IMG/VR virus record: IMGVR_UViG_3300021962_000292
Span: 1 to 36,601 of that record
Length of the DNA: 36,601 bases
Source: a virus
Strand: one strand, 5' to 3'
The notes beneath the pieces were generated by a model. That model saw only the letters and a list, made by a program, of their open reading frames with translations. It did no database searches and was not told the origin of the DNA. This document shows, in pieces, positions 1-36,601 of the stretch (positions are counted from its first letter, which is position 1; each line of letters starts with the position of its first letter). The position numbers were made by a program, and so were the translations under genes.

Positions 1-893
1 ATAATGTGTTCATCGTAGAGTTCTTGGTAGGACAAGTCACTGAAATCACCAGATGGAGCGTAGTTTAGGATCTGTATAATCGGTTTAGACAGCTTCTGAT
101 CCTCAATAAGCTCCTGCGTGGTTCTGGTGGTCTGTATACTGCCAAATGCGCCCTCAAGCTCGTATAGGTAGATCGGCTTGTCTGGCAGAGTTGCTGTGAA
201 TCCGTAGCGGTATACGGCTGCTGGGAACGAATTAATGGCTGCTGTAGTTACTTCTCCCTTGCAGAACTTATGAACCTCGTCAACCATCAGTACTTCAGAA
301 TCACGGTAATCATCAAAGATCTTCTCTAGGCTCTGATAAGTACTGAGCATTATCTGGCCTTTAACAAGTCCGTCACCAGAGTTAGCCCCTACATTAGTAA
401 ACTTACAATTCTTCGTCAGGAATTTATAAGTTTGATTAAGGATGCCCTTCTCATCAAACAAGATTAGGGTCTTTCTGGGTGCTAGAGCCTTTAACAGACC
501 AGCCATAATAAGGGTCTTACCTGACCCAGTAGGTGAGTTAACTAGGCAGCGTCTCTTCTCTAATGCGGTATCAATTACCCTTTTTTGATAATCATAAAAA
601 TCAAAGTCTTTAATTGTAGGACTTTGAGTTCCGGGAGTGTAGGTAAAATCTTGAACTATCTCAGGAGTGCAACCTATTCTTTTAAGCTCTACTAATACAC
701 GGTCTAAAAGTCCCGTCCTAAAGTTACCAGCCTTGTTAATAAAGTATTTCTTACCATCCCAATGCCTAAGTTTAAAAGCCTGAACGTACTCATGCCCGGG
801 AACAGGGAAAGCGAATAGGTTAACTAAAGCCTTAAGTAGACCCGGGTTATCGGTTTCTATCCTAGAGATAAGATTGCCTACTAAAATCCTCAT
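1..893 (-). CDS. uvsW: UvsW-like SF2 DNA/RNA helicase (N-terminal part, C-terminus beyond window)
   Basis: The reverse strand is open from an ATG at 893 to the window edge (297 codons), so the C-terminal RecA domain is missing. The N-terminal domain has the HWDGKKYF stretch (residues 44-51), comparable to the NWDGRIRL region of T4 UvsW, followed by a Q-motif-like YDYQKR (100-105). Walker A is SPTGSGKT (120-127, K126). The Walker B box is DEVH (205-208). Motif III is FTATLP about 30 residues further on. T4 UvsW is a late-expressed ATP-dependent branch-migration helicase that unwinds R-loops and recombination intermediates. The start lies in a 7-bp inverted repeat (892-911), and the only SD-like bases (AGTAGG) abut the ATG. 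The gene diverges from the gp26-like gene across 31 bases. Family membership is firm; the exact orthology is an inference from N-terminal domain resemblance. Confidence 0.85.
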   Translation of the reverse strand, partial: MRILVGNLISRIETDNPGLLKALVNLFAFPVPGHEYVQAFKLRHWDGKKYFINKAGNFRTGLLDRVLVELKRIGCTPEIVQDFTYTPGTQSPTIKDFDFYDYQKRVIDTALEKRRCLVNSPTGSGKTLIMAGLLKALAPRKTLILFDEKGILNQTYKFLTKNCKFTNVGANSGDGLVKGQIMLSTYQSLEKIFDDYRDSEVLMVDEVHKFCKGEVTTAAINSFPAAVYRYGFTATLPDKPIYLYELEGAFGSIQTTRTTQELIEDQKLSKPIIQILNYAPSGDFSDLSYQELYDEHI

Positions 894-911
894 ACCTACT
901 ATAATAGGTAT
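892..911. promoter_or_regulatory. Inverted repeat in the helicase/gp26 divergent gap, with a TATAAT box in its loop
   Basis: ATACCTA (892-898) and TAGGTAT (905-911) are perfect 7-base inverted arms around CTATAA. On the helicase mRNA the 3' arm contains the AT of the ATG and the only SD-like bases, so a hairpin there would hide the start. On the plus strand TATAAT (900-905) matches a sigma-70 -10 box, but no well-spaced -35 was found. It could be an operator, a translational hairpin or chance. Confidence 0.35.
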
Positions 912-924
912 TAAGGACGAAATT

Positions 925-1677
925 ATGGCTATAGATAAAAAGATTGCACAAAGTATGGATAAGGATAGGGAAGATATCCTTCAGAAACTTCTTAGTGAGG
1001 TTCCCGCAGACTCAGAGATTATTTTAGATCTGCCATCCAGAAGTAAGTTTTACAATGGAGTAAGCCAAATTGTTGTAAAGCCAATGACGTTTGAAAACGA
1101 AAAGAACGTTGTTGCAAATTTAAAGAGAGATGTTGATCCTATCAATACTTTGCTGGCTGATTGTGTAAAAGGAGTTAACATATCCGACCTGTTAATATTT
1201 GACAAGGTCTATATCTTAATGAGATTAAGACAGCTTTCTTACGGGGAGAACTACGAGTTTAAAGTAGATTGCCCTAAGTGTGGTAAAGAGTCTCAAGTAT
1301 CAATGTCACTTAACGATTTAATCGTAAACGAGATTCCTGACGATCTAACCGATCCTAGAGAGGTAACTCTCCCAGTATGTAAGAAGAAAGTTAAAGTTAG
1401 ATTTCCTAGAGTTAGAGACGAGAGCTTTTTAATGACTGCCGAACAAGTTAATAATAATATTTATAAGCTTGTTGAGTCGGTAGAGGGTATCACAGACCTC
1501 TTAATTATTAATCAGTTTATTAAGAAACTGCCCCTTAGAGACATAAAAGCTATAGTTAAAGAAATTAATAGGACCGACTTAGGTATGGATCCTAGAGTGC
1601 TGTTTGAATGCCCTAAGTGCTTTAAATCAACGGAGGTTAGCATTCCAATCACAGCAAATTTTTTTTCAGTCAGCTAA
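925..1677 (+). CDS. 26: gp26-like baseplate/tail assembly protein (0-frame product)
   Basis: This 250-residue protein resembles the T4 gp26 baseplate-hub family (T4_baseplate type): an N-terminal helix, then a beta segment LPSRSKFYNG and VVKPMTF, then the helical stretch FDKVYILMRLRQLSYG followed by YEFKVDCPKCG. Two Cys pairs, C116-x2-C119 and C229-x2-C232, could form a zinc ribbon. An upstream in-frame TTG at 874 would overlap the divergent helicase, so ATG 925 is preferred; it has AAGGA at 913-917. The gene ends just after an 8-T run where a -1 shift would extend it (see 925-1856). By position upstream of the tape measure it behaves like a tail assembly chaperone or hub assembly factor. The gp26 assignment rests on recalled family features and synteny. 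Confidence 0.65.
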   Translation: MAIDKKIAQSMDKDREDILQKLLSEVPADSEIILDLPSRSKFYNGVSQIVVKPMTFENEKNVVANLKRDVDPINTLLADCVKGVNISDLLIFDKVYILMRLRQLSYGENYEFKVDCPKCGKESQVSMSLNDLIVNEIPDDLTDPREVTLPVCKKKVKVRFPRVRDESFLMTAEQVNNNIYKLVESVEGITDLLIINQFIKKLPLRDIKAIVKEINRTDLGMDPRVLFECPKCFKSTEVSIPITANFFSVS

Positions 1678-1856
1678 TTGATGAAGTAAATATAGAAAAC
1701 TTACTTTATCAAGCCTACATATTAGTTAGCAAGCTTCGTTTTTCTTACTCTGACGTTAAGAATATGACTAAGCATGAACGAGCCTTGTTTATTAAGTTTT
1801 ACGTCAAAGAACTAAAGGAACAAGAAGATGCTTATAGGCGCAGTACAAGCAAATGA
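925..1856 (+). CDS. gp26-like protein, predicted -1 frameshift extension (310 aa)
   Basis: Slipping back one base on T-TTT-TTT (1659-1665) after residue F247 opens a 63-codon extension reading from 1665 to a TGA at 1854-1856. The extension reads FSQLIDEVNIENLLYQ..., then KLRFSYSDVKNMTKHER, then LFIKFYVKELKEQEDAYRR. It is charged and helical, has no early start codon of its own (the only ATG is at 1764), and fills the 150-base gap before the next gene, overlapping that gene's start by 29 bases. This is the layout of G/GT tail-assembly chaperone frameshifts upstream of tape measures. In T4, gene 51 follows gene 26, so the extension might replace a separate gp51-like part. An assembly error in the T run is the main alternative. 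Confidence 0.6.
1659..1665 (+). other. Candidate -1 slippery heptamer T TTT TTT
   Basis: Eight T residues occupy 1659-1666. In the zero frame the codons are AAT TTT TTT TCA, so positions 1659-1665 form an X-XXY-YYZ heptamer with all T, which allows both tRNAs to re-pair in the -1 frame. The zero frame ends nine bases after the run (TAA 1675-1677), the +1 frame ends at TGA 1679, and only the -1 frame stays open, for 63 codons. No downstream pseudoknot was worked out. Confidence 0.6.
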
Positions 1857-2766
1857 CCGTAACAATAACCCCCCTCAATTATCCAAGGTGGGGTTACAAG
1901 TTTTCTTTATGCAGGATGGAGCTTATCAAGATCCATTTCAAATTAGTGCAGTTTCAATATTCAAGGCAGCAGGAACCTACAGCCCATCTTCAATCCTTAA
2001 CACCGATGAGTTAATAGCTTCATCGGTGTCTGGTTCCATACTGATGAACTTCGCCAACTCATCAGCCGATACAACTAATGCAGCATTTGATCCTTCAAAC
2101 TGTGCTGCCGGAGCCAGTGGCATTTATCGTTTAGGCCCCGGAAACTATGCTGTTCTTTTAGATGGTGAAGTATCTCAATCAGGTGTAGTAAATCTTTACG
2201 GCGCAAATACAGTAATAAAAAATACTGTTTCAAACATCGGAGACTTTGTAGATGTCTGGACCATCAAGATGGTCGCAGGCTCGGAACTAGAGACGGTCCT
2301 AAACTACTTCACGTTAACCAGAGGTAATTTCTTTACAGTCACTGAACCTATACTGTTTAGAAGCAGAACCAGATTATTAAACAATTCAGTAATTCTTGGT
2401 TCTAAAGTAGATCTAAAGATTGATACTGAGATAACGGTTGAAAACAAAAACATAACTGACGAAGTTAAGAACGTCATCAGAACCTCTGCTTTAAGATCTC
2501 CTTCAATTGAAATCTACAAGCTTAACGACGAACTCAACTTACCAGCTAGGATAACCGTGTCATCTTACTCAGACACTTCTGCTTTAACAAGTGTTAATAG
2601 TGCAGATACTATCGTGTTCACTTGGGATACGGAACAACTTAAGACTCACCCACAAGCTTTGTTAGGTAAGTTCGGTGGTATAGTAGGAATGTATGCTATT
2701 CAAGTTAAATACAATCTATTTAACCAAAGAATAGTCAGTCCCCTAATGCATCTAACTGTCGAGTGA
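1828..2766 (+). CDS. Virion-type structural protein of unknown function
   Basis: This 312-residue protein has no recognised enzymatic motif. It is rich in Ser, Asn, Thr and Val, with beta-type segments such as VGLQVFFMQDGAYQDPFQIS and YRLGPGNYAVLLDGE, and the C-terminal third (ITVSSYSDTSA, IVFTWDTEQL, YAIQVKYNLF, VSPLMHLTV) looks like a beta sandwich. No signal peptide or membrane segment is evident. The start has AAAGGA about 8 bases upstream and overlaps the predicted frameshift extension of the gp26-like gene, suggesting coupled translation. Its 3' end overlaps the convergent primase gene by 32 bases. Placement between the gp26-like gene and the tape measure suggests a tail or baseplate accessory part; that is inference only. 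Confidence 0.55.
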   Translation: MLIGAVQANDRNNNPPQLSKVGLQVFFMQDGAYQDPFQISAVSIFKAAGTYSPSSILNTDELIASSVSGSILMNFANSSADTTNAAFDPSNCAAGASGIYRLGPGNYAVLLDGEVSQSGVVNLYGANTVIKNTVSNIGDFVDVWTIKMVAGSELETVLNYFTLTRGNFFTVTEPILFRSRTRLLNNSVILGSKVDLKIDTEITVENKNITDEVKNVIRTSALRSPSIEIYKLNDELNLPARITVSSYSDTSALTSVNSADTIVFTWDTEQLKTHPQALLGKFGGIVGMYAIQVKYNLFNQRIVSPLMHLTVE

Positions 2767-3727
2767 TACTAAACTTGAAATAAGGTGTCGTTGCAGCCTT
2801 AATCGCTTCAACTAGACACTTGGCGTTCCTAGAGCACTTTGTTAGATAAAAGTCGTTCCAATCCTTACTACCAAAGGGAACGGCAACAGAGATATCAGGC
2901 ATTCTAGCCTCTCTTCGTAAAGTATCAAATCTTTTAATACCTTGTAACCCAGCGTTATCGTTATCATAACAAACAACGATAGGACCACGATATTGTTTAA
3001 GCTGATCTAATTGGGCTTTGGATACGGAGCAGGAGATTGTGGTGGTAGCGTTTAAACCGCAGTTCTGGAGGGTTATAGCATCGATTGCGCCCTCACAAAT
3101 GTACAGAGGGTCTGTGGAGTCATATTCAAACGGATAAAGGACATTAGCCGAGGGGATGTTTCTGGCGTTAAGATACTTAGGTTGCATACCATAGAGGAGT
3201 GCACGACCTTGGAAATACATGTAGTCCCCGGTCGCAATCCTATACGGGATGATAACCCTGTCCCTGAAGAAGCCCTCTGAGGAGGCGTAAAAAGTCCTAT
3301 TAGCCCCGAACCAATCCCATACGCCTCTTTCCTCAAGGTACATCCACGCAAGCGATCCAATGACCGTATACGGCTTTGAGTGCTGGAATACGGGCTGGAA
3401 GAAACACTTATCGGTATCCCCAGCGACAGTCTTGGGGGTTATCTTCTTAACTTCATCGTCTGCAAGGAAGGTTTCGATAAGAAACTTCTCGTAGGCACGC
3501 TGGTAAGATATGTTCTCTAACTTTGCGTACAAGGTAATAAAGTTACCTTTGTTACCAGTCTTAAAGCATCTCCAAAGTCCATTGTCTAGGTTGACCGACA
3601 TGTGCCTCTTGTAGTCGTGTTCTAAGAACACCGATGGCACTATAAGTTCAGAGTCATCGCTAGAAATTCTATAATTGGTATTGAACTTTCCCAGCAAATA
3701 CTCTCTAATGTAGGAAGAAGAGATCAT
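2735..3727 (-). CDS. 61: DnaG-type DNA primase, T4 gp61-like
   Basis: The 330-residue length is close to T4 gp61 (about 340). An N-terminal CHC2-like region (about residues 28-63) keeps the fold pattern MSVNLDNGLWRCFKTG but has only C54 and a nearby His; V30 and T57 stand where Cys would be expected. RVIIPYR, YFQGRALLYG and PKYLNAR (157-189) match the primase RNAP-basic region. The TOPRIM motifs are YICEGAIDA (E212) and YDNDNAG (D255, D257). It should make RNA primers with a replicative helicase. An in-frame stop lies two codons before the ATG, fixing the start; no SD is visible. The start codon touches that of the nuclease gene (CATATG), and the 3' end overlaps the convergent structural gene. 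Confidence 0.85.
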   Translation of the reverse strand: MISSSYIREYLLGKFNTNYRISSDDSELIVPSVFLEHDYKRHMSVNLDNGLWRCFKTGNKGNFITLYAKLENISYQRAYEKFLIETFLADDEVKKITPKTVAGDTDKCFFQPVFQHSKPYTVIGSLAWMYLEERGVWDWFGANRTFYASSEGFFRDRVIIPYRIATGDYMYFQGRALLYGMQPKYLNARNIPSANVLYPFEYDSTDPLYICEGAIDAITLQNCGLNATTTISCSVSKAQLDQLKQYRGPIVVCYDNDNAGLQGIKRFDTLRREARMPDISVAVPFGSKDWNDFYLTKCSRNAKCLVEAIKAATTPYFKFSITRQLDALGD

Positions 3728-4522
3728 ATGTTTTTATCAACACTAAGTAATACTAAATCTGATGTAATAGACCAGTGCCTGAAGAAGTACGAGTATAAAT
3801 ATATTTGGAAGTTCCCGGGATTTCCATCTAAAAACGAGGATTCTTTGAATTTTGGCTCGTACATCCATAAAATTTTTGAGGAAGGCTACAAAGACAATGA
3901 TATCAAGACTCTTGAAAAACTCGCTGAAGACCTGAAAAAATCTTACAAAGTTCCTTATCAATTCAGGGACAAGACGCAGGAATGCTTGGACAACTTCTTA
4001 AAGTTTAACTCCAAGCTGGGCGAGACGTTAGCTACTGAGTACGAGTTTAAGATAGAGCTAGTGGAAGGAATAACTTACACTGGATTTATTGACAGGATAG
4101 TTGCTGGTAAAGAAGGTGGAATATTAATTATTGATTACAAGACTTCTAAGTCTGAAAAGAATCGAGTGCAACTGTTCAATGATAACCAGCTTAAAGGTTA
4201 TGCTTTTGCAGTAGGTCAAATCTTTAAGAAGGACTTGAAAGATATCTACTGTGGACATTATTACCCACTAACTGGTAACTTTGTAGATATCCAGTACCCC
4301 CAAAGCAGCATCAACAAGTGGAAGAAGGAAGCTGTCGATAGAGCTTGGAAGATCAGGAAGAAGAAGGCTGACGAGTTCCATCCAAGCAAGAATACTTTCT
4401 GCGAGTACTGCGAATATCAGCAGATGTGTCCAGCTTTCTGTGCAGCCCATGATGTGGCTGTAAGGATTGAAGAACAGAAAGTACTAAAGAAGAAGCTGGA
4501 TGAAGAGACTAAGAAACAGTAA
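3728..4522 (+). CDS. PD-(D/E)XK exonuclease, Cas4/RecB-type with Fe-S cysteines
   Basis: This 264-residue nuclease has all core motifs of the PD-(D/E)XK superfamily: a FGSYIHKIFEEG helix, GFIDRI (D122), IIDYKTSK (D136, K138) and the QLKGYA helix (Q154). Four cysteines in the Cas4/AddB pattern, C17 plus C225-x2-C228-x5-C234, suggest a 4Fe-4S staple joining the two ends; C238 is an extra Cys. The length fits phage Cas4/RecB-like nucleases, which process DNA ends in recombination or degrade host DNA. AGGAAGAAGAG precedes the ATG. It is divergent from the primase with no spacer, and convergent with the small minus-strand gene (14-base overlap). No cas1, cas2 or repeat array is present, so a CRISPR role is not indicated. 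Confidence 0.85.
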   Translation: MFLSTLSNTKSDVIDQCLKKYEYKYIWKFPGFPSKNEDSLNFGSYIHKIFEEGYKDNDIKTLEKLAEDLKKSYKVPYQFRDKTQECLDNFLKFNSKLGETLATEYEFKIELVEGITYTGFIDRIVAGKEGGILIIDYKTSKSEKNRVQLFNDNQLKGYAFAVGQIFKKDLKDIYCGHYYPLTGNFVDIQYPQSSINKWKKEAVDRAWKIRKKKADEFHPSKNTFCEYCEYQQMCPAFCAAHDVAVRIEEQKVLKKKLDEETKKQ

Positions 4523-4802
4523 GTTTACCAACTATTAGTGGTGAATACATTTCTTTAAGGTCAATAGCCTCAAAGAAATTAACTACTTGTTCTTTTGAGT
4601 AACCACATTTTGTAGACAAGTAGTTAAAGAGAGTCTGGATCTTTAGTGGTTTTTGGTTCTTAATAGATTCTAATAACTTAGTTTGGAATAGTTTTAAGAA
4701 TCTTTCACTAAATCTATATCTCCATCTCTCTATGAATTTATCACTTAATGTATAGTTTATTAAGTCTAATGTCTCTATAAGGTATTCATCTATGTTACTC
4801 AT
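4509..4802 (-). CDS. Small helical protein, possible gp33-like late-transcription coactivator
   Basis: This 97-residue helical protein is charged and Leu/Phe rich. Its central part (NYLSTKCGYSKEQVVNFFEA, then IDLKEMYSPLI) is reminiscent of the core helix-turn of T4 gp33, which bridges RNA polymerase and the sliding clamp for late transcription: a stretch of the form GYS-x-EQVV-x-FFE followed by an acidic turn and a second helix. It lacks the hydrophobic clamp-binding C-terminal tail of T4 gp33 (it ends KLTVS), so the assignment is weak. A TATAAATA late promoter in this window is compatible with a gp33/gp55-type system. No SD is seen; TATATAGAAT on the minus strand about 20 bases upstream may be a -10. 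It is real by length and by its place in an otherwise empty gap. Confidence 0.45.
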   Translation of the reverse strand: MSNIDEYLIETLDLINYTLSDKFIERWRYRFSERFLKLFQTKLLESIKNQKPLKIQTLFNYLSTKCGYSKEQVVNFFEAIDLKEMYSPLIVGKLTVS

Positions 4803-4844
4803 ATCGTGTTTTAATTCTATATAAGAATAGAGTTTTTCTGTTAG

Positions 4845-4882
4845 AAAAGGAACAAAAATATTTTTATTTTTGAAAAAATATG
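4845..4882 (+). promoter_or_regulatory. Shine-Dalgarno separated from its ATG by an AU hairpin
   Basis: AAAAGG (4845-4850) is 29 bases from the ATG at 4880, too far for direct use. Between them AAAAATA (4854-4860), loop TTTT and TATTTTT (4865-4871) form a perfect 7-bp stem. Folding it would leave about 11 bases between SD and ATG. An in-frame TGA at 4871-4873 rules out an earlier start. T4 gene 25 is a known case where a hairpin brings a distant SD to the start. The stem is all A-U, so its stability is modest. Confidence 0.4.
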
Positions 4883-5581
4883 AAAAAAAGAATTACGGTA
4901 AGAGATTTAGTACCTCTTGTTGAGTCTGCTGGGTTCCTATCCAGTCAGGCTAAACAGATACTAATTAAGTCTTTTGACTCTGTAGTTCGTTCTTTTCATA
5001 CCAGTGTACTTACAGCTATAAACAAGATAAAGTTTAACAAGTATACTAATGCAGTAATTAATGCTTTGGAACAAAGATTAAAACAAGATGCAATTAATCA
5101 ATCAGATAAACAATTAAAGAATATAATAAAACAATCCTCCGAAGTCGTTAAGGTAAACGACTACATGAAGGAAAAATTCGCTAGAGTCTTAAGTTTAAAG
5201 TCTGGATCTGTTATTATGTTCCAGTATACTGATGAACAGGGATCAGTTACGAATAGGACTGGATTAGTAGTAGGTGGTGCAGAAGGTCCAGATAAGGTAT
5301 TTTTTATATCAAAAGGTAACGAAGTGTTTTTAAAAGTATTAGATATGACTAAAACTTCAACTCCTACAGCGATATACTCTATACTCAAGTATACTAATAG
5401 TATTGAAAACTCTATGGATTCCTCCAGCAAAAATAAAGGAAGATCCATGAGTATGTCTTTTACAGATGCAGTAACTAACCCAAATATCAGGTCCTATGTT
5501 TCAACCAATGACTTTAGGTCTTTTAATATAAGTAGGATAAGTTATTTGTCCACTATAAAGTTAGGAACTTCAGAAGTCTGA
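4880..5581 (+). CDS. Unknown protein upstream of the tape measure
   Basis: This 233-residue protein was not recognised. The N-terminal half (about 1-95) is helical and basic with a coiled-coil look (VINALEQRLKQDAINQSDKQ). The middle (about 108-160) is a small beta domain (LKSGSVIMFQYTDEQG, TGLVVGG, KVFFISKG). The Ser/Met-rich C-terminal third (SSSKNKGRSMSMSFTDAV) looks flexible. There is no signal peptide or membrane segment. It is the first gene of the uninterrupted rightward tail block and sits 22 bases before the tape measure, a place where tail chaperones or tube/tape accessory proteins are common. That role is a guess from position. The start is set by a stop codon just upstream and an unusual SD arrangement. 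Confidence 0.6.
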   Translation: MKKRITVRDLVPLVESAGFLSSQAKQILIKSFDSVVRSFHTSVLTAINKIKFNKYTNAVINALEQRLKQDAINQSDKQLKNIIKQSSEVVKVNDYMKEKFARVLSLKSGSVIMFQYTDEQGSVTNRTGLVVGGAEGPDKVFFISKGNEVFLKVLDMTKTSTPTAIYSILKYTNSIENSMDSSSKNKGRSMSMSFTDAVTNPNIRSYVSTNDFRSFNISRISYLSTIKLGTSEV

Positions 5582-5603
5582 CCTACATAAGAAGTGAGTA
5601 ATT

Positions 5604-7691
5604 ATGGCTAAAAAAGATGAATTAAGGGATTTAGAAATAAAGATGATTTCTTTTCTAGGGAGTGTAAATGACTCTTTAGAAAAAGCATCTACAAATTTTC
5701 AAACTCTTAATACTAACTTAGAAATCGCAGCTAGGTCTTTAGGGGATAGAGGTCCAGACGGTCTGGTAGGAAATTTACAAATTTTAAAAGATTCTATAAA
5801 AAAGATAGTTTCTGAAATATCAAATATAAATGTCCCAGCAAATGGAATGGGTAACTCAGGTGGACTAACACCATCACCTTACGATTTTATTATAAGTTTT
5901 CCTCCGGTAACTCCCCCACCTATTCAACCACCTGTAATTCCCCCACCTTTACCACCCCCACCACCACCACCAGAACCACCAACTAATAAACTTGAAAGAA
6001 TATTGGATAATTATTTTCAAGGTAACAGTGATGACAATGGCCTGAATTATTTTACAGGTCAAATTATTTTACAAGCATTTACTGAATTACAAAAAGTAAC
6101 TACAATGTTTTTCGATGGGGTGAGTAATCTTATTCCTTCGATTGATAGTCTTTCTATAGTTACTAATCTTTTAGATAAGGTTTCTTCAAATATAGCAGAA
6201 TTACCAAACAAAATAATAAGCTTGAATCAAAATTTATTAGGAATGGGAACCAACATACAAGATTTTAAAGATCAAGTTGGTTTCATGACAAATGAATTAG
6301 CTGGGAGCACTGCTCAAAATCTACAAAATGCGGCAACTTTGTATTCCCAAGGATTTAGGGGTAACAATAAATCTTTGTTAGAACTAGCAGCAATAATGGA
6401 TCTAACAGGACAAAGAACCTCAACTCTTACTAATGATTTCACTAGAATGTCTACTGTTATGGGATTAACTAACAGACAAATGAATGTTCTCGCAGAAGTT
6501 GTTAGACAAAGTTCAGATGATTATAAAGTAAAGTCTGACGAACTAATAGAAGCATTAGGAAAAGTTCAGAATCAAAACGTTATGGCTACTGCTGGTTTCG
6601 GTGCAACTTTTATGAGAAGTTTAACTCCTCTTCTTGGTGAGTTTAAAAGAAATAGCACTGAGATAGTTGGATTGGTAAATGCTTTAACTAAAACTGATAC
6701 TTTGTTAAAACTTGCTCCAATTGATCCCCAAATAACTTCTTTAGCTAGAAGGATGGAAAGGGCGGGTAGTGCAGAGGAATTAAAGTCTATCTTAATTCAA
6801 ATAACAGGAAGGCTTTCTAGTTTTGCACAAATGATGGCAGGACAAGCAGGAGCAGCAGGATCTGCTGGTTCCCTCCCAACTACTGCAATACTAGCTGATA
6901 TATTAAATTCTATAGGAATGCCATTAGCAGACGCAACTCAATTATTTAGAGCTTTAACGGGTCAATTAGATGAGTATACAATAAAATTACAACAGAGCCA
7001 ACAGGTGCAAGATAGCTATGCAGCCGCAACTCAAAAACTAGCTAATGCAGCACTCCCTTTTATAACTAGTTTAGTTAATATGGCTACTAGCATAATTAAT
7101 TTTATTGGTGGTGGTGGAGGGTTTGTAATTCTTTTTGGATCTTTACTTTTTCTTGCTAAATCTTTTGTATCTCAAGCTGTGAGTATAGCAACTACTACTC
7201 TTTCCTTGTATCAATTAAGACTACAAATTTTGAGTATGACTGTATTAACTAATGTTAATAATGCGTCGTTAAGACAAAGTATTATCAGCTTAGTGTCATT
7301 TGCATCCACTGCTTCCTTCTGGGCAGGAGTTCTTTCTTTTGGATTAACTGCAATCCTAGGTGTTATTGGTGGAATTGCAGCTTGGAGCGCAATGGATTCA
7401 GACTCAACTGAATTAAACACTGATGCTATCTCAAAAAATACTGCCGCTCTTCAAAACAATTCTGATATAAGATTTAAAGATGCTACTGCACAAAACATCT
7501 TCCTAGATACCATGAATAGAAATATTGCTTTTGTGTTAACAAGAGAATCTGCAGTTCAAGACGCTTTAAAACAAATGGTTTCTCAGGGTCAAGTACAGCA
7601 AGATCAAATGAAAGCTTTGATTAACACTGCTATGGCTCAATACATGGCAACACAAAACTTGGGAGCAACTAGACCAGCAGTAGGTCCATAG
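5604..7691 (+). CDS. Tail length tape measure protein
   Basis: The 695 residues have the tape-measure pattern: a helical N-terminus (1-80), a long helical Gln/Asn/Leu-rich middle with few charged clusters, and Gly-rich hydrophobic segments near the C-terminus at about 499-525 (INFIGGGGGFVILFGSLLFL) and about 564-594 (WAGVLSFGLTAILGVIGGIA), typical of proteins that enter the host membrane. Residues 100-126 are almost pure proline (including seven in a row), an unusual rigid spacer. It would set tail length inside the tube and later help DNA passage. T4 gp29 is somewhat shorter (about 590). GTGAG precedes the ATG. It lies directly upstream of the junction and hub genes, matching the order in myophages and PBSX-like tails. 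Confidence 0.8.
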   Translation: MAKKDELRDLEIKMISFLGSVNDSLEKASTNFQTLNTNLEIAARSLGDRGPDGLVGNLQILKDSIKKIVSEISNINVPANGMGNSGGLTPSPYDFIISFPPVTPPPIQPPVIPPPLPPPPPPPEPPTNKLERILDNYFQGNSDDNGLNYFTGQIILQAFTELQKVTTMFFDGVSNLIPSIDSLSIVTNLLDKVSSNIAELPNKIISLNQNLLGMGTNIQDFKDQVGFMTNELAGSTAQNLQNAATLYSQGFRGNNKSLLELAAIMDLTGQRTSTLTNDFTRMSTVMGLTNRQMNVLAEVVRQSSDDYKVKSDELIEALGKVQNQNVMATAGFGATFMRSLTPLLGEFKRNSTEIVGLVNALTKTDTLLKLAPIDPQITSLARRMERAGSAEELKSILIQITGRLSSFAQMMAGQAGAAGSAGSLPTTAILADILNSIGMPLADATQLFRALTGQLDEYTIKLQQSQQVQDSYAAATQKLANAALPFITSLVNMATSIINFIGGGGGFVILFGSLLFLAKSFVSQAVSIATTTLSLYQLRLQILSMTVLTNVNNASLRQSIISLVSFASTASFWAGVLSFGLTAILGVIGGIAAWSAMDSDSTELNTDAISKNTAALQNNSDIRFKDATAQNIFLDTMNRNIAFVLTRESAVQDALKQMVSQGQVQQDQMKALINTAMAQYMATQNLGATRPAVGP

Positions 7692-7706
7692 TAATAGGAA
7701 AATAAA

Positions 7707-9416
7707 ATGCCAGAAAGATTAACTACAACTGGAAGAACTTATCAGGATCCCCCGGGACAAAACAGTGTTCCTGCTCAAAATAATCCATACTATAGCGCAA
7801 ACCGTGATCCTTTAAACCCGGATAATCCAAATGCATATAATGCAAATCCTTACCCTAGACCAAATACTCCAGCACCTAAACCTACCTATCAAAAAGAACC
7901 ACCTAAAGATTTCACTTATTCAGAATTTGGTCAGCCTGATTCTAATACCATTCAACCAATTCAACGCGGCCCGCAGCGGGGCTCTGCAACAACTCAATTA
8001 ATCCAACCTCGTCAAGGAGCCCCGGATACAGCTAACAGATCTCCGGGAGCTACTGAAGATCAACTAAAGGGTACAGCCTTTGAAGGTGCAGCTATCGTAG
8101 GTAGTGAAGATGGACTTTTTAGTGCGGGTGGTGCTGATCAAGGTCAAGTAGTTATAGCTGGAGGAGTTAATGGTAGAGCAGTTTCTTTAAGTTTAGGATC
8201 TGTTTTGCCTCCGGGAGTCTTAGATACTAATGCAGTTTTTAATATTGTAGCAAGGATAAAAGATGAGCGAACTGCTAAAGAAACTCAAGATGATAAAGGA
8301 AATTTTGATTTACAAAGTCAATTAACTGAAACAAAAGAAGGATTAATTGAAGTGCAAAGCACCTTGGCTAATCTTTTAGCTGGAACCAGAGATAAAAGAA
8401 ATACAAAAGAAGAACAAGATAATGTAATTAAAAAATTTGATCCACTAATAAATAATCCAAGATACAAAAGCAAATATTACAATAGGTATTTAGAAAATAG
8501 ATCTTGTTTAATATTTGTTGATGGTCCTAAAAAAATAGTTTTACCATTTTTTGAAAATCCTAGAATTGAAGAAAAGAGAGTAAGTAACTATGAGTCTACT
8601 ACTAATCCGGGTGGTGCAACACCATTCCTATTCTATAAGTTCACAGAATTTTCTAATATAAAAATCTCATTTAAAATGAATGCTATGCACATAGCAGAAA
8701 TTTTATTAAAAGAAGGAATTGATTTATATTCTTTCCTACACTTTACTGATCCTAAAAACGCACCAAACCCCAACCCAGATAAAGATAAATTTTTTAGTAA
8801 ATTAGAATCTATTAAAAAACTTTTATCAAATTGTTCTAAAGAGTATTTTGACTCTAGATCAGGAAACAACCCACTTAATGTAATTGATAATTTTACTCCA
8901 AGATTAGATGATGAAAATAGAGAAGATATAAGTTTATATGAATCTATAAAACCATATATAAATCTTTATGATAAAAATTTAGACACTCATTTTAATCAAG
9001 CATTAACGATAATGCTTCTTTGGATTTACACTATAAAGAACTTTGTATTCTTTACCACTAGCACAGGCATTACTAACGCAGAGCAGGCTCAAAGATTAGC
9101 TGAGGCTGGTACAGACCCACAAAATCAAAATTTGGCTAAAACATTAGTTATAAAACATGGACCTGTTTATTATTACTTACCTTGTTTACTTATTAATTAT
9201 GAAATAAAAGAAGTTCAAAATTCAACTTATGATATAGAATCTGTAATGGCATTAAATTATGAAGTTACTTTAACTGTATTCGCTAGACCAGAAAATTGGA
9301 AAGGTGTACTTAGCAATTTAGGAATTTCTAATGATGACACTGGTTCAATTATTCTTTTTGATAATGATACAAACACTTCAACATCACAGCAAGTAACAAC
9401 TGGTGGATCTCCATAA
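7707..9416 (+). CDS. Tail tube/baseplate junction protein (XkdP-, gp48/54-like candidate)
   Basis: This 569-residue protein has a disordered Pro/Asn/Gln-rich N-terminus (1-130). The region around residues 270-330 contains DGPKKIVLPFFENPRIEE, then YKFTEFSNIKISFKM. This resembles the tube-like beta fold of proteins that cap the baseplate hub and start the tube; they carry an LPFFxNPxI-type strand and a later SFKxN strand. The end (YEVTLTVFARPENWKG) is another such strand. Its place between the tape measure and a gp53-like LysM-type gene, then the hub, equals that of XkdP in PBSX and gp48/gp54 in T4. AGGA lies 8 bases before the ATG. The specific assignment is inference from motifs and order. 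Confidence 0.5.
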   Translation: MPERLTTTGRTYQDPPGQNSVPAQNNPYYSANRDPLNPDNPNAYNANPYPRPNTPAPKPTYQKEPPKDFTYSEFGQPDSNTIQPIQRGPQRGSATTQLIQPRQGAPDTANRSPGATEDQLKGTAFEGAAIVGSEDGLFSAGGADQGQVVIAGGVNGRAVSLSLGSVLPPGVLDTNAVFNIVARIKDERTAKETQDDKGNFDLQSQLTETKEGLIEVQSTLANLLAGTRDKRNTKEEQDNVIKKFDPLINNPRYKSKYYNRYLENRSCLIFVDGPKKIVLPFFENPRIEEKRVSNYESTTNPGGATPFLFYKFTEFSNIKISFKMNAMHIAEILLKEGIDLYSFLHFTDPKNAPNPNPDKDKFFSKLESIKKLLSNCSKEYFDSRSGNNPLNVIDNFTPRLDDENREDISLYESIKPYINLYDKNLDTHFNQALTIMLLWIYTIKNFVFFTTSTGITNAEQAQRLAEAGTDPQNQNLAKTLVIKHGPVYYYLPCLLINYEIKEVQNSTYDIESVMALNYEVTLTVFARPENWKGVLSNLGISNDDTGSIILFDNDTNTSTSQQVTTGGSP

Positions 9417-9433
9417 TAAGGATAATATAAAAA

Positions 9434-9730
9434 ATGGCTAAGAATTACATAAATCATTACTCCATTGGATTTGTAGAAGTTTTTCACAAAAATAAAATAT
9501 TAGCCACTTCTTTAGGGTCAGGCAGTTTTGAGAGTTACATTAATAATTTAAAAAATTCTGCATTTGATAAGAGAATTATTCCTGCAGGGTACGAACACAG
9601 GGCAGATTTGCTTTCTAATTTATTTTATTCAACTCCAACTTTAGATTGGATGATATTATATTTTAATAATATAAAAGATCCTTTTAATGAATTAAATGTT
9701 GGAGACACTATCTTAATTCCTAGAAAATAA
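9434..9730 (+). CDS. 53: gp53-like baseplate wedge protein (LysM-type)
   Basis: This 98-residue protein ends with a signature seen in T4 gp53 and related wedge proteins: IIPAGYEHRADLLSNLFY (about 52-69), then LDWMILYFNNIKDPFNELNVG and DTILIPRK. The equivalent in T4-like phages reads roughly GxEHRPDLIAxxxYGD...WWxIxxxNxIxDPF...GxxLxIP. In T4, gp53 locks wedges together around the hub. T4 gp53 is about 200 residues, so this is a short version keeping mainly the LysM-like half. AAGGA lies 11 bases before the ATG. The next gene begins four bases after its stop. Confidence 0.75.
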   Translation: MAKNYINHYSIGFVEVFHKNKILATSLGSGSFESYINNLKNSAFDKRIIPAGYEHRADLLSNLFYSTPTLDWMILYFNNIKDPFNELNVGDTILIPRK

Positions 9731-9734
9731 ATGT

Positions 9735-12700
9735 ATGAGTAATGTAATTCACATCAGACCAAAATTATTAGTAACTAATAATTATGAGTTAGCAAAAAAA
9801 TTCTCAGATACTCCTGTTAATCAAAGGTACTCTTCTCGTTATTGGAATGATTTAGATAAATATCAAGATTCAATATTGCTTGACCCTAGAAATGGTAGAA
9901 CGGGACCTAATAGTTTTGAAGTATTTAAATCTTTTGAATATTCTTTAGGTTATGGTCAAGGCGCAGGACAAAATAACTATAAAATTACATTAGTTTTAAA
10001 TGATCTTTACAATGTTTTAGAAGAAAATTTTATTCATGGTTTAATGTCTCAAGAAATATTATTAGATAATTATGATAAATTAAAAAGTGAATTGTTATCT
10101 CTGGGTCCTTCCGCTGCTGCCGAAGTAGCAAAACAATCTGCACAAGGTAGACAAATAACAATTCCAACAGTGCAAAATGGAGAAACCATTTATAAAAATT
10201 TAGAAAATTCGTTAATTGGAAAAAATTATTATTTTATTATCATAAATGAGTTTGATCATTTTTTAGAGCCAATAGTATCTCAATATGTTACAGCAACTGT
10301 CGATTATCAATCTATAGTGGATTCATTTAGAGGTATTAAACAAATAAAATTAGAGTTTCTTTGTACAGGACACCCTAACGTTCTTTCACATCTCTCTGAT
10401 ATAACTAGTTTTAATTCTTCTAAAATTAATTTAAGTCCTTACAAAAATATTCCAAATAGATCATATCAAATTATTGAAAACATTGATTTAAAAGACTTAT
10501 CTTTAAATCCTTCTAAAATTGATCCATTAATTAAAAAAATTATAAAAAATTTATTTTCTAGAATAAGCGGCAAAGAAGTAGTAGTTGTTTTACCAGACTT
10601 TGGAAAAATATTTCAAACATTTAGAAAAAATATATCTAACAGCCCCGGAGAGTTAGCTCTATTTTCCATACCAGACAACACTCTCAATGTTACAGCACTT
10701 GCTAATGAATTAGATGGATCGTATATAAAAATGTTTTTTGAAAAACTGGGCTTTTCTTGTATAACAAGTTTTTATACAAAGGCTTTTGAACTTTTAAATT
10801 CTATTCCACCAGAAGATTATAAAGAATTAGATAAATTAAATAAGTCTGTAAGAGAAGCAAAAGAATTAATAGAAAATTCTAATGTAGAAGATTTAATAAA
10901 TTTACTAACAAGTGGTATAACTGATAATTCACAATTTAGTATAGCTAATCTTTCTTTTACTAATCAAGAATTTGATATTTCAGAAACTGTAGATGATGGA
11001 TTTTTTGATTCAATAGCATCTTTCGCCGCTGATGTTGGGCGAAGAAGTTCTTTTGGTAGATTTAATCCAGCCTTACAATCAAAAATTTCTAATTTAATTG
11101 AAACATTAAAAAGAAACAAAACAAACCCATCGTCGCAAACAACAATTGAGGAAATTAAAAAAGAATTAAAAGAAATTTTTAATAGAGTATTTTTAGCAAA
11201 ATTTGAATCTTATGATCAATTAAAATCTTTTAGAGATAAATTTGGAATTAAAAGTGCTCAAGGATCTAAAGCCGGGGCAGAAGCTCAGGCTGCTATTTGG
11301 GATACACCTAATTCTACAACAGCAAAACTAATATTTGTTATTGATTCTACTCAACCGACAACTATGACTCAAAAGTTGCCAAATCAAATAGATTTTAATG
11401 AGTTTGCAAATTCATTTTCTAATAATTTACAAGAATTAGGGGGCTATCCTTTTCAAATATCTTTCACAGAAGAAAATAATTTGTCGAGATTAAATTTAAT
11501 CTCACAAACAATTAAAAATAATGCTAACCCTGCTATTGATCCAAAAAGAGTTTCCGAGCCCGCAGTAATTATTTTTGATGCATTTATGCTGGACAATTAT
11601 TATCTTCCAATGTTTGGAGTTCCTAGGAGTACACCTAAAGTAAATGATAATTTTACTTATCCAATATCTAATGAGGATATGGATAATTATAAAACAGACT
11701 CAGAATACTTTAAACAATTGAGATTAAACAAAGCTAATGATTCTTTTGGTTCTTTTGGTGGTTGCTTTGTTCCTTTTTTTAGACCTCCCGGGGCAAACTC
11801 ATTAGGTTCAACACAATTTAACTTAACTGATCAGAAATTTTTTACTAAACCCTACGCTGGGTTTCCAACTACTTTTCCTCAAGATTCTTTATACACTTGG
11901 TACGCATACAAAAATAATAAAATTTTAAAATTAATGGAAGACTATGGGACAAGTGGTGTTTTAAAACATTTTAATTCAGATTCAATTAATAATTTTTTAG
12001 TGTTATCTTATGAACCAATTCCTTTGAATGAAAACGTCGAAGGGTTACCAAATATATTAAAATTTAATTTAAAAGCCGACACTTTAAACAGCACAGTTCC
12101 TTATAATTCTATAGTTGAAAAAATGAATAATTTAGCGGTAGACGATGCTTTATTGACTACTAGAATAACTTATTACAAAAGTGTTCTTAATTTAAATGCT
12201 GAGAAATTAACTAACGAAATAAAAAATGCTTTAGATAACCCTGTGCAATTAAATAATATAAATGAAAGTATTAAGAGAAGTATTGGAGGTTCTAACAAAA
12301 ATGATTTGTCTTTAGCTATGGAATTAGAACCTGAATTAAATTCTCCTTTTAGGTCTGCAATTTCAGCAAATTCAGGAGGTGAATCAAATCAAAAAAATAT
12401 TGATAAATTAGCTAAAAATCAAAGAAGAAGTAATGTTGAAAGATTAAGCACGCAAATAATGATTGATTTATATAACGATTTTATAAGAACGTCTGGTAAT
12501 GGTACGAGCGTAGTTAGGACTTTCTTGCAAAATGACGTATTTTTTAAAACTAATTTATACAGATCAATTTTCAATAGACTTTATACAATAGAAGCTACTA
12601 CTTATGGTTTCTTTCAAATAAATAGTATAGGTCAGCTAAATTCTCCTTGTATAGTGGCTTTTAGAAAAAATTTAAATGCCACTGGTAGAAGATCAAATAA

Positions 12701-12842
12701 ATTAACAATTCTTGGTGATGACTTTACTTTATTTTCAGGAATATACACTATAATTGGATTTAAACATCATTTTGATAAAGATACATACCCTACTTCCTCT
12801 TTTGTATTAAGAAAGAATTTATTGGTAGGTAGTGAGGATTAA
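9735..12842 (+). CDS. Large baseplate hub protein (gp27/gp44-type candidate)
   Basis: This 1035-residue protein has an N-terminal beta region (SFEYSLGYG, NNYKITLVLND; about 68-95) and a second (YYFIIINEFDHFL, KQIKLEFLCTG; about 165-215) typical of tube-like hub barrels, a long helical, very AT-rich coding middle (about 260-560), and a C-terminus with SPCIVAFRKNLN, FSGIYTIIGFKHHFD and SFVLRKNL (about 960-1030). The last part resembles the end of gp27/gpD hub proteins, where a LSGxYxIxxxxHxI strand pair precedes the final strand. It would form the trimeric hub carrying the spike encoded next. T4 gp27 is about 390 residues, so this is greatly enlarged. No SD is visible at the ATG; translation may be coupled to the gp53-like gene. 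One hand-counted line (10501-10560) is 8/60 G+C. Confidence 0.55.
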   Translation: MSNVIHIRPKLLVTNNYELAKKFSDTPVNQRYSSRYWNDLDKYQDSILLDPRNGRTGPNSFEVFKSFEYSLGYGQGAGQNNYKITLVLNDLYNVLEENFIHGLMSQEILLDNYDKLKSELLSLGPSAAAEVAKQSAQGRQITIPTVQNGETIYKNLENSLIGKNYYFIIINEFDHFLEPIVSQYVTATVDYQSIVDSFRGIKQIKLEFLCTGHPNVLSHLSDITSFNSSKINLSPYKNIPNRSYQIIENIDLKDLSLNPSKIDPLIKKIIKNLFSRISGKEVVVVLPDFGKIFQTFRKNISNSPGELALFSIPDNTLNVTALANELDGSYIKMFFEKLGFSCITSFYTKAFELLNSIPPEDYKELDKLNKSVREAKELIENSNVEDLINLLTSGITDNSQFSIANLSFTNQEFDISETVDDGFFDSIASFAADVGRRSSFGRFNPALQSKISNLIETLKRNKTNPSSQTTIEEIKKELKEIFNRVFLAKFESYDQLKSFRDKFGIKSAQGSKAGAEAQAAIWDTPNSTTAKLIFVIDSTQPTTMTQKLPNQIDFNEFANSFSNNLQELGGYPFQISFTEENNLSRLNLISQTIKNNANPAIDPKRVSEPAVIIFDAFMLDNYYLPMFGVPRSTPKVNDNFTYPISNEDMDNYKTDSEYFKQLRLNKANDSFGSFGGCFVPFFRPPGANSLGSTQFNLTDQKFFTKPYAGFPTTFPQDSLYTWYAYKNNKILKLMEDYGTSGVLKHFNSDSINNFLVLSYEPIPLNENVEGLPNILKFNLKADTLNSTVPYNSIVEKMNNLAVDDALLTTRITYYKSVLNLNAEKLTNEIKNALDNPVQLNNINESIKRSIGGSNKNDLSLAMELEPELNSPFRSAISANSGGESNQKNIDKLAKNQRRSNVERLSTQIMIDLYNDFIRTSGNGTSVVRTFLQNDVFFKTNLYRSIFNRLYTIEATTYGFFQINSIGQLNSPCIVAFRKNLNATGRRSNKLTILGDDFTLFSGIYTIIGFKHHFDKDTYPTSSFVLRKNLLVGSED

Positions 12843-12844
12843 AC

Positions 12845-14065
12845 ATGATTTATAAAGGAAAGGTTATTACTAATTTAGATATAGAAAGAAGAGGTATGTT
12901 CTATGTAGAAATACCTGACATAGGATATAAAGGAGATAACCTTTTACAAGTTCATTATGTTTCCCCATTTTTTGAACCTAGAAAAGGGGGAGACTTCTCA
13001 CCTCCCGCTGATGGAGCGACAGTTCTAATTTTTAGAGAGCCTATTTCCAGAAAAGCTTATTATTTAGGTACAATAGTTTCTGATACTCCTGATGCTATAA
13101 CTAATTACGAAAAGCCTAAAGCACCTTCTGTAGATCCTAAAACATATTACGAAGATAGTGTACCTGCAGTTAAACAATTTAAAGGCAACGGTGGGGATGG
13201 CTTAGAGATAACATCTAGAAAATCTACATTTAGATATGTCGATAGAGTTAGATTAAACTCAGGAACTAAGCAAATATTACTCGACTCATCTCCAGAATCC
13301 GATTGCGTTAAAATATCAAATGGTAATGGAGATTACATTCAACTAAACAACGTAGCAGAATCTTCTATAGGTGTGCCCTTGTTTATAGAGCAGTCTATAG
13401 AAATGATGGCACACGGAGGAATTTCTCTGGATGCTGACGGTGGTAGAATAGATATAGCTCTTAATGAAGGCGGGGATATAACTTTAGAGAATACATCAAC
13501 TGGGGCAATGTCTTTAAATTTCCCTTATGGCCCTAGATGTGGTAACATTAATTTATTTAGTGCAAATAAAAATATTCACATAAGTTGTGCTGCAGCGTTT
13601 GGTGTTCCTAGGGAAGGACTTAATTCAGGTGGAAAGATATTTATAGACACCGGAAGCTCCGAACTTCAAGTTACTAGAGACGCAGTGACAATAAGAATGA
13701 ATCCACTAGGAACTGCACCCGGGGCAGACATTAGAAAGCCCTCTATTGAAGTAACACCTAATGGAATTTATATTGATGCTGGTATTCTTGGAGCTATAAC
13801 TTTAAATGGAGCAACTATTAACTTAAATGCCACGGATTCAATTAACATGCAAGCTCCAACTGTTAACACTCTTGGTGCTGAGTCGGTTAATATAACTTCT
13901 CCCGCTAATGTTAATATTGATGGTGTGGCTGCATTACACTTAAACTCAGGATTGTCTTTGCAGGGAACTGGTCAGGCCACAGCAACAATCACATCTAATA
14001 TAACTCCTATTCCTCCAGTTAATATAACTCCATCCGAGTATCCATTAAAGACAAGGTTCTTCTAG
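12845..14065 (+). CDS. gp5/VgrG-like central spike protein without lysozyme domain
   Basis: The 406 residues begin with an OB-fold (MIYKGKVITNLDIERRG, FYVEIPDIG, PADGATVLIFREP, YYLGTIVSD; 1-90) as in gp5 and gpV/VgrG spikes. A beta-rich section follows (DRVRLNSGTKQILLDSSPES and on). The C-terminus has near 8-residue periodicity (about 322-377: GATINLNA, TDSINMQA, ESVNITSP, ANVNIDGV), as expected for an intertwined triple beta-helix needle. The T4 gp5 lysozyme domain is missing between the OB-fold and the needle. GAGG precedes the ATG by 7 bases. Together with the upstream hub and the PAAR-like protein at 34281 it would make the membrane-piercing spike. Confidence 0.8.
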   Translation: MIYKGKVITNLDIERRGMFYVEIPDIGYKGDNLLQVHYVSPFFEPRKGGDFSPPADGATVLIFREPISRKAYYLGTIVSDTPDAITNYEKPKAPSVDPKTYYEDSVPAVKQFKGNGGDGLEITSRKSTFRYVDRVRLNSGTKQILLDSSPESDCVKISNGNGDYIQLNNVAESSIGVPLFIEQSIEMMAHGGISLDADGGRIDIALNEGGDITLENTSTGAMSLNFPYGPRCGNINLFSANKNIHISCAAAFGVPREGLNSGGKIFIDTGSSELQVTRDAVTIRMNPLGTAPGADIRKPSIEVTPNGIYIDAGILGAITLNGATINLNATDSINMQAPTVNTLGAESVNITSPANVNIDGVAALHLNSGLSLQGTGQATATITSNITPIPPVNITPSEYPLKTRFF

Positions 14066-14067
14066 TA

Positions 14068-14088
14068 TTAAAATTACAATAATTTTAA
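14068..14088 (+). other. AU hairpin after the spike gene
   Basis: TTAAAATT (14068-14075) and AATTTTAA (14081-14088) form a perfect 8-bp stem with loop ACAAT, starting three bases after the spike gene stop. No U tract follows, so a standard intrinsic terminator is unlikely; an mRNA 3'-end or processing structure is possible. Confidence 0.35.
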
Positions 14089-14112
14089 GGTTTAATATAT
14101 AATTAAAGTATG
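14087..14112 (+). promoter_or_regulatory. SD and ATG separated by an AU hairpin
   Basis: AAGG (14087-14090) is followed by TTTAAT (14091-14096), loop ATATA and ATTAAA (14102-14107), then GT and the ATG at 14110. The 6-bp stem lies exactly between the SD and the start, which are otherwise 19 bases apart. Folding would leave only about two unpaired bases, so the geometry is less ideal than at 4845-4882. Confidence 0.25.
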
Positions 14113-16722
14113 GCTACTGACGTTGGTGCAATTCTAAATGATTCAAACCCTGCTCAAACTGTAGGGATGAAGTACGGCGTTCCCGCCTGTGCTTTTGAAC
14201 TAGCTAATAAAGTTTTATCTTTATTTCCAATGTCTACACTAATTGCAATGAGAATAGGTGTAGAGAAGGGAAAGAGAGCAGCACAAAATGATATTAAAGC
14301 TTTAATTAAATGGTTAAGAAAGTCGGTAGGTCTAGAAAACATTATTGATGAAGATGGGCGTTTAGCTTTTATATCAAGATACTCCCTTAATGAAATTGAT
14401 CTATTTTCTTTTTTAGGAGCAATACAAGGTTATCTACAAGCACTACAATCTTTTGGTGCTTCTATGTATGCTCAAGGTGAAGCACTATACAATGAAGTTC
14501 AGGATGCTAAAAAATGTATAGAGTCTTTTAATAAGAAAAACACTGCAGATCAAGCAGGAACAACTCCGGGATTTGATGACTTTAGAAACAGAGGAGTTTT
14601 TGAAACTCAATTAGTTAGGGATATAGATGCTTTCGTTCAAAGATGTGATAGTTTGTTAATTAGAATAGATGCTCAGATTGCCGCCAGACAGGAAGATCCT
14701 AGCAGGGAACCAAAGTTTGTAAAGTCTGTAGATCCTAGTGGACTGTTTGCAACATTTACAGACAACTTTGTAGAGGAACCTACTGAAATATTCAGACTTT
14801 CTTATGGACCACCAAGATCAAAACAAGGTCAGTTTATTTTATCTGTTGATGGTCTTTATTATGATTCTCAAACGTCAGGACTTACTCCTGTCTTTACAGA
14901 AATAGCAAGAAGAAAAGAAGAATTAGAAAACAAATTCTTTTGGAATTTTGAACAAGATCCAAACCTTGGCGGAAGAGGAAAAGGAATATCAAGCAAAGAA
15001 GTTAAAGAATACGTTAACAATACTTTAGATATCAATAAGATTAATGACTCTCAAAGGTTTCAAAAGTATTATGATGAGGATAATTACTTAGAACAATTAA
15101 TAGCTCAAAGAAACAAAAGAATATACGACTTATCTGCACACGTTGTTGATTTGGAAAACGATGGTTCAGCCAGTGAAGCAGACAAGTTTAATTTAAGACA
15201 ATCACTTCTTTCAGAGTCAGCAGCTTTCCAAGAAAAAGTAAATAAGAGAAAAAAGCAAATTGAATTGGCTGTAGCTTTTGGTGGAACTAAATATAAGCCC
15301 GGAAAGATTCCGTTAAATGATTTTTCTTATTTAGCCAACAAAAGTGTGTTGTTTGAAATAGAAAAACAAAAACAACTCACTCTTGATTTTGATGATGTAG
15401 ATGGAATTATCCTTCCAGTAACCGCTACTTATGTTACTCCACCAAAGGATACAATATCTAACAACATAGATCATCTTGTTCTTTCCTTAGTTGGAGAAGC
15501 AAATATACTTAATAGTGCTAGCTCTTATAGTGGTATTGTCGCAACTAATTTACCTCTACAACCTAAAATTGAAACTAATGGTTTAGTTGCTGTTTACAAT
15601 TTCTTAGAAACAAATATTGAGCTTCCTAGCTCCACACAATATTTGTTAGATAACTGTATAACAAATAATAACTCACTTAACGGCAAACTAATGTCATTAA
15701 GTATTTCTTCCGTATTTGGTAAGGGTTTAGGTATTCCTTACCTTGACGGTATAGTAGACTTAAGGCCAGACGGAGGAGTGAACACTATTAGAAATAGTGT
15801 AGTGTTACCAGAGACTAAGGAGCTAAATGATATTCTGTATTCTAAGAATGGAGCGACTTTTGATTTCTGGATTCATGCTTCAAGTTTAGTTCCGACAAAC
15901 AAAACTATTGATGGAAGTGATTTAATTCATCATCACAAAATTATATTAGGAAACGAAAACTTTGGTAGCCAAGAAGGAGTAACAACTCAAACTAATATAA
16001 ATAGAATAACACCAGATCAAGGAGGAACTACGGTCAGAGGCTTCCTTATGGGATTTACCAGAGACAGAAGAATAAGCCAAGGGACTATAGGATCTACGGA
16101 TGAATCATTGAATCCGGCTAGCTCTACTTGTTTTTTCTTAGCTCCTACACAATCTCTCAATTCATCAGCAATAGGATTTGTTAATAAGTCTAGTGCGCTA
16201 ACGGAGGAAAACTGTTTCTCTACCGATGATTCATTCTGCCTTAGGATACCTATAAATGAGAGAAATAATGATGGCTATGCTTTCTCATCAATAACGCAAG
16301 GATTCCAACATGTAGCCGTGTCATTTGACCCTAAAGAGGGATTTGTTAATGTCTATTTAAATGGAAGCCTAATGGCAACTTCAGCAATGAATCTTGTATT
16401 CCCTGTAGTTAAGAGATCAATGCCTAAACTCCCTTCCTTTGTAAAAGCTAATAGTTTCAAATACAGAGCAGTAGACATTCCCGAAGCCCCAGAGTTAGTA
16501 TATGGTCTAGAGCCTAGAAGGTATACTCCTTGGGTTCTGGGTGGTGGATTTACTGATGCATTCCCTTCTGGCAACTTCCTAGGGTCTTCATTAGGTGGGC
16601 AATATTCAGGATTAGAGGGTTACTTAGGTAGTTTTAAATTCTACAATAAAACCTTATCTGCTTCTCAGATTCTAAATAACTATGAAGCACAAAAAAGCTT
16701 CTTCACTAATATAGAAGTTTAA
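14110..16722 (+). CDS. Structural protein with C-terminal LamG/ConA-like lectin domain
   Basis: This 870-residue protein has a helical N-terminal half (1-400; e.g. IKALIKWLRKSVGLENII, and a coiled-coil-like part at about 330-400). The C-terminal part (about 490-865) reads as a laminin-G/concanavalin-like jelly roll: LVAVYNFLETN, ATFDFWIHASSL, FQHVAVSFDPKEG, VNVYLNGSLMATS, then GYLGSFKFYNKTLSASQILN. This order (a WIxxxx strand, a HVAVSxD strand, a YLNG strand, a final FxxYNKxLS strand) is typical of LamGL domains. Such domains bind glycans, so a receptor- or capsule-binding role is possible. It lies between the spike and gp25 genes, where T4 has no counterpart. Function otherwise unknown. Confidence 0.65.
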   Translation: MATDVGAILNDSNPAQTVGMKYGVPACAFELANKVLSLFPMSTLIAMRIGVEKGKRAAQNDIKALIKWLRKSVGLENIIDEDGRLAFISRYSLNEIDLFSFLGAIQGYLQALQSFGASMYAQGEALYNEVQDAKKCIESFNKKNTADQAGTTPGFDDFRNRGVFETQLVRDIDAFVQRCDSLLIRIDAQIAARQEDPSREPKFVKSVDPSGLFATFTDNFVEEPTEIFRLSYGPPRSKQGQFILSVDGLYYDSQTSGLTPVFTEIARRKEELENKFFWNFEQDPNLGGRGKGISSKEVKEYVNNTLDINKINDSQRFQKYYDEDNYLEQLIAQRNKRIYDLSAHVVDLENDGSASEADKFNLRQSLLSESAAFQEKVNKRKKQIELAVAFGGTKYKPGKIPLNDFSYLANKSVLFEIEKQKQLTLDFDDVDGIILPVTATYVTPPKDTISNNIDHLVLSLVGEANILNSASSYSGIVATNLPLQPKIETNGLVAVYNFLETNIELPSSTQYLLDNCITNNNSLNGKLMSLSISSVFGKGLGIPYLDGIVDLRPDGGVNTIRNSVVLPETKELNDILYSKNGATFDFWIHASSLVPTNKTIDGSDLIHHHKIILGNENFGSQEGVTTQTNINRITPDQGGTTVRGFLMGFTRDRRISQGTIGSTDESLNPASSTCFFLAPTQSLNSSAIGFVNKSSALTEENCFSTDDSFCLRIPINERNNDGYAFSSITQGFQHVAVSFDPKEGFVNVYLNGSLMATSAMNLVFPVVKRSMPKLPSFVKANSFKYRAVDIPEAPELVYGLEPRRYTPWVLGGGFTDAFPSGNFLGSSLGGQYSGLEGYLGSFKFYNKTLSASQILNNYEAQKSFFTNIEV

Positions 16723-16723
16723 T

Positions 16724-17185
16724 ATGGTTCTTAACGAAGATACTACCGTTTATGGGTTTTCTAATGTAAAAAGAGAAGACCTACAAACAAAAAGCCAGTT
16801 AAATAAGTTTTATGGTTTACAGTATCCATTAGGCAAAGACACATCTAATGGATACTTTTCCACTATTAGTTCTAGTAAATTATTTAAAGCCAATTTAACT
16901 CAATTAGTAAAAACTTCTCCCGGAGAAAGGTTCATGCAACCTAATTATGGTTTAAATTTAAAAAGATATTTATTTGAACCAGTAACTCCTTTTTTATTGG
17001 GGGACATGAGAAGTTATATAACAAACACAATAAAAACATATGCACCTTACTTAGAGTTGCAAAAAATAGAACTAACAAGTAAAGACAGATCTTCTCCCGG
17101 ATTTATAGCTAACGTAATAATTAAACTTTATTGTAGAATTAAATCTGAAGAAGAAACAACGATTGAAGTTAAATTAGAGGTATAA
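16724..17185 (+). CDS. 25: Baseplate wedge protein gp25
   Basis: This 153-residue protein shows the full gp25 family signature: FKANLTQLVKTSPGERFMQP, NYGLNLKRYLFEP (about 50-90), then helices (LLGDMRSYITNTIKTY) and a final strand pair (VIIKLYCRI, TIEVKLEV). gp25 is the wedge subunit that contacts the first sheath ring and nucleates sheath assembly; relatives occur in T6SS (TssE) and R-pyocins. Length is close to T4 gp25 (132). The gene begins one base after the previous stop and ends one base before gp6, the usual order for contractile tails. Confidence 0.92.
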   Translation: MVLNEDTTVYGFSNVKREDLQTKSQLNKFYGLQYPLGKDTSNGYFSTISSSKLFKANLTQLVKTSPGERFMQPNYGLNLKRYLFEPVTPFLLGDMRSYITNTIKTYAPYLELQKIELTSKDRSSPGFIANVIIKLYCRIKSEEETTIEVKLEV

Positions 17186-17186
17186 A

Positions 17187-18797
17187 ATGGCTTTCACTGG
17201 ATTAGTAACATCTGATTTCATGAAAAGAGTTAGGCTCGATGACTCTAAAAAGGAATCATTATTAGACTTCGCAGCAACAGATTTTATAACTCTAAGAGAA
17301 AACTTAGTAAAGTATGTCAAAGCGGCCTATCCATTAGACTATAACTTTTTTGCAAGTTCAGATTTAGGAATAATGTTTTTAGAATTAACAGCCGCTATGG
17401 GACATATCCTGTCTTATAAGGCTGATTATCTTGCTAACGAAAACTATTTAAGAACAGCAAGATCCAGAGAAAGCGTAAAAAACTTATTAGAACTTATTGG
17501 CATTCGTATGAAAGGACCAACTGGGGCAGCAGCTAATGCAACTCTTACATTAGAGAATCCAAGTTGGACAACAGGAACCGATTATCTCTCAATAAGCCCA
17601 GCACAAAGAGTTTTAACTATTACATCTCCTGAGGATGGTAGCCAAGTCTCCTATACTCTTTATAAGACTACCCCAGAAGGAATGATAGATACTTCTGATT
17701 CTTCAGAAGAAATCACAATAACAAGATCAGAAAATACTTCTGAAACGGAAATAAAAAATTTAGCTTTAATTGAAGGTAGTTTAGTAAAACAAACAGGACA
17801 GTTTTTTGATACTGACGCTCTAAAAAATATTAGCTTAAATCAATCTCCAATAATTGAAGGTAGTGTACAAGTATTTATAGATGGGACGGCACAGACTCAA
17901 GGAACCTATACACAAATAGAAAACATCTTTGCTGCTTCCGGTCCAACTGACAAAGTATTCCAATTAACCACAGATTCTAATTTTACCGGAAGAGTATTTT
18001 TTGGAGATAACTTAATAGGTCAATCTCCAACAATAGGCGATACTTATACTGTATATTACAGAATTGGTGGAGGAACTAGAGGTAATGTTGGTAAGGGAGC
18101 AATAAATGCTCCTGTTAATGTTACGTTTTACAATTCATCAAATACCTCACTAGGAACAGGTACTGGAAATGTAACTAACACTTCTATGGCTACCGGAGGA
18201 TCTACTGCTCAAACAATCGAAAACGCAAAAAGATATGCACCTCTGTTATTCAGGTCTCAAGACAGATTAGTAACTCTTAACGACTATAAAGGGTTTACAA
18301 ATTCATTTAGAGCTTCTTTAGGATCTACAGGTAAAGCTACAGCAACAGTAAGAAGAGCTTTCTCGTCAGCAAATATTATTGACCTTTACATTTTAGAAAA
18401 AGCAAACGACACTCAAATGAAGAGGGCAACGCCAGAATTTAAAAAGCAATTATTAGAAGCTATTGAACCCAAGAAGATGTTGACTGATGAGGTTGTTGTA
18501 GTTGACGGTTTAATTAGAACTATAGATCCAGTAATTACTGTTAGATGTGATTTAATTTACAAACAAAGAGAGCCTGATATAAAATTAAGAGTTAGAGATT
18601 CGATAGTAGACTTCTTTAATGTAGATAATTTAGACTTTGGTAAATCTTACAATTCATTAGAAGTTACTAGAAAAATATTTAATGATGTTCCTGAAGTTCG
18701 TTACTCAACAATAGACAATTTACCACAAAGTATTAAATTACAATTTAATGAAATAATTCAATTAAATAATCTTTCTATAGTAATGGTGTTTGAATGA
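17187..18797 (+). CDS. 6: Baseplate wedge protein gp6 (gpJ-like)
   Basis: The 536 residues match the gp6/J family: an N-terminal DFAATDFITLRENLVKYVKA and NFFASSDLGIMFLELTAAMG (about 25-75), YLANENYLRTARSRESVKNL, a beta middle with VYYRIGGGTRGNVGKG (about 287-303), then the C-terminal NAKRYAPLLFRSQDRLVTLN and DYKGFTNSF (about 346-375) and an alpha/beta end. gp6 dimers form the iris ring that opens on baseplate triggering. It is shorter than T4 gp6 (660). GAGG lies 7 bases upstream. The stop overlaps the next start (ATGA at 18794), indicating coupling. Confidence 0.92.
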   Translation: MAFTGLVTSDFMKRVRLDDSKKESLLDFAATDFITLRENLVKYVKAAYPLDYNFFASSDLGIMFLELTAAMGHILSYKADYLANENYLRTARSRESVKNLLELIGIRMKGPTGAAANATLTLENPSWTTGTDYLSISPAQRVLTITSPEDGSQVSYTLYKTTPEGMIDTSDSSEEITITRSENTSETEIKNLALIEGSLVKQTGQFFDTDALKNISLNQSPIIEGSVQVFIDGTAQTQGTYTQIENIFAASGPTDKVFQLTTDSNFTGRVFFGDNLIGQSPTIGDTYTVYYRIGGGTRGNVGKGAINAPVNVTFYNSSNTSLGTGTGNVTNTSMATGGSTAQTIENAKRYAPLLFRSQDRLVTLNDYKGFTNSFRASLGSTGKATATVRRAFSSANIIDLYILEKANDTQMKRATPEFKKQLLEAIEPKKMLTDEVVVVDGLIRTIDPVITVRCDLIYKQREPDIKLRVRDSIVDFFNVDNLDFGKSYNSLEVTRKIFNDVPEVRYSTIDNLPQSIKLQFNEIIQLNNLSIVMVFE

Positions 18798-21700
18798 CCT
18801 CTAAGTACATTCCAAAGACAGTTGAACCCAACAAAAGCTTTTACAAACACAATTATGTAAAAGCCACTGAGATCATTACACCTAAATTTTATATTGAAGA
18901 TGATATAACTTTAAGTGGTAATGGGTTATCAATAATTGATGAGTTAATAAATACTCACATAAACATAGCAGACAAATTCTCTACAGTTATTATAAGTTCA
19001 ATTGGTGGAATATCACCTGTAACAGGAACTGCTTACTCTTCAATAAACACTATAGATGGTTTAGCTCCTTTTTTTGTTAGACAAAATAATTTAACAGATA
19101 TTGACGCTAACGACTTTGAAAGAAAAATATTATTAAAAACAAATAGATCTTTTAATGACTTTACGACAAGTTCCCAATTTAGAAATTATTTAATAACTGA
19201 TCTCTTACCTTCTATAGTTTTAAATAATCCAACAGTAACATTACAAGGAGTATCTGCTTCAGAAAGACATGAATATTTAATTACTAACTTGTCTTGGTTA
19301 TACTTTTTGAACGTTTCGGGAGCTACTTACGATGGATCAACTATAGTAGCTGATGCAATTGTAGACACAATTTGGAGTGGGAAGAAGTTTTTAATAAATG
19401 ATGCTATTAAATGTCTTACAGAATATGTATTTAGAAATTTTATAGCAAACTTAAACAAGTGGATTTCTGGCGGATTTATACCAACAGATTACTTACCTAA
19501 TCTTGTTCTTGCAGATACAACATATACAAGTGGAACTCAACAGTTAGATAAATTAAAAACATTAATAGACATAGTTTATTCCCCAGACTTTTCAGATCGA
19601 AGTGATGAAAAAGTAAAGAATGCTTTCGATCAGTTTATAGAAAATGGATTGTATTTAGATGATGTTGAGCCCCAAGGACCATTTCATAAATATCTAAAAG
19701 CTATCTCCTATGCTTTTGCGGATTACTCAAATAAGGTAGATGATTTAGGATTACTTAATAATTTATTAAAATGTCCCGATGAATATCTTCCTTATCTTGC
19801 AGATCTTTTAGGGTGGACTTTAGTTGGTTCTGAGCCATTAAAATGGAGATTGCAGTTATTAAATTCTATAACTATTTACAAATCTGTAGGAACTAAAAAA
19901 GCATTACAATACATTATTGATTCTACGTTTTCTAAGGACTCATTGGATTTATCGTCTAAAGTTCTTGAAATGTGGGAGTCCTACGTCCCACATTTAATTT
20001 ACTATGCTTTGGCTACCGAATCAAAGCCACTACAAAATTTTGAAACATGGACACCTGATGAGGCAACTCGTTTAGGTGTAACTCATATAGCTTCCAGTAT
20101 AGATGAATCCGTCAGATGTGTTGTTGATGAAATTCTATTAAGGACAGCTAATAAGTTTTCCCTTGATTTCTGGTATATGGGTCAAAGAGTAAATATATCT
20201 GACCCAAGATTAAATTTTAATTACAGAGGGAGGGATATAAAAGTTCCTCCGTTTGAAGAATATCAATATTACATTTATCAAAAATTAAATGGAAACATCT
20301 TAGATTACATAGTTGATGAGTTAATTTGCTTTGGAGTGCCAGAGTCTTTTGCACAACAGGTCGGAGATTTTATAGCGAATAATTCTTTAAGGTCTACCGA
20401 TGATATTTCGTTAGGTTATAGTTGGTTGTTATTCACTTCTGGAAATGAGTACCCACCTAATTGGGATTCATTAATTTTAGATATCTCAAATAAGAAAACA
20501 GAATATCTTCCATTATGGAATGGGAAGTCTTCGCATTTCAAAATGCTATTTGAGACAAATAGTTTTACTTTTGCAGATGATTCACTAGCAGTTACTACAA
20601 GAGAAGGATTGAGAGTCTTATCACAGCTTGTAGATGAGTTCTCCCCTGCTCATGCTATAAAGCAGTTATATATAATGGCATCAGCTAGCGATTCATATAC
20701 CTCTGATGCAATAGAATTACCTTATATAAAAATTGATCATGAGGATCCTTTTGATCAAAATGGATCTGATACTTTAGCTTTTTCAAATTACGAAGTATCC
20801 GGTCATAATCTTAATTTTTATAAGAGAGGTAGAACTGATACTTATAACATTGTTTCAAGAGAATCAACAGACAGTATTGTAGATACCTTATTACAAACTG
20901 GAGCTATTGCAGTTCCCAGAAAGAGTTTTAGAAGAAGAAGTTTTAAGAACATATTGAACACTCACGGATTTTATAATCGTGACGGATTCAATATGCCGAC
21001 AACATTTGAAAATTATGTAAAGGAAACTTCTTATTCTTCCTTAGGTTTCCTACCCCTTGGACTAATCCCTTCATCCCAACAGTTTGTACCAATTCCAGAT
21101 TATGACAATATACCAGATATTTATAGTATCTGTGAAGGACTCAACTCTTCTTCTATATTCTCTGGATTGACCGTTAGCAACACTTTCCCTTGCAGGGGCC
21201 TACCTAGACAATCAAACGTAATTCCAGTTCCAGATGACCCTATAGACGTTTACCTGTGGCTTGGAGACAGTCTAGCAACAGGAGATGTAGTTTATAATTC
21301 ATTATCATCAATGAACACTTACTACACTCAAATTAAAGAGAATGTAAGTGGAACATACATATTTACTCCGAGTTCAGCTAGTTTTGAGTTGTTGAAACCG
21401 GGTAAAAATTCTGATGTTCTCAGAACATCTACTGGCGGGCTATCTGCTGTGATAGGTGGGGATTGGACGTTTGGCTATGAAACTTATATTAAGAATAATA
21501 GAAATTCTTATATAATTAAATTAGGATTACCAAATTCTTACTATACTTCAGCAGCAGGAAGTAATTATACTGCAAGTATATCACCTGAATTTAATTATAG
21601 TACTTCTATTAATGACTGGGCTGTAGAAAGCACGGGAGAAATTCTTTCAATTTATAAAAATTGGATTACTAGTGCAATAAGTAATTTACAAAGTATTTAT

Positions 21701-23758
21701 GGAGACAGAGTAACTTATCGTGGAGCTATAAGCTTTTTTGGAACAAATGTTAATACAGGATTATTAACTTCTGAAGAACTCATTGAGTATACAACTTTAG
21801 GAACTGCTCCAAAATTTGTTAATAGAGTGGTGTCTTCGATTAATAATATAAAACAAAATATTGAAGATCATATAAAATCTAAAGGAATTTACAAGGGATC
21901 TCCAATTTGGGTTATGTCTTACCCAGATGTAAGGTATGTTGCTGCAATTCCAGTTTTTGGCACAGCTTATTATGATTTGCTTAGGAATTATTTAGGTTCC
22001 CTCTCTTCTCTTAATAATAATTTGTATTTTTATGATCCACCTTCCTACTTAACTTTAGTTGATGAGCCCCCTACTGTTTTTGATGTTCATTACGACGGAT
22101 CCTCTAATCTTTTCTTAGGATCTTCAATAGCAAACTTTTTCTCAGAATCTAGGTTAGATGCAAGCAGACTTGGTTATGACGCTTACGATTATTCTAATGA
22201 TCGTAGTCAGTTAGATAACATAATGTCCGTAATATTCTATATCGGGGAAAACTCTAAAAATGTTTTAGCCTCAGCAATAGTATCTCAAGATTTGTCTTCT
22301 TATGTGAACTATCTTCCTTGGAAAAATGTAGTTCAGTCTATAGCTAATCAATTAACTGAACAAGATACAGGATTCCCGACAAGTTACTCAGACTACACAA
22401 ATATAAAATTTGGTAAAGAAGTTCACAAACTTTACAATCATTACTGCCGAGAGTTTGGAAGATATAAATTATTAAAACAATATTTGAATCTAGATGGACC
22501 CACTATTTTTGCACATACATTTGGATCTATATTTAGAAATTCTGATTTTACATTATTTGGATCGTCAGTCAATCTAACTCCTCAAATAATAACTTCATCA
22601 ATAGATAACGAATTAAGATTACGTTCTGGTAGTGTCTGGTTTCCAGTTAGCGGTGGAGGTGCTCATAACGCATTCCTGTTGCAGCCATCCTCGTTTAGGA
22701 TTGCCGCTAGTGACATAGGTAACTCCAGCATTTTTGAAGGTGTTGATTTAATTCATAGCGTTGGTGGTGGACAGCAAAACTACTTTAGCATTTTTGATTT
22801 AGGTAAAGAATCATTGAAAGATTATAGTTTTAAGAAAGATTCTTATGTTACTTATAATAACCTAATTAAACTTTCAAACAAAGCTAGAAACACATTACCG
22901 AGAATTAGATTTGATCTAAAGTCTTATTCTCATTCTTCTACAAAGGGATATCCACTTACTACAAACTTTTTAATACCTGAACATGAATTTGAATTAAACA
23001 TTGCTGCCCTTTTAACAGACGATACCTTCACAAATTTTGGAGGAGGTTCAGTCGGCGTATTTATTCATACTGGGTATGAAGCTAGTGGCACTTGGGTGTT
23101 TAATAGAAGCGGGAAGTGGGAGTTTGTATCTATAGGAGATATAGATCTTACATCAGTAAGAGACGTATATGCTCACAAGCTGACTTTCCAAAATGAACTA
23201 CTAGATTTATCTTCGGAACCCTGTATTGTTAATAACAATTTATTAAATTTGTATTCTTTAATGGAAACAAATTTTAAAAACTTTAAGCTTAATTTCAATA
23301 CAATCAATAAAAGAATACGAGTTCCTGAGGCTTACTATAAGACCTATCAACAGGTTCATAGGTTAGATCAAAACTATTATGTAGAGATTTTCTTATATAC
23401 AAACCCAGACAAAACTTTGTATCTCGATTATGTGAATCTTATAGACTCGACATTAAACAAATGGAGTCAGGTTCTTGTCTCAGCGACAGGAAACCCTTTC
23501 CCTGTAGGAGACTTCAATTGTAAAGAATTTAGATTGCCTCTAACTAAGGAACACCTCTATCATATATTTAAATACTTTACACAAATAACTGGTAGCCAAA
23601 CTAAGTTTGGTAAAGCAAGTAGAATAGCTTCAATAACTGAAGGTTTATTTGAAACTAGTGGTGGTGGTAGATTGAATTATATACAAAATCCTAAGTGGTC
23701 AACGAATGTCGAGTACCCTGTAGGATCCTTAGTAAGTTCCCTTTATATAAATAATTAA
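18794..23758 (+). CDS. Giant gp7/gpI-like baseplate wedge protein with embedded SGNH (GDSL/SASA-type) esterase domain
   Basis: This 1654-residue protein occupies the gp7 place after gp6. Residues about 299-380 contain the tail-protein-I signature (CPDEYLPYLADLLGW, RLQLLNSITIYKSVGTKKAL), and the gp7/gpI-like part reaches about 640. Residues about 815-1115 look like an SGNH hydrolase: GDSL at 824-827 (Ser826), a G-x-N block in SFFGTNVN (G983, N985), and FDVHYDG with D1097 and H1099, followed by LFLGSSIANFF. The D-x-H pair resembles the DIHP block of sialate O-acetylesterase relatives. Predicted activity is removal of O-acetyl or similar groups from host glycans. Residues 1130-1654 are wedge-like and unrecognised. 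T4 gp7 is about 1030 residues, so the hydrolase looks like an added module. Enzyme activity is inferred. Confidence 0.75.
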   Translation: MTSKYIPKTVEPNKSFYKHNYVKATEIITPKFYIEDDITLSGNGLSIIDELINTHINIADKFSTVIISSIGGISPVTGTAYSSINTIDGLAPFFVRQNNLTDIDANDFERKILLKTNRSFNDFTTSSQFRNYLITDLLPSIVLNNPTVTLQGVSASERHEYLITNLSWLYFLNVSGATYDGSTIVADAIVDTIWSGKKFLINDAIKCLTEYVFRNFIANLNKWISGGFIPTDYLPNLVLADTTYTSGTQQLDKLKTLIDIVYSPDFSDRSDEKVKNAFDQFIENGLYLDDVEPQGPFHKYLKAISYAFADYSNKVDDLGLLNNLLKCPDEYLPYLADLLGWTLVGSEPLKWRLQLLNSITIYKSVGTKKALQYIIDSTFSKDSLDLSSKVLEMWESYVPHLIYYALATESKPLQNFETWTPDEATRLGVTHIASSIDESVRCVVDEILLRTANKFSLDFWYMGQRVNISDPRLNFNYRGRDIKVPPFEEYQYYIYQKLNGNILDYIVDELICFGVPESFAQQVGDFIANNSLRSTDDISLGYSWLLFTSGNEYPPNWDSLILDISNKKTEYLPLWNGKSSHFKMLFETNSFTFADDSLAVTTREGLRVLSQLVDEFSPAHAIKQLYIMASASDSYTSDAIELPYIKIDHEDPFDQNGSDTLAFSNYEVSGHNLNFYKRGRTDTYNIVSRESTDSIVDTLLQTGAIAVPRKSFRRRSFKNILNTHGFYNRDGFNMPTTFENYVKETSYSSLGFLPLGLIPSSQQFVPIPDYDNIPDIYSICEGLNSSSIFSGLTVSNTFPCRGLPRQSNVIPVPDDPIDVYLWLGDSLATGDVVYNSLSSMNTYYTQIKENVSGTYIFTPSSASFELLKPGKNSDVLRTSTGGLSAVIGGDWTFGYETYIKNNRNSYIIKLGLPNSYYTSAAGSNYTASISPEFNYSTSINDWAVESTGEILSIYKNWITSAISNLQSIYGDRVTYRGAISFFGTNVNTGLLTSEELIEYTTLGTAPKFVNRVVSSINNIKQNIEDHIKSKGIYKGSPIWVMSYPDVRYVAAIPVFGTAYYDLLRNYLGSLSSLNNNLYFYDPPSYLTLVDEPPTVFDVHYDGSSNLFLGSSIANFFSESRLDASRLGYDAYDYSNDRSQLDNIMSVIFYIGENSKNVLASAIVSQDLSSYVNYLPWKNVVQSIANQLTEQDTGFPTSYSDYTNIKFGKEVHKLYNHYCREFGRYKLLKQYLNLDGPTIFAHTFGSIFRNSDFTLFGSSVNLTPQIITSSIDNELRLRSGSVWFPVSGGGAHNAFLLQPSSFRIAASDIGNSSIFEGVDLIHSVGGGQQNYFSIFDLGKESLKDYSFKKDSYVTYNNLIKLSNKARNTLPRIRFDLKSYSHSSTKGYPLTTNFLIPEHEFELNIAALLTDDTFTNFGGGSVGVFIHTGYEASGTWVFNRSGKWEFVSIGDIDLTSVRDVYAHKLTFQNELLDLSSEPCIVNNNLLNLYSLMETNFKNFKLNFNTINKRIRVPEAYYKTYQQVHRLDQNYYVEIFLYTNPDKTLYLDYVNLIDSTLNKWSQVLVSATGNPFPVGDFNCKEFRLPLTKEHLYHIFKYFTQITGSQTKFGKASRIASITEGLFETSGGGRLNYIQNPKWSTNVEYPVGSLVSSLYINN

Positions 23759-23759
23759 A

Positions 23760-24746
23760 ATGATAGTAGATAAAGCAGGAGAAGTAATTGTTGACATCTT
23801 AACCATGTCACCCAGTTTAGCGAAGATACCCTCTGCTTCTGCTATTCTTGATACATCTAACTATACTTTTCAAGCTATAAGTTACGGAAAAGATGCGTTA
23901 GGATTTAACTACCATGCTCACGCACAATATAATCCAACACTTAGTGCGATAGTAGTTAAGTCTTATGAAGCAACCTCTGTATCCTCATATCATTCTTCAG
24001 CAATAGCGTCTGCTTTATATTTTTATAACTTATTACCTTCTTACCCAGATCCACTAAACACTAGGTTAGAACCAGAAAGCTGTCTAACATTTTATAGTGG
24101 CTTAGGATCTTTTTCTGGTTTGGATATAGGTCACTGTGCCAATCATGCGATATTATCACAGTATTCTTCAAATTATATAACTTTAGGTTGTTTCCCTCCA
24201 TCAGGAGGAGTAAAGTATATTGTAGTAAATCCTAGTCATGATGATTCAAATTTTAATCAAAGTAACTTAATTTACTCAGGCACTTTAAGTGGTAATTATA
24301 ACAAATATGGTTTAATGGACTCATCAGGATTTTTAACATTTGCACCACTGAATGGGTCTCAAGGAAACCAAAACACAGCCCTGCTTAGATTTACTAGTGG
24401 AGTTTTAATTAACCTGTCACCTAATTTTAGTTCCACAGGCTATGTTGATATTGCTTGGCATCTATCAGGTAATGATGCAGCTTCATTACTGTTATACGGT
24501 GGGATATACCAATTAGGTCTTTGGTGCCTTGATATTAGAGCCATGTTAAAAGAAGGTCATAAACCTCCTTTTAATTTTAACCCTCTAAATAATATTAGAA
24601 AATATCGTCTTTTTGCTAAGAAAACATTCTCCAGAGACCTTTTATATTTAAATGATGTAGCTAGTTTCTCTGGAATGAAGTACTTATTAGAAAGCTCGGC
24701 GTTACTTCAATACTTAGTTTATCAATGGACAATAAGGTTTTTATAA
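23760..24746 (+). CDS. Baseplate/virion protein of unknown function
   Basis: This 328-residue protein was not recognised. It is rich in Ser, Tyr, Leu and Asn with few charges. The N-terminal part (MIVDKAGEVIVDILTMSPSL) could be a helix. The middle has beta-type segments with several His (GFNYHAHAQYNP, YVDIAWHLSG), and the end is helical and basic (NIRKYRLFAKKTFSRDLLYL). No membrane anchor or signal peptide is seen. It starts one base after the gp7-like gene and abuts the next gene, the position of gp8 in T4, so a wedge role is possible. TATAAATA at 23746-23753 is too near the start to act as its promoter with a leader. Confidence 0.5.
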   Translation: MIVDKAGEVIVDILTMSPSLAKIPSASAILDTSNYTFQAISYGKDALGFNYHAHAQYNPTLSAIVVKSYEATSVSSYHSSAIASALYFYNLLPSYPDPLNTRLEPESCLTFYSGLGSFSGLDIGHCANHAILSQYSSNYITLGCFPPSGGVKYIVVNPSHDDSNFNQSNLIYSGTLSGNYNKYGLMDSSGFLTFAPLNGSQGNQNTALLRFTSGVLINLSPNFSSTGYVDIAWHLSGNDAASLLLYGGIYQLGLWCLDIRAMLKEGHKPPFNFNPLNNIRKYRLFAKKTFSRDLLYLNDVASFSGMKYLLESSALLQYLVYQWTIRFL

Positions 24747-25346
24747 ATGAATATATTTGATTACTTAAATATTAACGGACATGTTACCATTCATAAACTA
24801 TTAGGTGATGGTACTGAAGAGCTTATTTACGATGACCATAACGTTATTGTCTCTGGTATGGGAGTAGGTTTGGCATCCTTTTTTGGGGTATCTGGATCAA
24901 CCTCTATCTTAGATTATCAAATTGATAGATTTCAAATAGGTGTCTCTGGCTCCGAAGCCAGAGAGATAAGCTCTACTAATTCATTGTCTGGTCCCTTATC
25001 AAGTTCTTTTGAATACACTGGCGAGGATGGAGAACTGTTTCCTTTGTCTGCTAACCAAATCAAAGGAACGTTTGACGGAAATATATCATGGTATGCAGCT
25101 ATCCCTGCCCACAATGTAACTAAGATTGGGGATAGCTCTGTAAGATATACAATAACAATAGATAAGGATTCTTGTAATAATTTAAGAGCAGCTACGACTT
25201 ATTTAAATGAAGTAGGTCTGTTCATGAAGAATCCTTTAAATACTTCACCTATTCCATCTCCAATATTAGTTGCATATAAATATTTTTCTCCAATAAGAAA
25301 AACTTCAGACTTTGCTTTAGTCCTAAGATGGACTCTAAACTTTTAA
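24747..25346 (+). CDS. Baseplate/fibre-associated structural protein of unknown function
   Basis: This 199-residue beta-rich protein begins FDYLNINGHVTIHKLLGDG and contains NVIVSGMGVGLASFF (about 32-46), YQIDRFQIGVSGS (about 57-69), and a C-terminal NEVGLFMKN and FALVLRWTLNF. The run of a VxIH strand, then N-x-IV-x-GMG, then F-Q-x-G occurs in small virion proteins I associate with tail or fibre attachment, but I cannot name a family. The ATG directly follows the previous stop; AAGG lies about 9 bases upstream inside the previous gene. It precedes the beta-helix gene and may link it to the wedge. Confidence 0.5.
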   Translation: MNIFDYLNINGHVTIHKLLGDGTEELIYDDHNVIVSGMGVGLASFFGVSGSTSILDYQIDRFQIGVSGSEAREISSTNSLSGPLSSSFEYTGEDGELFPLSANQIKGTFDGNISWYAAIPAHNVTKIGDSSVRYTITIDKDSCNNLRAATTYLNEVGLFMKNPLNTSPIPSPILVAYKYFSPIRKTSDFALVLRWTLNF

Positions 25347-25354
25347 GGTAATCT

Positions 25355-28300
25355 ATGGTATTTCTTCATAACGACTTTTACACTGCTAGCGGATCAGTAA
25401 AGCTATACAATTGCTGGACTGATAAAGTTACTAAGTTCGACACAAGCTCTTTCTACAATTGGGAGCAAGACAACCTTCCAATATATGATTTAGAAGAAAG
25501 AACATACTACCTTTGGGAGAAGCTAGGTCACCCAACATCAAGTCTTCCGGGAGTAGGTTTAGTCGTGTCAGCAGGCGGAAGCCCCGGTGATTACCTTTGT
25601 AATAAGAACATTTTTGAAACACTACAAGATGCTATTGAAGCATTACCTGAGGTGTTAAATTACCCAGTAATAATTGAAGTTTGCAATACGAAAAATTTAG
25701 GAGAATTAAATCTTAAAAATATAAAATGTGGGGCTAGAGGTTCTTTAGAGATTGTTAACAAAGTATTTGGAAAGTTAGAGCCTTATACTGGGAATACTGT
25801 AATTAATAAAGTAGCTGCAACGGAAACTACTGGGTACGAAAGATTAGGATATCTCTCTGCAACGACTTTAGGAATAAGACAACATTTCGCCAATACAAAA
25901 TCTGAATTTTTAAATAAAAATATTTTTTCTAGCGTAAGCTATTTATCTTCAGTAAATGATAATTTTTATGGAGTATCTTTAAGAGCCGACACTAATCAAG
26001 CTGCATGTTATACGATCCCCTCCTATCATGTTAGTTCGCCAGCTTTAGTAACAGTGTTTGGAGATGATATTCTTCAATTATCCCCTTATGAACTTATTGC
26101 TTTCCCAGAAGTTACTTCAGTAGATTTACCAGCTACTTATGATATAAGTGCTACAGATGAAACTTTAGGAACTCAAGTAAAAACTGTTATAGCTCCCGGA
26201 ACTTTTCCCGGGACATCCCAGCCTTATGTTGGTTTATACTTCGGTAATAAGTTAAGTAAACTTTTAGTAACGAATTGTGATGGTCCAATATATATTAGAA
26301 ATTTCTTTATTGATGGTTCACGTTACCCTAGTACTAGAAATGACGTTGGAGTAGAAATAAACAATTCAGAAAAAATTGTATTAGAAAATTGTGTAAGTAT
26401 AAGAAACAGAAAAGCAGGATTCTATTTCAATAATTCTAAAGTTATTTTAACAAGAGGCATTGCTGCATACAGAAATTATAATACTCCTAGAGTTGTAGAC
26501 ACAGAAACTTATCAACAAGATTTAGGTGCAGGACTTCTAGCAGTTAATTCAGAAGTTAATTTTAGTTCCACTAGCGCATTTGAATATAACTTAGCAGTAA
26601 ATGATCCTGTTTACTCAACTTCATTAACGGGAACTAATCAACTTGCATATGGTCTGAATTATCCAATTAATTTCCATAAAAATGCAAACGGTATTATTTT
26701 AGAAAATTCTAAATTCTATGGAGGAGTGTCTGGGACTAAACCAACTCAGTTAATTGCTGACTTTAATAATTATGCAGGTATTAAGTTATTCAACTCACAA
26801 TTTGAATGGGACGGAAGATTAATATTAGAAGGTAACCATACAGGGTTACTTGCTGATAACTCAGTCGTAAACACAGACAAATTTATCGTAAGGTATAATC
26901 AAAGAAATGGAGTTCATTTAAATAACTCTAACTTTATATACAATAAGAATTTTACTGATGCTGGGGCCACTCAGTTCCATTATAACAAAAATGGAACTCA
27001 TTTATTATTAAATAATTCAAATTATGAGTGTAATATCGTTTCATCTATGCCAACTAAAATAGGAGGTCATAGGTTTGAAGATTCTCATGCCGTTAGTAAA
27101 GATATTTTAGAACATTCTCAACCTTCAATAAAAATATTTAACTCTTCTAAATGCTTATTAGTACATCCAAAAATTATAAGAAATGATGCAAGCGTTGCAA
27201 CTGTTGATGGTGATCCTTATGCAAAATATGGTTTAGCTCTTTCAGTTCTTAATAATTCTAAACTTACTTTAAAGGGTAGTAAAAATTATGCTAACATAAT
27301 TCAAGGACCTTCAACACAAGTAACAAAAATAAACTCTGCTGGAGCTTATGCTGGGGATAATTCAATAATAAATATTCAAGGACCAACAGTAATAGCTCAA
27401 TTCGACGTAGATTGTTTAGTAGAAAATAATTCTGTACTAAACGTTACTCCTCATTTAGATGAATCTAATAACAATCTACAAATATCTGAATTTAACTTAA
27501 ATGATCCATTGAATCACACAATGGTTGAGTTGCATTCCAACAGAGCTTGTGTAGTCGCCAATAAATCTTCTGTAATAAATTTACAAGATTTAGGTTATTA
27601 TGTATCAAGTTGGAATAAAACTACTTTAGGACAGCAAGCAATAACTGATATCCCAGATTACGATATTGAGAATACTGGTGATTATATTAAGGGAGGTCAT
27701 CTACAATTCTACCCTAATCCAAATGATGTAGATATTAATCAACAGATTACAACAGGTTTTGCAGATAACAACTTCACTAATTACTCATATTTAATAGATA
27801 AATCAACTGCTTTTAATAATTTTAGTTCTGTTACTAGGGGTGGAATGTGTGTAAGAGCGGTTGAGGATAGTATAGTTAATGTAAGAAATGTTAACTTCCC
27901 TTGTGGATGGTGGAATGCTTCTGGTCCTTTCTATAATTATGTTACTGGAGATCCATTGCTGTGTTCCTATTTGTTTATTTGGAACATTTGTGATAATTCA
28001 AAACTAAATGCAAGCTATTGCTCAGTAAGTGGGCTATTTCCTCAGAATGCCGGATATCACGGGCCATTGTCTGTATGGTTGTCATCTTTTAATTCTACAT
28101 CATTAGAATTTAGTGGGAGACCTCTATCAGGGTTACCAACAGGGACACCTGATACGTCCAGCCTCTCAATATTCGATTATTACGGAGCATGGACTAGTTC
28201 AGTATCTTCTTTAGGTTTATTTACTTCATCTCATGCTAACCAAGGACCATTTAGATTATACTTCTCAGTAGATCCTGCTGCTAATTTCTTACTTTTAATT

Positions 28301-28711
28301 AGTGGTATTCAAACCACTACAGACGGATATTACAATACTGGTTGGCTAAATCAAATTTACTCTCAAGGTTATCAACCTCCATTCTCAATGTCTGCTGTTA
28401 GTAGTGTTAGTACGATACACAAATCATTATTAACAGGAAACGCGCCACGGTTATTCTTATCAGGATATTATTATGGATCCTCGATTATGTCTAACTCTAA
28501 AAGTGTTAGAGCTATGCTAGACGAATCTGCCGCAAATACTTTCGCTAACGCTAAACATTGTTCAGTTGGTAAATCTGGTTTGGCTAAACTAGTTAATATA
28601 TATCATCCTTACGAAGAATATGAGGGTGGAGAATCTGCGTCAGATTCATTTAAACAATTAGGTAATGGTTTGTATTCTGTGAATGTGTTTGATCTTAAGA
28701 GGAAAAATTAA
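25355..28711 (+). CDS. Tail spike/fibre-like protein with right-handed beta-helix and wedge-attachment N-terminus
   Basis: This 1118-residue protein has an N-terminal motif (residues 22-49: TDKVTKF, then FYNWEQDNLPIYDLEER) that recurs in the next gene and so probably docks both proteins to the same place. From about 85 on, LQDAIEALPEVLNYPVIIEV and then many short strands with Asn ladders (ILENSKFYGG, VHLNNSNFIY, LLLNNSNYECN, LSVLNNSKLTL) indicate a pectate-lyase-like beta-helix up to about 700. The C-terminal 350 residues are Ser/Gly/Tyr-rich and may be a receptor-binding head. No clear catalytic motif is visible. AAGG lies about 8 bases before the ATG. The stop overlaps the next start (TAATG). 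Confidence 0.65.
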   Translation: MVFLHNDFYTASGSVKLYNCWTDKVTKFDTSSFYNWEQDNLPIYDLEERTYYLWEKLGHPTSSLPGVGLVVSAGGSPGDYLCNKNIFETLQDAIEALPEVLNYPVIIEVCNTKNLGELNLKNIKCGARGSLEIVNKVFGKLEPYTGNTVINKVAATETTGYERLGYLSATTLGIRQHFANTKSEFLNKNIFSSVSYLSSVNDNFYGVSLRADTNQAACYTIPSYHVSSPALVTVFGDDILQLSPYELIAFPEVTSVDLPATYDISATDETLGTQVKTVIAPGTFPGTSQPYVGLYFGNKLSKLLVTNCDGPIYIRNFFIDGSRYPSTRNDVGVEINNSEKIVLENCVSIRNRKAGFYFNNSKVILTRGIAAYRNYNTPRVVDTETYQQDLGAGLLAVNSEVNFSSTSAFEYNLAVNDPVYSTSLTGTNQLAYGLNYPINFHKNANGIILENSKFYGGVSGTKPTQLIADFNNYAGIKLFNSQFEWDGRLILEGNHTGLLADNSVVNTDKFIVRYNQRNGVHLNNSNFIYNKNFTDAGATQFHYNKNGTHLLLNNSNYECNIVSSMPTKIGGHRFEDSHAVSKDILEHSQPSIKIFNSSKCLLVHPKIIRNDASVATVDGDPYAKYGLALSVLNNSKLTLKGSKNYANIIQGPSTQVTKINSAGAYAGDNSIINIQGPTVIAQFDVDCLVENNSVLNVTPHLDESNNNLQISEFNLNDPLNHTMVELHSNRACVVANKSSVINLQDLGYYVSSWNKTTLGQQAITDIPDYDIENTGDYIKGGHLQFYPNPNDVDINQQITTGFADNNFTNYSYLIDKSTAFNNFSSVTRGGMCVRAVEDSIVNVRNVNFPCGWWNASGPFYNYVTGDPLLCSYLFIWNICDNSKLNASYCSVSGLFPQNAGYHGPLSVWLSSFNSTSLEFSGRPLSGLPTGTPDTSSLSIFDYYGAWTSSVSSLGLFTSSHANQGPFRLYFSVDPAANFLLLISGIQTTTDGYYNTGWLNQIYSQGYQPPFSMSAVSSVSTIHKSLLTGNAPRLFLSGYYYGSSIMSNSKSVRAMLDESAANTFANAKHCSVGKSGLAKLVNIYHPYEEYEGGESASDSFKQLGNGLYSVNVFDLKRKN

Positions 28712-31539
28712 TGGTCACTATTAGTCTTAATTTAAGTGGTTCTACAAATTATAAATTTACAGACCCTGTCCGTAAATACAAGGCAAATGATCCTTATTAT
28801 TATGAAGTAGACAATATTCCAATTAATCAACTTGAAGAGAATATCCTTTGGATAAAGGATGCTGTTGAGAACATAAGTATTGAATTACCTGATGATGGTG
28901 CCAATATAGGTGCTGGGACATCCAGAGAAACATTTACAGAACTTCAACCATTTGTTTCAGGAACCAATTCAAATACAGTTTCTGTAAAGCCGGGAAGATT
29001 CATGGCTAGGATAAACGATGCCTATGGTATTGATCCTCTACAGATAATACAAAGAACTGGAGAGGTTGACATTGATAAGTACAAGGAATGGCAAATAGCT
29101 GCTATAAATAATACTTTACTATCACCAACTCTTTTTAGATTTCAACAATACACTGCTACTGCTGCTTTAGGAATGAATGGATTGTCCGAAAAAAGCTTCG
29201 GATCGTTTATTTTTAAAAATTTATCTACTACTGGTCTTGCGTCTACAGCAACTAATGGTGTTGATCCTTTAAAATCAAATTTTGGATTAGATACAGACGA
29301 TGAATTTACATTTCCAAAGTTTTTATGGGGAGGAACTCCTGTAACAAATTTTCTATTTAATCAAGCAACCTCTGCTGGACCTAGTCTTAGAGTAGGTCAA
29401 TATAAATCTGGAGATAGCTCAGATTCAGGGTTTTTTGATTTGTTCAAGGCAGATACTCAACTAATTAAAAGATGGAGAGGGATAGCTAGAACAGCGGTAG
29501 TTGACGTACCACAAACTCTTTCCATAGAAGTACAAAATTTTCAATCAGATGATTATAGTTATGTCAATGAATTAGGATCTGTTGTTGATAGTTCAAATGG
29601 TGCTAGCCCTGCTGCACAAGCTACACAAAGAATAGATCTCTTGTTTATTTATTCTAAACCAATTGATTCATCAGCAGTTAACCTTGCTCAAGGCTGGTCA
29701 TCAGAAATTCCTAGAAAAATTTATAAAGCTGAGTTAGGTATAGTAAAAGGCGCAGGACTTACACTAAATTTTGCAGAAGGTAATAATCCTACTAGCAAAT
29801 TCTTTGTTCCTGATTATGAAAATCAAATACTTGGAAATCCCTCTGACGAATTAAACCAAAATTTAGGATTTAAAACTCTAGGTATTAGAGGATCATTCCC
29901 TTCTCCTGATGATTTAATGAACATGGCTCCTGCATTAGCAGATTGGTTGCCTAATAATCATTATGCCTTAGTTGGTCAGTCAATACTGCCTATTGCTTAC
30001 ATAGTAGTAAAAAAGGATAATTTAAATGAAGAAGGTAATCAAATAATTGAACCAGAAGACATTATTGATATAAGACCATTCTTTAGAACTGCCGAACTAA
30101 CTTATGGTGAGAGGGCTGGTATAGCTGCTGCAGTTCCCTCTATTTCCTTGGCTAATCCTGTAGCATCTGAAGCAGTGGTGTACGATAAAGCAAAGGAAAC
30201 CTATGCTAGAGCTAAACAATATACCGATACAGAAATAGCTAAGATAAGAGTTAATTCAGTAAAAACCGGGCATGGTGCAGGTAAAATTGTATCAAGAGGT
30301 TTAGTTAGAGGGGGTGCTTGGTTTGGTGTGGAAGGTGCTTTATGTAGAGCCATAAAAATAAAATACAATCTTGATAAAGAACAAACAATATCTGCATTTA
30401 AAAGTATCTACAATTACGGTTCAGACTATCAACTAAAAGATTTGCCAGATTGGGACTTGGCTAACTGGGCTGTAAAAAATAGAAATGAAAGAGAATTAGG
30501 CACAAATACTCAAAGATATCCCGCTATAGGTTATGGTATTACTGACAGAATAAGCGCATGGTATACTTACGGAACTCCAAATGAGCAGAAGATTTATCAA
30601 CCTTTTATATCAACTAGAAATTCTGAACTAGACTTTGGGCCTTTTATATATAATCCAAGTGTTTCTAATAGAACTTCTAATGATATCCAATATGGTGTAC
30701 AAAATATTGACTCTTGGCAACATAGAAGAGCTACTGCTTTCTGGGTTCAAAAAACTATTAGATTAGATGTTACGAACACACCTTGGGTAAAAGAAATAAC
30801 TGTAGCTGCTTCCTACTGGAATTGTTTCCCTATACAAGACACAAGCCTTCATGAACACGGCTCAGACTATAAAGCATCGCCTGCAATTACTGTATCTAAA
30901 GGAAAACGATATAATATTTTAACTTCTTCTGGTAACAGAACATTTATAGAGTTTACAATATTCTGCTCTATGGGACCTACTAGGTCTACTTGGAGAGTTA
31001 ATCCTCCTTGGACAAGAGAGAAGAGGCAGTACTTAGCTTATAATGGTACTAATGCACAATATGCTAATGCTAACAGCGGTTATAATTTGTTCGCAGTAGC
31101 CTCTCATGCTCTCCTATTTAATTCTTTTGTTGATTCAAGTATTATAGCTAGTGAGTTTGGAGAATCTATAAATACAAAGTCTGTGTTTAAGGACAATGCG
31201 GCCACACAGGTGGCAAGCGAAGTTGACGATAACAATGATATTACTGCTGATGCAACTAATTATCCATCTACTGCATTACCAGTATGTATATACCCCTCAG
31301 TGGAGTTCACTGTTTTTGGTCACCCATCTACAGCTACTTTTGATTTAGATTCAGAAAATACAAAAACATTTAAAAACTTTGCAAATTCAATACATGAGGT
31401 TCCCGGAATAGTGAATCATGAGGGAGTAGAGCCACAACAAATAGGAGAGAATGCTCCTGAAATGAAAAACCATGCAGTTCTTATGGCTTTCGATGATAAC
31501 GTTGAGGACATTCCAAACGAAGACACTAGACTAGATTAA
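28711..31539 (+). CDS. Wedge-type structural protein paralogous at its N-terminus to the beta-helix protein
   Basis: The 942 residues start SGSTNYKFTDPVRKY and PYYYEVDNIPINQLEENILW (about 9-46), which aligns with residues 12-49 of the preceding protein (shared TD-x-V-x-K-aromatic, then E-x-DN-[LI]-PI-x2-LEE). The rest is unlike it: an acidic middle, GGAWFGVEGALCRAIKIKYN (about 532-551), and a Trp/Tyr/Asn-rich C-terminal part. No enzyme motif was recognised. GAGGAA precedes the ATG by 8 bases and the start overlaps the previous stop by one base. The shared head suggests two proteins competing for, or alternating at, one docking site on the baseplate. Confidence 0.55.
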   Translation: MVTISLNLSGSTNYKFTDPVRKYKANDPYYYEVDNIPINQLEENILWIKDAVENISIELPDDGANIGAGTSRETFTELQPFVSGTNSNTVSVKPGRFMARINDAYGIDPLQIIQRTGEVDIDKYKEWQIAAINNTLLSPTLFRFQQYTATAALGMNGLSEKSFGSFIFKNLSTTGLASTATNGVDPLKSNFGLDTDDEFTFPKFLWGGTPVTNFLFNQATSAGPSLRVGQYKSGDSSDSGFFDLFKADTQLIKRWRGIARTAVVDVPQTLSIEVQNFQSDDYSYVNELGSVVDSSNGASPAAQATQRIDLLFIYSKPIDSSAVNLAQGWSSEIPRKIYKAELGIVKGAGLTLNFAEGNNPTSKFFVPDYENQILGNPSDELNQNLGFKTLGIRGSFPSPDDLMNMAPALADWLPNNHYALVGQSILPIAYIVVKKDNLNEEGNQIIEPEDIIDIRPFFRTAELTYGERAGIAAAVPSISLANPVASEAVVYDKAKETYARAKQYTDTEIAKIRVNSVKTGHGAGKIVSRGLVRGGAWFGVEGALCRAIKIKYNLDKEQTISAFKSIYNYGSDYQLKDLPDWDLANWAVKNRNERELGTNTQRYPAIGYGITDRISAWYTYGTPNEQKIYQPFISTRNSELDFGPFIYNPSVSNRTSNDIQYGVQNIDSWQHRRATAFWVQKTIRLDVTNTPWVKEITVAASYWNCFPIQDTSLHEHGSDYKASPAITVSKGKRYNILTSSGNRTFIEFTIFCSMGPTRSTWRVNPPWTREKRQYLAYNGTNAQYANANSGYNLFAVASHALLFNSFVDSSIIASEFGESINTKSVFKDNAATQVASEVDDNNDITADATNYPSTALPVCIYPSVEFTVFGHPSTATFDLDSENTKTFKNFANSIHEVPGIVNHEGVEPQQIGENAPEMKNHAVLMAFDDNVEDIPNEDTRLD

Positions 31540-31545
31540 TAAGTT

Positions 31546-34281
31546 ATGCCTTCTAGATTATCAAATTATTTTAACTGTGGTGGGTTAAGACCATTAAGTT
31601 ATAGATTAACATCTAGGGGCGTAATAAATATACCTACTATAGAGCCTCCATATGTTGGAACTAGGCCAAGAGTTAAGCCTAGAATATTCCCTCCTACGAT
31701 TCAAGAGCCACCGGACATACCTACTACAACGGTAAAACCAAGACCCCCAAGCACAACTGTCCCTTCAGTCCCTGTGGTTCCCAACGAGCCTGCAAATCAG
31801 TCTACAGGAACTCCTACGAATCCTGCAGGAGTATCTACGGGAATACCTACTGGTCCAACTCAGACAGGAACAATAGGAACTTTTCCGGGAGGAGTAACCC
31901 AAGTAACTCAAACTGGAGTAGTAAATATTGTTGGTGCAGGTATAACTAGACCCCCTAAAATTAATACTACTAATGCTTTATTTCCAAGATCTAATGAATC
32001 AACTGTAGTTGTTACTAATCAAACTACTAATACTTTAGGGGAGAATACTCCAGTTGATACTAGAGGTAGAACTTTAAATCCTAAAATTACTGAAGTCCCG
32101 ACAAGATACAAGGGTGTAGTTAATAATGGAATAAAAAGTTGTGAGCCCTGTTTAACTAACGAACCCTGTCAGTATAGATCAGAGGCTGAGTGTATTCAGT
32201 CATTTTTATTTGGTGATCCTGATTTATCTTTTGAAGTTCCCTCAAGAGGATTAACAAATAATCAAAAGCCTAGATATCTTCCCCAATCTCAATACACAGA
32301 AATTTCAAGAAATACTTATGACGCACAGTCATCAGAATTTTTTAGAAGATCTTTACCAAATCCTCCCCCTAACACAAGTCCCAGAGCAGAAAATTTAAGA
32401 ATAGTCGGAGACTCTGTAAGAGAAGTAAAACCTATTAAATATGATGAACAAAAAAATACAATGTATTTTGACGATGATAAAAGAATAGAAATAAAAATAA
32501 ACTTAGATAAATTATACGATGAGACTTATAATTTTTTTGATTACCCACCAACAACACAGACTAAGATAGTTTCAAACTCTATAAGATTAGACATTTTCAA
32601 AGACAGAATTCCTGAAGAAGTTAGTTACTTTTTAAAGAAAAATCAAAATCAACAATCGAATAAGTGGCATGAAAAAATTTACTTTGATTTAACTTTAGAT
32701 AAGTTAGCTTTGAGTATTAATAATATACTTTTAAATTCTTTTAAATCAATTCATGATAATCAATCAACTTTAGTTTCCTTAGACGATTTTTTAATAACAT
32801 TAAAAAACCTATTGATAAGTAATAAGTTACAAGAATTTAATCCGTCTTTTTATACAGATTTATCAATTAAACAAAAAAACGATGAGTTGATAAGTATAAG
32901 TCAACCTGCAACTCAAACACTAAAAGACAGAGCAGTAATATCCCTTGTGGAAAATGGAGCGATACTAGCTGACCCGGGATATTATGATGGATATAACAAG
33001 TTTAAATTACTAAGACAAAAAAGATTAAATACAGATATAAATTCTAGGATAGAAGTAACCACGTTAGACAATCAAGATTTAGATATATTTTTAGAAGATG
33101 CTGGTATCAGTTTTAGTGACATAGATGCCACGGATAATTTCGTTGAGATAGGGGTTGGTGATGGATACTTTATCGAAACCACTAACATTGACGATGTTCA
33201 GTTATCTGTTCCTACCCCTAATGAATCTGTAAAAGCTCTATTAACTCCATCTACAATTAGAAATTTAGCATTAAGAACAGCGGGGGAACCTGATACAATT
33301 TCAATAACAGTTAGCTCTGTCAGCAGCAATAATGAACTTACCGATACTTTTAATATGCATGAGGAGGGCACACTATTCTTTGAACTAGTGTTATCTTCCG
33401 TGGTAATAACAAATGAATCTCAAACTTTACTTAACAAACTAAAAGCAAACTATAAACTTGTAACAAGTGAATCTAGAATTAATGACCTAATTATTAATTA
33501 TGGATTTAATACAACAAAAATTAACTTAGACTTTAGAGATCCATTACTAACTTACGCAAAAGATTCTAGTTCTTTTGTAATGGAAAAGTCTGATATTACT
33601 TTTAGAAACTTTGATTTTTATATTAGTGGGACACACGATAGCTCATTTATATTAACCAGAAACATTCCTTTTGCTATTGTTTTAGTTCCCGGTTGTGGAT
33701 CAGAACACAATCCATTTGATAGTCAATCTGAATTTATAAACTTTAATAATAATATAATTAGTAGAAATATAACTTTAATTAATACTATAAAAGTAAAAGA
33801 CAACCAAGAGTTAGACACATCTTTAAAAGAAGCACCTACAGAAAGAACTGACAGCCCACCACCAGATTACTATGGGTACGCTGATAAACTTTATTATTCT
33901 TATGATCCTAGTTCTTACACAAATACTTATTACTATGACAACACCCGTTACTCAAATAAACCAACTCAAATAACCTCAACTAGACCTATTGTTGCTAAAA
34001 TAATAAAAGAAATTATACAACCTTTAATTATAAAGTATTCTCCAAAAGAATTAAAATGGTTTGATATATTTTCCAGATTAACATACTCAGAAATGGGAGA
34101 GTATGTAACTAGGGGTGATTATACCTTAATAACAGATTTAGTTAAAAAATTATATAACATATCGATTAAAGATGTTATTGCCACAGATAAGGATACTATA
34201 ACTGGAATCATATCTACAGAGGAGTCGGAAGATATAGAAGTTACAGTTCGGGAACCTATAATAACAGCAGGAGATAGATAA
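31546..34281 (+). CDS. Pro/Thr-rich virion protein of unknown function with a Cys cluster
   Basis: This 911-residue protein has a Pro/Thr/Val-rich, probably extended segment (about 30-190, e.g. PPTIQEPPDIPTTTVKPRP), then a Cys cluster, C199-x2-C202-x5-C208-x7-C216, then a long acidic helical and beta region (about 290-900). No catalytic motif was recognised. The Cys spacing could hold a metal or disulfides. It ends TAATG, overlapping the PAAR-like gene by one base; AGGAG near its end serves as the SD of that gene. Location at the end of the baseplate block suggests a long linker or peripheral baseplate part, by inference only. Confidence 0.5.
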   Translation: MPSRLSNYFNCGGLRPLSYRLTSRGVINIPTIEPPYVGTRPRVKPRIFPPTIQEPPDIPTTTVKPRPPSTTVPSVPVVPNEPANQSTGTPTNPAGVSTGIPTGPTQTGTIGTFPGGVTQVTQTGVVNIVGAGITRPPKINTTNALFPRSNESTVVVTNQTTNTLGENTPVDTRGRTLNPKITEVPTRYKGVVNNGIKSCEPCLTNEPCQYRSEAECIQSFLFGDPDLSFEVPSRGLTNNQKPRYLPQSQYTEISRNTYDAQSSEFFRRSLPNPPPNTSPRAENLRIVGDSVREVKPIKYDEQKNTMYFDDDKRIEIKINLDKLYDETYNFFDYPPTTQTKIVSNSIRLDIFKDRIPEEVSYFLKKNQNQQSNKWHEKIYFDLTLDKLALSINNILLNSFKSIHDNQSTLVSLDDFLITLKNLLISNKLQEFNPSFYTDLSIKQKNDELISISQPATQTLKDRAVISLVENGAILADPGYYDGYNKFKLLRQKRLNTDINSRIEVTTLDNQDLDIFLEDAGISFSDIDATDNFVEIGVGDGYFIETTNIDDVQLSVPTPNESVKALLTPSTIRNLALRTAGEPDTISITVSSVSSNNELTDTFNMHEEGTLFFELVLSSVVITNESQTLLNKLKANYKLVTSESRINDLIINYGFNTTKINLDFRDPLLTYAKDSSSFVMEKSDITFRNFDFYISGTHDSSFILTRNIPFAIVLVPGCGSEHNPFDSQSEFINFNNNIISRNITLINTIKVKDNQELDTSLKEAPTERTDSPPPDYYGYADKLYYSYDPSSYTNTYYYDNTRYSNKPTQITSTRPIVAKIIKEIIQPLIIKYSPKELKWFDIFSRLTYSEMGEYVTRGDYTLITDLVKKLYNISIKDVIATDKDTITGIISTEESEDIEVTVREPIITAGDR

Positions 34282-34619
34282 TGGGTTATGTGCTAAGACA
34301 GACAGATGCAGTTATAACAGACGTTGGGCCATTACCATTTGTTCCCCCCAGCCCAAACTTAAATGTGTTTGTGAATGGATCTTTGGCCGCAGTAACTTCT
34401 GAGTTGTTGCCAGCAAAGCTAGCAGAACACATTTTGGTTGCAATAACACACATTTCCTTAATTCCTCCTAACCCCTTAGTTGAGGCAAGGGTCTTTGTAG
34501 GTCCAGCAAATACAGCTTTTGTTACATCCGCTCATCAGATACAGAGCCCACCTTGTGCTCCTTTATATATAAATTCTCTTACTCCTTTTGCTAACAATGT
34601 ATTTGTAGGTCCAATTTAA
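34281..34619 (+). CDS. PAAR-like spike tip protein
   Basis: This 112-residue protein shows PAAR-like repeats: SPNLNVFVNGSLAAV (about 24-38), ARVFVGPANTAFV (about 69-81) and NNVFVGPI at the end, i.e. recurrent V-F-V-[NG]-G-type hairpins. H50, H57, H85 and C92 could supply the three-His one-Cys zinc site known from PAAR tips. PAAR proteins (T4 gp5.4) cap the spike needle and sharpen it. The start has AGGAG 8 bases upstream and overlaps the previous stop. It is the last gene before the late promoter, far from the spike gene at 12845. The repeat and length fit; the family call is moderate. Confidence 0.6.
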   Translation: MGYVLRQTDAVITDVGPLPFVPPSPNLNVFVNGSLAAVTSELLPAKLAEHILVAITHISLIPPNPLVEARVFVGPANTAFVTSAHQIQSPPCAPLYINSLTPFANNVFVGPI

Positions 34620-34704
34620 TTAAATAATTATTAAAATTTTATCTATATTTTTTGAGTTTGATTATAAATAGTTTATAGGACATAATTTATTAATTGGTGA
34701 TTTT
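34620..34704 (+). other. Intergenic gap between the baseplate block and the prohead block
   Basis: This 85-base AT-rich gap holds the late promoter at 34663-34670. AATAATTATT and AAAATTTT short palindromes followed by TATATTTTTT (about 34625-34652) might be a weak terminator for the tail operon, but no G/C-rich stem is present, so this is not called. Confidence 0.5.
34663..34670 (+). promoter_or_regulatory. T4-type late promoter TATAAATA
   Basis: An exact TATAAATA lies in the intergenic gap, 34 bases before the ATG at 34705, with no -35 box. This is the consensus read by T4 late sigma gp55 with gp33 and the sliding clamp. It would drive the prohead core, basic protein and protease genes. Other exact copies in the window fall inside coding sequence at about the rate expected by chance. 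Confidence 0.7.
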
Positions 34705-35259
34705 ATGGTAAAAAAGCGTTTTGACGAAACTGATAGTTTTATTAACACCGTTCTGACAGAGGCTAACTGGGATCAAGCTAACATTAAGTTAAAACTTAAT
34801 GAAGAGTCTAATCCTTTTGAAAAGAAGGACGATGAGAAGGAAGAAGATAAAGAAGAGCCAAAGGAGAATGGTGATAATGAGGAAAACGAGGAGGAAAAGG
34901 ATGAAGAGAAGCAAGAGGAGTCTGTCGAACTAGGTTACGATGCTTGCCCTCTTTGTGAGTCAGAGCTAGAGAATGATGATGTTATATTTGAAAACATCGA
35001 CACTCACTTTAGTAACCTTCTCAATTTGGTTGATCAAGTTGAGCAAATCCAAGAGTCCGAAGACTTTGATGGAGAGGTAATGATTGAGTCAGTTGTTGAA
35101 GATGGCTGCTGCCCACTATGTGAGTCAGCCGTTGAAGACGATTCAGTTATCCTCAATAACATGAATGAGCACTTCGATGTTGTTTTAGAAATGCTTGAAG
35201 AAGCAGAACAACTTGAAGAAGGCTATGGAAAAAAGAAACCACTTCCTAAGAAGAAGTGA
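34705..35259 (+). CDS. Acidic prohead core-like protein with two Cys/His repeats (gp67-like position)
   Basis: This 184-residue, strongly acidic protein contains a Glu/Asp/Lys-only run (about 41-74), as in the T4 prohead core protein gp67 that occupies the same place before gp68 and gp21. A possible gp21-type cleavage signal, L17-T18-E19, is followed by Ala. Two repeats of about 38 residues carry CPLCES and a His 20 residues after the first Cys: C81, C84, H101 and C136, C139, H156. They may bind metal singly or pair with each other. The end is basic (KKKPLPKKK). GGTGA lies close to the ATG. The gp67 role is inferred from acidity, order and promoter; the zinc-like repeats are not part of T4 gp67. 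Confidence 0.55.
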   Translation: MVKKRFDETDSFINTVLTEANWDQANIKLKLNEESNPFEKKDDEKEEDKEEPKENGDNEENEEEKDEEKQEESVELGYDACPLCESELENDDVIFENIDTHFSNLLNLVDQVEQIQESEDFDGEVMIESVVEDGCCPLCESAVEDDSVILNNMNEHFDVVLEMLEEAEQLEEGYGKKKPLPKKK

Positions 35260-35284
35260 TCTTAATTAATTACTGAGACAAGTT

Positions 35285-35704
35285 ATGTCCAAATATCCAA
35301 AAACCTCAGTTGTTGATATTGCCATGGGGATCCTTGAAAACATGGATCCCAAAAAGTCTTCTATACAATTAGAAGGAACTTCTAATAAAATTGTAGAAAA
35401 TAAGGATAAGGGAGTAGTTTCAGATTATGTCCCGGACATTACCAAAACTGATGTCTCTGATAACTATGTTGATAATATCCTACAAGAGTCACTTGGAGTT
35501 AAGGTAACCAAGAAACCAGAGTCTAATACCAAAAAAATCACCGTTGAAAACAAATTAAACGATCTGGTTAATAGATTATCTTCTCTACTAAGTGAAGCAA
35601 AACAAGTGTTAAAAGAAATGGATATGCCATTAACTCCCGCAGCCACTAAAGTAGGTTCAATTGGAGTTAAGTTAGTTGGAAAAAATAAGAAATCGAAAAG
35701 ATAA
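35285..35704 (+). CDS. Prohead core-like protein (gp68-position candidate)
   Basis: This 139-residue charged, helical protein has no recognised enzyme motif. ILE (16-18) near the N-terminus matches the [LI]-x-E cleavage rule of gp21-type proteases, with another at ILQES (about 66-70) and one in LLSEAKQVLKEM (about 98-110), a probable amphipathic helix. The end is basic (KNKKSKR). T4 gp68 is 141 residues and lies between gp67 and gp21, so size and order agree, though no sequence identity could be shown. Its stop overlaps the next start (TAATG). Confidence 0.5.
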   Translation: MSKYPKTSVVDIAMGILENMDPKKSSIQLEGTSNKIVENKDKGVVSDYVPDITKTDVSDNYVDNILQESLGVKVTKKPESNTKKITVENKLNDLVNRLSSLLSEAKQVLKEMDMPLTPAATKVGSIGVKLVGKNKKSKR

Positions 35705-36123
35705 TGTTAGATCTCTTTTCAATCATAACTGAATCAAGAAGCGAGAAAGCTAAAGGTTCTAAGGCTGGTAGAGAGAAGATGCTCTCCGGCAAGGGCAAAG
35801 CCCACAGCATATCAACAAAGTCTAGAGTTAAATTATACGGAAGTATAAAAGACGCTTTATGTAATGGATACGTCGGTCAGATCTTTTCAACAAAAGGTTC
35901 TGATAGACTGTATGTAATTACAAAAAGAAAATGGGGAACTGATAAAGAGCAGGAGTGTGGCGGCAGAGTTGCAAAAGGATTTAGTCCCGGAAGTATCCCT
36001 TCTAGTTTCCGAGACGTAAAGAAATATGCCGCTAGAACAATGGTTCGTCACGGAAAGTCCACTGCAACAAGTCTTAAAGGCTACTTTAAGAAAAACAAAA
36101 AGAAGGATACGAAAGAAGATTAA
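35704..36123 (+). CDS. Small basic protein in the prohead operon
   Basis: This 139-residue basic protein starts MLDLFSIITES. I8-T9-E10 before Ser fits a gp21-type cleavage site, which would remove a ten-residue leader. The rest is Lys/Arg/Gly-rich (SKAGREKMLSGKGKAHS, VITKRKWGTDKEQEC, KGYFKKNKKKDTK) and could bind DNA or the acidic core. It resembles no named family I can identify. Location between the gp68-like gene and the protease, plus the leader, suggests a packaged internal or core protein. It starts on the previous gene's stop (TAATG). Confidence 0.5.
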   Translation: MLDLFSIITESRSEKAKGSKAGREKMLSGKGKAHSISTKSRVKLYGSIKDALCNGYVGQIFSTKGSDRLYVITKRKWGTDKEQECGGRVAKGFSPGSIPSSFRDVKKYAARTMVRHGKSTATSLKGYFKKNKKKDTKED

Positions 36124-36125
36124 TT

Positions 36126-36601
36126 ATGTTATTAACTGACGTTAGACTAGTAGAAAATTTACAAGTAATTAGTGAGTCTACTGGCCCCGGAAAGCCAATG
36201 AAAGTTCGTGGCATATTCCAAAGAGCCGACGAAGCTAATAACAATGGTCGTATATATCCTCAACAAGTATTAGAGAATGCTATCAATAATCTTATTGAAG
36301 CAGTTCAAGAGCGTCGTTGCGTCGGTGAGTTAGATCATCCTACCTATGACATGGTTAAGCTGTCTAACGCTTCCCATATTATAACCAGCCTTCGTTTCGA
36401 GGGCAAGGATGTTATCGGAGAAGCTGAAATTCTTTCTACTCCAGCCGGAAAGGTTGTTGAGGCACTTATCAGAGACGGAATCAAGATTGGTATTTCCAGC
36501 CGTGGTATGGGAACTCTGAGTGAAGGGAAAGGACATAAGATTGTTAATGAGGACTTTAAACTCTTAACATTTGATATCGTAGCTGACCCTTCTACCCGTG
36601 G
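36126..36601 (+). CDS. 21: gp21-like prohead core protease (C-terminus beyond window)
   Basis: The frame is open from ATG 36126 to the edge (158 codons). It has the T4-type prohead protease pattern: VRGIFQRADEANNNGRIYP (27-45), VLENAI, GELDHP (67-72, H71), SHIITSLRFEG with H84, DVIGEAEILSTPAGK, and IKIGISSRGMGTLSEG (119-134, S124/S125), then FDIVADPSTRG. The His in ELDHP or SH together with the Ser in SSRG are the likely catalytic residues of this herpes-assemblin-like fold. I15-S16-E17 near the start fits self-cleavage at the same [LI]-x-E rule. It matures the core and shell proteins in the procapsid. The scaffold and capsid genes are expected just to the right. Confidence 0.88.
   Translation, partial: MLLTDVRLVENLQVISESTGPGKPMKVRGIFQRADEANNNGRIYPQQVLENAINNLIEAVQERRCVGELDHPTYDMVKLSNASHIITSLRFEGKDVIGEAEILSTPAGKVVEALIRDGIKIGISSRGMGTLSEGKGHKIVNEDFKLLTFDIVADPSTR

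Follow-up and report, generated by a model that had tools for sequence, protein, structure and literature searches.

An aquatic T4-related phage lineage without CCWGG in a family whose eliminated word switches between lineages

Gene content of the window and absence of CCWGG

The window analysed here is the entire IMG/VR contig IMGVR_UViG_3300021962_000292 (36,601 bp, 34% G+C) and, as judged from its predicted genes, is a fragment of an uncultured T4-related myovirus. Clues to its lifestyle come from T4-type structural and replication genes, and no DNA methylase was seen in the incomplete genomes of its group. The following features were annotated:

1 to 36,601, both strands: CCWGG-free stretch (motif count over the whole contig)
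1 to 893, minus strand: UvsW-like DNA helicase, gene cut by the contig end (phrog_16, E 1.9e-35; ResIII/DEAD)
874 to 1677, plus strand: T4-type baseplate hub protein (phrog_150, 1.1e-27; PF12322, 3.1e-23)
2735 to 3727, minus strand: Toprim DNA primase (phrog_47, 1e-32; PF13155)
3728 to 4522, plus strand: PD-(D/E)XK exonuclease, RecB/Cas4-like (PF12705, 1.6e-24)
16724 to 17185, plus strand: gp25-like baseplate wedge (phrog_261, 8.2e-16)
17187 to 18797, plus strand: gp6-like baseplate wedge, used as a query for relatives (phrog_219, 4.9e-38)
36126 to 36599, plus strand: head maturation protease, gene cut by the contig end, used as a query for relatives (phrog_207, 2.5e-53)

When both strands were searched, CCAGG and CCTGG were each found zero times, against 17.0 and 15.4 expected under a maximal-order Markov model, and they are the most under-represented pair among all 1024 5-mers (z of -5.0 and -4.9). 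For the two words together, 0 sites compare with 32 expected (pooled Poisson log10 P of about -14). The first-pass annotation of this DNA had described CCWGG as wholly absent, and this holds on either strand of the 36,601 bp; its expectation of about 20 sites was too low, as was its count of about 30 for CCCGG/CCGGG, since CCSGG is really present 42 times, against 13 to 25 expected depending on the model. CCWGG is a short palindromic sequence of the type recognised by Type II enzymes, and is the site of EcoRII/MvaI.

To obtain a codon-level null, codons were permuted within each gene, so that the protein and the codon usage were kept. In 2000 such synonymous shuffles the coding sequences contained 30.3 +/- 3.6 CCWGG, with a minimum of 18, against none in the window. 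The expectation for the three frames was 21.7, 4.2 and 4.4, and every frame was empty, including those that do not encode Pro-Gly: NCC never precedes TGG or AGG, and NNC-CWG-G is never present. Under the same null, 10.6 CCSGG were expected for the 42 found, an enrichment of about 3-fold (3.1x). The products expected from C-to-T decay of CCWGG were at expectation, with 58/56.5 for CTWGG (1.03x) and 54/56.6 for CCWAG (0.95x).

The same selection was apparent in the codons used for proline. Before GGN, the window uses CCC 16 times, CCG 12 times and CCT or CCA never (n = 28), whereas before codons that begin with G followed by another base it uses 109 CCW and 16 CCS (n = 125). The earlier count of 28 Pro-Gly pairs, all with CCC or CCG, was therefore exact. 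The first-pass annotation had also proposed that an equal bias in other Pro-Gxx contexts would speak against selection; when these contexts were compared, the bias was limited to those creating CCWGG. Therefore, the codon null, the Pro-Gly contexts and the lack of any excess of decay products establish that the absence of CCWGG is caused by selection against the word itself, and not by base composition or deamination.

Persistence in relatives and switching of the eliminated word

Relatives were retrieved by protein similarity (exonuclease, gp6, primase and protease) and with a capsid profile, the motif never being used; a RecA scan yielded few of them. All the contigs with a gp6 at least 60% identical to that of the window had zero CCWGG, and this clade, supported at 100 on the major-capsid tree, gave a pooled count of 0 against 345 expected in 15 contigs (352 kb). 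Both the window (0/32) and the clade (0/345) show an observed/expected ratio below 0.1 where more than 15 sites are expected. Two members, almost identical to the window (94.5% for G003, 98.1% for G016), do not count as independent of it. Nucleotide identity within the clade is mostly 72-80% where alignable; therefore, there has been ample time for synonymous sites to change, and the absence of the word has persisted over deep divergence. Another contig, G062, contains replication genes and 0/18 CCWGG; it comes from the same metagenome as G002, and its first 120 bases encode the final 40 residues of a gene that is complete in G002, with a protein 100% identical. Other contigs of the same metagenomes have normal CCWGG (16 sites in L072 of 3300045457; 23 in G055 and 20 in L194 of 3300010354), so a library or assembly artefact was discarded.

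At conserved Pro-Gly positions of orthologous genes, the lineages that are GTAC-depleted or unpurged have CCW in 251 of 272 aligned pairs, whereas CCW is never used by the CCWGG-free clade. When members of the clade are compared with one another, 151 of 455 pairs show an exchange between CCC and CCG and no CCW appears, all these figures being counts of pairs and not of independent events. Selection at synonymous positions is consequently seen in the codon null, in the Pro-Gly contexts and in the orthologues.

Sister lineages lack other words. GTAC was absent from 11 contigs in which 607 sites were expected, and was partly purged in another set (73/499); single contigs, for example, had 0/113 and 0/102. 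CCGG-free lineages had 2 sites for 227 expected in 7 contigs, five doubly purged contigs had neither CCWGG (0/216) nor ACGT (0/312), and CASTG was eliminated in a few relatives. Outside the clade of the window, contigs were pooled by the trait itself, so that these totals are descriptive and it is the single-contig values that test the absence. The codon bias of the CCGG-free phages is the mirror image of that of the window: Pro-Gly is written with CCW in 103 of 103 cases, because CCC-GG and CCG-GG both create CCGG, compared with 0 of 209 in the CCWGG-free clade and about 90% elsewhere.

The eliminated word therefore switches between lineages of one collinear phage family, as purged words differ among sister phages of the same gene order and all are of the restriction-site type. 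On the major-capsid tree the fewest state changes were 2 for CCWGG, 4 for ACGT, 5 for CCGG and 9 for GTAC, by a quick method in which gain and loss are indistinguishable. The G033-G039 group lies inside the GTAC-free clade and may be a case of a lineage leaving the purged state. One metagenome, 3300010354, contains CCWGG-free and CASTG-poor members together. The purge of CCWGG recognised by the first-pass annotation is real, but it is just one instance, the sisters purging GTAC, CCGG, ACGT and CASTG.

A further depletion extends over the whole family. SAGCTS (GAGCTC, CAGCTG and the asymmetric CAGCTC) reached only 3-16% of the expected count in all lineages, SAGCTW and WAGCTW were normal across the family, TCCGGA was almost missing from most lineages, and several other six-base sites were also depleted across most of them. 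In Beggiatoa, SAGCTS has been described as a Type II methylation motif (PMC4675945). None of the family-wide depletion was seen in a more distant group, G041-G044, whose protease is about 46% identical. A near-complete relative of 130.6 kb, found as contig 3 in a single-cell genome deposited under the name Prochlorococcus, had no ACGT (0/168) and no CCGG (0/103) and lacked 13 six-base palindromes altogether, and a 100-kb relative lacked CCWGG (0/108) and ACGT (0/189).

Candidate agents in the phages and in a possible host

The accessory proteins of three relatives (the 130.6-kb relative, the 100-kb relative and the G002/G062 pair of about 79 kb) were scanned with Pfam and PADLOC, and no restriction-type endonuclease or DNA methylase was detected among these proteins of incomplete genomes, with profile libraries that miss fast-evolving restriction enzymes. 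Neither PF00145 nor PF01555 gave a match in the phage contigs examined, and a phage-encoded methylase or restriction enzyme was set aside as a candidate for the proteins and contigs covered. A search of the phages with PF15515 gave no match and was uninformative, as the control genomes were equally silent.

Two nucleases were considered as possible cutters. The PD-(D/E)XK exonuclease at 3728 to 4522 belongs to one cluster that is represented in contigs lacking CCWGG, GTAC or CCGG, and was discarded as a site-specific cutter because it is common to lineages with different eliminated sites. A conserved PDDEXK_15 protein is likewise shared by lineages with different purged words and has relatives in more than 1000 other phages; as a cutter of SAGCTS it was not supported, given that Lysinibacillus phage LysYB1 has a related gene and a normal SAGCTS count (61/64). 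Thus, among the proteins scanned, no nuclease gene tracked the missing site, PDDEXK_1 and PDDEXK_15 being shared across lineages.

The only possible link to a host is the presence of the near-complete relative inside the single-cell genome. This genome carries a SinI-type restriction pair (RE_SinI, 3e-40), and a genus-wide methylase search around it matched that genome alone. SinI cuts GGWCC, and the 130.6-kb phage contig has a normal number of GGWCC (115/125) but no ACGT or CCGG. Because this system does not fit the missing sites of the phage, the single-cell genome was rejected as the matching host, although its cell may be an unusual host of the phage. psbA is missing from the phage contig. 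Far-T4 phages, to which the family may belong, have been linked computationally to Flavobacteriales (PMC13037479).

Restriction as the probable cause of word elimination

It is highly probable that the lineage lost every CCWGG because some bacteria of its host range carry a Type II restriction enzyme that cuts this word. In such a cell, incoming phage DNA that is not modified would be destroyed unless site-free, and mutants gaining CCWGG would meet the same fate, so that CCA and CCT before GGN would be replaced by CCC and CCG and the other two frames would be cleared too. Where related lineages encountered hosts carrying different enzymes, they would have lost GTAC, CCGG, ACGT or CASTG, and several six-base sites together with SAGCTS would have been cleared in most of the family. 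The agent would then be a host restriction enzyme specific for CCWGG and not for CCNGG or CCGG, two words that are still present, and it would probably cut at single sites, because not even isolated CCWGG is tolerated. A Dcm-type methylase alone gives no reason for site loss; therefore, a restriction enzyme is needed. Restriction systems of the MvaI, EcoRII and PspGI type recognise CCWGG, which is exactly the word missing from the window.

Counting against a host enzyme are the SinI-type pair of the only candidate host, whose GGWCC site is not avoided by the phage, and the depletion of SAGCTS and six-base sites across the family, which over many metagenomes is broader than the system of one host. 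Of the selection by an EcoRII/Dcm-type system in the host range suggested by the first-pass annotation, the selection against CCWGG is confirmed by the codon null and the orthologues, and the cognate enzyme and its host were not found.

It is quite unlikely that the phage carries a gene of its own for a CCWGG-specific endonuclease, unaccompanied by a methylase and directed against host or competitor DNA, with its own genome kept site-free and the nuclease swapped between lineages. A swapped phage gene would indeed give total elimination that switches between sisters, and the genomes of these phages are incompletely sampled, but the scans and profile searches described above were negative, and PDDEXK_15 is common to lineages with different missing sites and to many other phages. 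Moreover, a single nuclease would not account for the roughly 15 different sites missing from one genome, and exposure to many host systems explains the disappearance of so many unrelated words better. A more specific form, in which lineages exchange a small site-specific nuclease of the early region and each genome is purged of the site of its own nuclease, we regard as quite improbable; if true, the capsid tree would record swaps of weapons and not of hosts. Avoidance of CCWGG for a cause other than restriction, such as a packaging, transcription or repair signal, is very unlikely, since the avoided words vary among sisters whose genes are in the same order, and every one of these words is of the restriction-site type.

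Mutational loss, in which C5 methylation of CCWGG by a Dcm-type enzyme is followed by decay through deamination, is suggested by the fact that CCWGG is the Dcm site. This was ruled out as a candidate by the lack of any excess of CTWGG and CCWAG, and it is highly improbable also because CCSGG is enriched, because decay alone would leave an equilibrium count and not 0/345, and because cousins purge GTAC, for which that route does not hold. Base composition, chance, shared ancestry or a sequencing artefact can be given almost no weight: the low G+C (34%) reduces the expectation, but the Markov and codon nulls each expect about 30 sites, CCCGG and CCGGG, which are richer in G+C, occur in excess, nucleotide identity within the clade has fallen to 72-80%, and CCWGG is present in other contigs of the same metagenomes.

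Type II site elimination is an established strategy of non-temperate dsDNA phages (Rusinov et al. 2018, PMC6286503), and is reported to be total or almost total in roughly a tenth of viral genomes (PMC6286503). The window belongs to this known kind, with the same observed/expected ratio below 0.1 for short restriction-type sites (PMC6286503). In that study, sites were paired with the enzymes of known host species, whereas here the evidence is a comparative series within one family with switching sites and mirror-image codon use. The clean switching of words and the mirror-image codons are the uncommon part, and no earlier description of such switching among collinear phages of a single family was found in a limited literature search.

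Comparable cases exist outside the family. The last 50 kb of Agrobacterium phage Atu_ph07 (MF403008) lack CCWGG (0/43) and SAGCTS (0/16), but this is an unrelated 490-kb phage with normal ACGT and CCGG. Rhodothermus phage RM378 (NC_004735), the cultured reference for the Far-T4 phages (Roux et al. 2015), with a terminase and portal about 30% identical to those of the family, which match RM378 about as well as they match other T4-types, is reduced in CCWGG (5/58 and 16/59 in two 50-kb stretches) and in SAGCTS (5/40 and 13/36 in two 50-kb stretches); its depletion is incomplete, and CCGG and ACGT are normal. The RM378 genome is rearranged (PMC4360716). Methylophilales phage Melnitz and Pelagibacter phage HTVC008M (Kyanoviridae), cultured T4-type relatives with a head protease 48% identical, also have other palindromes strongly depleted (GATC 4/158 in Melnitz), but their CCWGG is only mildly low and their SAGCTS is normal; Melnitz encodes a HhaI-type methylase, whereas none was found in the family of the window.

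The family therefore offers a natural experiment, in which related phages with collinear genomes have different words fully purged. The restriction specificity of uncultured hosts would become readable from the phage alone: the hosts of the window clade are predicted to carry a CCWGG cutter, and those of the sisters a GTAC, ACGT or CCGG cutter. Gain and loss of purging can be followed on the tree, and missing words can help to assign fragments to one phage lineage, as with G062.

Other depleted words in the window and across the family

Beyond CCWGG, additional restriction-type words were low in the window (1-36601): GAATTC was found once against 13 expected, TCCGGA was absent (0/5, observed/expected), GTAC was reduced to 50/87 and SAGCTS was also absent (0/22; S being C or G). 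This last word, which has been described in Beggiatoa as a motif of Type II methylation (PMC4675945), was detected at 3-16% of its expected count throughout the family of related phage contigs (all family contigs, e.g. L216-L222, L276 and L281-L285), whereas SAGCTW and WAGCTW (W being A or T) were at normal levels in the same contigs.

Relatives in a single-cell genome and in culture

A near-complete relative of 130.6 kb (G045 contig 3, L216-L222) was found within a single-cell genome deposited under the name Prochlorococcus. This phage contig, on which no psbA was detected, had zero counts for ACGT (0/168), CCGG (0/103) and 13 six-base palindromes. The asymmetric CACGAG was likewise absent from it (0/17). 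The same single-cell genome carried, after the end of an apparent guaA:

L249:852-2673, SinI-type restriction endonuclease and adjoining C5 methylase

In the cultured Methylophilales phage Melnitz (L131, 1-50000), which encodes an HhaI-type methylase, GATC occurred 4 times against about 160 expected, and GGWCC was absent (0/20).

Lineages within the family

Two contigs of the CCWGG-free clade of the window, 3300021962_005623 (L276:1-120) and 3300021962_000129 (L021:8-1042), carry the same gene end at their contig ends, with 100% identical protein. Judging from this common end, they are probably adjacent parts of a single phage genome.

CCWGG and ACGT were both missing in one lineage (L281-L285, L288-L291, L223 and L224), the pooled contigs of which contained AAGCTT at 2/89, compared to near-normal levels in the rest of the family. 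GTAC was near normal in G033-G039 (L105-L114 and L122-L124), a group placed within the GTAC-free capsid clade, as though the purging of GTAC had eased or had arisen repeatedly.

Follow-up and report, generated by a model that had tools for sequence, protein, structure and literature searches.

Frameshifts in the tail assembly chaperone genes of tailed phages were reportedly described by Xu, Hendrix and Duda in 2004, and the tail assembly chaperones of T4-like phages are said to have been identified by Vladimirov, Gautam and Davidson (Virology 2022). In phage lambda, according to one account (PMC5009743), gpG binds the tape measure protein, whereas the partner of the T part of gpGT is the tail tube protein, gpG and gpGT standing at about 30 to 1. 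For T4-like phages, passages of two papers lead back to Vladimirov et al. 2022: the PRFect paper (PMC10885494) cites that work for phages with a short gene and a longer fusion gene, with no frameshift, and the Adele paper (PMC12846349) names it as the source for poly-T −1 signals in the TAC-N genes of T4-like phages. T4 gp51 itself is described in PMC3004832 as an essential hub assembly protein of unknown function.

The window analyzed here is the whole of a viral record of 36,601 bases, with family matches that include a baseplate wedge protein and a head protease. We put at roughly nine in ten the probability that its gene at 925–1677 (Table 1) encodes a T4-type tail assembly chaperone, made in a predicted short form and, by a −1 frameshift, in a long form. 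The 3′ end of the gene reads AAT TTT TTT TCA GTC AGC TAA, with AAT at 1657–1659; the −1 frame remains open to the TGA at 1854–1856, and 247 plus 63 residues give a long product of 310, exactly as an earlier note on this DNA had read it. That note had also described the extension as filling a gap, which proved accurate: the ATG of the next gene, at 1828, lies within the 3′ end of the −1 tail, and since that gene begins only there, positions 1678–1827 would be empty without the tail. No ATG, GTG or TTG occurs in the −1 frame of the window before +105 nt from the slip start.

Table 1. Features of the chaperone locus in the window
Feature	Coordinates	Strand	Basis or remark
gp26-like gene, zero frame, 250 aa	925..1677	+	ATG at 925; PF12322 and phrog_150
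Putative slippery heptamer T TTT TTT, Phe-Phe codon pair, within T8 at 1659–1666	1659..1665	+	
Zero-frame stop TAA	1675..1677	+	
Predicted 12-bp hairpin, candidate stimulator	1678..1712 (arms 1678–1689 and 1701–1712)	+	Fold prediction
−1 extension, 63 residues and stop, gp51-like C-terminal domain	1665..1856	+	phrog_634, dN/dS, structure model
Next gene, 312 aa	1828..2766	+	Begins within the 3′ end of the −1 tail

The 312-residue product of the gene directly 3′ of the chaperone (1828–2766) has no match in Pfam or PHROGs. Tail genes are interleaved in the window with genes of replication and repair type, namely a UvsW-like helicase on the minus strand at 3–893 (ResIII, E 1.4e-19), a Toprim/primase-like protein on the minus strand at 2735–3727 (Toprim_2, E 1.7e-16) and a PD-(D/E)XK nuclease at 3728–4522 (E 1.6e-24). 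Further downstream, 5604–7691 encodes a protein of 695 residues, some stretches of which are rich in proline and others hydrophobic; its look alone makes it a candidate tape measure. It gave no family match, and the place of the chaperone just upstream of the tape measure is therefore itself only a candidate in this window.

The zero-frame protein matches PF12322 with 83.2 bits (cut-off 24.5; E 2.7e-23) and the 'baseplate hub' family phrog_150 with E 8.3e-28. Two cysteine pairs, C116/C119 and C229/C232, are invariant in a 40-sequence alignment and may form a split zinc-ribbon-like module, although the resemblance to zinc ribbons is weak. The body was modeled by AlphaFold with pLDDT 91. When the model was compared with 604 chains by VIA-align, YqbN (3klu) came first (Z 6.3, 80 residues aligned) and the HK97 tail assembly chaperone 2ob9 second (Z 6.1, 90 residues aligned), followed by the next entry at Z 3.6; scores near 6 lie below 8 and, by the tool's own note, can reflect a common arrangement. 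YqbN is also called a tail assembly chaperone in the text of PMC9603447. Foldseek returned no PDB match for the gp26 model at E ≤ 0.001, and the gp26 profile had no sequence match in the PDB; the best structural match in BFVD was SP-15 (E 2.9e-18). Judged by its model, the gp26-like protein looks like the short form of a tail assembly chaperone (TAC-N, the role of lambda gpG).

The −1 tail matches the gp51 family phrog_634 with E 6.5e-4. Across 40 tails of the family, this profile was matched at E ≤ 0.01 by 24 and missed by 16. The tail model comprises three predicted helices (pLDDT 88) and has no match to a solved structure at E ≤ 0.001. As the gp51-type C-terminal part of a long form (TAC-NC), it would take the place of lambda gpT. 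The gp26-like body and gp51-like second domain suggested in the earlier note are thus both recovered by profile searches, and its analogy with lambda G/GT agrees with the identity of the two best structural matches, both tail assembly chaperones, at modest Z. In T4 gp51, a gp26-like body (PF12322, E 3.9e-52, residues 1–201) and a phrog_634 domain occupy one frame, and the gp51 proteins of phiAS4 and Acj9 likewise join the two in a single frame. Because T4 gp51 consists of a gp26-like body and this tail, the 310-residue product resembles gp51; on sequence grounds, T4 gp51 is an independent version of the predicted long form. An X XXY YYZ heptamer was found in none of the three gp26 genes of T4, phiAS4 and Acj9 within their last 60 nt. 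T4 therefore encodes the long form in a second gene, and the window very probably produces it by frameshift.

To collect relatives, a three-sequence profile was run against IMG/VR; it yielded 87, of which the best 80 were kept and, with the window, make up 81 loci, dereplicated by shared 12-mers to 56 representatives. All 81 loci (the window and the best 80 of 87 relatives) carry an in-frame T TTT TTY ahead of the zero-frame stop, and in all of them the −1 tail is open over 60–69 residues. The distance from heptamer to stop, first base to first base, is 16 nt in 76 of the 81, with a range of 10–25. TTTTTTC accounts for 54 of the heptamers and TTTTTTT for 27; the T run is six bases long in 54 loci, seven in 21 and eight in six. 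An open reading frame of at least 100 codons begins before the tail ends in 76/81. The −1 shift on T TTT TTT and its conservation in homologues, as the earlier note had proposed, therefore extend to every locus of this set, and a homologue with one continuous frame, which would have spoken against it, is absent from the 81; only the distant T4-type gp51 is built in this way, as a gene additional to gp26.

The constraint is visible in both frames. NNT TTT is present in 56 of 56 representatives, whereas the corresponding synonymous shares elsewhere are 67% for AAT, 74% for GAT and 77% for TTT; from codon usage, the chance of such uniformity is about 1e-16 if the representatives are independent, a figure that overstates the surprise because the 56 are related. 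For the tail, median dN/dS is 0.25 (59 distinct tails) and falls below 0.5 in 95% of 1,248 usable pairs; these come from 1,711 pairs, of which 463 were left out as lying outside the divergence limits (in 239 of the 463, synonymous sites were saturated). Entropy at codon positions 1, 2 and 3 of the −1 frame is 0.94, 0.61 and 1.25 bits. By these measures the tail evolves under purifying selection. Dinucleotide shuffles of the downstream DNA left the −1 frame open in 59 of 20,000 trials for the window and in 133 of 16,800 over the representative loci; conservation is the stronger test of the −1 frame than this shuffle-based estimate of chance. Both a phased, conserved X XXY YYZ heptamer near the zero-frame stop and a conserved, selected −1 frame, as expected of a frameshift site, were thus found. 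A tblastn search with the window tail returned only six weak phage records (E 4–9), and a Shine-Dalgarno-like 4-mer lies upstream of the heptamer in only 13 of the 56 representatives. A scan for the DNA pattern gave 92 stretches; among the 80 listed, three came from contigs known to carry the gene.

These data bear on three other explanations. Under transcriptional slippage, RNA polymerase would add a U on the T run, and some mRNAs would encode the fusion directly. The T8 of the window makes this conceivable; six Ts, however, are usually too few for polymerase slippage, and the six-base run in two thirds of the loci (54/81) argues against it, since what is kept is the codon-phased heptamer T TTT TTY and not the conserved long homopolymer that slippage would lead one to expect. 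We regard this route as unlikely. Separate translation, in which the tail would be a free small gp51 produced by re-initiation or from an internal start, appears more doubtful still. The deposited records of S-PM2 and S-SM2 do annotate gp51 as a short gene of its own, and a possible −1 start codon occurs up to +40 nt in most cyanophage-type loci (69 of the best 80 of 599). In the window-type set, however, the stretch of −1 frame between its upstream limit and +60 nt is free of ATG, GTG and TTG in 64 of 81 loci, a start at the common in-frame ATG at +105 would halve the tail domain, the slippery heptamer is kept at synonymous sites, and T4 possesses the fused form. That a sequencing or assembly error with a wrong T count broke one continuous gp26–gp51 gene is scarcely credible: homopolymers are error-prone and T4 gp51 demonstrates that a one-frame fusion can exist, but the same frame break recurs in 81/81 loci from many separate assemblies, with the stop 16 nt away in 76 and with T6, T7 or T8 alike.

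We therefore favor a −1 frameshift by the ribosome, for which a stimulatory element was sought downstream. The predicted 12-bp hairpin of the window begins 12 nt after the heptamer, and the fold of the 102 nt downstream is unremarkable (z −1.15; 25 of 200 shuffles fold as well). A scan of 31 successive 45-nt windows over the 56 representatives gave one strong minimum, at +15 relative to the slip start, where mean z was −1.65; in all other windows it lay between −0.61 and +0.25. Against synonymous recoding, the mean z was −1.11 for +15 to +60 and −0.77 for +8 to +60, and ten control stretches ranged from −0.78 to +0.10, so that the best control equals or beats the +8 to +60 value; the folding signal thus shrinks under synonymous recoding and depends on where the stretch is cut. 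A common stem register was seen in 22 of the 56 representatives, and in 20 of these the stem starts 8 nt after the heptamer and includes the zero-frame stop; in the window and its nearest relative the stem is registered differently. In the covariation test, carried out on a set without the window, 79.7% of cells pair versus 45–55% for slid partners, but the result was negative, as the shuffle control reached the observed value in 267 of 500 runs. RNAalifold found no common fold, neither on 56 nor on 35 sequences. The downstream hairpin is a plausible but unproved candidate stimulator, suggested by folding and without covariation support.

The frames, the slippery site, the conservation of both, and the homology of body and tail to T4 gp26 and gp51 can be read from the sequences themselves, and a working mechanism may be proposed on this basis. 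Most ribosomes would stop at the TAA ending at 1677 and release the 250-residue short form, while a minority, with Phe-tRNAs on UUU UUU, would move one base backward on U UUU UUU and continue translating as far as the UGA ending at 1856, yielding the long form with its three-helix gp51-like domain. The slip frequency would presumably set a fixed ratio of short to long product. By analogy with lambda, many short copies may coat the tape measure and a few long copies may recruit the tube or hub.

A second set of loci with the same arrangement was collected as relatives of a cyanophage profile, of which the best 80 of 599 were kept. All 80 bear the −1 signal; the heptamer stands at −12 in every locus but one, where it stands at −9. 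The −1 frame stays open for 100 nt or more in 78 loci, and in the remaining two it reaches the contig end. Of these best 80, 69 have a start codon in the −1 frame within +40 nt and 11 have none; since a start codon so often follows the stop, re-initiation may also supply a free tail in these phages. Twelve named phages (S-PM2, S-SM2, AG-345-L05, C48C1, Atu_ph07, ACG-2014b, S-CAM8, HTVC008M, V05, Cr30, phiM9 and Sf-CH1b) show TTTTTT followed by C, T or G at −9 to −12, counted from where the gp26 stop codon ends, and in each the −1 frame continues unbroken through this heptamer. When ten shifted-frame tails were scanned with phrog_634, only those of S-PM2 and C48C1 were significant; LR756500 reached E 0.14, and the tails of SP-15, LIS04, GXN1, BRock, LR756508, LR756511 and Atu_ph07 had no match.

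Existing annotation of these phages is uneven. ACG-2014b, S-CAM8 and Sf-CH1b have 175–180 nt unannotated between gp26 and the next large gene, a gap filled by a −1 gp51-type frame, and in C48C1 gp51 is annotated as only 105 nt (3720–3824 of the locus), beginning inside the domain; following the −1 frame upstream lengthens this gene across the slippery heptamer.

In other relatives the direction of the shift differs. The longest open frame after gp26 is +1 in SP-15, LIS04, GXN1, BRock and two huge-phage records, and −1 in a third huge-phage record, LR756511. A further 34 loci (33 viral and one from a MAG contig) were examined; the stop is held in 31, the other three (L286, L301 and L308) being left out because no stop lies within the locus, and 30 of the 31 are +1 and one (L312) is −1. 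One +1 locus (L290) has a short tail. The resulting 36 +1 loci appear to hold SP-15 twice (L004 and L280) and include pairs that look like near copies (L284/L285, L291/L292, L294/L295, L297/L298 and L304/L310). TTT-C was found inside the overlap in 28 of the 36, usually at the second Phe codon, and the first Phe codon may be TTC; the eight loci without it are LIS04, L311 and six with CCC-A (L297–L299, L303, L304 and L310). TTT-C lies 48–57 nt before the end of the stop in L294, L295 and LR756500 and 30 nt before it in L288 and L296, and at such distances it need not be the shift site. At TTT-C, a P-site tRNA-Phe could re-pair from UUU to UUC. A different +1 site, xCC CGA, was considered and dropped. 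The last codons of the gp26-like gene of LR756500 are CTT CTT TAA in the zero frame, and the +1 frame has no stop across them, an ending reminiscent of the RF2-type CUU-stop +1 site. The MAG contig (Erysipelotrichaceae, CACYRE010000001.1) carries a +1-type chaperone gene and is possibly phage or prophage. In LIS04 the homologue directly precedes the annotated tape measure gene, and in SP-15 one short annotated gene lies between them.

Despite the opposite frames, −1 and +1 tails are homologous: profile–profile comparison gave a probability of 96.7% (E 4.3e-10), versus 0.1–0.7% for four column-shuffled controls. The tie of the SP-15-type +1 tails to gp51 rests on this profile comparison, since the family search gave no link. 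A tree of 71 rows, built by a quick method and with long branches for BRock, LR756500, T4 gp51, Atu_ph07 and phiM9, placed the window group with the +1 group, separated from cyanophages and T4 by a branch with support 99. The tree needs two changes of frame label, one of them forced by its starred branches, and leaves the ancestral direction open. We consider it likely that the direction of frameshifting flipped within one T4-type tail assembly chaperone family about the same Phe-Phe pair, with −1 on T TTT TTN or +1 leading to the same long-product architecture. The window group and the cyanophage-type, Vibrio, Caulobacter, rhizobial and Pelagibacter phages would then be −1 users, while SP-15-type phages, Streptomyces phage BRock and some huge phages would shift +1, often by UUU to UUC at TTT-C; codon-position constraints would move with the frame, and T4 would manage with a second gene and no shift.

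As for precedent, the earlier note knew of no T4-like gp26 frameshift, a claim of novelty that does not hold: such chaperones and poly-T −1 signals are already in print, to judge from the passages of PMC12846349 and PMC10885494. The note's finding is real and was correctly read, but it is a known phage trick in a new phage group. A tail chaperone of the haloarchaeal myovirus HSTV-2 has been called very likely +1, and indifference to shift direction has been remarked for capsid and tail extensions of Listeria phages, both in the account given by PMC5009743. A limited literature search, outside Vladimirov et al. 2022, found no description of the +1 form of the gp26/gp51 pair, and within the same limited search the −1/+1 switch in this family is the part for which no description was found. 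These results suggest what is likely to be encoded, and for what purpose, in a region that phage records leave blank or split. They also indicate that what T4 has as two separate hub-assembly genes is matched by a single frameshifted gene in the relatives examined, which makes T4 look like the exception. The three arrangements, −1, +1 and a second gene, form a natural series in which one may ask how the proportion of the two chaperone forms is maintained in a phage as decoding changes.

Lambda gpG/gpGT and the chaperones of other tailed phages are likewise two nested products of one gene, obtained by shifting −1 shortly before the first frame ends, and the N-terminal domain model of the window protein resembles the HK97 chaperone; unlike the lambda type, the window protein has an additional zinc-ribbon-like module and a T4-type gp51-like tail, and other genes lie between the chaperone and the likely tape measure. 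In T4, phiAS4 and Acj9, gene 51 is separate and full-length and is encoded on the other strand from gene 26, where the window very probably has the frameshift instead. Marine T4-like cyanophages and their relatives (S-PM2, S-SM2, HTVC008M, Vibrio V05 and Caulobacter Cr30) share the −1 gp51 arrangement of the window, but identity is low (32% over 97 residues for S-SM2), their seven-sequence consensus lacks the CxxC pairs, and an extra start codon often follows the zero-frame stop. The 'baseplate hub' genes of the SP-15 and Listeria LIS04 type are homologous to the window gene in body and tail, yet they encode the tail in the +1 frame, and their Phe-Phe site often has TTT-C, whereas the tail of the window lies in the −1 frame.
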